Assembly (NCBI GenBank): GCA_914767715.1
Contig: OU612067.1
Coordinates: 10,728,001-10,792,000, forward strand
From: Membranipora membranacea
Lineage: Eukaryota; Bryozoa; Gymnolaemata; Cheilostomatida; Membraniporidae
Length of the DNA stretch: 64,000 bases
Reading direction: 5' to 3'
In this document: one piece after another, positions 1 to 64,000 of the stretch
Layout of the letters: each line of letters begins with the position of its first letter
Position numbering within the stretch: the stretch's first letter is position 1
Translations under genes and position numbers: made by a program
The notes under the pieces: generated by a model
Told to the model about the DNA's origin: nothing
Seen by the model: only the letters and a program-made list of their open reading frames with translations
Database searches by the model: none

Positions 1-701
1 TGCCAACCTTGAATCTATTAACAGGTAAAATGATAAACAAACAAAGTCCACACATGTAACTCAGCATGGTTTCCCGAAAATTCTTAGAACTGGTCTGACA
101 CCTACCTATTTCTTCACAGGGCATGTAACTGCAATAGCTTAACCTATGGCAACATCTCCTATTCATGTTAACTTTATATATATGCCAACCTTCGCCATTT
201 GAAATTTAGTGCTTGTTACAGGGTCAGTCCTATTAGATAAAATGGATATATTACCCCAGTATATCAAAAACTGTGAGTTCATAGGGCAAATAAAAATAAC
301 GAAAAAATGAAAATTGTGGAAAATAGCAATTAGTTCTTTTTCAATTATTTTAGCAAGGATCATAGTGGATCATAGTGGTCAGGGGGAGGCAATAAATCAC
401 TGTGATCCACTATGATCTCAATTTTCAGACTTTGCAGCAGTTTTACTGCAAATAAGTTCACAGGCTGTATTATTTCATATGCTCCGATGACTTTGCAGCC
501 CCAAAAAGCTCAACTTAAGTTTAGCTTATAACTACTACCCAACCAACATGCCCAACGTTTTTGTTGAACATTTTCAGAGCTGAAGAAGAGAAGACTATTG
601 ACGAAGAATACTCCTCAATACTCATGACAACCAAAACTAAAAGGGCTGACATAAACTCTGGAGTAACTGAGCTAGTTGATAATGAGTTATATGGTACTTA
701 G
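1..701 (+). CDS. Receptor copy A, 3' end (class 1 tail, partial)
   Basis: This is the end of a receptor gene that starts left of the window. Positions 1-24 match the last codons of the long tyrosine-rich tail exon of copies B and D and are followed by a GT donor at 25. The last exon runs from 578, after a TTTTCAG acceptor, to the TAG at 699-701. It encodes about 41 residues, starting AEEEKTIDEEYSSIL and ending VDNELYGT. The YSSI (YxxI) and ELYG tyrosines are conserved in copies B, D and H, and the phase 2 junction agrees with theirs. The exon should form the cytoplasmic C-terminus of a type I membrane protein. No break is visible in this small part. Function is inferred from the family. Confidence 0.7.
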
Positions 702-825
702 GCCGCGAATATGCAACTTAACTCGGAGCACTTGAAAGCCATCGATGCTGAATATTAAGTGTTAAACACACAGGTGTCTCCCCTCCCTGAAAGCCGAGAT
801 AATCACCAAAACCGGCGTATTACTG

Positions 826-946
826 GCATTTAGTATTTTTTTTTTTTTCCTATTTTCTATGCACTAGGTCTTATTTGACCGCCCTATTTAACGGGCCCCC
901 TTAAGCTCGGGTGGCTTGTTTGGGGTAGTACCCTATACCCTTGCCC

Positions 947-960
<14 letters not shown>
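826..960 (-). repeat. SINE-family fragment (3' part)
   Basis: The segment with CTATGCACTAGGTCT and TTTAACGGGCCC recurs almost identically inside the SINE at about 18352-18640 and at 34136-34183. Here the tRNA-like head is missing and the copy ends in a CCGTTG array. A T-run (about 837-849) adjoins it on the + strand. Confidence 0.5.

Positions 961-983
<23 letters not shown>
948..983 (+). repeat. (CCGTTG)n microsatellite
   Basis: About six perfect CCGTTG hexamers in tandem. The unit is already present once or twice inside the related SINE copy at 18460, so the array probably grew from the repeat's own sequence. Confidence 0.85.
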
Positions 984-3900
984 TGAAACTTGCTTAAATA
1001 TTCCCTTTTCTATTGGTATTGATATGTTAGGTCTTGTAATTCGGATGTTAAACATCAAAAATTGTATCATCATCTTTATTTGAACCATATGTAATCAAAC
1101 ATACCTTGTGCCACCATGAATCGTTTTCTAGCTCAAGAAATTACTCAGATATCTTCAAACATTTCACAACCGAAATCAGCTTTTTGCTTGCATTATAATG
1201 CCTTATAATTTGGATTTACACTGGCCTAGAGAGTCAGTGTTTTGCTTCTTAATATCATACTTCCTTTTGTCAATAAAACCAATCAAATCATAAAAAATGC
1301 AATAGAAATACTACAAGAGGATAAAAGTCAAGGATTTATGGAGTCATTGTTTTTGAATCACTTGTTAATAGCTCATTTTTATCAAACAGGCAGTCATAAT
1401 CAGAAACTGAAAGATGATAACACTTAAAAATTTGGTGCAGGTGGCAGACGGTCAGGTGCAATCGTAATCTTATCAATCTTGGTAGAACTGATGTAACTCA
1501 AGTATCATAAAAAAAGTCTAGTAAGATTTTCTCAAATTGGCTGTTCATAGTTAATATAAACAATTTTGTGCATACATTTAAACCTTTATTCATTTAAGAC
1601 AATGATAAACAATTTTTATAAAACAGATCAAGCTGGCTTTGGCACCTAACTAAAAAAAATGCAGCAGTACACGTGTAACTTCTAGTAGGCCCACTGGTAC
1701 TCACTGCATGCTAATCGACATACCCGATGTATGATCAGGTTTGCGTTTACGTTGCTTTTACAGACGATATGTTGTTTTGTTTACCCACACATCACCTTCA
1801 ACTGGTTGATTTATAATTGTCTTTTAAAATGTGACATCTAATTTAGAAATCACGACCCGGCTCAAAAAATACTAACTGGCCCTTTTGTCAGACTGTAACA
1901 TAGGGCCTTTTGTGTCTAAGTGGTATGGACACAATGGGAAACTCTTGTTTGAGCCACTTGAAAGCATATGTATACTGATATCTTGAAGGAATGGCCATGG
2001 TGCAAATGGTAGAGCATGGGTCTTTCAATTTAGAGGTCCAATGCTCCATTACCGGAATATAATGATGGTGTCAGGAATGTCATCTGACCTCAAATACTCT
2101 TGGAGATACACACAAAACAAGGATATGCTATCAGTGAAACAAACTTTCCCAATGAATACACAGCTAACACCAACTCATCTCTGACTATCACAGGATTACA
2201 GCCTCAGCAGATAGTACAGGTCAAGTTCCTGATCTGTTTTACTTCCCTAACTAGCCTGGTTGTTATTATGAATTTCTGCTTATTTCTGAGTCTACTCATG
2301 ATAATGAGATAAAATATTGCAGTGACCCTAGCAGGGAACCTACAATAGAAAGATGGAACCATATCAAAGTTTCAAGCTGTAGTCTCACATTCAAATATAC
2401 ACCAAAACCCAACGCAAACTCTGTCGGACCTGGATTCTACTTTCAGTACCTAGGTTGGTAAAAAAGGCTAAGGAACAAAAAAAAAATTTTGTTGTTGTTT
2501 GTAGCTTCATGATATTAAAGGAAATAGCAGACCACCACACAAGTTCGGCAAGTGATATCATTTCAAAATTATGGAATGCGGCGAATTTAGGGTTAATTAG
2601 ATAGATTTGGTTAATGAACATTAAAACATCATTAGCTTTGGACTCCTAACCACAATAAACAACTACAACTCTGCTTCTCTTATAGTTTTGGAGCCTGTGA
2701 CAACAACGTGTACAGTATACCTCGTACATCTGCTTCTACAGCAACTAAGCCTTCAATGTTTGCAACCAACTGGCAACTGTCAGAATAATAACATCACCTA
2801 CAGCGACACCCACAATAAATTAATGTAGAAGTATTTCACCTGCATCGCCAACTATGTCACTTCAAAGTCACAGAATATCTGGACGAGAAACTACACGGCC
2901 AAACTTCACAGGTTAATGAGATAAAAGTAACTAAAATGAATTAACAGCAAGTCATTTTTCAAACTTTACTGTAAATTTGATTATCCATTCATAATTATTA
3001 TAAAAAAAAAGGAAAATACCAGGATGTTGTTTCCTCTTAAAAACAACAACAGTGTCATGCTGGTTTGATGTTACAGGCATACATTCTGTCACCAAACATT
3101 GCTGTGTAAATCGGCAATACCACAAATTTTGTGGATGAAAGTGTGAGTTGTATTCTGAAGACTTACAACTCCCAATCTTGCAGCCTAAGGAAACATGTTG
3201 TTATATTCTGATATTGTTGTTGAAGTTGAAAATCCCGTGGGCAGCAATGGTCAAATGCAGCGAGGGAATTACTTTGTGGCATTAGGAGCTGGGATCGGAG
3301 CGGCAGCTTTAGTCATCATAATAGTGGTAATCATAGCAGTGCTGATAGTGTTCAGACATCGTCAGGAAAAAGCAAAGTTAGTTCCTAGGCAAGAATAAAT
3401 AGTAACCATAGTAAAAACCAACTTTGTTAGACTCGCTCATTGCAAGCTGGAGAACCTTACTTTACAAATTTTTACAGGTCTTTGCATGACCCACGCCTCT
3501 TTATCCTGATGGTACACACCTACACGATTTTTTACCAGTCATGCGATTTTCTTTGATACAATCAATTAAGCTCGCTCCAGATTTGTCCATACGGCGTCAC
3601 TTTTCCTCTACCAATTCTGCAGCATAGTGTTCGATTGCCATCATAATAATGCACATACTTCCACCAAAAGCTATTTAATTCTTTTACAGAGGCTCCTCCG
3701 ACAGCAGGCCGAATTGTGGGTACAGCAATGACACTTCTGCTGAGAAAACTCTCCGGATTCGGATGTCGGTATTACCCTCAGATCCAGGTATATTATATGC
3801 GACCAATGTTTGATTTTAATATTAAATCCCGAAGCTTTGTTATAATGAAAACTTACTAAGGTAAATGTCTTGCTAATATTTAGAAAAAAGTGTCATCCCT

Positions 3901-4672
3901 CCGGTGGCATAAAAATATTCAAAATAACCTACCCCTAGCCTCTAGCTCCGGTCTACTGCTAGCAATAATATTGTCTTCTCAAATATCAACATTTTTTAAG
4001 ATTTGGTGTTCTGCGTAATTGAGGCCATGTTAATGTTCATAAAGTCATTGAAGTTGTTTCTCAACAGATGTTTACAACTACACTATGATGCCTGAGTCAG
4101 CTTGTACCAATCACGGGGCAGCACTCTCTCAGAATGGAGCACATTACTCTGCGCGGACAGGTGCTGTTGAAACAGACTATGACATGGCTGAGCAGATTGA
4201 ATCTGGTGCCATGTATCATCTAGCTGATGCAGAAATAGAAACCTCTCAGTATGCACTAGCGGAGGAGGTAAACCCTAATGGAACAAAGAGAGATGCACTG
4301 AATTATGGGAAAGAAAAAAGATATGATGATGAATAGGAACTGGCTGACTCGACAGCTGAGGATTATGCCAACAATGAATCTGTCCACAGGTAATATAAGT
4401 AACTAGCTTTGGGGTCATGCTGCCCAGGCTAGGAAAGGCAGCTGACCGTCCCAACCAGATAACCAGGATGTAATCTTGTGAGATCTCAAGTTCTCACAGC
4501 TCAGGCTCAGCAGATTTCAGAGAGAATAAAGACAATGAGACGACAACGAGTGATAACAGACAGCATCAACCACTTCAAATCAGAGACCTTTCTCAGTTTT
4601 ATCTTTTGACGAAATCTGTTGTGTATTAGGCATAATTAAATTACTGTCAGTTATCAGGCATCCCATCTCTAC

Positions 4673-4838
4673 CTTTTTGGGAGGTTCAATCACTGTCATA
4701 TAATTAATGTATAATTAAATAATTTTTGATCAGACAAAAATTAAAATCCCATATCCGCTTTTTGGGAGGTTCAATACTGCCATATAAATAATGTATAATT
4801 AAGCCTTTTTATCAGACAAATATCAAAATCCAATTGCT
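4673..4838 (+). repeat. Tandem duplication of about 85 bp in B's last intron
   Basis: Two head-to-tail, slightly diverged copies, each with TTTTTGGGAGGTTCAAT and ending in ATCAGACAAA plus a run of A and AAATCC. A GTCAGTCAGTCAGTCAGT run follows at about 4863-4880. Confidence 0.7.
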
Positions 4839-4957
4839 GTTTTTTCAAGAGGAAGTCAGTTTTGTCAGTCAGTCAGTCAGTATCATGTATCATCAATCTT
4901 ATATGTATCTGTATCTGAATCATTATATTCATGTAAAGTTTGCTGGAGAGCAGCTCA

Positions 4958-4963
4958 ATAAAA
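4958..4963 (+). promoter_or_regulatory. Possible poly(A) signal in B's intron
   Basis: AATAAA followed within about 12 bases by a T-rich stretch, downstream of the premature TAG of copy B's tail exon. It could terminate a shortened transcript before the Polinton. This rests on the hexamer and context only. Confidence 0.3.
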
Positions 4964-5152
4964 AGTGATTACTTTTTTTTTTTAAAGTTTATTTGCATTT
5001 TTATTTTCAAATTTAAAGTGATCGATGGGCAAATGCAATTTTTGGCCATACCTATCCACAGTGATGAACCCCGGTGCATATAAAACCAGGGGAACATCAA
5101 GGCCAGACAGTTCTGGTTGGAGAGCCCTTGGAGCAGGTTTTAAATCCTTAAA

Positions 5153-5400
5153 ATCCTACATTTTTGGACTTGAAGAAAGGAAATCTGGTGCGGTTTATTA
5201 GGTTTTTTTAAGTATTGGTAAGATTGCTCTAGGCTTAAAGGATTAGTATTTTATAAAAAAACACAAGTTTTTTAGTATAAAAAAATAAGAGGTAGGGAAA
5301 AGGCAAGCACGAACCGCAACACCTGGTCCGGCCACATTGTCCGTGGAAACACAGCCCCTGATCCTCGATATACCCGATCAGTTTTGTTTGTTTGTGCTGG
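5153..5400 (+). repeat. Polinton left terminal inverted repeat
   Basis: Matches the reverse complement of 13491-13734 over nearly its whole length, starting ATCCTACATTTTTGGACTTG and including TTGTTTGTTTGTGCTG at the inner end. A few substitutions separate the two copies. It contains a copy of the TTAGTATAA promoter-like motif. Confidence 0.9.
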
Positions 5401-5484
5401 ACATTTATTACACTAGGGTATTTTTTAAGTATCAATACTTAAAAAATGTGGCGTTTATTAATGGGTTGGTTTAGGCTTAAATCA

Positions 5485-5497
5485 TTAGTATAATAAA
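5485..5497 (+). promoter_or_regulatory. Polinton promoter-like motif TTAGTATAATAAAT
   Basis: TTAGTATAATAA immediately precedes the ATG at 5497. Close copies precede the capsid ATG (10408-10421) and the 12611 gene (12599-12609), and lie within both terminal repeats. Recurrence just before start codons suggests an initiator or TATA-type element used by the transposon. Confidence 0.55.
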
Positions 5498-6106
5498 TGG
5501 AAGCACAAACAAACAAATCTACTGGTGAAGAGATGCTAGCCAGGCTGCGGGGCACTCGGGGTCGGATGCCAAGGGTAATCCTACCACACACAGATCTGGA
5601 GGAAGAGATAATGGAGCAGGCGGAGCTGATAGAAGCGGGTGTGAGTGAAATAGAAATGCGTGGATCGGGATGGGTCCTTGAGATAGTTAACAGATTTGTT
5701 ATAGAACTGTATAAATATGAGCCACTTAAAGGGGGCACTTAAATATTTAGGTGATAAGAAGGTTTTGATTAATGTAGACAACAGCGGTAACAAATCATTA
5801 GATGAGATTAGACATATTGCTAGTCGGATTGGAATTGAGTTTACTACAAAAACTAGTAAAAAGCAATTGGTAGAGTTGATAGAAGGTAAAGACCCAAATG
5901 TGCTGAAAGATAACAAGTGCTTCAAGTGGGCAGTATTATCGTGCCTACACCCAGCAGAAGATAATGCGGACAGGATCACTAAATACCTCCCTTTTGAAAA
6001 TGAACTCGATGATAAGGCTTTATCATACCCTGTGAAGATAATTGATGTGCAAAAATTTCCCATTAAAAATAATCTCATCATAAATGTTTATGAGTGGGAT
6101 AATTAG
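5497..6106 (+). pseudogene. Polinton polymerase B, N-terminal region (frameshifted)
   Basis: Two overlapping open frames, 5497-5742 and 5717-6106, form the N-terminal extension typical of Polinton protein-primed polymerases. The first contains EIVNRFVIELYKYEPLKG and the second NKCFKWAVLSCLHP, both hallmark stretches of the family. A frameshift near 5735 separates them. Residues about 25-55 of the second frame resemble a SAP/HeH-like helical motif (SLDEIRHIA to KKQLVELI). The start at 5497 follows directly on TTAGTATAATAA, the element's promoter-like motif. The region leads into the exonuclease and polymerase parts downstream. Confidence 0.8.
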
Positions 6107-6246
6107 GCTCTGCGGCTAGGTGTTGTACACACAGACAGATGGTTGTATAGGGAGCAACTACCAATCGTAAACCTACTGTTATATAAGGGGCATTATATGT
6201 GAATAAAAAGAATGTCAGCACTTTTACATAAGCAGACTGCTCATAC

Positions 6247-8794
6247 GGTGGGGGCAATGTTAACCTGTCTAAGGTGTACTCACCACTTAACATGCGAGCG
6301 CACACTAGCTGAGCATATAGAACTATGCCTCAAGGCCTAGATTGCGACTGTACGATTAAAATGCCTATAGAGGGTAGTACGATGAAATTTAAAAACCTTA
6401 TGAAGATGGAAAAAGTGCCGTATGTTGTGTACGCAGATTTTGAGTCAGCCATTGACAAAGAGACTAAAGCTCACAAGGCATGTGGCTTTGCAACCTACTT
6501 AGTAACCAGTTTAGGTGAGTCGTTAAAGTTTAAGCTGCATAGGGGAAAAGATACAATGGATAGATTTTTTGAAGAATTGGGTGCTATACAAGGCATGGTG
6601 GATGACATTCCGCTAGCTGAGATGATAATTACTCGTGAGCAGGAGCGAGAGTTTAAGCTTTCTACAGAGTGTTATATGTATGGTACAACATACACTGATG
6701 AGGATAGGGTAAAAAACCATCCAGTCAGAGAGCATGATCACATATCTGGTTTATACCGGGGTTCTGCCCACATGAAATGCAACCTTTGGCATAGACAGAC
6801 AAAAAAGATTAAAGTCATGTTTCATAATCTTCGAGGGAACGACTCTTATCTAATAGCGAAAGCCTACCGTGGTAGCATTAAAGTAAATGAAAATGGTGAG
6901 GAAAAACGAACGGGTACTGTCAATGTGATTGCCAGCACTGATGAAAGATACACATCCATGAAAGTGGATAGGTTTGAGTTTATGGACAGCCTCCAGCATT
7001 TAAATGCATCCCTAGACAAGCTAGTTGAGGGGTTAAAAGGAAACCTACCCTACCTCAAAAACAAGTTCCCAAAACATAGCAGCTTATTGTCGAGAAAAGG
7101 TGTATATCCGTATGAGCACATGGACTCGTTTAAAAGATTTGAAGAGTGCAGACTCCCATCAATTGAGGCCTTTAGCAGCTCATTGAATAACCACAAGCCG
7201 ATAAAAGATAAAGACTACAAACACGCTATCAACGTCTGGCTAAAATCTTGGGGGATTATATTTGGAGACGGATGTGTTGCTGCTTACAGACGTCTTTGGT
7301 AGCTACAGAATGATGGCAAGACTATGGGCTTGATCCTTGCAACTATATGACTGCGCCATCGCTAGCCTGGGATGCCTCACTAAAAATAACTGGACAGAAG
7401 CTAGAATTGATTAGGGATGTGGATATGTACAACTTTGTTGAGAATGGCATAAGGGGTGGTATATCTACACCAGGGGGTCTGCGGTATGCCAAGGCAAACA
7501 ACCCCTACCTAAGAGATTACAACCCGGAAAACCCTCTCAGTTACCTTATGTATGTAGATATGAACAATCTATATGGCTGGGCCATGTCTCAAAAGCTGAC
7601 TACGGATGGGTTTGAGTGGGTTAAAATGGAAGATGGATTGCTAGATCTAGACTTTGTTGATGATGGTGAGGGTTACATTGCTGAGGTAGACCTAGAATAC
7701 CCGCAGATCTACACGACACGCATAATGACTATCCCCTAGCCCCTGAGAGCTGGCAACCAAAACAATGTTCAGACTATATGCGAGAAGTTGGGCCCACTGA
7801 TCTTATGGGCAAACCCCGCTACTGCAAAGTAAACAAGCTGGTCCTGAACATAAGTATGTGGTGCATCATCAAACCCTAACCACATACCCGCGAATGGGGA
7901 TGAAGCTAAAAAAGATACACAAGGTGCTCAAGTTTGAGGAGAGTGCTTGGATGGAGCCATACATTAGACTCAACACAGAGCTCCGGAAGAAAGCAACGAC
8001 AGACTTTGAAAAGGACTTTTTCAAGCTAATGAACAACTCGGTGTTTGGCAAATCTATGGAAAATGTTCGCAAATGTAAGGCTTACGGTAGAAGATAAGAT
8101 GAAAGAAAAGTGGATCAAAGATTGCAGGTTTAAGCGTAGTAAAGATTTTAATGAAGACCTGTCGGGATTCTCGATGAACAAAAATCTGTCACTCTAAACA
8201 AGCCCATATATGTCGGTCTAGCAATCTTAGACATATCAAAAACCCTGATGTATGAGTATTATTATAGTAACATTAAGCAAAAATATCCTGGTGCTAGAAA
8301 GCTGTATACCGACACTGATAGCTTTCTTTTGTTGATCCACACCAATGATTTTTACAAGGCGATGCCCTTAGAGGAAGGAGTATGACACGAGCAATTATCC
8401 AAAAGAGCATCAATACCACAGTGAGAAAAATAAAAAGAAGATAGGGTTACCCAAGGATGAAGGAGGGGGAAAACCCATAGCAGAGTTTGTAACCCTACGA
8501 TCTAAGTGCTATTGTGTTAGGTTTGATGACTGGCAGATGGAAAAGTGCAAAGGCGTAAAAAAGTGTGTTGTTGCTGACATAAGGTTTGAAGATTACAAGC
8601 GCTGCCTTGATACTGGAAAGCGAGCCACTGACGCGCGAATGAATATTATCGGCTCTAGACTTCACGAACTAAGGACGCTCAGCCTTGTTAAAAAGACCCT
8701 ATCTGCCTTTGATGATAAGCGATTTTATACAGATGCAGTGAACAGCTATGCTCACGGTCACTATAGAATAAATGATATACTGCATGAAGTGTAA
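6247..8794 (+). pseudogene. Polinton protein-primed DNA polymerase B, exonuclease and polymerase domains
   Basis: Family B DNA polymerase that would replicate the element by protein priming. A zinc-finger-like CLRC...H...C stretch lies at about 6258-6345. The frame 6325-7302 has the 3'-5' exonuclease motif YADFES (about 6430) and HNLRGNDSYL (about 6820). Frame 7347-7739 carries polymerase motif A, DMNNLYG (7557-7577). Frame 7858-8097 carries motif B, MNNSVFGK. Motif C, YTDTDS, is at 8305-8322. The C-terminus, 8537-8794, ends near YAHGHYRI. At least four frame changes or stops lie between these pieces (near 6340, 7300-7350, 7740-7860 and 8097-8540), so no complete enzyme can be made. Confidence 0.88.
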
Positions 8795-9829
8795 ACAAAA
8801 GACGGGGACGCGTAACGCTGGAACCACAACATCGGTTAACGGAAGAACGATGCGTGTGGGGATATGCATTGGGTGCGGCTGTAGGAAGGTTCCGTTCATG
8901 GGTGGAGCTGCGAAAAAGCCTGTGTCGACTGATGAGCTCGCGGAAGAGCTGCACAAACCCATCAGGCATAAGTTTGAGAATAGGTGGGTGTATTCACCTG
9001 ACATAGATAAGAAATGGGCCGCAGATCTGGTGGATATGAGTAGCCATGCCAAAGAAAATAATGGTGTAAAGTACCTGCTGGCAGTGATTGATGTGTTTTC
9101 TAAATACGGTTGGCTGGTGCCCCTGAAAACCAAGACTGGAAAAGAGGTGGCTGAGGCCTTTGAAAAGATATTAAAACAACGAAAACCCTCGAGAGGGCTA
9201 CGTGTGTGGGTTGATAAGGGGAGAGAATTTTACAACATGTGGGTAAAAGACATGATACAAATATATTCAACTGAAAATGAGGAAAAATCTAGTGTGGTGG
9301 AGAGATGGAACCGTACCATGAAAGATAAGATGTACAAGTACTTTACAGCGAATAACACGCAAAAATACCTTGATGCTTGATAAGATGGTGGATAATTACA
9401 ACCGCGCAGTCCCTTCATCCACTGGGATGAGACCTGTGGATGCCAGCAACCCTGTAAGCTCTGACGCGGTGAGGGCTAAGCTATATCCGCCACTAAAGCC
9501 CCAACCTAAGCCAAAGTTTGAAAAGGGGGATCTTGTGCGTTTAAGAAAAAAAAAGAAAACCTTTGAAAAGGGTTACACAGCCAGGTGGACTGAAGAGGTC
9601 TTTAGAGTCACAGCCGTGAGATACACTAACCCAACAACCTACAAAATCGCTGGATTGAATGGAGATGAGATTGAAGGTATATTTTACGAGCCCGAGCTAC
9701 AAATGTCCAAGCAAGAAGTGTTTAGGATAGAAAAAAGTAAAAAGTAAAAAGTCTCTAGTCAAATGGATGGGTTGTCCGGAGAGCTTCAACTCATGGGTGG
9801 ACGCTGACACAGTAATGGGCATGCAATAA
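8772..9829 (+). pseudogene. Polinton retroviral-type integrase with zinc ribbon
   Basis: Frame 8772-9380 starts with a zinc-ribbon-like segment (CMKC and CIGCG, residues about 4-36) resembling DUF5679. It continues as an RNase H-fold integrase core: first Asp in WAADLVDM, second in VWVDKGREF, Glu in VVERWNRTMK. Frame 9370-9747 gives the end of the core and an SH3/chromo-like tail with FEKGDLVRLR. A further piece with VKWMGCPESFNSW reaches the TAA at 9827-9829. Breaks are a frameshift near 9375 and a stop at 9745-9747. The ATG overlaps the polymerase 3' end by 23 bases. This enzyme would have joined the element to host DNA. Confidence 0.88.
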
Positions 9830-10048
9830 ATGGGGAATGAAACAATAGGTGTGAGCACAGGTGGAGGCAGTGTGTTGGGCGTAAATGCCCTGTTAGCAAT
9901 TGATAGGGTAAACTTGGTAATGTTGCTCGGTATGTGGATTCTAAAGATTATGAAGCGGTTAAGATCCAACGAGAGCAAAGTTACCAACCTTGATAGGAAG
10001 ATAAGTCGATGGAGGGGCAGAAGGGATTTACGCGTAACAGAGCTTTAA
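9830..10048 (+). CDS. Polinton hypothetical protein, 72 residues
   Basis: An open frame beginning immediately after the integrase stop. It has a glycine-rich N-terminus, a hydrophobic stretch at about residues 27-43 (LVMLLGMWILKI) and a basic C-terminus (KISRWRGRR). I recognise no family. Since its neighbours are decayed it may be a remnant of a longer gene. Confidence 0.35.
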   Translation: MGNETIGVSTGGGSVLGVNALLAIDRVNLVMLLGMWILKIMKRLRSNESKVTNLDRKISRWRGRRDLRVTEL

Positions 10049-10069
10049 AGGTTACCTATATTAAATAAA

Positions 10070-10387
10070 ATGGATGACGATAAACTTAAAAGGTTTTTAG
10101 CAAGAATGAAAGAAGATATTAAAAAGAAGTCAGTCTGGCTAAATGATTACGATGATGCATTTGAAATATTTTGGGAAGTGAGGGATAAACCATTTTTCAT
10201 AGAGATGTATAACTCCAGCCCTACCCCCGAGAGCTCTAGAGTTTGGTTGTACAAAAGCTATCCAGTCAGACACCCAGAGCCGCGAGCCACTCTGGTTGAT
10301 CTTAAGAAAAAGGCAAAACAATTGGGGATTAAAGGTATATATAAAATGCATAAGGCAGAGTTAACTCAAACCAAAGGGTTAATATAA
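10070..10387 (+). CDS. Polinton small protein with SAP-like C-terminus, 105 residues
   Basis: An intact frame lying between the integrase and capsid genes, where Polintons usually carry small proteins. It is charged at the N-terminus. The C-terminal part, LVDLKKKAKQLGI through KMHKAEL (about residues 70-98), fits a SAP/Rho-N-like nucleic-acid-binding helix pair, resembling the insert in the polymerase N-terminal region. The assignment is by pattern only. The role is unknown, perhaps DNA or terminal-protein binding. It ends 37 bases before the capsid ATG. Confidence 0.6.
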   Translation: MDDDKLKRFLARMKEDIKKKSVWLNDYDDAFEIFWEVRDKPFFIEMYNSSPTPESSRVWLYKSYPVRHPEPRATLVDLKKKAKQLGIKGIYKMHKAELTQTKGLI

Positions 10388-10423
10388 TAGATAATACACA
10401 AGTTTCTTAGTATAATAAATAAG

Positions 10424-11669
10424 ATGGCAGCAAATATTACCCCAGAATTTTTGCGATTGGAGGAGCAACCCATGGTGGACACTTCCGTGGACTCTCTAGA
10501 GTTTTATGAAATAAAGCTGGCCAACCCTGACACGGAAGATAATCCTAGATTTACAATTGATAACACCGATCAGTGGGTTTTGCCTAAAGAAGCGTATCTA
10601 CAAATGACGGGTGAGATTGTAAAGGCAGCTGATGGAAGTTCATATGCCGCTGCTGATAATGTGGCATTTGTCAACAATGGACCTCTCTATCTATTTGATC
10701 GGGCAATCTATAAGATTGACAACCAAGCCGTGGAAATAGTGGAAAAGCCAGGAGAGGCATCACTGGTAACATCTCTGGTAGACTACTTGGATGACTATGT
10801 AAACTCTATGGGTGAACAACTCATGATAGCAAAAGATACAAAAGATAATGATACAGCGAATACCAACACTGGATTTTTTACGCGAAAGGCCCATAAGGAG
10901 TTTGATCTCTGTATTCCCTTGCCGCATATATTTATTTGGCTTCGCTAGGGGTGTTACTAAGATGCTTTATGGTATGACCCACACAGTGGAGTTTCAGAAG
11001 GCTACGAGTCAGAACAACGCATAGTATAGGAAAAATGATGTAGATGCCGCCAAAGTAAAGCTCACTGGACTGAGTTTGTGGATGACTAGAGTAAATCCCA
11101 GTCTAGAGTCCAGCACCAAGCTGCTAAAGTTTATCAGCGGGAAAAAGGAAATGCAAACCCCATTTCAACAAGTAAAGTATTTTGACAAGGCATTTGCCAA
11201 CAACAAAGACATGGCTTGGGATATTACACAATTTAGGAAAACTGACCGCCCTATGCACGTATTTGTAGCATTTCGATTACGGGATAATGAGGGTGATCAG
11301 GATAAGAACAATGCATTATTTGACCCTTGTGCTGTTACTGGCATTTCACTAACTGTAAATGGTGAGATACACCCTAGATTTCCATACTCGGTGGACTTTT
11401 CTAACAAGCAAGTGGGTAGACCTTATCGCGATTTGCCGAACTACCGGGGTATTGACAATAAGTATGATTCTGGCATGCTTATTACAAAGTCTGAATTTTT
11501 GTCAAGATATCCAGTATACCACTTTGACCTTGAAAGAATGCCAGAGGCTGTAAATGACAGCGCAACTACTCTTCAGCTTAGGGCTAGGCTGAGTGCGGGG
11601 GGCAATTATAGAGTGCATGTTACCATGCTTTTGGATCGAGAATTGACATTTACGGGTGATGGTAAGTAA
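10424..11669 (+). pseudogene. Polinton major capsid protein (double jelly roll)
   Basis: Frame 10424-10948 has N-terminal features of Polinton major capsid proteins, including LYLFDRAIYKIDNQAVE and an EKPGEASLV segment. The second half continues in another frame to 11669 with LRARLSAGGNYRVHV near its end. A frameshift near 10930 and a TAG at 11022-11024 break the gene. The combined length, about 415 codons, is close to normal. The start codon follows the element's TTAGTATAATAAAT motif. The protein would form the icosahedral shell of a virus-like particle. Confidence 0.85.
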
Positions 11670-11679
11670 TTGAATGTAA

Positions 11680-12024
11680 ATCTTCGTTAAAAAATTTAAT
11701 ATCAAGTTGGAAGGGCTTACAGCGGGTAAGCCATTAAAGCTCAGTAAAAAGCAGCTTATGCATATGAAAACCCAAGGTGGATTTTTGGGGGTTTTGTTTA
11801 AACTAATTGGACCAGCCATGAAACTTATAGCACCGGTTGCAAAAACCCTGGGACCTGCAGTAGCGACGTGAGCGCTATCGGGTGCGGCCAGTTACGGTGC
11901 CAATAAACTGTTAAGAAAGGCTGCTGGTGATGATAAGAGGAGGGGTAAAGGGCTTGAGCTTAAACCCTACAAGGGTGGTAGAAGGTTCGAGCTTAAACCC
12001 TACAGGGGTGGTAATGTGCGCTAA
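11680..12024 (+). pseudogene. Polinton small hydrophobic/basic protein with internal stop
   Basis: Following the capsid gene, an open frame without a clear ATG contains FNIKLEGL, a hydrophobic stretch (FLGVLFKLIGPAMKLIAPV), then a TGA at 11869-11871. It continues with a basic Gly-rich tail holding two near-identical ELKPYKGG/ELKPYRGG repeats to the TAA at 12022-12024. Short hydrophobic-basic proteins next to the capsid gene are common in Polintons and have been likened to adenoviral core or minor capsid peptides. That comparison is inference. Confidence 0.6.
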
Positions 12025-12044
12025 CATTTAATGAGATTAATGGT

Positions 12045-12284
12045 TTGATTTCATCTATCAAATCCAAGAAGACTGGCGGATTTTTGTATCTGTTGGCTTC
12101 TCTAGCAGCCTCTCTACTACCAACTCTTTTGGGTAGTGGTTTGTCAAAGTCTGAGATTAACACCGCCAAGGACGTTATCTTATCAGTAGCATCGCAGAAA
12201 GAAAAAAATGGCCCAACAGCGTCTAGATCAACTGGCCCAAAAGTATGGCAGCGGCCTGCTGGGAAAGTTGTTTGGCCTTCCTAG
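12045..12284 (+). pseudogene. Polinton hydrophobic small protein, fragment
   Basis: An open frame with KKTGGFLYLLASLAASLLP, a strong hydrophobic segment, ending in an unrelated-looking proline/arginine tail. The reading frame seems to shift near 12200, because a second typical piece begins at 12208 in another frame. It resembles the hydrophobic protein class of Polintons. I cannot assign a role. Confidence 0.45.
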
Positions 12285-12336
12285 AAACAAGGTGCCAGTG
12301 CCGGGAGATATACCCCTACTAAACGTTCTGCTTTAA
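12208..12336 (+). CDS. Polinton small protein, 42 residues
   Basis: A short open frame beginning at an ATG after an A-run. It contains YGSGLLGKLFGLP and PGDIPLLNVLL, a Gly/Leu amphipathic pattern often seen beside the protease gene of Polintons. It may be the C-terminal piece of the preceding broken gene rather than a separate one. Confidence 0.4.
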   Translation: MAQQRLDQLAQKYGSGLLGKLFGLPRNKVPVPGDIPLLNVLL

Positions 12337-12566
12337 AGCCATTATCTAATTACGACATTATATTTCACGGTTCCAAGTTCCCCGGTTTCATGGGTTGTTT
12401 TATGCGCGACACATTACCGAATAACTTAACCCAAGGCTGTGGTGTGTTAAATTTAGATGGCTCAACCGGTCCAGGAACTCATTGGACGGCTTGGCACAAA
12501 ACCGTTTATTTTGATAGTTTTGGCTTGGTTATAGTTGGGATTTTTGAAAGCAATGAGCTCTGGTAA
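12300..12566 (+). pseudogene. Polinton adenain-like maturation protease, truncated
   Basis: An open frame with family signatures FMRDTLP, CGVLNLDG, GTHWTAWH (catalytic His) and YFDSFG (catalytic acid). It then ends early at the TAA of 12564-12566. The C-terminal portion that should hold the catalytic Cys and oxyanion Gln is missing, so the enzyme is inactive. In intact elements this Ulp1-like cysteine protease processes capsid proteins. Confidence 0.78.
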
Positions 12567-12610
12567 AGATCCAGAATAATTTTTTCTCAGCATATTTCGA
12601 GTATAATAAA

Positions 12611-12925
12611 ATGCCTATGAATTATTTTAACGAAGATCCAGACTCTGCCCCCGATATCAATGAGGTACTGGAAGATGTTGAATATCAACTCACTGGTAAC
12701 AAAGTATCCAAGCTCTCAGACCCCTCAGGCGGTAAAGTCTTGGTTTCCACCGACGGTGGTGATATGGAAGAGTCTGAACTTAATACAAGCGCTGTTAATA
12801 ATAAAATACCCAAGATACCTAACCCAGCTGCTGGTAAATTCACTGCTTCAAAGGCTAATGGTGAAATAGAAGAATCAACACTAACAACTGAAGACAAGAT
12901 TGCTTGTCAATTAACATCATCATGA
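12611..12925 (+). CDS. Polinton acidic repeat protein, 104 residues
   Basis: An intact frame starting just after CGAGTATAATAAA, the element's promoter-like motif. It is acidic and contains two related segments of about 35 residues, each with KxxKLxxPxGGK-like and GxxEES patterns (residues about 33-58 and 66-92). This hints at a short beta-repeat fibre or structural protein. No family is recognised. Confidence 0.6.
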   Translation: MPMNYFNEDPDSAPDINEVLEDVEYQLTGNKVSKLSDPSGGKVLVSTDGGDMEESELNTSAVNNKIPKIPNPAAGKFTASKANGEIEESTLTTEDKIACQLTSS

Positions 12926-13468
12926 GATTCCCCTTGAGTCAACATCTGCTGCATGGTGTCTAAGTTAATATTATAAAACTCTTCAAAATCGGCAAGGTGA
13001 GCCTTAAACTTTTCCGTTTGCATACTCGTAGGTAGTGTGTCAAGGTTTCTGCCACCTTGACCGTAAAATATTAGAGACTCAATCACTCCATATTTTCGCA
13101 TTTTGGCAATAGGTACTTGATATATCCCATTCTTACTTAGAGTCAAAAAAGTGTTAAACAATTTATCATCCTAAAAATATATCCCCAAAACAGCCTGTAT
13201 ATACATACCAATTCAGCTTAAGGCTTTCAAATGGGGCTTTTTGCAGCTCAGTAAAATTTCTACGCATGTCATCTTTTGCTAGCGGCACTTTCTCAGGAGA
13301 TGTTTTAGTTTTTGTAATTGCTTCTACAATTGGAGCTAAAATGGGTTCCGCCTGAGCTCTCACCAGTTCATCCTTAAGCGCGCTCTTGCTTTTTTCCTCC
13401 AAAAAGTGCAGCCTTGCCTTACGCTTTGCTTTTGCAAGCTCCTCAAAGATTTTTATTTGTTCTTCCAT
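12907..13468 (-). pseudogene. Polinton opposite-strand gene (two frames, one frameshift)
   Basis: Frames 13166-13468 and 12907-13161 on the - strand adjoin head to tail with a frameshift near 13163, and probably made one gene of about 185 codons. The N-terminal half is charged and helical (KAKRKARLHFLEEKS), possibly coiled coil. The second half contains YQVPIAKMRKYGVIESL and GGRNLDTLP. The ATG at 13468 follows a TTAATAAATGG sequence at the inner edge of the right terminal repeat, mirroring the left-end gene. A gene pointing inward from the far end is common in Polintons. Its role is unknown to me. Confidence 0.55.
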
Positions 13469-13490
13469 TTATTAACGCCAAATTATATTC

Positions 13491-13734
13491 AGCACAAACA
13501 AACAAAACTGATTAGGTATATCGAGGATCAGGGGCTGTGTTTCCACGCACGATGTGGCCGGACCAGGTGGTGCGGTTCGTGCTCGCCTTTTCCCTACCTC
13601 TTATTTATTATACTAAAAAACTTGTGTTTTACTTATAATACTTATCCTTTAAGCCTAGACCAATCTTATCAATACTTAAAAAAACCTAATAAACCGCGCC
13701 AGATTTTCTTTCTTCAAGTCCAAAAATGTAGGAT
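13491..13734 (-). repeat. Polinton right terminal inverted repeat
   Basis: Reverse complement of 5153-5400 with minor differences; the outermost shared bases are GTAGGAT at 13728-13734. The matching inner end lies at the AGCACAAACAAACAAAA segment at 13491. Confidence 0.9.
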
Positions 13735-15822
13735 CTTTAGTCTTCCAATTCTTCCCAAATTCTGGAGTCAAGGGGGGCACAACTCTCACCCCCTCTCACC
13801 CCCAAAATACCTTGGGCAGAAAAACTGAGCCAGAATATCCACGAGACATACTACTCACAGGCCAACTTAATTAAGCCGTTAGGAAATATTTAGTAGAGAG
13901 TAGAACATATTTGAGTATTCAAAGAGGTCTAAATATTATCAAATCAAATTTTCTTCGAGCATTTCAGAGCTGAAGAGGAAAAGAAAGTTGGGAAGAAATA
14001 CTCCTCGGTTCTAGCCACAACAAAGACTAGAAAGACAAAGGGTGAGATCGGAGTAACAGAGCTTGTAGATGATGAACTATATGGTATCAAACACGTGTCC
14101 TAACTCTGAGCATCTGAAATTTCTTGAAGTTCAAATACTAAATCAAATGGTTATCTCGCCTTGCCCAAAGGGCAGATAACTTCTCCAACTCCTACATATC
14201 AAGTGTATATTTTCATCCTAAGATTTAGTGTTATGAAACTGCAACAAAGCCAGATCAGAATCAGGCCTGCTGTTCTACCAGATATCAATCTGACCAAAGA
14301 CGCTTCACAAGCCCAACTGTGAGTTGGTTCCTTGGCCTGGTTGCGGGTACCAACCTGTTATTCCTAATTAGATAAGGTTGTGGGATTCCAGGTTATGGAG
14401 TCATCACATCAACTCTCCGCTACTGAGATCTGTGCTCACAATCTTGATATGATGATGCTCACTATGTGACACTGACTTATCTAGATGCGGTCTTATTTGA
14501 TTCAAGACCAAGCACCTGACTCAAGAGCATGTCTTTTAATCCTTATCAAGTTTAAAATCAATCACAATTCAACTTAACGATGCATGTCTTATTTTAACAA
14601 GTTATACTTTCTAGTTAATGTTGCCATGCATGCTCAATTTAATTCATTTTAACTAAATTAGTCGATGATAAAAATAATCCAACCAAATATTGTACTGTGC
14701 CATTATCAAATAATAAGTTGTATTTCCCTATAAATATCACTACTGTACAATAAATGAAAATATTATGATAAAAACTGTAAAACTTTTATGTTTAAAAGAC
14801 TGACCTGACTCCAATGAAGGTGCAAACAAAGAGCGCTGCTTGTCGACCAGAAGGCCACCAAACAGATCATGAATTTCAATAGACAACAATGTTCTTAAGT
14901 AGTATATACCCAGACACATTACTGCTGACGTCAATAAGCAAAAAAACAAGATTAAAACACATTTTTCAATTGCCGCATAAAGAGGGTTGAACGGCCGCCA
15001 CCTTTACTTCATTATCACGGTTGTCATGGTTCTGGCGTTAGGGTGGTCCCTGTATTAAAATTAGAATAAAGCTTTGAATTTAATTGCGTGTCCTCGACTC
15101 GAGGTGAGATGTACTGGCTGGTAACTGTGTGTCCTCGAGTCGAGGTTGAGTGTACTGATGATGATGCTGGCTAAGATATTGGGTGTTGTTATTGTGTCTG
15201 ATGTTTGTATAGAAGATTCTCCTGTCTGCTGCTGTAAATGCGACAAGGTCCATTCAGACAGGTCTGTCAGGTTAGTTAGTGATGTGGGTGTCAAAGAAAC
15301 CATACATCTACATGAACTCTGTTATTTTTTAAGAGGAAATGGATTTTTAAATGATCATTATGCCCCTGTATCTAACAAAGTTGGTGGCAGACATACACAA
15401 GGCATGCATGATAAAGAATATGTTCTGGAAAGTCCTACCCTCCAAAAATAAGGAGATAGTTCTAAGGAATTTGTAAATTCGAGTCAACTTCCTTTTACAA
15501 ATGTTTCCATATTTGAGAACCTGTGAAATCACTTGTTGTCCAGAGTTGTCCCCTTCTTTTTTCAACTCTTTTTTCGAGGACAATAAAAATCAGTTAAGGC
15601 CCACTGGTTTGTCTGGACAGGCAGGTTCCCTGTTCTGAGAGTTGAGCAGGGCTCTTATAACTGGTCGATAATAACCTTTATCTATCATTCATGACCTGTG
15701 TGCCCAAAATTTAAAATCAGCTTGCCTGATATACATTACTTACTTGTCTGTTTATTTTTCTGAATTTGGAATTGTTGAAGGAAAACCCGGAATTGATTCG
15801 TCCTTGTAGGCTATCCTAAAAT

Positions 15823-15840
15823 CACAACTTCCTCTTTAGT
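15823..15840 (+). promoter_or_regulatory. Conserved ETS-like site block 1 upstream of copy C
   Basis: CACAACTTCCTCTT is conserved upstream of C (15823), E (32804) and I (48557) within a longer conserved block. Read on the - strand it is AGAGGAAGTT, matching ETS/PU.1-type sites. In E and I it is followed by TATAAAATGG. Binding is inferred from the motif only. Confidence 0.35.
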
Positions 15841-16207
15841 ATGAAATAGTGCCACCTTTTTGTAGACAATCACAGCTTGATAACAGCTCGATCTCTTCAT
15901 TCAGCGTAGTAAGGTAAGTGCGCTGTATGGTGACATGATGACATAATGTCTGCTCCTACATAGTTCAACAATTCTATGATACACCATTTCCTCCTCGGTG
16001 AATCATTAGCATCAATGCTATCACTCATTATAGAATGGTGCGGCTGAAAGCTGTTTTTCAATTTATTTAGTCATGTAAGAAATAGCCTTACTTTACATGA
16101 CACGATATTATTTTACTTGACTTAAAGGGTGTCAAATATTACAGTTATCTGCAGCTGGTTTTGATCTTTAGATGTTGCATTCACTTGAGCTGAGTTGTTA
16201 TCGTCAT

Positions 16208-16232
16208 CTAGGAGGAAGTATTGCAAGCAAAT
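16208..16232 (+). promoter_or_regulatory. Conserved ETS-like site block 2 upstream of copy C
   Basis: CTAGGAGGAAGTA followed by a CAAG and an A-rich part, about 295 bases before the ATG. The same block lies about 210 bases before G's ATG (36476) and about 265 before I's (48871). Conservation at similar distances in three otherwise diverged upstream regions supports a regulatory role. Confidence 0.4.
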
Positions 16233-16504
16233 AGAGGATAGTGATAAAGCTTAGTTAGTGTTCTTAGATACAGTGGTGAAAATATGTGTAACAATTTAGC
16301 TCTTATCATTTACTGATATCACTTACCCTAGCCTTTAACTTCTATGGTCAGGGTCTACAGTTAGGTCTACACCAAAGCTCTGATAAAGTTTACTTTGCTT
16401 TGCTCATGTGTTTTTTGTGATTTATATGAGTGGGATCGCGTTCTCCAGCGTCAAACAAGCTTAAGTTAAAAATTTAAATTTAAGTTTGATGTGAGTTCTC
16501 CACT

Positions 16505-19500
16505 ATGACAGTACAGACGAAGAATGTCATAGCACTCCTGGTGGGGCTGTCAAGCTTCTGTATGCTGGTCACAGGTGAGTCATTATGTGGGATGGCGTGA
16601 TCCTTAAAATATCATGTTTATCTTTTACAAACTCCTCTTCCAAGATCTGGTGAGTTTACGGTCAATTTTTCCCTCCTCATAGTAGCCATTAGAATATTCA
16701 CTTGATGACAAACAATGGTCATAGGTCTGTGAGAAAGTAAAAATTGAACTTGTCATCAGATATGACTTTCAAAAACTCTCTATTTGACCATATAATACAA
16801 TTGACTTTTGATTCTGGTTTTTAATTTGAGCATTTCCCATAAACTTGTCGGATCGTATCAGAGTTTATCGCTGGCTAAGGTGAATGTAACAGGTACCGCC
16901 ACCAACCATTTCTCCGCATAGCCATTAGGAGCCCTTTTCCAACAGTATTACAGTAATGTTCATCAGATGATTTTGTTAGGTAAAACTTCTGGAGGAACAT
17001 CTAGAGGAGCTCCTTGTGTGCTCCCGTTCAGATACAAAAACAATTGGCGTTATACCTGCATCGATGACGATTCAAACTTTACTGGTTTCTGGTGCTCAAC
17101 AGAAAATTATTATTCTACAAAATGGGGAAAATGCTCAGGTAGGTGCAGACTCAATGAGAGATGGCAGATAAACCCAACAGCGCGAAACAAAAATACTGTT
17201 CTGTTGTAGATAACACCAAACAAGCAATAACCAACCCATTGTGCATACTAATCAGAGTATTCCAGCCTTCTGCTTCCTGTGTTTGGCCCAAATCTCAGAC
17301 TAGGCATTGTATTGTCCATTCATCTTTTGATTTTGATTGATAGCTCTGAAGAGTTATGCTGCATTGAATAATTGGTGGCAAATGATCTCATAACAATCAA
17401 TACATAATTTACCAATATTTCTTCTATCAATTTAAGATACATCCGAGGCGGAGAGTGGTGTATATGTGATGTTAGATGATAAAGATCAGCAGATTAAACA
17501 TCAGTCAGGAACTATAATAAGTCACAGAGGATATCCACAGAAGAATTATCCTAACTCTGTGGACAGCACACTGAGAATAGAAGTGAATCGAATGCTATCA
17601 GTGACCTTGACAGTCTCCAACTTTACGCTTATGGACAATAAGCAGAATAATGGCAATTGCTTTGACTTTTTACAAATCAATGATGATGATAAGTACTGTG
17701 GAGTTGAGCTTGCCCGAGGAGAGAAAAAAAGTTATTTAACGGTGAATGGAAAATTCAGTCTCAAGTTCATTACAAGCTCTGAAAATGTGAAAAAAGGATT
17801 CAGACTGCAGTATAGTTATAAAAGTAAGTAGGCAGCAGCAAAACTGATATGGGGTGGATAATATCTGCGTGAAGCAATGAGGCGGCCCGCATCAAAATTG
17901 ATAAGGGTTTTTTGCAGGGAAATGTAAGAATAAATAAAAAAAATCAGGGGCACTGTGATGAGTCAAGTCATTGCCACTTGGTTCTTGTCCGGAACACAAC
18001 TTTTCTATTATAAATATCCAATCATATTTTTTGTTTTAGAGTTACAGCGAGTTAGTTGTGACACAAGCAGAATTCATCGAGCTTATAAATCCATCCAGCT
18101 AGCTTCTAAGCTTAATGACAATACCTACGCTTTGTCAGCAGAGTGTAGACTGAAATCTTCCTCAGTCAATGACACTATCTACTGTGATACCAAGAGCAAA
18201 ACATGGCGTACATTAAATGATGGTAGCGGTACCTCTGCATGTTTCAACATTCTTGGTATGATGGTTAAATAGTTATTCTAATGTGAGTGTGAAATAAATG
18301 GTAACAAACGTTATTTTTTTGTTCATAGTTAGCTCGTCATGAGACAAAGCCATTAAATTTTTGTTTTACTATGCACTAGGTCTAGTTTGATCACCCTATT
18401 TAACAGGCCCCCTAACGCTCATGTGGCTTGTGTGGGGTAGTACCCTACACCATTGCCCGCCGTTGCCGGCTAATTTTTTTGGAAGAGGCAGAGGGGGCTC
18501 TTTATACTGTGTGCAGGCACACAGTAGTCCTCCTGTGTTTATGGTCCTGATACGAACAGACCTGGCCAGGATGAAAGGCTTGCCAGTGCCAAATCAGAAA
18601 TGACAGCCGGCGTCGGGAATCGAACCTGGATCATAAGATCATAAATTCAATATATTAACTTAGTTCTCTGTAGGCCAACTAATTATACATAAATCAAGCA
18701 GGCCTAAATATTTAGACTTTTAAGTATTTTAAAGTCATTAATTATTCCTCTTTACCTAAATTCGTCTTTCTTCTTCATGTATAAGTCCACAAGCAGAGTA
18801 ATGGAGAGATAACCATAGAACAATTCTCTTGCAGGATTAATAAAGTAGAATCAAGTATGAAATTACAATGCATACAATGCTCTATTGCCAAATAATGACC
18901 ATTTCAATGTTTCAGATGCTTCGCCAATCTACCAACCGGCACAAAACTATGCCCAGGAGACAAGTAATGAACAAGGTTATGTGATCAGTCATACAAACTT
19001 CCCTGAAGATTACACAGCTAACATCGACTCCTCTCTGACTATCACAGGATTACAGCCTCAGCAGATTGTACAGGTCAAGTTCCTGGTGTTCAACATCTAT
19101 TACCAATCAAGTCATGAGGATTGTAAATATGATTATCTGCAAATAACTTGCTCCACACTTGATATAAAGTATTGTAATTTCCCTCGTCGGTCACCCACTT
19201 TAGATGCATGGTACAACTACACAGTTTCACGATCTACACTTTCATTCACATTTGCTACTAACTCGAACACTCAATTAGTGAGCGCTGGATTCTACTTCAA
19301 ATATAAAGGTCAGTACTAAGCTAAACTAAATTAAATACGTAAAATTCATTGGTCAACCAGATTTATGAATTTCAATTCATCAAAAAACAAAAAAGACAAC
19401 AAACTTGAATGAGATAAAAATGGCTTCCAACCTTTCCGTTACATGGCAACAACACCGCAATGAACAATAACAAGTATGTCTCATCAACAGTTTTAGATCT

Positions 19501-21712
19501 TCCTATTCCAACCACAACCAGACCTTCAACGGTGACAACCAGACCACCGTCAACCACAACAACCACAATCGTGCCATCCACGACATTGGCTCCAACCCCA
19601 ACATCAGCAACATCCACACTACCCACAACATCCACAGCGCCTATGACACGCACAACATCCAAGACACAAACTACACAATTATCGCTGGCGCCATGGTCAA
19701 CAAGGTCAACATGGTTAACACCTGAAACCGGCGGAGTGCCCCTGACAACCGCTCACACTTATAGATCAACAGGCATTCAAACTACAAAGCCAAATACCAC
19801 AGGTGGGTGAGATGAACATAAAAAAAAATGTGTACACCCCAAACTTTCTTGTAAATAGTATACACGTGAACACCACAGTTGTAGGCCATCATAGCCTAGT
19901 TTTAAAAACCCGATACTGAGTTTTTTTGTTTATTTTGTATTACCTCAGTTTATATCTCTATCCTTCTCCTCCAAACTTGAATTTGCCGGGTTCAGGGAGC
20001 AATGCCAATAGGTTAATTTACTGACCCTACTACCAGAAATACCTACCATGTTAATTCAGCGAGTATCCATAATTGTGTGTTCGTAGATGTGAGTTGTCCT
20101 CTCATTTCCTGCTCACTCGCAACACCCACTTTGTCTGCCTAACAAAACATTTATATATCATTGCTCAAGAAGAAACTCCAGCAGGCAGTGATGGTCTAAT
20201 GCAGGGAGAAAATAACTCTGTGGCATTAGGAGCTGGGATCGGAGCAGCAGCCTTCTATCAGTTATCATAGCAGCTCTGGTGGTACTCAAACGCCGTTGGC
20301 ATGAAGCAAAGTAAGTTTCTATTTTTGGAGGGATAATGGGTACGAAAAAATGCCAAATCAAATATCCTCTTATACCCAAGAATATTGCATGATGAAAATA
20401 GCTTTCAATTAAAATGTCTTATTGTTATCAGAGGTAAAAAGTGGTCGAAGCATTGATAGTCATTTATTTGGTATTTAGATGAAGATGAAGGCAGAGTTTT
20501 CTCTTTACAGACTTCCAATTAATATGTCTATACCTTAAAGTTTACCTTTTTTTGAGTTTTTGAAAATCAAAATATTCCTAGTTATTTCTTTAGCGCTACT
20601 CTGTGGTACTAATCGAAATCAAAGCAACAAAACTTTTCAACAATTGGTTATTATATTAAGTCTACTTGAAAGTATTTTCTCCCATGTTAGACTTATTCAT
20701 TTTATCTAAATGTAGAAAAAAGAGAGAACCAGAAAATGAATACACATCTGCTGATACCACTTCTGATAATCCACATATCTACATGTCTGTTCTCAATCCT
20801 GATGCTGGTAAGATCTCTCAATTTTCAGTGACATTCTTACCAACTACATCATCATCAACACAATTTGTCTGTATCAATACTGCCTGGCAGAGGAAATACA
20901 ATCACCTTTCCCATGATCAAGGTCATCATATACCAACATGTATATCCCGCGCCATTTACGTTTTACTTATGACATTTACAAATACAACAGCATGGCAGAT
21001 TATGCTCGGTGCGTCTGTAAAAAGTGTGTATATTTTAAAGGGATGTTTAACTCAACTTTCACCAACCCCTACGATTACGTTGAGACATCTGTAGACTATG
21101 TAAATAATAGTGCAAAGTATGAGCAGATTCCGAACGCTACCAGTGACGCTTATGAGAACACACAGAGTAAACAAAGGTAAATCAGCATTATATATATATT
21201 ATATATTATATACCTCAGTATTTAATCATCGCATCATAAAAATAAAGACTCTAGGGGCAGGAGAGGAAAGGATACCGGATCGGAAATATCAGAACTGCTA
21301 TTTATCCTTCCCATTCTCTTGCTGATAAAATCTAGTATTTGACAAATGTAGGTTGTGGATGTGATTTTATGTCACAAAGCCATCAATCATAGGTCAATGT
21401 ATGTAAAAACATAAAAATGTGTCATAATCCATAATTAAAATCATGCACCCAGATAAATATGGTTTTTGGGATTGCGAACATGAGTTAGTGTTCACAAAAA
21501 AATAATGATTATAAGAAAACATCTGAGAAAAGGTTCACCCGGGAAGCACAGAAGTTTTTAAAAGTTATAAATTACTCTCACGATTTACTTACAGAATCAC
21601 TAAGTATGATGAATCACAGTACACTTCTGCTACAGCTGTCGCTGACTGTGATGTCCACATTTATACATTAGCAGCTTCTGGTTCTTCTGACAAAATTCAA
21701 AACTGTGGATAA
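16505..21712 (+). pseudogene. Receptor copy C, class 2 tail, full layout with TM frameshift
   Basis: Ten exons: signal peptide 16505-16574; FN2 16980-17138 (PCVLPF, GFWCST, WGKC); CUB1 17437-17823; four-Cys module 18040-18255; CUB2 18916-19308; Thr-rich stalk 19497-19802; TM 20170-20310; tail exons 20716-20807, 21041-21176 and 21595-21712. Borders are GT-AG and phases match intact copy G. The TM exon is 141 bases against 151 in copies B, D and J: a 10-bp deletion shifts the frame within the hydrophobic segment, giving a stop at 20268-20270 after about 543 codons. The product would lose most of the TM helix and the tail. The downstream tail exons remain open, with YDYVET, VDYVNN, YEQI and YENT. 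An assembly error is the alternative explanation. A SINE sits in the intron before CUB2. Confidence 0.8.
18352..18645 (-). mobile_element. tRNA-derived SINE in copy C intron
   Basis: On the - strand it begins with a B-box-containing head (GGTTCGATTCCC) and runs through a body with GTCATTTCTGATTTGG to a tail with CTAGACCTAGTGCATAG and A-rich sequence. Its head and body match the element at about 57960-58277; its tail matches the fragments at 826 and 34136. The A-box part of the tRNA head appears truncated. Confidence 0.65.
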
Positions 21713-23780
21713 GCGAGATACAGGTATCCAAATTGTCTATAGTGAATTTTTAGGCGCTGGGCAGTTGCTACTTATAGGATTCATTTATCTTATCACCATA
21801 TTTTCTCATCGCATAAATATTTCCTTATAATCTTTCTGTATTTGATATTTAATATAATTTTAATGTTTTCACTCATGTACAATGCTTAGAAATCATTTTT
21901 TCTAAACAATTTTAATAAGCTTTTTATTACTAAACTTTATTGTTATTATTATCACGCTTAACATTATATAATTACAAAACAAACACATGACAATGACACT
22001 TAATCAATCGATCTGTCTGCGACAATGTTGTTAGTGGTTTGGTAGCAGGTAATAGTATCTATTAGAAAAAGCATTGTACTGGCTTCAATATTTCTCTACA
22101 ATTTAATAATCGCTATGAGAGGTTACAGAAATCTAATAAACATAGAATTGTTAGTCAGCAGAATTTACTACTATAAGCTAACAGAAACTTTTTTAATGGA
22201 TAACAGAAACTTTTTTCTGTTACCCATTACAAGGAAGTAAATGATGAAATAACTTCATGTGAAGAAATTTTAGCACCAAATATTTCTCATTGGCTCCACA
22301 GTTGCAGCTCCGCCATCTCAGATCACATCAGGGAAATGAAGTTACAATTTCCAGTCTCAAGAACTCCTGATCAAAGTATAATATAGCCCAAGCAGAGACA
22401 AGTCGCATCATCCTTCTAAGAACAACTTCTCTTGATTGTTCTTTCCATGATACGTGTGTTCATCATCACCACTAACTAATGATCACTTTACACTGTACCA
22501 ATGGGATACTGCACATAAGGCACTTTGTATCTTTTGGTACAACTGAACAAAGCATGAAAAATTAAACCTAAGGGAACGCTGAGGGAATCATGTTCTCATG
22601 ATTACATGATACACAACTCCCTACAATGAAAAACATATTCCTTGCAGCTGAATTTGTTTGTGCCTTTATCTTCATCGCTTTTAATCAGACAATCTCAATA
22701 ATGGCACGGTCTACTGAAAAATAGCTCAGCACAATATGTATAGCACCTATAGTGAGATCAATCTATAAATAACCGCTTCCTTCTTGCTAAGATTAATGTA
22801 CCAGTATGTTAATATATCAGGAGAGTTTTAGCAACACAGACGTTTATTTGTGTAGTATCACGAGCTGGTACCCTGAATAATAAAATTCAAAGTAAATAAT
22901 AAAACTGGCATAGTGTGGTGATGATACAAAGCAAAGGTGCTATATGTATGAAAAATCAGTCTCAGCGAAATACAATTTGATATTATTAATTATTATGCTG
23001 TCAATAACGTTAGGTGTTGCTTGCTATTCGATTCGATTCGTATTGAATGAAACATTTGAATGCAAAGAATGATGTTACATGATAATTATTATTACACTTA
23101 CAAAAATACTGCCCCTCCGTTAACATACAGTAGGTAGGATAAATAGTTAAGATCTGGTCTAATGATTAACGTATAGATGTAGATCTTTATCTGAAAGAAA
23201 TGGTTACAAATCCTAAATACATGCTTATTTGTAAGCGCAATAAATTTACACAGAAATACAAAGTGAATCTCAGTGTTTTAAATGATCAATTCAAGTATCA
23301 TATTATCAAACACATTGCGTTAATTGAAAAGCAACAATAATTGGTAAAGGTGAATTTACTGCTGACGTGCTGTCAATCTGTCCTCAAGTATTGAAGATGA
23401 CAAAAAACTACTAGAGCAAAATAATCATATCAAACAAATATTCTAGCTGCACTTACAACTATTGTAGATGTTATCCGTTTGGTAGAATAGAAAACAGTAC
23501 GGTTAAATAGAATGTTGAGTATGATCTGCTGACATAGTAACAAAGTCAGCGTCTGCTGTACTGATGTAAGATATTGTATCTCATAAAATCAGTGGTGTGA
23601 TGGTGACGTACACACTAGAGTGCCCACTTCGGTGGCTAAATTGACACTAGCACATAATTGCCTTGCTGCATATGACTGGGTGTGTAACAGTGTATGGATA
23701 AAAGAAAGCTAAGTAATTATGGTGCTACAAGTGTAAAATGGTTAGAATCAGATATTCTGTATATACTGATACATCACATA
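21713..23780. other. Spacer between copy C and the BEL/Pao element
   Basis: AT-rich; I see no exon of the receptor family and no other gene. A long terminal repeat of the BEL element might begin near 23690 on the - strand (TGTTACACACCCAGTC), but I cannot confirm a second copy at the other end. Confidence 0.4.
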
Positions 23781-23787
23781 CCTAGGG

Positions 23788-24432
23788 TTATAACTCCATC
23801 CACTTTCGCCAAAAGTCGCCTACAATGCTCACCACCAGATTCAGTCTGTTCTTTAGGGAGTCATCATCTCTCCACTCTCCAGGGTTTCGTGAAAATGGTC
23901 GTCCTATCAGAAGGCAGTTCGGGGTGAGTATCGACACATCGGAATCCTCTGAGGGTAGAGTGCCTAATGGTCTCTCATTGACTAGATTTGCTACCTCATA
24001 GCAGACTGTCATAAACTCACTAGCAGACAGACGATTGTGTTCGACTGAAGGTTTCAGACACTTCTTTACATTCTTGATAAGAGACTCTGCAGCGCCCTGG
24101 TACCAGGGGCTATCTCCAGGTTCAAACCGCCATTCAAGTCCATTCTCTATACCAACTTTCTTTATTCTCACTTCATCGAGACTCCTCCATACATCCTGTA
24201 ACTCCTTCTCAGCAGCCACAAGTTGAGTTCCAGTATCCGAGAACATCAGTCTAGGCCATCCCCTCACACTAACAAATCTCTTCAGTGCCAGTAGAAAGGA
24301 TTCTGTGCTGTATCCAAAAACTGCCTCAATGTGCACAGCACGTGATACCAGATCTGTAAAGAGCACTCCATAGGCCTTGCCGGATGTGCGCTTTTGGACT
24401 TCGCCTGATGACAAAGGGTCCAAACAAATCAA
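23788..24432 (-). pseudogene. BEL/Pao integrase core
   Basis: A 214-codon frame with the RNase H-fold integrase core: the second Asp in FSDTGTQL and the Glu in WYQGAAESLIK. The first catalytic Asp is in the preceding frame, across a frameshift near 24430. The C-terminus stops at WRKWMEL, at the start of the usual DUF5641 region, so the C-terminal domain is missing. Confidence 0.87.
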
Positions 24433-26419
24433 GCATTGTGTGATTGAATGGTGGTCCAGCTGTTAATCTTTCCACTGGTAGCTGAGCCATATTCTGACTG
24501 AGAAGTACCGGATTGTGGAGTTTGCAGTGTTGACATCCATGGATAACACTACAAACTATCTTTGTGCCTTGAGATATCCAGTATTCCTCTCGGAGTCGAG
24601 CGAGCGTCGCGTCACGACCTCTATGTCCGGAGTCGATGTGAGCTTGCATGATAGCTAAATTTGTGAACTCATGAGATGATGGTAGGAACTTCTGTAGATT
24701 TGTCTTGATAGCAGTCATGGGATTTCTCTTAAGGAGCCGAGAACCCATGATCCATACCCCCTCTTCAGTCTTGATAGGGTTGAGTTTCCAGTAGCGTCGT
24801 TTTTTGTCTTCCAGATCTCTCACCATCTCCTTCTGTACATCTTTCACGATCCAGAGCAGAGCATCCTTAAGATCCTGAACACAAGTATTGACGACTCGTC
24901 CATCTTCCCATTTCCCTCTCTTAGCCAGGTTTCTTAGTCGAGCGACAGTCCAGAGCAGAGATTTTAGCGACTTGAAGTTAGCATAGTTGAATATCTGTAC
25001 AACAGGAGCAACTTCAGCTGCATTACAGATCTTATTTTCTCCAGGAAGTGTTACTACAGGATCAACTTCACTCTTTGTACCCCACTGTTCTTCTGGTAGA
25101 TAGAGGAATGGAGGTCCACGCCACCACTCTGATTCCGGTCCGATGTCCTTAGCTGGTTTTCCACGAGTGAGCCAGTCTGCTGTGTTGTCTGTGCCTTTGA
25201 TCCACTTCCAGCTCGACAGATCTCCCTTTGTAGCGTTCTGTATTTCTCCCACACGAATTCCCTCATAGAGCTTGAACCTGATAGACTTGCGATTGAGCAT
25301 ACATAGGACAGTGGCTGAATCTATCAGTTGATGGATACTTTCATACTGAAAGCGAGTCTCCTCCTCAATGACTTTTCTGCCCCGCTTGGACAGGACAGCT
25401 GCGTTGAGTTCCATTTGGGGTATACTCAGTTTCTGTTTGAGAGGAGCGATTCTGCACTTGGCCATAATCAGACGGCACCAATACTCTCCATTAGTTAGCT
25501 TCCATCGAACATAAGCACAGAATCCATATGCGTCTTGGCTAGCGTCAGATAGGATGATCAGTGATGGTTTTCCTACCGCGTTGTCAGGTTTTAAGCATCT
25601 GTAATACTGCTGTTGCTCTATGTGAAACATCTCCTGGAAGAATTGGATCCATTTCTTTCTCATGTCTGCGGGTAGGTGTTGGTCCCAAGCTAAGTCTAGG
25701 CACCAAGTTTCACGTAGAAGATACTTAGCTCTGAAGGTGAATGGACACAGGATGCCAAGCGGATCGTAGACTTTCATAGTTTGCTCTAACACGATCCTGC
25801 GAGTCAGCACATCAGGTATGGATTGAGGTATCTGGCCGATAGTAAGATTAGGCTCTGTATAGACACCCTGCTTCTTCTGCGAAGAATTGAGACTGGTAGT
25901 GAATGTAATCTTGTCATGTAGAGGGATCCAGTGCACTCCGAGAACTTGCATGCTGAAAGGCTGGTCTCCGGGCACAGGAACATCACTCAAATCAATTCTC
26001 TTTCCATCTTCACCACTAAAGATAAAACACTTCATCCTGAATCCAGTGAGCTCCAGTACGGTCTTTGTGTCCTTAGCAGTAGTTTCAGCTATCTCTTTCG
26101 ATGGAAATGAGTCGGTAATGTCGTCAACATATGTGTTGCTCTTCAGCAGCTGAGCAGCCCTCGGGTATTGTCCTTGGAAAATCTCTGCAGATTTCTTGAT
26201 GGCCTCCGAGCTTATCGCTGCAGCCGGTTGATCTCCCATATTCACTCTTGTAATGGCATACACATCTGGTTTCCTCTGCTCAAAGTTACGCCAGAGAAAT
26301 CTGTGTGTGTGTTGCTCGACATCACCAGTGAATATTGAATTGTACATCTTTGTAATGTCTGCTACTACAGCGACTTGCTCTTCTCTCCATCGGAGAAGTA
26401 TCCCAAGAATGTTACTCAA
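24326..26419 (-). pseudogene. BEL/Pao reverse transcriptase, RNase H and integrase zinc finger
   Basis: A 697-codon frame. The reverse transcriptase catalytic motif is TYVDDITDS (about 26110-26137), with an upstream Asp in VVADITKMY. An RNase H-like/Pao A17 region follows (LSDASQDAYGFCAYV). The integrase N-terminal HHCC zinc finger is in HIDSGHRGRD to CQHC. The frame ends in LDLFGPF, start of the integrase core, where a frameshift moves translation to the 23788-24432 frame. Confidence 0.9.
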
Positions 26420-26434
26420 ATATGAGTCTGGCCC

Positions 26435-27562
26435 TTAAGCTAGGCAGCTGTTGAGTGAGACTCCTTTGTATAGCTGGGAGGAGTTGAATACTATTCTCAC
26501 GGGTGTTGATTCGGATTTGGGATTCTGCACTGCGAGATGGCTGATGTAATACACTGGCCCTTTCCATTGAGATATCTCGTCCTGAGTGAGTTTACGAGCA
26601 ACTTTCCTACTGATCATATCTTGGATCTGATCCGAGTAGATTTGAGCCCATTGCTTGTCTTTCGCTAGAGTTGTCTCTGTACTGCATAAAGTAGCAAGAG
26701 CTGAAGAAAAGTTATCAGGAAGAGTTGAATGATCAATCAGCCAGGGATAAGCCGTGGTAAATCGTTGGTTAGCTTCATCATACTTCAAGTTGGCTTGGAT
26801 CATCTGTAGTTCTTGTTCTTCTTTGAAGGAGAAGTCTTGACCTTTGATAGGGCACTTTCCACAGTGGCACGCTCCACATCTAGGCTCTATCTCTATTCCG
26901 AGTTCTTCACCTTGCATGAAATCTCCAAGAGCAGCTCGCTCAGCTTTGGTCAAACATGTGATGACTCTATCAAACAGGATATGCTGGGGACTGATTGGTG
27001 AGATTGGTTGAATGCGTTCAGTGATAGTGGCATGAGCTAATATAGAAGAATGAGAGCTCATATTAGACAGGGCGGGGTGACTTCCTTGTAGGCACAATCC
27101 AAACGGACTCCGTAGTACACTAAGATGTTTTCCGGCTGTCGCGACTTCGTTCTTTGGGTGCAGCCCAAAATAGTCGTTACCAACCAGAATGTCGACTTGA
27201 CCAGCTTCTCTCATCAGTAGATTGACATTGATAGATGGAAATAGATTAGAGAGCGTATTCAGGTTCAGCTCCTCAACTCGAGATGTAATCTGCTCCATGC
27301 TATATGCCTTTATAGAAACCGTAGTGTTGTCCTCTGTGAGTAAATCAAGTGAGTACAGATAAGACAACTCCGTCTTGCTACAGTTGCCTAGTGTTGTGAC
27401 GTCTAGATCAACCTGGTGTAATCTCCTAGCGCCGAATCGCTTGACAGCATTATTAGAGATAAATGACGCATTCGACCCTCCATCGAAGAAGACAGTAGCC
27501 TTTCTGTTACTCTTGACAACTCCGACATGCTGAATGGGAAACACTGAAGAGTTCCTTTCCAA
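26435..27562 (-). pseudogene. BEL/Pao aspartic protease and start of reverse transcriptase
   Basis: A 375-codon frame beginning with the retropepsin-like domain (DUF1758 type; active site region VFFDGGSNASF near 27463-27492). A cysteine cluster CGACHCGKCP is at about 26862-26892. It ends in the start of the reverse transcriptase (RIVFNSSQLYKG, SLNSCL). A TAA at 26435-26437 interrupts the reverse transcriptase, which resumes in phase just after it. Confidence 0.88.
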
Positions 27563-27830
27563 GCTTCCATGATTGTTGCTTGCTTTGACTGTACTCTTGG
27601 AATCTTCCTGCTTCGCCTTGTCTTTGTATGAGTCTTTAAATTTATATGACGATCCTGTTGAGGTCGGCCTCTTTACATTACCTGATTTACTACTTGTACT
27701 TGTTGATTCTTGCTTTCCTCGACACAGTAAAGCATGGTGGCCCTGTTTGTCACACTGGGGGCAGAGCTTATCAAGTGTACAGGCGTCTCAGGGGTGTTGA
27801 CCAAAACATTGAAAGCATAATGAATGAGAT
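27555..27830 (-). pseudogene. BEL/Pao gag C-terminal fragment with zinc knuckle
   Basis: The - strand frame contains CPQCDKQGHHALLC, a CX2CX4HX4C zinc knuckle, after a diverged first knuckle that includes a stop codon. It is continuous with the protease frame downstream (towards lower coordinates). The rest of gag is missing. Confidence 0.75.
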
Positions 27831-27856
27831 CTCAAGATATCATATCGCTGTTTAAC

Positions 27857-30800
27857 ATTGAACCCTAGGAAAGTACCCTGAGAATAAGAGAAAATGGATT
27901 CTTATCAGTGACCCTGTATGTCTTAGACTTTAAGCTTCATGACAATCGGGATTCAAATGAGGACTGCTATGATTATTTGCAAATTAATGATGTGAAGTAC
28001 TGCGAAAACGACCTAGCCCAAGGGGAGAATAAAACTTACATCAGCACCAACAGAGAATTCAGTTTCAAGTTCCATACAAGCACTGTTAATGAAGAAAGAG
28101 GGTTCAGGCTTCAGTACAGTTATGAGGGTAAGTTGGAGGCATCAGCAGACCCAAATAAATCGGTTTGTAAAAAGATTTCTCCTTCAAAATACAGAGTTGA
28201 TGAGCAATACTTAGAGTCATCACACCTATACTGACTGTTCCTTTTGAATATTGCTCAATACTACTACTTAACAGGTTAATAGAAAAGATTTCATATCACT
28301 TTGATACTTTCCAACTACTACCCCTAAAGAAGAGGCCAAATGTTTCCTAGGGCCAAACAATTTATTGTTGGATGATGTCATTGTCAGTTTGTCTACCAGC
28401 ACGAAAAAACTCGGAAAACATTCATTGTTATAGCTGCTCCTTTCTTTATCTATTAATTATTATGTCATCCTTTGTATGTCATCCAAGCCTACCATGTCAT
28501 CCACCATCATGAGACTCTTTCTTCAGCCTGCGCTGCCATTTTCATATATTGGTGCATTGGTTATTTTGATGCTATGAATCATTTCATGAATGATCATCAT
28601 AGGGATCAAAGATTCACTCCCACCCAAATGATGTTATGTTTCAGATGTCATTACAATTTACAAGCCTTCACAGAGCCCAAACCAGGAGATAGACAAGAAG
28701 CAGGGATATGTTATAAGTCATACAAACTATCCTAAAAATTACACAGCTGACATTGACTCATCTCTGACTATCACAGGATTACATCCTCAGCAGACGGTAC
28801 AGGTCAAGTTCCTGGTATTCAATTTGTATTACCATCCTCAATACCCTGGCTGTGATTACGACTTTCTGCTTATTTCTGGGTCTACTCATGATGATGGGAT
28901 AAAACTTTGCAGTGACCCTAGCAGGGAACCTACAACAGATAGATGGTACAACTTCAGAGTTTCAAGCTCTAGTCTTACATTCGGATTTACCACTAACGCG
29001 AACGCAAACTCTGTCAGACCTGGATTCTTCTTTCAGTACCAAGGTCAGTAAAAAATTTGAAAGCGAAATTTGTTGAGCAACAAAGGAGTAGGATGATTTG
29101 TATTGGGTGGCTTCATGACAAGAAAGGTAAGAGCAGAAAACCAAGCATGTTTGGATAATGATATATTTATAAAATAATGGAATATAACAGCCATTTGGCT
29201 GATCGGGTAGATTGTGAAAATAAAGATAAAAACAATCAATCGCTTTGTACTCATTCCTGTCTCTACTATAGTTTTAGAGCCTGTGACAACAACCTCTACC
29301 AGTATAACACCTACTTCTACATCCGCAACAACGGAGGCTACAACACTGGCAACAAGCATGGCTACATCTTTAAATGCATCAACCCAAACAACATACACAA
29401 TAAGCAGCTTTTCACCTACATCGTCTACAGCGTCATTTCAAAATACTGACAGTCATGGATCAACTGGACGAGAAACTACACAGCCAAGCATCACAGGTGA
29501 ATGAGACAAACATAACTGATATGAATGAACAGCAAATATTTTTTCGAACTTGACTGTAAAATTGAGGTTTTTCTCGGATTTTGTTTATCAATTTATAACT
29601 AGTTAAAAATAACCAGGATCTGTTTAATGTCACCAAACATTGTCGTGTAGAATCAGCAAATCCCCAATTTTTTTGAGGGAAAATGTGAGTTGTTTCCTGT
29701 TGACTTACAAATCTCAATATTGCAGCCTTACGAAACAAATTGTTATATATTTTAGTATTGTTGTTACAGATGAAAATACAGTAGGCAGCGGTGGTTGAAT
29801 TCAGAGAGAGAATAATTCTGTGGCAATAGGAGTTGGACTAGGAGCGGCGGCTTTAGTTATTATGATAGCGGCAATCATAGCAGTGCTGATGGTGTTCCAG
29901 TGACGTCGAGAAAACATGAAGTAAGTTACTAGTCAAGAATAAATTGAATCCACAATTTGATTGAATAGCAGCTTTCTTAGGTTAGGTCATGGCAAGCTGC
30001 AGAACCTTACTTTACAAAATTGTCTATGCCGGTCTTTGCATGACCCAGATATTCTGATGGTACATCCCTACACAACTTCACACCAATCATGATATTTTCT
30101 TAGACACAATCAATTAAGCTTGCCCAAGAATTGGCCATACTGCGTTGCTTTGCCTCTACTAATTCTGCCGCATAGTTTTTGATTGCCATTATAGTGTATT
30201 CACATTTTTACAGAGACCCATCAGACAACGGGCCAACCTATGGGTACACCAATGACGCTCCTGCTGAGACCACTCTCCAAGTCCAAATGCCGGCATTACC
30301 CTCAGATCCAGGTATATTTGCGGCTCATGTTTGTTTTTAACTTTAAATCCCAACGTTTTGCATAATGAAAACCCTCCTATGGTAAATTTTTTGTTAATAT
30401 TTAGCAAAAGTGTCATCTCTCCGGTGGCATAAAAATGTTCAAAATCACCTACCCCTAGCCTCTAGCTCTGGTCTATTGCTAGCAATAATATTTTCTTCTC
30501 CTATATCAACAATTTTTTTAAGCTTTGGTGTTCTGCGCAATCGAGGCCATGTTACTGTTCATAAAGTCATTGAAATTGTTTCTCAACAGATGTTGACAAC
30601 TACTATGATATGGCTGAGTCAGCTTGTACCAATCACAGGGCAGCACTCTCTCAGAATGGAGCACATTACTCTTCCCGGACAGATACTGGTGAAACAGACT
30701 ATGACATGGCTGAGCAGATTGAAACTGGTGCCATATATCATCTAGCTGATGCAGAATTAGAAACCTCTGAGTATACACCAGCGGAGGAGGTAAACCCTAA

Positions 30801-31287
30801 TGGAACTATGAGAGGTGCACAGGATTATGGGAAGGGAAAAACATATGATGATGAATATGAACCGACTGACTCGACAGCTGAGGATTACGCCAACATTGAA
30901 TCTGTTCACAGGTTAAATAGCTAATTAGTTTCAGGGTCATGCTGTCCAGGTTAGGGGAGGCAGGTGACCGTCCCAACCAGATAACCAGGCTGTAATCTAA
31001 TGAAATATGGTAAAAATGTTTAGATGTAGATTTTCTCTCTTCCAATCCATCCACAGGCCAACTTAATTAAGCCGTTAGGAAATATTTACTAGAGAATAAC
31101 ACATATTTGAGTATTCAAGGAGGTCTAAATATTATCAATTCTAATTTTCTTCAACCATTTCAGATCTGAAGAGGAAAAGACACTTGGAGAGGAATACACC
31201 TCGGTTCTAGCCACAACAAAGACTAGAAAGACAAAGGGTGACATCAGAGTAACAGAGCTTGTAGATAATGAACTATATGGTAATTAG
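27857..31287 (+). pseudogene. Receptor copy D, class 1 tail, 5' end lost
   Basis: Exons: remaining part of CUB1 about 27857-28137; CUB2 28645-29043; stalk 29278-29496; TM 29770-29920; tail 1 30214-30311; long tyrosine-rich tail 30590-30911; last 31164-31287. The first third of CUB1 is missing at the BEL/Pao border. No signal peptide, FN2 or four-Cys exon was found. The TM exon keeps its length of 151 but has two in-frame TGA codons (29796-29798 and 29901-29903). The rest is open. The long tail exon (322 bases) carries about eleven tyrosines, among them DYDMAEQ, IYHLAD and DYANIE. The last exon ends ELYGN. The tail is well preserved while the TM exon is broken, so the exons could be reused by splicing or the decay is recent. 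Confidence 0.75.
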
Positions 31288-32921
31288 ATAACAAACACGA
31301 GTCCAAACTCTGAGCATCTGAAAACTCATGAAGTTTAAATACTGAAGGATAATCACATGGTTATCTCCCTTGTCAAAATGGCAGATAGCTTTTCAAACTT
31401 TCACATGTCGCATGTCTATTTTGAGCGTAAGATTAAGTTTTGCGCAACTTGCCATAAGCTTTTGATTTCTACTGATGAGAACTCCATTGAATTGCAGATT
31501 TAAGTCATTTACCACTCGTACTTTCATCAAAATTTTGGTATATTCGAACATACCTTTTGTTATCATAAAGATTTTTCGAGGCCAAATAATCTCTGGCGAC
31601 AAGCGAATATTTGGTATGGAAAAGTTGATTTCCCTTAACAGGGTTAACTTCATTGCCTCTTTTTTTTGGTCCTACAAAGACAGTGTTTTGCTCATTTTAT
31701 AGTTCATTACCTTGATACACATGTAATCATAATTTCAGACTCTAATCTATGTGTACTAACACATTATTTTCTTTTCCAATTGTTACCATCTCAAACAAAT
31801 AACAATTACAGTGTTTCAATTATAATATGAGGTTGCTCTGCTCCGTATAGCGATCGCTTACCTTTGTGTTCTGGATAGTGTGTCTAACAAGTGCAACTTG
31901 CTTAGGTTTTATTGCACACATTAAATGGAACCACTGATAAAATCCTTTATTTACAATTATTGAACTCTCATGTCATGGTTCGATCAGATAGTATAGACAA
32001 AGACTGGATTAGGATGCACCCACCTCATGCATACAGCAGAAAAGTCAGATCAGGATCCAGCCTGTGTTTTATCAATCAGACCACAGCTGCTCCAGGAGCC
32101 TAACTGGGAGATCATGCCATGGCCTTGACTTGAGTACTAGGCTATTAGTCCTAGTTATCTTTTAATCATTTATATGATATCATAGGACCTGCACGGAAAA
32201 ACGTACATAAACATGAGCCTTGTATTTTGTATGAAGAAATGGTTATTTTGAAGAGTTTACATTTACAAGGGCTGATATAAAAGAGTCATGTTCCAGCAGT
32301 TATTTTGTTTGCCGGTGTAACTGGTTGGGGAACACAGCTTCATTCATTGGAGAGGCTGGGACAAATGTCCCACCCTCCAAAACATAGGAACGATTTTTAA
32401 GGGCTTATTAATTTAGTTGACTTCCCTTTACATATTTTTTATGTTTCCATATTTAAAACCTGAGAAATCACCTCTTGTTAAGAGTCGTACCCTTCTTTGA
32501 TAGGAGGAGACAACTCTATTTCCAAATGTTTTAAAACCAGCAAAGTTTTGATGGTTACTTTTGGAGATGAGTAGGGGTTCTTACAATTAGCTGATAATGA
32601 GAGATATCTCTTATTCAACATATATTTGCTTGAAATTACAAAACCAGTCTTGCGAGGTTAAATAATTATAGTAGATAATTTGGAGTCTATTATTCAGAAT
32701 TTTAATCCAATCCACATTCTAACTAATGCATTTAGTTCTCTGACTCCAAAATGTTTGCAGAAATATTGAGACTTGACCTGTCCTTGTAGCCTGATCCTAA
32801 AATCACAACTTCCTCTTTTGTATAAAATGGTAACGCCTCACAGATTGATTGGGTTATCACATGGTATAATACATCTGCTCCTAGTGAAACCCTACTAGGA
32901 AACATAATTTCCTCCTTTGCC
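31288..32921. other. Duplicated spacer between copies D and E
   Basis: No gene is seen. 31290-32110 resembles 47105-47970, downstream of H, and 32350-32920 resembles the upstream regions of C and I, including the AACTTCCTCTT block (32804-32820) followed by TATAAAATGG. Confidence 0.55.
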
Positions 32922-34025
32922 AATCAATATGGGGTAAATGCTCAGGTGAGTGCTGTCTATTTCGGTAGAAGACCAAATTGCAGTAACTTCAACGTTACGG
33001 GGCAACAATCTTTACTACCTGGGTAAAAGATGTCCTTGTTTTGTAAATACACACAATATCCTACTGCATTATATCTTAAGATATTATAAATTTGGTCAAG
33101 CTAGCTTTGCAATGTTCAAAGTCTTTCAAATTTTAAAAACCGTAGGTTTGATGACCCAAAAAATGGTTATTTCTTGGCATCAGACAGCGAATGCAGCTCT
33201 GAAGGAATTTGCAAACGCATTTGATGATGATTTTAGCTACATCACAAGCAGAGAGTGGTGTATATGTGATGTTAGATGGTGAAGATCAGCCTATCATACA
33301 TCAGAGAGGAACTATAATCAGTCATAGAGGATATCCACAAGATGAGTATACTAACGACGTAGAAAGTACACTCAGAAAACAAGTAGATGGAATATTATCA
33401 GTATGGACAATAAGCAGTATAATGGCGATTGCTTTGACTTTTTACAAATCGATAATGATGTTAAGTACTGTGGAGTTGAACTTGCCCAAGGAGAGAATAA
33501 AACCTATTTCATGGTGGACAGAGAATTCAGTCTCAAGTTCATTACAAGCTCTAGAAATGTGAAAAACGGATTCAGATTGCAGTATAGTTATAAAAGTAAG
33601 TAGGCAGCAGCAAAACTGATATGGGGTGGATAATATCTGCCAGAAGCAGTGAGGCGGCCCGCATCAAAATTGATGAGGGTTTTTTGCAGAGAGATGTAAG
33701 AATAAGTAAAAAAACAGGGGCTTTGTCATAATCCATGGTCATTGCCACTTGGTTCTTGTCCGGAACACAACTTTCCTAATATAAATATCACATCATATTT
33801 TTGTTTTAGAGTTACAGCGAGTCAGTTGTGACACAAGCAGAATTCACCGAGCTTACAAATCTATCAGCTTAGCTTCTAAGCTCATTGGCAATACTTACGC
33901 TTTGTCAGCAGAGTGTAGAATGAAATCCTCCTCAGTCAATGACACTATCTACTGTGATACCATGAGCAGAAAATGGCGTACATTAAATAATAGTAGCGGT
34001 ACCTCTGCATGTTTCAACATTCTTG
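32922..34025 (+). pseudogene. Receptor copy E, fragment (FN2 tail, CUB1, four-Cys)
   Basis: The 3' end of an FN2 exon (about 32922-32945, ending TGCTCAG before GTGAGT) is fused directly to upstream-type sequence, so signal peptide and most of FN2 are deleted. CUB1 is 33237-33595, exactly 28 bases shorter than the 387-base exon in C and I. The deletion falls after the LLSV position and shifts the frame. The four-Cys exon 33810-34025 is full length and open. The copy ends where a SINE tail fragment (34136-34183) joins copy F. Its introns are nearly identical to those of C and I, pointing to recent duplication. Confidence 0.75.
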
Positions 34026-34135
34026 GTATGATGGTTAAATAGTTATTCTAATGCGAGTGTGAAATAAATGGTCACAAGCGTTATTTTTTTGTTTATAGTT
34101 AGCTTATCATGACACAAAACCATTAAATTTTTTTT

Positions 34136-34183
34136 TACTATGCACTAGGCCTAGTTTGATCGCCCTATTTAACAGGCCGCTTT
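34136..34183 (-). repeat. SINE tail fragment at the E/F junction
   Basis: CTATGCACTAGG and the following CCCTATTTAACAGGCC match the tail of the SINE in copy C's intron, then stop abruptly. The next bases are the immediate 5' leader of F's signal exon. This looks like a recombination joint. Confidence 0.65.
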
Positions 34184-34195
34184 GACTTTTCAACC

Positions 34196-35113
34196 ATGAG
34201 GAATATTGAAGTGCTTCTTTGCGGAATATCAAGTTACTGTATGCTGGTAACAGGTGAGTCTTTGAGTTGAGTCTTTGAGTATCTTCTAGTATAGGGTGGC
34301 AGGGTGGAATAGGATAATAGCTTTTCAATCTGAAAGTTGCAGGTGTGAATACCAGTCACTACCTATGCTGCTAATGGAGGTAAGCTCTTCATGTGTAACC
34401 CTAGCATGCCCACTCTTACCTTTAAAAAGAACTTTATAAATACATCAGTTCTATTATGTATCATTGATATTATGTGAGCATATTCTCATCGACCCTAAAG
34501 GGTGCACTCAATGAAGCCAATGAAGTGTATACAATTATTGAGAATTCCGCTCCAGTGGAGGTGACGCTCATTAATAAAATAATAAAGTTTCAATATAGAA
34601 AATTTGCTATGGTGTAACAACTCACCAGTTCAGCTATAAGGTCTACCATGCCCAGTAGGCAATCAATGGTCTAAGATCCTTTGAATGCCCAGGGTATGTT
34701 GTTGTTCTTGTTGGTCCAGGTTCAACAATCTAAGGTTTTCAAATCGTCTCAGCTGACTCTTAGCGTATAAAACAAGCTTAAAAAAGAGAACCTTGGCTGT
34801 ATGTTTGAACCACAAGGCCCATTAGGGACATTCCTCGCTACCTCTTCAATAACAAAAAGCATGCTTTCCGGCGGGCAGGAGCAATTTGAGCACTATTGAT
34901 GCTGTCCTGTCCTGCATATTGAAATATATTACTAAATGCTTTGAGACAAACTTGGTTTTGCATATTCATCTCAGGATCAACTTTTGGAGGAAATTCTGAC
35001 GGCGATCCTTGTGTCCTCCCATTCACAAACAATAATACTCAGTATTACACCTGTACTTATTTGTATCCAATTGGCTACTGGTGCTTAACAACAGCTGATT
35101 ATGATCAAGATGT
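34196..35113 (+). pseudogene. Receptor copy F, fragment (signal peptide and FN2)
   Basis: Signal exon 34196-34253, encoding MRNIEVLLCGISSYCMLVT with a GTGAGT donor, and FN2 exon from 34975. FN2 keeps PCVLPF, YTC and YWCLTT but loses homology at about 35113, before the conserved WGxC end, and runs into unrelated sequence with no donor. Nothing of CUB1 follows. This is a remnant of the 5' end of a class member. Confidence 0.7.
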
Positions 35114-36687
35114 TGCGTTCTTAGCTTTTGACTTTTGCAAGCTCATTGTTTTTCTCCGCTTTTTGAAACCAATCACCAATAATAGGTGCAATTAGTTTTG
35201 ACAAGTGTCATATTTTTATGGGATTTCTAATCCAGATTATGATTGGTTATCAATTTTTATGGTTTTGGCCCAGGGTCTGGTACAGAAATGTGTTGGTTGA
35301 ATATTAACAAGTTTTTCACTGCACTGTGTCTTTATATGATATGTGATTGATCTTTAGTTTTGTACTGTCACACTTTTCGGAAATAAAATTTGTTATCCCC
35401 GTTGTGGAAGATTTTGACTGTGTGTGTGTGTCCCTCTAATTTTCTTGTACGGTTAATCGTTTGCTGCATCTGACATATTGACAGTTGGGACGCTGCCAAC
35501 CTGTCCTTCAACAGCATAAGTCACTTTCTGTCATCACCTTCATAGAAGTGTAGCTTCTACCATGTATGTTATTGTATTGCTCACCTCATTGGTTACATTG
35601 ATATGATAAAGTCATATCTATATACTTACTTGCATACTCGTATCACATTTTGCACTGGACCAATGATAACCCTGGTTTGAGAAGGCTCCTCATCCGCGTC
35701 CCTCATCATCAGACAACAATGAGCTTATTATGGATTCAGTGCTCCTCAGACCAAACTCACACCATAATATCAAATTAGCACCAGTGATTTTTATCGGGCA
35801 CCAAATGGCATGCTGTATAACCTATTTAGAGTACACCTTTTACTCTCCTCTTGTATCATGACGATGCATTAGAAAAGAGACATTTTTGGTTAGTTTTGTA
35901 GACTAGCATATGCAAAAACTTCCTCCTTGCAAATATGTACATAATCTTTAGTTATGCACAAAATTTTGATCACATTGTGTAGGAGCTTAGTTAGAGCTGC
36001 ATATTAATTCTGAGATTGAGAAGGTTGAAGCACTAAGAAGATCATCTCAATCAAAAATATCTTGACATGGACCACAGATATGTTGTGTGACGGAATTTCC
36101 TGATTTCCTGCAATGATACTGCGTTGATTACTTTCTTTCTTATTTACATCAGATCACGCAATGGTATATCAGGTATCATTTTTATGACGGCAGTTTGATA
36201 AAAATAGTTAATTGTAAATTAGCACTACATTAGTATTATTCAAATCCTATATAAAAGCGTGTGCAGCCCTTATAAAAAATGTGAGGTAGTCATCAATATA
36301 TCATAACTTCCTTCTTGACATGATTCATCGACACTCCTTTCTTGAATGCACCAGCTAACAGCATTATCCATCAATGAATGGGTAATCTCATAACATAATG
36401 TGCTCTTTTTTGTGTCAATACTCAGCTGGTTCTGATCTTTTCATGCTTATGTTTGAACATTGCTTTAGTTTAGGTCTAGGAGGAAGTAACACAAGCAAGC
36501 TTTCTTATAGCAGTAACACTCAGTTAGCATACAGGCTAACTTGATGTAATTCCAAAGACATAAGTTCACTTGATTATACAGCTCCTCTAGCAAATAGCTC
36601 TATATAATCTTCAACAGTCTAGCAACCAACGCATCATAGACAATGCTTCATGATTCAAAAAGGAGTTCTTTCAACGTGAGATTACAA
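35114..36687. other. Spacer and upstream region of copy G
   Basis: No gene is seen. There is a short GT-repeat at about 35410-35424. AACTTCCTTCTT is at about 36304. A second ETS-like block, CTAGGAGGAAGTA, is at 36476-36488, about 210 bases before G's start codon. Confidence 0.5.
36476..36500 (+). promoter_or_regulatory. Conserved ETS-like site block 2 upstream of copy G
   Basis: CTAGGAGGAAGTAACACAAG is nearly the same as the blocks upstream of C (16208) and I (48871), although the surrounding sequence has diverged. Confidence 0.4.
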
Positions 36688-39591
36688 ATGCAGAACATTG
36701 TGGTGTTACTTGTATGTGGAGTGGCTAGTTACTGTATGCGGGTCAGGGGTGAGTCTTGCTTAAGGAGACATATTTTTGTGGTAGTACTTGTGTCCAGTTT
36801 GGGAAGCTGCTACATCTCTCGAGTATTTGCACGAAACTGCTTATCTACTTATTTCTCGCTATGAGTGTGCAGGGTTTGCTCCACGATGTACGGGCATCCT
36901 TGACGCAATAGTGGCAGCTGAGAACATCACCAAAGAACAGTTTGCCATCTTTTCTTCGGACTGCGGTTCAAAAGTGGCAACATTGAAGATCATAAACTTA
37001 TAAACTTGCGAAGTTACACTTGGATTGCCAGACAGTATGATAGTCAACAGTATCTGGTTTTAAATATATGGTGGTGTCCTACAAAATTAAAACACATATA
37101 ACTGTCAAGATCATTTGTGATTTTCAAACTCAGGTGCAACTGTTGGAGGAAACTCTAATGGCAGTTCTTGTGTCCTTCCCTTCAAATATGGTGACATATG
37201 GCATCAAACTTGCGTCCCAACATCAGAGTACTCCTGGTGTTCAACAACTGGCTCATATGACCAAGAAGGTGACCCATGGGGGATATGCACAGGTGAGTGA
37301 TAATATAAAGATTTGATTCCAACGTTGTATTCAAAAACCAGTAACAAGGTGTGTATGTGGGTGACTTCAATCAATTACCGCTCCGTCTAAGTGGATATTA
37401 TCAAACTGCAACTAAACCAACCCATGGATTAAGAACACTTGATAAATGCTACACCAGAATCAAGGGTGCATATAGTCACTGCAACCAGCTAGCTCAACGT
37501 GGAGACTCAGACCATCATGTAATGCACCTGATACCTTCCTTTATATACCACTGTCAAAATCTAAACCAACTAAATCAACAGAAGAACATACTCAGATGAA
37601 AACTGTGACAATTTAAAAGCATGCTTCGATACTACTGAATTGGACAATTTAATAACTGCTGATGATAATATGGATACTCAAGGGGATGTAATCACGGATT
37701 ATATTAAATTCTATACTGATCTATGCCTACCTGTTAAAACTGTCAAAAAGTACGCAAACCATAAGCCATGGATGACGAGAGAACTCTTAGATTTAATTGA
37801 TGCAAAACAACAAGCCCATGAAGACAGAAAAAATAAACTATATCACAAACTTATAAAGAAACCATCCAAAGGAATGAAACAATCTCGGGCCAAATACACC
37901 AATAAAATCCAAGAACACCTGGCGGACGACTCGGCCAATGCCTGGAATGACATAAAAATGCTACCTGGATTACCGACAAAAAACTCTAACCAGCCTACTG
38001 ACACTAGCTTTAGCCCAGATGAACTAAACTCTTTCTTTGCCAGATTTGAAAAGACAGATAATATTACCTCTCCTCCTCCAGCTGAACCAAATCCAAGTGT
38101 GCCAACATTGAATATAACTGAAGATGCTGTCGTCAAACAATTACAGCGGCTGAATTCAAGAAAAGGTGCCGGCCCTGATGGACTCATCCCTAAGGTTATC
38201 AAGCTGTGCGCCGATCAATTAGCCGTCATCATTACAAGACTATTCAATAATTCTCTAGATTCCGAAACAAAAACCTAAAATATGGAAAACTGCAACCATC
38301 AAACCTCTACCTAAAATCACCAAACCTGATCAACTGAAGCACTTCAGACCTATAGCACTGACATGCTGCTTATGTAAAACCATGGAACGCCTACTTAAAA
38401 CATACATAACTGAGAATACACCATTAGATAAACACCAGTTTGCCTACTGTGCACGCCGCTCCACCCAGGATGCCGTATTTTGCCTAACAACTATTGTCAC
38501 TAACTTCATAGACTAACACTCATCATACACGCTGCCTCTTCTAAGACTTCATTGGCATTCAACACCATGGATATCAGGCATCTACTACCAGAGCTGCAAC
38601 ATCTTGATTCACATGTAACAAACTGGGTAGCAAGCTTCTTGACCTGCAGAACGCAAAGAACAATAGTCAATAATATCATGTCTCAATCTATCACAAGATA
38701 TACAGGAACACCACAAGGCTCAGTACTCAGTCCTCTATTGTTTTCCATCTATACTAATTGGCTAGTCTCTGAGTGTAGTAACGTTACAATACTTAAATAC
38801 GCAGACGACACCTGCATAAAAGGATGTATTTCAGACAATAATGATCTGCAGGCATATTTCAATGAGATTAACAGAGTGTCAATATTATAAAAACAACTAG
38901 ATCTTTCTTTGAATTCATCCAAAACTCAAGAAATGCTTTTGTGTATCAAAAGAAATAAGCCCGACAGTCCAAATCTACAATTCGATGGTATAGAAATTGA
39001 ACTATGTGATAATGTTAAGTACCTTGGAGTTTTAATTGATAATAAATTACGTTTGAGTCTCATGTTGATAATCTTGTTACCAAAGCCTCTCAGAGGATGC
39101 ATATGGTAAGAGCCTATTGTCACACTAGTACCGAACTTCTCTCATCAATGCTTTTTAAAAGTTTTGTTGTTTCTTTTCTTACATACTGTCTGCCTGTTTT
39201 GTACACCTCCATCTATGCTAAATATAAGAAACGACTGAGAAAGCTTTTCAAAGATGCTAATAATCTGAATATTCCAAACATAAGTGACCTTGATGGCATT
39301 ATAGATAATAGAACCAAAAACCTGATACTGAGCTACATACTTGATGATGACCATTTCATAAAAGACTTTTTACCAAAGCTTCCATCAGAAAGATACAGGA
39401 CAATAAAATATAGCTCTTCTTGGGGGCGAGACAGTTTTTTACGCAACATGAGTCTGTGCCTCAATAATGTTAGTTAAACCAAATCCAATCAGTTTTCATG
39501 TACTTTTTTTCTTTTTCTCTCTTTGCTCCGATTGAACAGCAGTGTATCAAACACCGAATTTCGCCACATACTTGTATGTGAGTGACAAATA

Positions 39592-39626
<35 letters not shown>

Positions 39627-42600
39627 GTATTCTTTTACTTCTAGTTGTCGGTTTCAATTTAATTTTTTAGTAAGGAACATTCGGATCATATAGAACTGTT
39701 TATTTCATTACAAAAATCAGACACCGTTATATTCCATTTAAAATTTATCAGACCGGGTAAAAGCATATCACATCTTAGCAACAATGAAAAGCTTATGCAG
39801 CTCAAGCCTGACTATGGCGTTACCTTCTTCGAACAATTTTGTACACAATTTAATATTTTCTCTGTCACCGAGGCCGATTGTCCAAATTGAACGGCTTAGC
39901 TCCAGTGAATCTCAAAAAGCTCTGGGTGGAGAACAAAAGTCCTAGGCCTCGTATTCTTTTGTTTCAACCACAAGCAGGCACTTTTAATAAGTTTTAACAA
40001 TCCGTTAAACATGAAAGTCTCTGATTACAAAAAAAGGTCTTTGACAATTTCACTTATGCATTTGCCGTGGACATCTCCTGTTATTGATACTAGAGGTAGA
40101 GTAATTACTTAATTGTAGACACATCTGAGGCAGAGAGCGGTGTATATGTCATGTTAGATGGCAAAGATCAGCTCATCACACATCAGACGGGAACTATAAT
40201 CAGTCACAGAGGATATCCAAATCGAAATTATCCTAACATAGTTAATAGCACACTGAGAATACAAGTGGAAGGACTTCTGTCAGTGAAAATGGAGGTCATA
40301 GAATTTGTGCTACAGGATGCAGCATCAAGTGGCTACTGTTATGACTTTCTTCAAATTGATGGAATAAAGTACTGTGAAAAACAACTTAGCTCAGGGGGAA
40401 TTAAAACTTACATCAGTTCAGACAGAGAATTGATTTTTTCGTTCCATACAAGCAGGTTGACTGAGAGTAAAGGATTCAAGCTTCATCTTCAATATTTTGG
40501 TGAGTTGCATTTAGCAGCAGCAAGCCTGAATTGAAGTTGAACTTGTAAATGATAATGTTAACCAAATACAAGAGTAATCACACACAACAAACTATCAGAA
40601 CAAAGAAAAAAGTTTTCTAGAGTTCAAGAGGGTCATTTAAAAAAATTCAGGACCTCTTTTGATAGCGTGGCCCAAAGAATAGCATGTAGAAGTTAGACAG
40701 TGGGCGATAGATGGCTATCACTGCTTTACCCTTCTAAAATGGCCCACCACTTCTGCACAATAGTATAATACATCTCATTGATCTTTTAATTTACTGGTGT
40801 CTTATTCTTTGTAGAGTTAGACAGTGGAAGGTGTAACACAGAGAGACTTATGAGAGTTTACAACTTTATCAAGCCCGCTTCTAATTCAATGGACGAAGGA
40901 AACTCAGTGCCAGCAACAGTGTTAGCAGAGTGCAGAATAGGATCTCAACTTATCGATGACACAATCTACTGTGACAGCAGCAATGGCAAATGGAATGCTG
41001 TGAATGATAGCAAAGGATCCTCTGCATGTTTCAACATTATTGGTATAAATAAACCAGTATATATTATTGCTTTTGTTTACCATATTTTATTTCATCATCA
41101 GAAAAAAAATCCCTTTTGATGTGACCATGGCCGTTTTCACTCCTGGTTGACTTCTAAGTGCCAAATGCTGATATGATCATTACACCATCTGATGCTCTTG
41201 TGGGTACAATCATATTTTGGGACACCGTTTACTCATTATTCAATTATTTCCAAACAAACTGATTATATTTTGTGTTGAATATCCAGATGCTGAAGTAATA
41301 TATGACCCTCAACAAATCTCAGGCCGTGAAACAAACAACAGAAAGGGATATGTCATCAGTCACACAACCTTTCCTGATGACTATGCAGCAAACATCGACT
41401 CATCTCTGACTATCACAGGATTACAGCCTCAGCAGATTGCACAGGTCAAGTTCCTGGTGTTCGATCTGTATTACCATGCCAATCATCCTGGCTGTAACCA
41501 AGACTTTCTGCAAATTAGCGGATCTACTAAAGATTATGAATTCAAATTTTGCAATGACTCTGCTCACAAGCCAGCCATAGAAAGATGGTTCAACATTACA
41601 GTCTCCAATTCTAGACTTACATTTCGATTTGAGACCAACACAATCCCAACAGTTAGCAGGGGATTTTACTTCAAATATCGAGGTTGGTATGCACCTCTTA
41701 TAACCCAGTTCCACATGAACAAGCACTATTATATTCATGAGGCACCTCCTTGAACACACTTGACTTCCATAACTTTCAAGGTCGCAAAACATGACAACTT
41801 CAAACTATTCATCAATTTGAAGTTAAATGCTCTTGATATTTTTATGCAAAGCCACCATTAATATCCACAACTCATTTACAGTTGTAGAGCCAGTGACAGC
41901 AATTGTTGGCAATTCAAGTAACTCCAAAACACCAGTGTTCACAACGATGCCATCTGAGATAATCAGTCGTTCGCAGTCAAAAACAACCAGTGGATCAATA
42001 TTTTTTGGCTCAGAAACTACACAACCAAATATCACAGGTGAAAGATAATGTACATAAAGAAAATGAGTAAATTAATGCTTTGAACTTGTTCACGTTCATT
42101 GTCCTTGTTCACGTTACAATTTTGCGGACACTGCAAATTCCTCAACTATTGTGTACATGTGTGTGCTAAACCACAGCTCTCTATTTTAAATCATCACATA
42201 AAAAAAAGTTATTTTGTTATTGCAGAAGGCAGCGATGATCAAATGCAGCGGAAGACTAAATTTATAGCAACAGTGGCGGGAATTGGTGCGCCAGCTTTGG
42301 CAATCATAACAATATTGATCATTGCAGTGTTGTTGGTGCGAAAACGAAGCAGGGGAATAGCAAAGTAAGTTCATAAGCTGAGTTGAAGGAATTCTGCCAA
42401 ATTACTTGATAACCACGTTGTCTGGATTGTTAAGTGATGCAGAATCTGTTTAACCTTAGTACAATAATTCATAATGTCACTGAGATACCACCACCATCCC
42501 ATAGTACAGCTTTGGCCATCATAGTGGCAGCATTTAGAACCCATTTAGAATGATGATAAACAGCTGGGCCCTTGATATGGACAGTCATCAATAAGTCGGA

Positions 42601-44148
42601 CAGTTTACAGTAGAGGGGACAGTTTACAATAGGGGTACAGTTTAAAATAGGCCTGTTTTTATTGTAAAGTGTCCCCAGGACAGTTTACAATATTGTAAAG
42701 TGTCCCGGGGTTGTTTTCGAGCGGGGGACAGTTTGGAATACTACACCGGTTCAAGCTTTGCCGGATGTAGGGGTTTATTTGGTAGTCGAAGATGTTGGCA
42801 GAATTTTCTCTTTGCAGACTTCCAATTAATATTTTTATAGCTTAAAAAACTGTGTAATATGTTCGGAAATTTGTTCACCACATCTCAATAATCTCCAAAA
42901 AAGCACTTTATTGGAGATTCTGGAAAATCCTATTCAAACATAACTAGTTAATTTCCGTTAAACTACTTTTTGATACTAATCATAAATAAAGCAACAAAAC
43001 TATTCATCAATTAGTTATCAAATTAAGCCTACTTGAAAGTATTCATCCCCATTTTAGACTGATTCATTTTATATATGTAGGCAAAAGGCAAAACCAGAGA
43101 ATGAGTACACATCAGCTAATACTGCTTCTGCTGATCCTCATATCTACATGTCTGCTCTTCATCCAGATGCAGGTAAGATCTGCCAATTAATATCATGGAC
43201 ATTGTCACAAAAACATCACCCTCAATGCAAAATTGTCACTACCAATAACGCTTTGAAGACTAGACAACTTGTTTCGATAAAGGTAATTTGTGTTCAAACA
43301 ATACTAGTTTATCCCACACAATCAAAATTTTCTCTTAAATTGTTCGCAATAACAGTGTATGTCTGATAAGGCTAGGTGCGTCTGTATATATTTGACAGGG
43401 ATGTACAACTCCACTTTCACCAGCCCCTATGGTGAGGTTGAGACATCTGTTAACTATGTAAATGATAGTGCAGAGTACGAGCAGGTTCAAAACGCCACCA
43501 GTGAAAACTATGAGAACACACAAAGTATACAAAGGTAACTCATAATTATTTTATCATCACATCATAACAATGACACAAGGGGCAGGAGAGGATAGAATAC
43601 GAGATCGGAAATATCAGAAGTGGCATATATCCTCCCCATTCTCTTTTTTTATGAATCTAGTATTGAAAAAATGTAGGATGTGGATATACTTTTTTGTCAA
43701 TGTGAGAAAGGCTTACTTTGGATCATAAGTCCCAGGTTCAAACCCCACCGGTTGCACTGTTTGTCTAGTACTACCTGATTTGGCTGTCACAGACCGTTCA
43801 CCTTAGCCGACCTGGAATCGATTAATGGATAATGGCTTGCCATTTCGCCTAATATCTTCAAAATTGAAGTTGGCAATAACTCTTCAAACAAACACTGATC
43901 ATGGATCAATGAAAATACGAAAATCAAAAGGTGCCAATTCCTGTTTCTACTGTTATATGTGTCACATTTTTTTGACTATTTCAGTGGTTTACAGGTTACT
44001 TTTTATAATTTATCATTTAATCTCACGATTTACTTACAGAATCACTAAATACGATGAGTCAGAGTACACCTCTGCTACAGCTGTTACTGACTGTGATGTT
44101 CATATCTATACATCAGCGGCTCCTAGTTCAATTGAGATGTCAACATGA
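36688..44148 (+). CDS. Receptor copy G: intact FN2/CUB/CUB mucin-stalk receptor, class 2 tail
   Basis: Ten exons with GT-AG borders: 36688-36748, 37134-37292, 40119-40499, 40815-41042, 41287-41682, 41888-42037, 42226-42364, 43081-43172, 43399-43534, 44040-44148. The sum is 1851 bases, 616 residues plus stop, with no break. Domains: signal peptide 1-20; FN2 about 21-73 (SCVLPFKY, YSWCST); CUB1 74-200; four-Cys module 201-276; CUB2 277-408; stalk 409-458 with N-glycosylation sites; TM about 473-495 (IITILIIAVLLV); tail 505-616 with NEYTSA, HIYMSA, VNYVND, YEQV, YENT and DESEYTSA. YVND and YENT fit the Grb2 SH2 pattern YxN. It should be a type I surface receptor; ligand unknown. An in-frame upstream ATG (36643) exists; I chose 36688 because it aligns with the starts of C, F and I. 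Intron 2 holds a LINE. Confidence 0.85.
37351..39477 (+). pseudogene. LINE endonuclease/reverse transcriptase ORF, broken
   Basis: Open pieces: 37351-37599 (end of endonuclease, TLDKCYTRIKGAY), 37640-38278 (linker and RT fingers, GAGPDGLIPKVIK), about 38275-38515 (LKHFRPIALTCC, HQFAY), 38552-38890 (palm, GSVLSPLLFSIYTNWL and KYADDT), 38909-39109 (thumb, NVKYLGVLID) and 39097-39477 (C-terminal region). Frame changes occur near 37600, 38275, 38515-38550, 38890 and 39105. It is non-functional. Confidence 0.82.
39590..39626 (+). repeat. (CAAT)n tail of the LINE
   Basis: About eight CAAT repeats directly after AAATAAAC. Such short tandem tails are typical 3' ends of L2/CR1-like LINEs. Confidence 0.85.
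42590..42745. repeat. Nested hairpin repeat with GGACAGTTTACAATA units
   Basis: In the intron after the TM exon of copy G, three direct units of GGACAGTTTACARTA are followed by inverted units ATTGTAAAGTGTCC. The core, GGACAGTTTACAAT then ATTGTAAAGTGTCC, is a near-perfect palindrome with no spacer. The arrangement resembles a small foldback or MITE-type element. Confidence 0.7.
43700..43860 (+). mobile_element. Possible second tRNA-derived SINE
   Basis: A B-box-like AGGTTCAAACCCC preceded by an anticodon-arm-like segment (TTTGGATCATAAGTCC), followed by GGCTGTCACAGACCG and a body of about 100 bases. It lies in copy G's last intron. Only one copy is in the window, so support is weak. Confidence 0.4.
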
Positions 44149-44393
44149 GGAGCCTCCTGGTTCATCAGACGACATGTTAATCTGTCGATAAGAGTGATCC
44201 CTAAGGATAATCTATTTCTAATCGGATTTCACCAACGAGTTTTTTTTTTAATTTAAGCACAGTTTGCTTTAACTTTTTGTGCGATTTCATTTTGAAAGAC
44301 ATCCAACTTCAATTGATATATTTTGCAAAACTATATTAGCATATAATTTTAAAAATACACCATATAATTTCTGTTCAATCATGAAACGTAATT

Positions 44394-44680
44394 TTTTATT
44401 CTCCCTAATTATATAACAATAATACGAATGGTGTGAGGTTGAATATATTTTATATGTTAGAATCATAAAGATACACAGTTCAGAGTTGATTGGTAATGAA
44501 AAGATAAGTTGTGTTATAAAATGATTGGTGAACATAGTACCTCTACAGTTTTGGTGAACAAATCACCACCGCGATATAGTTTAGTAGTATTTTACCACTC
44601 CAGAAGTGGACTGCAGCCCACAGCACACTTTTTCTAGGGTCGCCAACCCTTACCAGCGTTTCCAGGTCCCCGACCTTGAC
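44394..44680 (+). repeat. Direct repeat, left copy (about 285 bp)
   Basis: Matches 45408-45690 closely, for example CTCCAGAAGTGGACTGCAGC and TTTTTCTAGGGTCGCC. The two copies are in the same orientation with about 730 bp between them, so they could be terminal repeats of a very short LTR-type element. Confidence 0.75.
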
Positions 44681-44682
44681 TA

Positions 44683-44765
44683 CAGCAGAGCGCGGCAGAG
44701 CGCGGCAGAGCGCGGCAGAGCGCGGCAGAGCGCGGCAGAGCGCGGCAGAGCGCGGCAGAGCGCAC
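44683..44765 (+). repeat. CAGAGCGCGG decamer tandem array
   Basis: About eight consecutive copies of the 10-bp unit CAGAGCGCGG, perfect except at the right edge. It is strikingly GC-rich in an AT-rich region, and its - strand gives an artificial CRALPRSAAL repeat frame. Confidence 0.9.
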
Positions 44766-44799
44766 CAGAGCTCATCAGAGCGTAAGTTCACATGACCTA

Positions 44800-45020
44800 C
44801 ACAGCCACAGGGAATAGTGGGGTCTTCATACCCGAGCAGAGCATACCAGAGCATAAGGTTATCTGTCCTATATTAGTTGCAGAGAATAGTGGGGTATTCA
44901 TACCTGAGCAGAGCATACCAGAGCATGAGGTCATCTGACCTATATAGCCGCAGAGAATAGTTGGGTTGTCATACCCGAGCGTAACGGTCTCTGGACCTAC
45001 ATATTGGCAGAGAAGAGTCA
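44800..45020 (+). repeat. Minisatellite of about 78 bp, three diverged units
   Basis: Each unit contains a CAGAGAATAGT-like block, a TCATACC(C/T)GAGC block and, in two units, AGCATACCAGAGCAT. It adjoins the decamer array and shares its CAGAGC core. Confidence 0.65.
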
Positions 45021-45407
45021 ATCACTTCGACCAGGCTGATGTATCATGAGAGTAGACTATGCATAGGACAATAGGTAACGATTCTACAATAGAAAAATTC
45101 CAATTCCAGCATTCATTCAGGATATGCAATATTCATCACCTAATTTAGGAGGTGAAATTTAAAAGGAGGAGGTGGGTGTTCACAGGCTGTGACCCAAATT
45201 CAGAAAGATCAGTGCACTAGCAAGCTGCATGCAACTGACTGAAACTGTGAAAGCTTTCATCCCCCAGCCAATAGGAATATGACAGTTGTCAATTAAGAAG
45301 CTTCTGATATGAGGAAGTTTGAGGATTGTCTTTACTTTGTCAAGAGGAAGACAACTTGAAATTATCCCTCTAAAAAATCGCTTTTTCGAGCAAAAGCTTG
45401 CATTTTT

Positions 45408-45690
45408 TATTCTCCCTAACTATATAACAACAATACAAATAGTGTGATATTGAGTATTTTCTATATGTTAGAATTATACAGATATACAGTTCAGAGTTGA
45501 TTGGTAATGAAAACATAAGTTGTGTTATAAAATAATTAGGGAACATAGTACCCCTACAGTTTTGGTGAACAAATCACCACAGATTCCGATATAGTTTAGT
45601 GGTATTTTACCACTCCAGAAGTGGACTGCAGCCCACGGCACACTTTTTCTAGGGTCGCCGACCCTTACCAGCGTTTCCAGGTTCCCAACA
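45408..45690 (+). repeat. Direct repeat, right copy (about 285 bp)
   Basis: Partner of 44394-44680, with scattered substitutions and small indels. It ends near TTACCAGCGTTTCCAGG in both copies. Confidence 0.75.
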
Positions 45691-46980
45691 AAAATAATTT
45701 GGGTCCTCAGACCCGAGCAGAGCATGCCAGAGAACCAAGGACCACTATCATGTACAAAATAAGGCGAAAATTGGCGCCATAATCTAAATAAATTTCTGTA
45801 GATTTTTGCCATGATTTTGTTTAGTTTTGGCTTTTATATATGAAAGTTGAGTGTTGAAGCACCACTTAACCTTAGCCTTGAGAGAAGTATCGGGCATATC
45901 GCAACACAAGATAAGTTAAATCCTAGCACTTCCATGCCGCAAAGAATGAATTATAGTGTGTTCTTTTATACCTCAAAAGTGTAAAACTTGTTCAACCAAT
46001 ACAAATGTTAAAATAAGAAAAGGAAATGGAGAAATTATCAATAATTTATGATGTTCAATATTATTAGCTTTTATCAGGCCGTTTACGATGCATCTTGTCT
46101 GCGCCAGTAGATTTGTATCCTTACGAGTAATATTGAACACAAAGTACATGCGGCTGCACCTCCACCCAGACCTGGATGCTTTTTGACACAGGCTTTTCTA
46201 GATTCCAATTACAAACAGGTCAATAACAACTGCTATATCATTTGCTTTACAATAATTTCTGAGGGCAGAAAGAATAAATCATTAGCCTTAGTGACGGAAA
46301 AAATTCCATAGTGGAAGTACTAAGCGTCAACTTATCTCTTATTTTCTGCAGTATGCATATCTCCAAGCCTTGTCACTAGTTGCTGTACTTCTTGGCAGCA
46401 GTAGCAGCTAAGGATTCTACCTGAAGCACATAAGACTCGGCTTTCAAAAGAGTTCCACCTGGAACATATTGGGCAATTTGCAAGCATCAAACATGACACC
46501 GACAGGACATAGCTAAATATATATGCCAAAGATTATTTTTATCATTGTTAGCAGGAGTATTTAAGTTCAAGACAACTCTACACTGGCGGGTAGTTGATCA
46601 GTTAGAAGAAAAAAAGAAAGCAACTGTACCGCTTTATTTCTAAAGGAACTAGAGACCAATCAAGGCTCCTAGAGTTATCAGGTATAATAATGCCTGTTCA
46701 AGGGGTTTTAATTGCATTGATCATGAGCGCATCAGCACATTTTTTGCAAGTCTGTTATAAACTGACTTCAAGCCTGACCTCCAAGCTGTTACCGTCAGTT
46801 CCTTTGCTGGTTCTCAGGAATTTTTTAACCTTATTTCCAACCACATTGTGGCTGGTAGAACTCTAGCATCTCTATCTCTATTCAGAAACAGGGGGAGTAG
46901 CACCTCTTTTGAGTATCCATTGAGGTGGTTTAGCATCTTGTTCCAGTATCATTAAAAGTAATTTTCTCCAACCATTTAAG

Positions 46981-47104
46981 AGCTGAAGAGGAAAAGACAC
47001 ATGGAGGGGATTACTCCTCGGTTCTAGCCACAACAAAGATAATAAAGACGGAGGGTGACATCGGAGTAACAGAGCTTGTAGATAATGAACTATATGGTAC
47101 TTAG
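46981..47104 (+). pseudogene. Receptor copy H: isolated class 1 last exon
   Basis: A single exon of 124 bases, the same length as in A and D, reading AEEEKTHGGDYSSVLATT to VDNELYGT with TAG at 47102-47104. The acceptor is TTTAAG rather than TTTCAG. No other class 1 exon lies between here and copy G. It may be a leftover of a deleted copy. Since its incoming phase matches the class 2 tail exons, it could also be an alternative last exon for G. Confidence 0.6.
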
Positions 47105-49136
47105 CTAACAAACATGAGTCCTAACCTTGAGCATTTGAAAACTCAAAGGACAGATAACTACTCAAACTACTACATATCACATGTCCATTTTCACTCAGTT
47201 TTGTAAGAATTGTGGTAGTATTTTGCTTTATATTGATAAAAATGTTATTGTATTGCAACTTTCATACATTAAAACCTGTACTTTCATCATTATTCGATGA
47301 AACTAGTATATTATGGTTAATCATACATTTTGCCACCACAAACATTTTTCCAGGCCAAAGAGTTTCTGAGCAACAAGCCCATAATTGCTAAGAAAGAGTA
47401 GATTGTACTTTAACAGGCTTAACTTTAGCACTTCATATATTTTTATATTCCTAGAGTATTTCATACCCTAAACTGTGTGTACTAACATTTTATTTTGTAT
47501 TCCAATTGTTTCAATCTCAAACAAATAACAATTTTAGTGTTTTCAATCTTACTATGAGGCCTTTCTGTTCTGTATTTAGATCACTTAGCTTTGTGTTATG
47601 GATAGTTAGAGTAACCGCTGAAACTTGCTTTGGTTTAATTGCACATTAACACAGAAAAAATGATACAAAATTGTGTATTTACAATTATCGAACCATCATG
47701 CCATGGTTCAATCAGTTAGTCAGAGAATCGATCAGTGGAAGGATCCAGGCACCACATGCATACAGCAGCAAAGCCAGATCAGAATCAGGCCTGCTGTTCT
47801 ACCAGATATCAACCTGGCCAGAGACGCTTCACAAGCCCAACTTTGAGATCTTTCTTTGGCCTCCTGATCTCTTGTGCAAACCTGTTAGTCCCAATTATCG
47901 AGGGTCAATTCAAACAGGTCAATTGGGACAGTCAGGGATAAGCGCATCGAAAGAGACCACACATTAGTTCCATTATTTCTTATGAGGGAGTGTTTTTTTA
48001 ATGAAGGTTAGGGCCATCGCATCTATCAAAGTTAATGGCAGACTTTTACAAGGGCAGGTATAATAGAGACCATTTTTGAGAATTTGATGCGTTTTTGATA
48101 GTTACGCAAACAAAAGGTTGCTTGTTGGCAGTCTACTTGGTTGTATAATATACTTCAGGAACTGGACTAGCTGGGAAAAAATTCCTGCCCTCCAAACAAA
48201 AAAGAGATTTCTAAGGGCTTTAAAAATTTAACTGACAATTAAGGTTTCCATCATTAAAACCTGTGAAATCCCCTATTGTCAGTAGTTGTCCCCTTCTATT
48301 TTGGAGGACATAACTCTTTTTTCAAATGCTTTTTAACCAGCAAAGTTCTACTGGTTGCTCTCCCAGATAAGCAGAGTTCTAAAACTTTGTTGACAATGAC
48401 CGATATTTCTTGATCATGATCAATGTGCTGAAATTTAAACTCGACCTTGGGAGGTAACATATAATAAATAACTTGGCGTCAATTATTCAGAATTTTAATC
48501 TAAATTGTTGCAGAGAGATTGAGACTTGACCCATCCATGTAGGCAGATCCTAAAATCACAACTTCCTCTTCAGTATAAAATGGTAACATCTCACAGTTAA
48601 TAATTCAGCCCATCCATATAATGCATTTGCTGATTGGGTTATCACATGGCATGATGACATAATATATCTGCTGCTATATAGTAAAACCCTACTAGGAAAC
48701 ATCATTACCTCCTTCACCAATACTTGGTGTTTGTAGGTACATTTCTATCTTAAAATATTGCGGTTAACAAGTAGCTCTCACTTCATTTGACATTGTGTCT
48801 AATTTTTCGGTAATCAGCTGGCTTAGACCTTTTGACGTTATATTCACTTGAACTGATTCGTTATCTTCATCTAGGAGGAAGTATCACAAGTAAATACATG
48901 ATGGTGATAAGGCTTAGTTAGTGTTCTTAGCTTTCTACCATAGTGAAAATATGTATAACAATTCATCTCATATCATTTTACATACTGACTGATATCACTT
49001 GCCTAGCCGTTGACTGCTATGGTCGGGGTCTACAGTAAGGTCTACATCATAGCTCTGATAAAGTTGATATTGCTTTGCTCTTGTGTTTTTTGTGATTTGT
49101 ATGAACAACATCGATTTTGCCAGCATGTTCCCAACC
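47105..49136. other. Duplicated spacer upstream of copy I
   Basis: No gene is seen. It is homologous to 31288-32940 and to parts of 14104-16500. It contains the AACTTCCTCTT block followed by TATAAAATGG (48557-48583) and the CTAGGAGGAAGTA block (48871-48883). Confidence 0.55.
48871..48895 (+). promoter_or_regulatory. Conserved ETS-like site block 2 upstream of copy I
   Basis: CTAGGAGGAAGTATCACAAG, near-identical to the blocks before C and G, about 265 bases upstream of I's start codon. Confidence 0.4.
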
Positions 49137-52100
49137 ATGAGGGGTCAGACACAGATCCTCATAACACTCCTGCTAGGACTGTTAAGTTACTGTTTGCTGG
49201 TCACCGGTGAGTCTTCATGTGTTACATTACAATCCTCACAGGAGAGCATCCTAGAGAGACAGATTTCTGTCTACCTCTGTTTCACAAAATCTGGTTAGTT
49301 GATGGCAATCATTAAAGCCTGTAAGCTTGACTGCCAAAAAATGACATTTTTTCACCTGGCCATAAGATAGTAAAAATACTTTGGAATTGAAGTATTCATT
49401 GCCATTATACAAATCCAAATGAGTTGAGCACATCTCATCAACATGTGCGGGTGTTCTCAGACTTTCTTGTTGGAATAAGCAGCTGGAACAGGTACTGCCA
49501 CCAAGCGTTGTTTCGCATATCCAGTTAGAATATTTTTATGTTTGTACTATAACATTCATTCAATGATGTTTTCTCGCACTCAGGTGCAACATCTGAGGGA
49601 AATTCTAATGGTGCTCCTTGTGTGCTGCCGTTCATTTATAGAAGCAAACAGCATTACACCTGCATTGATAATTATTTATCGAGTGGCCTCTGGTGCTCAA
49701 CAACAAAAACATTCCAAGAAAAATGGGGAAGATTTTCAGGTGAGTGTTGACTCTTGAGTAGAGTGCCAAATGGCAGTCGATTCAACAGTGAGAAACAAAA
49801 ATTGTCTTCTATTTTTTCATTGTCTGTTAGCTTTTCATGATCTTAATAATGTAGGGTATAATTTGCAGATAGTGTTTACTGCTATTGAGTCTATCAAAAT
49901 TTTTCATTGTCAGATACATTCTCCACACACTAGGACATTTATGTTTTTGCTAAGCAGTTAGTCAAAACAATTCCAGGATAGAAAACAAAGTACTCACAAA
50001 GATACAACATTCAGTGGTGCGCGTACCACTGCACAACACACAGGTCTTCAGCTAGAAACCATGAGTCAAACGCTGTTACGAGGCCTTCTCTAGTACAACC
50101 TCCTCATGGCCGGCCCCAGCAGCATGAAGCCACCCCTGTGTGTTGCTGAGCATCTCAATCAATCTCATCGATCCCTCAGTGCATTTTGTAAGTTTCGGTG
50201 GTTTGTCATAATTGGTGTGTTTATGCTGTTGCGCAACCAGGGAGGCTGCCAACTCTTCATTGTTTCAGTGCAACAATTTTTGCCCCATCACTCTCATGCT
50301 TATACTCTAAGCCAAACCAGTGCAGGGAGGTTTGCTTTCCATCAACTCATCGGCGCAAAGTCGCTATCGTCAAGGCACCCGCCCCTTGTGCCACTCGTAC
50401 ACTACTCAAATTCACCACATTGAGCATAGCACAACTCATACACAAGTCAGAGAGATGACTTGTTTGCGCTACAGCCAGTCGGCTGACTGTGATTTCCTGT
50501 CTCGCTCTGCCTGCCTTTTATGCGAGGGCCAAGCTTTTAATCCTATATTAATCCTATCCTGAATTACAGCTGGTCCATCGAATTTTACCCAAACAAAACC
50601 AAAATATGCAGAGTATACAATAATCAGAGTACTCAGACAAGGATCCCAGTGTTTGACACAAATATCTAACCAGGCCTCCTATTGTTCACCGATATCTTAC
50701 TTTGGAATAAAAGCCATGTATGTAACGCATCTAGCAGGCCGGTAGTTCTAAAGGAGGCAGGGAGTCGCTCCCTCACCTCCTCTAGAATGCTAATACATTG
50801 ACTAAAGAACTTAATAACTGAATAATCTGTATCAGGATCAGTTCATTTGGAACTTCTGTTTCCTATTTATAAACCTAAAAAACACTTTGAAGGCTGAGGT
50901 TAGTTCAAGGAGAAGCTAAGAGCGACCCAACTGGTGTTTCTTTAGGCCACCTTGCCTCTCCTCCTCAACCATTTTCTAGACTAGGATATGATATCATAAG
51001 CTAATATGGCCATTGGATAATTTATCAATATTTCTTCTATTGATTTAAGACACATCAGAGGCAGAGAGTGGTGTGTATGTGATGTTAGATGGTAAAAACC
51101 AGCAGATCACGCGTCAGAAAGGAACTATAATCAGTCACAGAGGGTATCCACAGAAGAAATATCCCAAAAATGTGGACAGTACACTAAAGATACAGGTTGA
51201 TGGGGTTTTAGCGATGACATTGGCAGTCTTGGACTTTGAGCTTCATGACCATCAGAAGTCAAACGGAGACTACTATGACTTTTTACAAATCAATAATGAT
51301 GTTAAATACTGTGGAGTTGAACTTGCCCAAGGAGAGAATAAAACCTATTTCATGGTGGACGGAAAATTCAGTCTCAAGTTCATTACAAGCTCTAGAAATG
51401 TGCAAAAAGGATTCAGATTACACTATAGTTATAAAAGTGAGAAGGCAGCAGCAAAACTGATACGGGGTGGATAATATCTGATAGAAGCAGTGAGGCGGCC
51501 CGCATCAAAATTGATAAGGGTTTTATTGCAGAGAAATGTAAGAATAAATAAGAAGAATCAGGGGTATTGTGATGAGTCAAGTCATTGCCACTTGGTTCTT
51601 ATCCGGAACACAACTTTTCTAATGTAAATATCAAATCATATTTTTGTTTTAGAGTTACAGCGAGTCAGTTGTGACACAAGCAGAATTCATCGAGCTTATA
51701 AATCCATCCAGCAAGCTGTGAAGTTGAATGGCAATACTTTCGCTTTGTCAGCAGAGTGTAGAATGAAATCCTCCTCAGTCAATGACACTATCTACTGTGA
51801 TACCATGAGCAGAAAATGGGTTACATTAAATGATGGTAGCGGTTCCTCTGCATGTTTCAACATTCTTGGTATGATGGTTAAATAGTTATTCTAATGCAAG
51901 TGTGAAATAAATGTTATTTTTTTCGATTATTGTTAGCTTATCATGAGACAAAACCATTAAATATTAAATTCATTATGTTATCTTAGTTCTCTGTTGGCCA
52001 ACTAATTATAATCCAATTTCGGCATAAATCAAACAGGCCTTATTACTTAGACTTTTCAATACTGTAAAGTCATTAATTATTCCACCGTACCTAAATGTGT

Positions 52101-55100
52101 CTTTCTTCTCCATGTAGAATCCCATAAGCAGAGTAATGGGGAGATAATCATAGAACAATTCTCTTGCAGGATTAATCAAGTAGAATCATGAGTAGAAAGT
52201 ATGAAATTAAGTATTTCTGGGTTTGGTAATTTATACCACTTTTTTCTACATACAATGCTCTATGGCCAAATAATGACCATTTCAATGTTTCAGATGCTTC
52301 GCCAATCTATCAACCGGCCCAAAACTATGCCCAGGAGACAAGTAATGAACAAGGCTACGTTATCAGTCATACAAAGTTCCCTGAAGATTACACAGCTAAC
52401 ATCAACTCATATCTGACTATCACAGGATTACAGCCTCAGCAAATTTTACAGGTCAAGTTCCTGCTGTTTGATTTGTATTATCATCGCCGGAGCCCTGGCT
52501 GCTGGTGGGACTTTTTGCGCATCACTGGGACCACTCATGAAAACGAGATAAAACTCTGCAGTGACCCTGACGAGAAGCCAACCATGAACAGATGGAACAA
52601 CTATACAGTTTCTAGTTTTAATCTGACATTCGGATTCATCACTAACAACAACGCAAACACTGTCAGATCTGGATTCTACTTTCAGTATCGAGGTCAGTAG
52701 TAAAGCGAAACACCCACATTTCGTTTCTATAATATGAGTGACATAAAGTTTGATTTTAGTAGCTTCATAAAATTCATGGTAAAACCAAAACACTGCTTGT
52801 TTGGCAAGTGACAGCTTATAAAAGATGAATGGTAATTAAACATGAACTTAAACTATAGCTATGTATATCCTAACCCGCAATAAAACCGCTTCTAACATAC
52901 ACAGTCTTTTGAATAGTTTTAGATCCCATGACATCAACCTCTACCAGAATACCATCTACTGCTACCCCCACCACAACCTAACCTTCAACGTCTACAACCA
53001 GACCAGCAACCATCAGAACAACAACAAGAACAACACCAACAACAACCGCAGCGACTTCTACAACAAATGAATTTAGCACCATTTCACCTAGAAGACATGA
53101 CAGTACGACTGGTAAAAAATATACAATGTCAATCCAAACTACTCACAGTCACACCTCAGCAGGAACAGAGACTACACAGCCAAACATCACAGGTAAATTG
53201 GGAAAATCATAAATAATGAAAAAACTACCAACTATTTAACAAATATATTATACAATATTATAAAAATCGCCAATATTTTAGTTCTCCACTCATAACCAAT
53301 ATCAAAAACAATACTAACCAGTAGTTGTTTCCTCTTACCTACGACAAAAGCTTGACATTGACTAGTAACTGGGTCATGTTGTGGTTATCAGTGGGGATAA
53401 CGTAAATGTGAACCAAATAGAAATCATAACTCATCATTTTACAATCTTACATTCTTTTTTTAACAAGTAATAATCTTAATATGTATCTCTTTGATTTTCC
53501 TAGCTTGTGAACACTATCTATGCCAGCACAAAGAACTTGGCTTGATATTTGTGCTATACTGTTTACTGATTGGTCAAAATTTGCTGCTTACTGGACAGGC
53601 ATTGATGGCCAGGTGAAGAAAGAGGATAACACTGTAGCATTGGCTGCAGGTATCGGAGTGTCAGCTGCAGTTCTGATATCAGTGATCATAACAGTGTTGA
53701 TACTGCTCAGGCTACATCAAAGTAAAGCAAAGTGAGCTACTCTAAAAGCTAATGATTCTAAAAGAAACACCGGTTTCTTTGGTTGAAAAAAATTTCAATT
53801 TATTTGGCATGAGAAGTATTACATTCAAAATTGCGTGGTTCATAACCTCTGAATATAGGTCATAAAATCTTGTGTGAGCATTATCATATCGAGTAGCAAG
53901 AACATTTAGTATGAATGTATATTAGATTTTTGATTCTAGATCCATTAGACCACATTCAGCTAAATTACTAGATGCATAACATGATATTTCCTAGATGTTA
54001 TTTTCTTCCTATATCATAAGATTTCTTCCTATATTGGATAAACTTTTTCCTCTCCAGAAAAAGACTCTTAACTCATACTCTGTGATAACCAGTTGGTGTT
54101 ATTTAACTTTTACATATTCAGTCACATTGTCTTAACATTCAAGGGTGATTTATTATTTATATGTAGACAAACGGCAGAACCAGAGAATGAATATACATCA
54201 GCTAATACTGCTTCTACTGATCCTCATATCTACATGTCTGCAATTCATCCTGATGCAGCTAACACCTAGCTATCGATGGCATGCATGTTGTCACCTCGAC
54301 ACCGCACTCATCTTTTTAGATTATTCGCAAAAATGCCTGTACCGGTGTTGATAAGTTGAGGATATACAAACAACAGTCTTACAAGTCAATTTTAAACAAA
54401 CACAAACTTAACACAATTGGTGTTTCCCTATTGTCTGCTTGTCAGTGATTATGTAAGTACAGCAGAAGAAAAAATGTTCACATATTTTACAGGGATATCC
54501 AACACCACTTGTACCAGCCCTTATGATGAGGTGGAAACATTTGTCGGTAATGTAAATCATTGTGTAGATGGCACACAGACTAGTGATGACAAGAATGATT
54601 ATGAGAACACACAGAATATACAAAGGTAACAATAATAATAATTCAATGACAAAAATACATTCAAAGGCGAGAATAGAAAAATATTGATAGTAGAACAAGG
54701 AAAATAGAGCAGAGTAACAGAGAAACGTGAAAAAACACCACCACTCAGAATTATATCTCACATATGAAGAACCTGGTTGCAATCCAAAAAATTTTTCTTT
54801 TTCACCCCTTAAATTTGTCAGGGAGGAGCTTACTGGTGTTGCTTTCAGACACACCTCAAAATTTTGCCTCCCCTGCCATTTTTTCTAAACTACGGCCCTG
54901 CAAAATTAAATACATAATATTGGATTACATTATGCTTCTAGATTATTTATGACATCCTTCATGCAATTCAGGTCCTTAGTTGTTTTAAAGAAACAAATAC
55001 AGTGGCAGTTGTCAGCCAGTAAATATTTAAACATGTATAATTTTAGGAAAATGATAAGTAAAAGTCTCTTCCAGATAACACATAACCTTATAAGTAAGGT

Positions 55101-55230
55101 ACGAGTTATTTTCATGATTTTTTCCAGAAACTTTCGGCGTGCTGAGTCTGATTACACTTCTGCAAGAGCTATAGCTGCCTCTGATGTCCATATTTATACA
55201 ATAGCAGCTCCTGGTTCATCTGAAATGTAA
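49137..55230 (+). CDS. Receptor copy I, class 2 tail, stop codon in the stalk
   Basis: Ten exons: 49137-49206, 49584-49739, 51050-51436, 51653-51868, 52294-52692, 52923-53192, 53599-53731, 54167-54258, 54493-54625, 55128-55230. The sum is 1959 bases, a multiple of three, so the frame is kept throughout. An in-frame TAA at 52979-52981 in the Thr-rich stalk would give about 428 residues with signal peptide, FN2, CUB1, four-Cys and CUB2 but no membrane anchor. FN2 lacks its last cysteine (WGRF for WGKC). CUB1 has Tyr where its paralogs have Cys (GDYYDFL). The tail-1 donor is CT instead of GT. It could be a secreted form or an early pseudogene. In-frame upstream ATGs at 49125 and 49083 exist; 49137 matches the exon length in C. 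Confidence 0.7.
49990..50560. other. GC-richer insert in intron 2 of copy I
   Basis: This stretch is richer in C and G than its surroundings and has no counterpart in intron 2 of C or G. Open frames inside lack any recognisable motif. It is probably an inserted repeat of unknown type. Confidence 0.35.
50750..50790. repeat. Imperfect hairpin in intron 2 of copy I
   Basis: AGGAGGCAGGGAG, a short loop TCG, then CTCCCTCACCTCCT form a stem. No known function. Confidence 0.4.
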
Positions 55231-55371
55231 TGTGAAGAGCCTTACAACAATTCAAAAGAAGCTGATTCATATTTGAATTATAATTCATATTGTTTCACAC
55301 CATTCTGCAAGACAGCTCAATTGCCCAACCTTTTTGAGGAATCTTTGTCAAGCCAATTTCTTGTGGCCGGA

Positions 55372-55603
55372 CATTTATTATATTGCCCAAAAAAATTATC
55401 CAGTGCATAGAATTTAAGGGAACCCGACACTATGTCGACAGTGGAATTTTGTCACATTCTTGGATGCAATATGTAACAGGACTCTCATACGGACATTTAT
55501 ATTATTGTCGAACAGAATTGTCCAGTCTGTGGACATCAAGTGAACACGAAGCTATGTCAACAACAGAATCTTTTTACCTTCTTGGATGCAGTACGTAGCA
55601 GGG
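55372..55603 (+). repeat. Tandem duplication of about 115 bp
   Basis: Two diverged head-to-tail copies beginning GGACATTTAT and ending in CTTGGATGCA(A/G)TA followed by AGGACTC or AGGGCTC (about 55372-55487 and 55493-55603). Repeated segments include TATGTCGACAG and TATGTCAACAACAGAAT. Confidence 0.65.
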
Positions 55604-57689
55604 CTCCTGTACAGAGGGAGCATAATTTTTTTACTGATAGTCTTGGCATGTAAATCATTTAATTTTCCAACCCATCTTTACATGTTGATGAAACCTAACT
55701 CCTGGCTTTGATTTTTTTTTAAACACTGCTAGTTTTGCTGACTTAGCAATATGAACTATACACTATAATACCTCATCATTTTGATAACAATACTTGATAT
55801 TTGATTTCATGCAATTCCAAAATAGTCAAATACATAAAAAATAATATTAAAATCACTATGCACATTGCGTTGCTATGAATGAACAATTTTGGAGCTGAGT
55901 TTATCTCCATTCATTAATGTTTCAAACAAAAATGTTATAAGTTTTTTCCATTTGCGACCCACCTTCATAATCGTTAAACAACGTGAGACATTTTGTACGT
56001 TAGAAGTTACAGATTCCTTATTGTAAGTAGAGCTGCATTCAAAAGAATGGGCCTATCTATTACAAACTAGAATAACTTTGTTTGTGTCATCCTCAAAAAA
56101 GAGAATGGTTCAAAATTAAGGTCATAACTCTGAACATCTTGGCCAGTCACTAAACTATGAGTGGGTACATGAAAATGCCGGTTCAGCTGCAAGTTCACCA
56201 GATTTACTCAATTAAAACTAACAAATATTTTTATTTACATTTAAAACTTGTTTAGACTCAATGGCTTCTGATTGACCACACTATACCTGAGACCCAGCAG
56301 AAAGAGGAGGCATCACCCCTCTTTGAAGGGCTTCTTCTCACGTCCTGGCAAAATTAATTCATCTACCAGATGTAATAAGGTGTTCCCTTCTGATCAACGT
56401 ATCTCACCAATATCAGGTGAAGCAGTAATGAAGTTGTGTTCTCATGTTTATTGGATAAACAACTTCAAACAAATAATTTTGCTTAATCGTATCGATCGAT
56501 GAATAGTATTTTATCAAAACGCCATCATAAAGATACGACTCCTATGTTGTGATAACCACTCAGTGACTTATATGGTTTCCTCGTTATCTCCCCCTACATT
56601 TTTTAAATTTGATGCAGAAACCATCACAAATTGATTGAAAGTTATTGTGCAGGCTTGGTGGTTGAATTACCATTTAATCCACAATATGAGTGCAAAAAAT
56701 CATGAATTTCATAAAAAATGATGAATTGTTGGCAAAAAATTGTCTTTTAACCAGATGACTCAATTAAAATGCACTTCTACATATGCTAGAAGCGTCAAAT
56801 TTTTTTTCTAACCACATTATGATGATATCAATATATGAATCATTTTGGATCACTCTATCGCTATTTCCCTTCATTTAATGCAGCATTTCTTAAAATTTAT
56901 TCTCAGTTTTCTCATATAAACTTTTGATGCAAGCTGAAATGGTACATTTATCCTCTATTGTATAGAACGAGGCACAGCATATAAAGGATTCCTTTGTTTA
57001 CCAAATGTTGAAACAATGAAAAGTATTGAATCGTATAGAGGCCTCACACTCAGCACAATACAATGTTACAAAATTAATATCACAATGAAGGTTTGATGTG
57101 AACCTGTAGTCTTGTCTTCTAACATGACATCACTTAAAATGATAACAGATTATGAGCATCGAATGCTGACTTAGATTTTTGTTCCTAAAATGAAAATGGA
57201 ACCCTTATTTAATTTTGAAAGCAGAATATAAAAATTACTTACGTATGATAGAAAAACCAGTAATTTTAGAAACCTCCACATGACAGAGAATATTAGGATT
57301 CTAAAACAGGGACCGGCAGAATTATTCAATATTTTACCTTAGTCATTTCAGTACCCATGAAAGGGGGTTAATGTGACCACAGTACACTCTTCATTTTTTA
57401 ATACCTATAAGATAATTTGTCAAGTCTTATGAGCTTGCCCAGATCATAACCTTACAGCAAATTTACATATCAAGCAACACTATTAGCAATGACAATAGTA
57501 ACAAGATCTCGGAAATCCCTGTCAAAGAGTAGCAAATTCAAGCAGCATCCAAGCATTTTATCATTTTACATTGTACAGGGGCACACACAGCAATTCCACT
57601 GTGTTATGTTGTAATATTTCAAAACTTCTAGACTCTAGTGTTTTGTCAGATCAGGGAAACACATTTCTTCTCCGCTGTAAACACTTGAT

Positions 57690-57770
57690 TATGTATTTTT
57701 CAGTAGTAGGTTATTTGAATCATTTTTTCACCTCCTAGGGTCGTTTATTGTTACCTCAGAATCCATTTTT
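57690..57770 (+). repeat. Inverted repeat, left arm
   Basis: GGTTATTTGAATCATTTTTT through CTAGGGTCGTTTATTGTTAC is found in reverse complement at about 60505-60580 with very few mismatches. The arms are about 2.8 kb apart. Confidence 0.8.
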
Positions 57771-57959
57771 TGCTGTCATAAAAGGGATGCTACTCACTAT
57801 CTAGCAGATATAGTGACATACCAATTTTTGATGTACCTTAATGTTTGATTTAGCCAACGATTGAACTTGTCAAGAGGTATTGATAAAGTTGGATAGAGTG
57901 CTATATTTTTTCCTCCATCACATTGTACAGCTTTCCCATGATGCATTGCTTTCATCATC

Positions 57960-58277
57960 TTTGAAGCGGAGAGAGTTATCCTCTCTTGAGTACAGGTACC
58001 GGGACCCATAGTACTCATGCCGCACCCTATACCCATGCCCGCCGGAAATCCGGCTACTCTTTATATCGAAGAGGCAGAAGGGGTTCTTTTTACTGCGTGT
58101 GGGGTGTGCAAACACACAGTGGACCTCCGGTATTTTTAGTCCCGTTCCGCAAGGACCTGGCTAGGATGAATGGTGTACCAGTACCAAATCAGAAATGACT
58201 GCCGGCGCTGGGAATCGAACCTGGACCTCAAAGATCCAAAGTCCGTACCCTTAACCATTAGACCACTCCTGACTCCT
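57960..58277 (-). mobile_element. tRNA-derived SINE with intact head
   Basis: On the - strand a tRNA-like head has A box TGGTCTAATGG and B box GGTTCGATTCC (58205-58277), with an ACTTTGGAT anticodon-loop-like segment suggesting a Gln-type ancestor. The body shares GTCATTTCTGATTTGG, CCAGGTCC and CCTCTTC with the copy at 18352-18645. Confidence 0.7.
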
Positions 58278-58558
58278 TCATGCAATGCTTTGGATTTCCC
58301 AGATAAACAAATTCAAATTTCTTTATATACTATGTACCATGTAAGCTTGAGCTGTTACATTGTAACGATCGATGATGCTCGGATAAGGAAATCATTTTTT
58401 TAATTTCATTTTGTTGGGGCTCCCCCCACACAGGACTGTCTATAATATCTATAAATTAAGAATCCCAATCTATAAACTTAAGCGCGCAGCGATGGCATGT
58501 GGCTTTTGGACTAATGAATGCCATAAAATCCTTTAAATTAACATCCTATTGTACTTAC

Positions 58559-58775
58559 CTTGATGATGTATCATATCAGATACAACCCTCCGTTTCCTTT
58601 TTCTTCCCCTGCTGCTTGTGTCTGTGTCCTCTTGATCAACCACCGTCATATCATCTGGATGATCCTCTATAACTACTTGCGCCTGCTCCTGCTCCAGCTC
58701 CAGCTACACAGGTGAAAACACCTCCTCCCTGACATTGTCATAGGCATATATGGGTAGTGTCCCAGCTTTATCCAT
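58559..58775 (-). pseudogene. Possible first exon of an unknown nuclear protein
   Basis: On the - strand an ATG at 58773-58775 in a strong context (CCACCATGG) opens a frame of 72 codons with one TAG (58704-58706). It ends at a consensus donor, AG then GTAAGTAC, at 58559. The product is acidic (EDHPDDMTVVDQEDTDTSS) followed by a basic RGRKRKRR stretch that looks like a nuclear localisation signal. No next exon could be identified. It lies between the two inverted-repeat arms, so it may be a transposon gene remnant. Confidence 0.35.
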
Positions 58776-59427
58776 GGTGGATTCCTGTCTTACCATTCTC
58801 TGTCTGACTCCTATTTATAATAGCATATTGACATAAGTAGGCTATATCTTCCATGTTCTGATATAAGCTACTGCAACTTATAAAATAAGAAAGTAATACA
58901 TTGTAGGTATTGTTAGTTTTCAAACTCGTAAAGCTCGGAGACAGGTGACATCAGGCAGGATTGATGCATTCCTTTCACAGAGCACAGGAGACACACAGCA
59001 CTGACAGCACTTTAGAGATACATTAAGAAATCTATATCTTTACATTGATAACATCTATAAATCTATATCTTTACTTGCATCTATCTATAAGCCTACAAGC
59101 CTATAAGCTAAGAAATGGTCATCTATAATCTATACTATAAGTAGGGGGGGGGCCGCTTTGTTGGGAGTTGTATCCTCACAAAGTAAAATAGAATAAATCA
59201 TAACATGTTTTCTACCTTCCATTTATGAAATAAAGTGGTATGGTAGAAAGTTAATCCATTCTCCCTGGTTGAACGTTAATGAACCTTGATTACAAACAGA
59301 TGCACATGAACTACCATCTGAGAGCCCTAAGCTTGTTTATTGAGTTAATCTTAGTTTGATCAATGGAAACAAATACACTTGTTCCTAGACAATACTGTGT
59401 GCCATGAGAATGTTTTGTCTTATCTAT

Positions 59428-59452
59428 AATATATATATATATATATATGATA
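59428..59452. repeat. (TA)n microsatellite
   Basis: About ten TA dinucleotides in tandem. Confidence 0.85.
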
Positions 59453-60504
59453 TAGGCGCTGGCTGACCATTTTAGATTTATTTATCACTATGGATAATAA
59501 GTAGGCTATGGCTACAGCAGATCTTCTCAGTTTTTTTTATTTTATTCATTGACCCTCCTCTATACCACTGAGTAGGTAGTAGGCAGCCCACTGTATGTAT
59601 AGGTAGAATAGATAGACACTGCTTAACTTGTTGGCTAGATAGGCAAAAGCAGGTTAATTTTTTAGAGGTAGGATAATGGTCTTTGGGTACCCAGGCTTAG
59701 TTGAGCTGCAATTTTTTTTAAATTGATTTCATTACTAAACACAAATCACGATATCTCAAAAAATATCATCTGCTGGTTCCTTACCCTGTCTTGACAAGCT
59801 TTGTCGGAGGGGTTGCCATCTCCTTCCAGCAATGCTTGTCAAGATAGGCTACTGTTTGTCATGGTCTTGCAGGACGTGGCACTTTGAAGACTTCTCTTTC
59901 AGAGAGTACACAATAACAAATTCAATCAAATTTAAGAGGTTAACAGTTCCCATAATGCATATCTATGGAATTGCCAAATATATATTGAGGCCAAAAAGTA
60001 TGTTGAGGCCAATTATAATTTGACTTTGACTTGAATTTTTTAGGGAAACCCATTTATATCACCATGGCTGCTGGGTCACAAAGCGATATTAAATTTTGTA
60101 AATTTTCAACTGTACTAATATTGACCTGCAGTCCTCTGTCAAGGTCTCTTGTCCATAACCCAGAATTCGAGTTTACAAACTGCATTTAATTCTAGTGATG
60201 AAAATACAATTTCCATTACGCAATGCAAGGCGTAAGATAGCATCCTATTTTATGCTAAATGGTTTGTATGGTATCCTGTTGAGGTTTTATTATCATACCA
60301 TAAAACCATAAAGTTGCATCTAGGGAATGATGTAAAAATTAATGGGTAAGTCATAAAGAGATAAAGGGATTCATGCATAAATGATTTAACATTTTTTTCC
60401 CATTTATGGTATTTCAAGTAGTGTAAAAGCCTCTTTACAACTTTGAGCATACATAGCCTATATCAAACATGACAGTATATTTCAAGCTTAAGCTCAAGCA
60501 TTAA

Positions 60505-60580
60505 TGGATTCTGAGGTAACAATAAACGACCCTAGGAAGTGAAAAAATGATTCAAATAACCTGAAAATACACGACAATTA
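60505..60580 (-). repeat. Inverted repeat, right arm
   Basis: Reverse-complement partner of 57690-57770. The pair may be terminal inverted repeats of a non-autonomous DNA transposon, or a foldback. Confidence 0.8.
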
Positions 60581-60714
60581 TCCATAGCACAATATATAAT
60601 GCTGATATTCAATTCCCCACCGTGTTTAGAAGTTCATATGCTCCTTTCTAATTCCCGCAACATATCATCATCACCAATTTGCATCAAATGGGAAGACAAC
60701 TCGGCATTTTTGTT

Positions 60715-60893
60715 GAGTTGCGACATTTGCGATGTTAGTGGGTTCGAGCTATTGCGATGTTTAAAAAATTGCGACATTTGTGGGTTTGCGACGTTTAAAA
60801 GACTGTTCGTTGCGACTTTTTTTGGATTGCGACGTTAGTGGAATGCTAGATTGCGACGTTTTGACGTTTGCGACGTTTGTGGGTTCAACAGAC
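60715..60893 (+). repeat. Irregular TTGCGA(C/T)GTTT array
   Basis: About ten partial repeats of TTGCGACGTTT or TTGCGACATTT with linkers such as AGTGG and GTGGGTT, at uneven spacing of 11-30 bases. No coding potential is seen. Confidence 0.7.
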
Positions 60894-61124
60894 CTGATTG
60901 TTTGTTTGAACCCCTGCACAGCTTGAATTCAAGTGGGCATAGACAACTTGTGGTCTTTTGAGGCCAGCACCCGCTCTGTATATTGAAGTTGTGCATGTGA
61001 TAACTAAAGGTAGATTCATGATAGATCGACGACTCCCTTTCTTTGAATAAAAAAATGAGCTTTGGATAGAGCAGGAAAACCTGGCCCATTCGCATTCCTC
61101 ATAGAATTACTCCATAGTTACTAG

Positions 61125-63988
61125 AGTTGCAACGAGTAAATTGTGACACCCAGAGACTGCAGCAAGCTTATAACCACATTCAAAATGCTGCTATCGCGGA
61201 TGTGAATGGTTATGCAGTCTCGGCGGAGTGTGGAATAAGACCTCTATGGATAATAGATACACTCTACTGTGACAGCAACAGCAGAAAATGGCACAGAATG
61301 AATAGCAGTAGTGGTACTTCAGCATGTTTCGACATTCTTGGTATGACATCAGAACTGTTATGCGTTGGTACTTTTTTTTACTTTTCATAAGAGATAGAAC
61401 GAAGTGATATATATCAACATTGCACAGTTTAATGCTGTTATGTACTAAATACCGCCGCTGGTGAGGGGTGTTGTGAGACACGTGGCAGGTGCTGTATGGG
61501 ACTGGTTATTCAGCACTCAAGGCCTATAAAGCAACGTTTTTGTGCTGTAGGGGCGGTATGAGTACTGTAAGACATGTCTCATACAGCATCTGCCACACAT
61601 CTCACAACACATATATGTTGTTACATGCAACATGGGTTACACCAAAAAACCCTCTTCTATGATGTTTTCATAAATTTGGTACTGCCCATACAGAACTGGA
61701 CTTTCCTGTAATGAAGGCAGGGCTGAATTTCGGTTATTCCTTGCTTTATTCTAGGTGTGATATTTGTACCTTAATTTAGTAGGGGTTGGGAGGATTAGGT
61801 ATCCAAGCTATGTGTGTTGGTTCGGTTTGTCATTCAGCACAGTCCAACTAATTTCTATTCTACTGTGATTCGATTTTATCGCTTACCAGATTTTAAAATG
61901 TATAACTTAAAAGTTAGGGTTTCCTTTACCTGGAAGATTCCCTGGAGCGACGTGACTAAATACATATACCCGTATAATAAAAGACCACGCAAATCTCATA
62001 ACCATTTATAATTGATCATGAAGGGATCAGGTGCTACTCTTCATTTCCGTTTATATCACTAAACTCTATATGCAATTTTCCAAATCAAATAAGACATTAT
62101 CAATGTTTCAGAGGCTCTTGCATTATACACTCCTACACAGATTACCGCATTGGAGATCAACAGCAAACGAGGATATGTCATCAGCCATGCAAACTTTCCA
62201 GAAGATTACACAGCTTACATCAACTCATCTCTGACAATAACAGGATTACAGACTCAGCAGACAGTACAGGTTAAGTTCTTGGTGTTTGATATCTATTATC
62301 AATCAAACCATCAGGGTTGTCTCTACGACTATCCGTTAATTACAGGTACCACAAATGACTATCGTACAAAGCTCTGCAAGTTTCCAGGCCAATCACCAGA
62401 CTTAGATATATGGTACAACTACACAGTTACTAGTTCAAGACTGACAATCAGTTTTGTAATCAATTCGAACACAGAAACAGTAGGTACTGGATTCTACTTC
62501 AAGTATCAGGGTCAGTACTACAGAAACACACATGTCCTGATGTGATTAGAACTGTATGTATTCATATTTTGCTAATCATGATTTTTTATGTTAAGATATA
62601 TGATATGACATGATATAGTGGGAATATCAACTCAGTAAAATATGATGACTTACAAATGACAACAAATTTAAATAAGATGAAAATCTCTGCCTAACTTTTA
62701 AAAGATCTGTTACAACAGTCTATCAATAGTTTTAGATGCTTCTACTTCCACCACAACAAGAGCTTCAGTAGTAACGACCCGACAAGAATCCTCACTATGC
62801 ACATCGTCTGTAAAGCCCAAAGGATCAACAAGCATCACACCCACAACATCTGACATGAGCAGCATGGCAATACAAACTACTCACACCCATGGATCAACTA
62901 ACCAACAATCGACAAAGCCAAACATTACAGGTGACTGCAGACTCTTAGTTCTAAGAGAGGTAGGCAGGCACTGCCTCGCTTCGAACTAAGATCTTTGATC
63001 TATAATCTTAATGAATTAGCCAGAAACACAATAATCAAGTGAATTATTTTTGCTTTCCGCATGTCTTTGGAGGCTGGAACTTCTTTCCATACCTGCCCGG
63101 TGAAGCTAATAATACCACGTCTGCTGCTACTGCGCGACACCAAGGATAATGTCCCCCTCCCCAACCATTTTTTTTCAAAAGTTTAGATCTGGGAAAAGAA
63201 TAAACATGATGGAAAATGAGTTAACTATGTTTTACAGATTATTCAACTTCAGGTTCCCATAAAAGCGTTTTGCTGACAATACTTATCTTTGACATGTTCC
63301 TAACAACAAAAGCTCGGGCTTGCCCTCCCCCCTTGACTTACAGCACCAAATTCTTGCAAACTAAAAAAGAATCTTGATGTATATTGTTGCAACAGATAGA
63401 GATTCTGTAGGCAGTGATGGTCAAATGCAGCAAGGGAATAACTCTGCGGCAATAGGAGCTGGGATTGGAGCGGCAGCTTTAGTTATTATAATAGCGGTAA
63501 TCATAGCAGTGCAGATGTTGTTCAAAAGATGGCGGCAAAAAGCAAAATAAGTTCCTAGTCAAGGGTTGCAAATCCATGAAATTATAAAAACAACATTGAC
63601 TGTTTGGTTAGGTCCTGGCAGGCCGCACCTACTTTATAACTCAACTTAAATCCATACAAGTCTTTGCATTACGATGGTAAAAATGGACTGAATAAATTTT
63701 CAATGCTTATGATATGTTCTTAGATACAATAAAATAAGCTAGCAAAAGAATCAGCCATACCAGATCACTCTGCCTCTACTTGTTCTGCCACATGGTATGG
63801 TTGCCATTATAGGCTTATGTATAAAGGTGAACATAAAGATAATGGTTACATGTTTAGGGTTCAAACAAGTTCTGGTGATGTTTTTAGATCGTTTTACAGC
63901 GGCCCACCAACTTATGGGTATGCCAAGGACCGTTCTGCAGAGAACACTCTCCAAGTTTGGATGTCAGCACTACATTCCACTTTACCAG
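61125..63988 (+). CDS. Receptor copy J, class 1 tail, partial; donor after TM lost
   Basis: Exons: four-Cys 61125-61340; CUB2 62112-62510; stalk 62736-62930; TM 63396-63546; tail 1 63900-63988, after which the window ends. All are open, with phases as in copy G. CUB2 has GYVISHANFPEDYTAY and SGFYF-like end TGFYFKYQG. The TM exon is 151 bases with GAGIGAAALVIIIAVIIAV. The donor after the TM exon is ATAAGT where the other copies have GTAAGT or GTTAGT. Reading through gives a TAA at 63548-63550, ending the protein at WRQKAK with almost no cytoplasmic tail. No signal peptide, FN2 or CUB1 lies in the 5.9 kb upstream, so J either lost its 5' half or is spliced to exons of copy I. Confidence 0.7.
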
Positions 63989-64000
63989 GTATATGGAACT

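Follow-up and report, generated by a model that had tools for sequence, protein, structure and literature searches.

A tandem array of CUB/FN2 receptor genes in Membranipora membranacea joins near-identical ectodomains to two tail types

Paired activating and inhibitory receptors are best known from the immunoglobulin (Ig) and lectin families. Vertebrate examples include KIR, LILR/PIR and SIRP and, reportedly, the Xenopus FcR family; these receptors have Ig or lectin ectodomains, and activating forms often combine a charged membrane residue with an ITAM adaptor. Among invertebrates, the Hydractinia Alr allorecognition genes encode tyrosine-bearing tails and Ig-like ectodomains. CUB and CCP modules are found in SEZ6, CSMD and C1r/C1s/MASP, none of which is known to start with a fibronectin type II (FN2) domain. 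The Botryllus FcoR family comprises 53 loci so far on several chromosomes, at fuhc and other loci, encoding type I proteins of 520–610 aa with a sushi domain and a long tyrosine-bearing tail containing the core Y-x-x-[ILV] (PMC12065747).

We analyzed a 64,000-nucleotide stretch of the 339-Mb genome of the bryozoan Membranipora membranacea (assembly GCA_914767715.1, contig OU612067.1, here C3, positions 10,728,001 to 10,792,000), referred to below as the window. It holds part of an array of CUB/FN2 receptor genes that extends past the window edges. Where the earlier note had put the number of copies or fragments at ten or more, we counted eight units or fragments plus the final 31 bases of a ninth, assigned to two classes by their tails. 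Only gene F is fully open within the window; the remaining units are broken or partial. No Rfam family reached its gathering score in the window and a bacterial-code program found no tRNA there. The features, all on the + strand, are as follows (SP, signal-peptide exon; TM, membrane-span exon).

1..31, +: tail end of gene A0, class 1; last bases of the tail exon, ending at C3:10728031; upstream part of the gene read from C3:10721500.
2103..4393, +: unit A, class 1, decayed; CUB2 2103-2458 with a frame break and a stop, TM 3240-3350, first tail exon 3700-3783, class 1 tail from 4052 with an inner stop.
16496..21712, +: unit C, class 2; SP 16496-16576, FN2 16979-17137, CUB1 17436-17822, four-Cys exon 18036-18254, CUB2 18915-19316, stalk ~19493-19804, TM ~20180-20312 with a frameshift, tail exons 20708-20809, 21040-21177 and 21596-21712.
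27869..30921, +: unit D, class 1, decayed; CUB1 truncated at 27869, where it adjoins a BEL/Pao element, no four-Cys exon found in the unit, CUB2 28644-29048, stalk ~29262-29498, TM 29784-29894 with a stop, first tail exon ~30215-30307, class 1 tail 30574-30921.
31052..32924, +: flank 3' of class 1 unit D; pieces repeated ahead of C (13856-14240) and also ahead of G (within 46947-48721).
33239..34024, +: fragment E; CUB1 with a frameshift and four-Cys exon 33806-34024.
34187..35111, +: orphan 5' start of another copy; SP 34187-34255, FN2 34974-35111.
36643..44148, +: gene F, class 2, intact; SP 36643-36748, FN2 37134-37292, CUB1 40119-40499, four-Cys 40815-41042, CUB2 41287-41682, stalk 41882-42037, TM 42226-42364, tail exons 43081-43172, 43399-43534 and 44040-44148; 633 aa, then stop.
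49125..55227, +: unit G, class 2, probably decayed; SP 49125-49208, FN2 49583-49738 with the last Cys lost, CUB1 51049-51435 with one Cys lost, four-Cys 51649-51867, CUB2 52293-52697, stalk interrupted in frame by a stop at ~52979, which an AG farther on at 53007 could bypass, TM ~53599-53731, tail exons 54162-54257, 54492-54626 and 55144-55227.
61121..63535, +: unit I, class 1, decayed, continuing past the window; neither FN2 nor CUB1 found in the unit, four-Cys 61121-61339, CUB2 62111-62518, stalk ~62732-62932, TM 63410-63535, tail at C3:10792705 with an inner stop.

Gene F displays the architecture of the family. It is open across all ten exons, which have GT/AG sites and carry phase-1 modules, and encodes a 633-residue protein composed of a signal peptide, FN2, a first CUB, a four-Cys module, a second CUB, a Ser/Thr stalk, one membrane span and a tail with ten tyrosines. 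The domain order read earlier from the letters alone was borne out in Pfam searches. FN2 (PF00040) passed in all four scanned window copies (43.2, 44.9, 47.2 and 34.5 bits; cut-off 22.2), and CUB (PF00431) was recognized in both CUB positions, with 38.6 and 26.8 bits for CUB1 (gathering cut-off 21.4) and seven of nine CUB2 copies above the cut-off, comprising C and six of the seven scanned as single exons. The CUB2 exon of F by itself and that of g10448 gave no Pfam match, while the whole F protein yielded two CUB stretches. Pfam hits of F down to E 0.1 were limited to CUB, fn2 and a weak TMEM154, with no Ig domain. The four-Cys module is probably a divergent CCP/sushi module, with matches below significance. 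Its structure model reached pLDDT 43.9 from five sequences and 68.5 from 26, no significant match was obtained, and no CCP occurred among the 50 matches listed by VIA-align, an absence that does not count against a CCP. The membrane spans of F, A0 and g10039 contain no charged residue. The family consists of type I single-pass receptors built in the order FN2-CUB-four-Cys-CUB-mucin-like stalk-span-tyrosine-rich tail. With SEZ6, CSMD and C1r/C1s/MASP it shares CUB domains and a possible CUB-CCP-CUB run; the initial FN2 sets it apart.

When 5.8 billion predicted proteins were searched by word matching, just seven environmental fragments were returned, six with a CUB2 profile and one with a four-Cys profile, and a full-length query matched none of 6,504 candidates; all these searches were limited by word and length, as were those of prokaryote genome contigs and viral contigs, which gave no relatives. 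These searches of predicted proteins turned up no single-copy orthologue with a housekeeping role. Neuropilin-2 matched the family over part of one CUB only (E 0.0019). None of the open-access papers searched brings together CUB domains, fibronectin type II domains and allorecognition.

Within the genome, the four-Cys exon had 34 matches, of which 33 fall inside 0.82 Mb around the window (C3 9.976–10.798 Mb), and 37 of 67 FN2 matches lie at 9.97–10.80 Mb. The cluster is larger than the window on which the earlier note was based. Matches between units range from E 1e-40 to 3e-59, which rules out chance or low complexity as the source of the repeats; the best were C versus G, at 3e-59 for CUB1 and 7e-57 for CUB2. 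The flanks are duplicated as well, as had been proposed: 13856-14240 resembles 31052-31449, a portion of which also resembles 46947-47140, and 16129-16429 resembles 48795-49104. Signal-peptide exons at 16496 and 49125 reproduce the reported spacing of 32.6 kb, with fragment E roughly midway. Because spacer pieces that follow D recur before C and before G, the array seems to have grown through copying of adjacent units together with their spacers. Both duplication and decay of receptor units are evident. Starting at 10.72 Mb, the tail classes run 1, 1, 2, 1, (fragments), 2, 2, 1, 1; the alternation described earlier is local and fails as a strict rule.

The most informative comparison is between F and A0, located 43 kb upstream, which carry a class 2 and a class 1 tail, respectively. 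A0 is open from FN2 to its stop, and 453 of 484 ectodomain-plus-TM residues are the same in F. Nucleotide identity is 96–97% over ~5 kb starting before FN2 and 91.6% across the last 0.37 kb, including the TM exon; similarity ends ~105 bp past this exon and the tails differ beyond. Almost the same ectodomain is found with one or the other tail cassette, and the breakpoint falls in the intron that follows the membrane-span exon. A second, weaker case of a shared ectodomain with different tails involves 10.702 and 10.607 Mb.

Near-identical copies could also be mimicked by an assembly artefact that placed two haplotypes in tandem in part of the array. On the minus strand, exons near 10.31 Mb do recur near 10.39 Mb, at a constant offset of ~80 kb, and the CUB2 exon at 10.543 Mb is identical to the one at 10.574 Mb. 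We, nevertheless, regard this explanation as very improbable: A0 and F differ in everything 3' of the TM exon, dS falls below 0.35 in only 11 of 190 CUB1, 24 of 378 four-Cys and four of 190 CUB2 pairs (at least four changes), and the tail difference would hold even between alleles.

Phylogenies also separate tails from ectodomains. On the CUB1 tree (18 genes, six class 2) tail type required five changes, with a mean of 5.2 for shuffled labels; the CUB2 tree (22 genes, six class 2; eight of the 22 labels represent the nearest class 1 tail downstream rather than a full gene) likewise required five, with a shuffled mean of 5.5. A single class 2 clade was rejected by AU p values of 4e-5 (CUB1) and 2e-7 (CUB2). 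The label of g10607 is doubtful because its class 1 tail is separated from the compared CUB2 by another CUB2 exon. When only directly read tails were used and g10607 was omitted, four changes remained (trees of 11 and 13 genes, for which shuffling gave means of 4.0 and 4.6). The trees, thus, rule out that the tail classes are two old lineages. Tails swapped between ectodomains are the anatomy expected of paired receptors, here predicted for a family lacking the Ig domain; elsewhere the pattern is known from receptors of immunity and of self/non-self recognition.

The two tail types proposed earlier are real, being distinct in sequence and in motifs. Y-x-[ILM]-[AS]-[DE] is present in eight of eight class 1 tails and zero of six class 2 tails; [EDQ]YTS and HIY[MT] show the reverse (6/6 and 0/8). 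None of 1,000 shuffles equalled the frequency of any class-specific motif, with occurrences that are not independent because the tails are related. The core Y-x-x-[ILV] exceeded expectation in class 2 (12 versus 5.0 in shuffled tails) and not clearly in class 1 (10 versus 7.9). Strict ITIMs, found in two of six class 2 and zero of eight class 1 tails, were not above shuffled tails, and an ITAM occurred in none of the 14 tails.

Selection on the ectodomain modules is mostly purifying. Pooled pN/pS of close pairs was 0.46 for CUB1 (11 pairs), 0.49 for four-Cys (24), 0.74 for CUB2 (4) and 0.86 for FN2 (3), all below 1, and no family-wide positive selection was found. One duplicate pair, g10146/g10164, picked out after the fact, has replacement-to-silent ratios of 17:0 in CUB2, 7:0 in FN2 and 3:5 in CUB1. 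Purifying selection, together with ITIMs at shuffled-tail frequency and the lack of ITAMs, is in keeping with receptors for gamete recognition, adhesion or development that are tandem by accident, with unequal crossing over exchanging their tails to no selective effect; tandem arrays recombine unaided. Against this, A0 and F are both open with distinct conserved tails, the trees need four to five tail changes and CUB2 diverges at 17:0 in the fast pair, and we consider such roles unlikely. Another reading, to which we assign a similarly low probability, is that the proteins are receptors for microbes, symbionts or food particles, with tail types that balance uptake and rejection. Many known receptors use CUB, FN2 and CCP modules to bind carbohydrates and proteins, and pathogen receptors likewise show duplication, decay and fast-evolving binding faces. 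The fast pair would suit this reading, but nothing specific favours it over other recognition roles. Paired-receptor anatomy and one fast-diverging duplicate pair fit recognition better than housekeeping.

The array resembles vertebrate paired receptors in its near-identical ectodomains on different signalling ends, clustering, tail exchange and pseudogenes, but differs from them in the uncharged spans of F, A0 and g10039 and in the lack of an ITAM in the 14 tails. Tyrosine tails are common to this family and Hydractinia Alr, whereas the Ig-like ectodomain is absent from F according to Pfam. Botryllus FcoR is likewise a large type I family with tyrosine tails in which related receptors differ in tail motifs; its ectodomain consists of Ig V, sushi and two Ig C2 domains, as opposed to FN2 and two CUB without Ig in F, and its tails can bear a canonical ITIM or hemITAM, whereas strict ITIMs here are sporadic and at chance level (PMC12065747). 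A cluster of ~0.82 Mb is similar in size to the fuhc locus of ca. 800 kb given there, and receptor and tail diversity recall FcoR genes (PMC12065747), as might be expected of an allorecognition supergene in the narrow sense, encoding ligands and receptors and itself deciding between fusion and rejection. We doubt this version, as the long open frames beside receptor exons in the left 200 kb of the cluster look transposon-like by eye.

We slightly favor, over all other possibilities together, a receptor cluster with two swapped tail cassettes that couples one specificity to two signalling outcomes in an immune or self/non-self role. The ectodomain would bind a variable ligand, tail tyrosines would become phosphorylated upon engagement, and the tail types would recruit different SH2 proteins; one binding specificity would thereby be coupled to two outcomes, as in paired receptors. 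More tentatively, this paired-receptor system may be an allorecognition or immune supergene built without Ig or lectin domains, in which the CUB2 and FN2 faces diversify and recombination in one intron repeatedly swaps tails. The earlier note had called duplication plus decay typical of immune or allorecognition clusters. Duplication, decay and a larger cluster were recovered; the proposed role, with pooled pN/pS below 1, no ITAM and sporadic ITIMs, is plausible as judged from DNA alone. Immune or self/non-self recognition is most likely what such receptors would serve.

If the same logic arose on an FN2/CUB ectodomain, recognition clusters would converge on tail exchange. The A0/F pair offers a clean natural experiment, a near-identical outer part with two tails in one genome, and the cluster provides a ready candidate locus when grafting or fusion is tested in this animal.

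Translated searches with exon peptides placed eight units or fragments of one receptor family, together with the last bases of a ninth, on the forward strand of the window. Unit F (36643-44148) is complete, with ten exons joined at GT/AG sites and encoding 633 residues and a stop; one donor, GTTGGT, is weak and is also present in A0, a copy 43 kb upstream. The ectodomain modules of F are exons flanked by phase 1 introns, and a Pfam search of the spliced product recognized one FN2 stretch and two CUB stretches. Of the remaining copies, C is frameshifted in its membrane-span exon. G lacks two conserved cysteines, and its stalk exon is interrupted by a stop, which splicing to an acceptor farther downstream might bypass. 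Units A, D, E and I are either decayed or truncated. Mobile elements and repeats lie around and within these units:

5497-12925, forward strand: Polinton/adintovirus-like element with an integrase core (PF00665, 8772-9380) and a double jelly-roll-like domain (11025-11669); open frames broken, outer limits set by eye
23788-27787, reverse strand: BEL/Pao retroelement with Pao peptidase and integrase zinc-binding domains
37574-39477, forward strand: non-LTR-type reverse transcriptase in the F intron between FN2 and CUB1 (RVT_1 at 38504-38890)
44685-44782 and 44776-44980: tandem repeats of 10-base and 72-base units between F and G

The BEL/Pao element abuts the cut end of CUB1 in unit D and may therefore have disrupted that unit. 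The segment 44391-44674 recurs at 45402-45689 (91%).

Scans of the 339 Mb genome (18 contigs; match counts are lower bounds) located most of the family in one cluster on contig OU612067.1 (C3), where the window spans 10728001-10792000. Of at least 67 FN2 matches, 37 fall at C3 9.97-10.80 Mb; another 16, not necessarily of this family, are grouped on the minus strand of C2 at 38.99-39.03 Mb. The exon of the four-cysteine (four-Cys) module between the two CUB domains gave at least 34 matches, with 33 at C3 9.976-10.798 Mb (27 plus, 6 minus) and one at C3 15.36 Mb. At least 31 rows for the class 1 tail, one of two cytoplasmic tail types, collapse to 26 separate locations, of which 24 fall within the cluster; the other two are at C3 15.36 Mb and on C6, the latter possibly an unlinked relative. 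A class 1 tail follows within 4.5 kb downstream for 16 of the 34 four-Cys matches, and a class 2 tail was read directly for six, leaving 12 unassigned. At C3 ~10.31 and ~10.39 Mb, minus-strand exons occur in pairs ~80 kb apart, reflecting either recent duplication of the segment or tandem placement of two haplotypes.

C6:12768244-12768558: class 1-like tail exon distant from the cluster (44% identity)
C3:10607631-10607819 and 10702569-10702757: an extra four-Cys exon, degenerate and in tandem upstream of the normal copy, in each of two genes

The two tails differ in make-up. Class 2 tails span three terminal exons; the first has [EDQ]YTS and HIY[MT], which most copies repeat in the third. Class 1 tails begin with a variant of that first exon that terminates in forms of MSALPxD, followed by one long exon with repeated Y-x-[ILM]-[AS]-[DE] and, in seven of eight, E[DNH]Y[AT]x[IL] at the end. 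Among eight class 1 and six class 2 tails the motif sets did not overlap; this count omitted the tail of I, which bears a stop, and short remnants at 10032143 and 10141952. Class motifs exceeded shuffled tails (0/1000 shuffles), as did Y-x-x-M in class 1 (5 versus 0.96), although these controls are not independent for paralogous tails. All but one of the 14 tails contain the Y-x-x-[ILV] core, which exceeds its frequency in shuffled tails only in class 2. Across the 14 tails, ITIM and Y-x-N were not above shuffled tails; two contained a strict ITIM and none an ITAM.

These tails have been exchanged between otherwise similar genes. A0 (class 1) and F (class 2) share 96.5-96.7% identity from before FN2 to 10726526, apart from two insertions in F, and 91.6% over 10726584-10726947, which includes the TM exon; past this interval they do not align. 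The A0 reading frame is open from FN2 through the class 1 tail to its stop (594 residues from FN2). This pair alone demonstrates one tail exchange. Most of the 37574-39477 element matches A0 at 96-97%, and it thus seems older than the A0/F duplication. A second, weaker case comes from the gene pair at 10.607 and 10.702 Mb, which has opposite tails, a CUB1 dS of 0.060 and a four-Cys dS of 0.044; the 10.607 Mb gene is decayed, and an additional CUB2 exon precedes its tail. Maximum-likelihood trees built from CUB1 (18 genes) and CUB2 (22 genes) each required five changes of tail type, similar to shuffled labels. The number of exchanges is approximate, since gene conversion among exons could have distorted these trees. 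Removing eight genes labeled by proximity alone (g10179, g10448, g10478, g10506, g10542, g10573, g10307 and g15364) still left five changes (12 CUB1 and 14 CUB2 genes); removing g10607 as well left four (11 and 13 genes), again as many as with shuffled labels.

Pooled pN/pS in close pairs ranged from 0.46 to 0.86 by module, excluding stop-bearing copies, short hits and pairs with fewer than four changes. Close pairs with dN > dS numbered 0/11 for CUB1, 3/24 for four-Cys, 2/4 for CUB2 and 2/3 for FN2, and the family is therefore under constraint for the most part. One pair departs from this: the class 2 genes g10146 and g10164, which diverge by 2.1% in introns, 4.4% in CUB2, 4.2% in FN2 and 0.7-2.1% in remaining exons. 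Replacement:silent changes were 17:0 in CUB2, 7:0 in FN2, 3:5 in CUB1, 2:1 in four-Cys and 1:1 in the stalk. For CUB2, the absence of silent changes among 17 had a chance of 0.014 (Fisher versus the rest, 0.009), and at the intron rate the 17 changes compare with 6.3 expected at replacement sites (P 0.0003) or 8.1 at all sites (0.004). As the pair was picked after the fact, these values serve as indications only.

The four-Cys pattern (C, A-x-C, 12 residues, C, W, S-x-C-F) is reminiscent of CCP. The sole solved-structure match to its profile was CD46 (E 0.97), and the best Foldseek row for a 26-sequence model was Crry (E 0.15); both are CCP proteins, neither match is significant, and the 50 VIA-align rows examined out of 255 included no CCP. 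The module is thus likely, though unproved, to be a CCP.

Sequence and open-access literature searches, with annotated animal proteomes outside their scope, found no family with the same domain order, and 'unnamed' applies within those limits. Y-x-x-[ILV] is named as the core motif of Botryllus fester co-receptors (FcoR) in PMC12065747. However, FcoR and the Hydractinia allorecognition (Alr) proteins have an Ig ectodomain, which Pfam did not find in F, and the 14 tails show no ITIM/ITAM division between classes; we therefore place the family in no named receptor set. The extended ectodomain, held clear of the membrane by the stalk, would bind a ligand, tail tyrosines would recruit SH2 proteins and the two tails would give different outputs. 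The family would thereby behave like a paired-receptor set.
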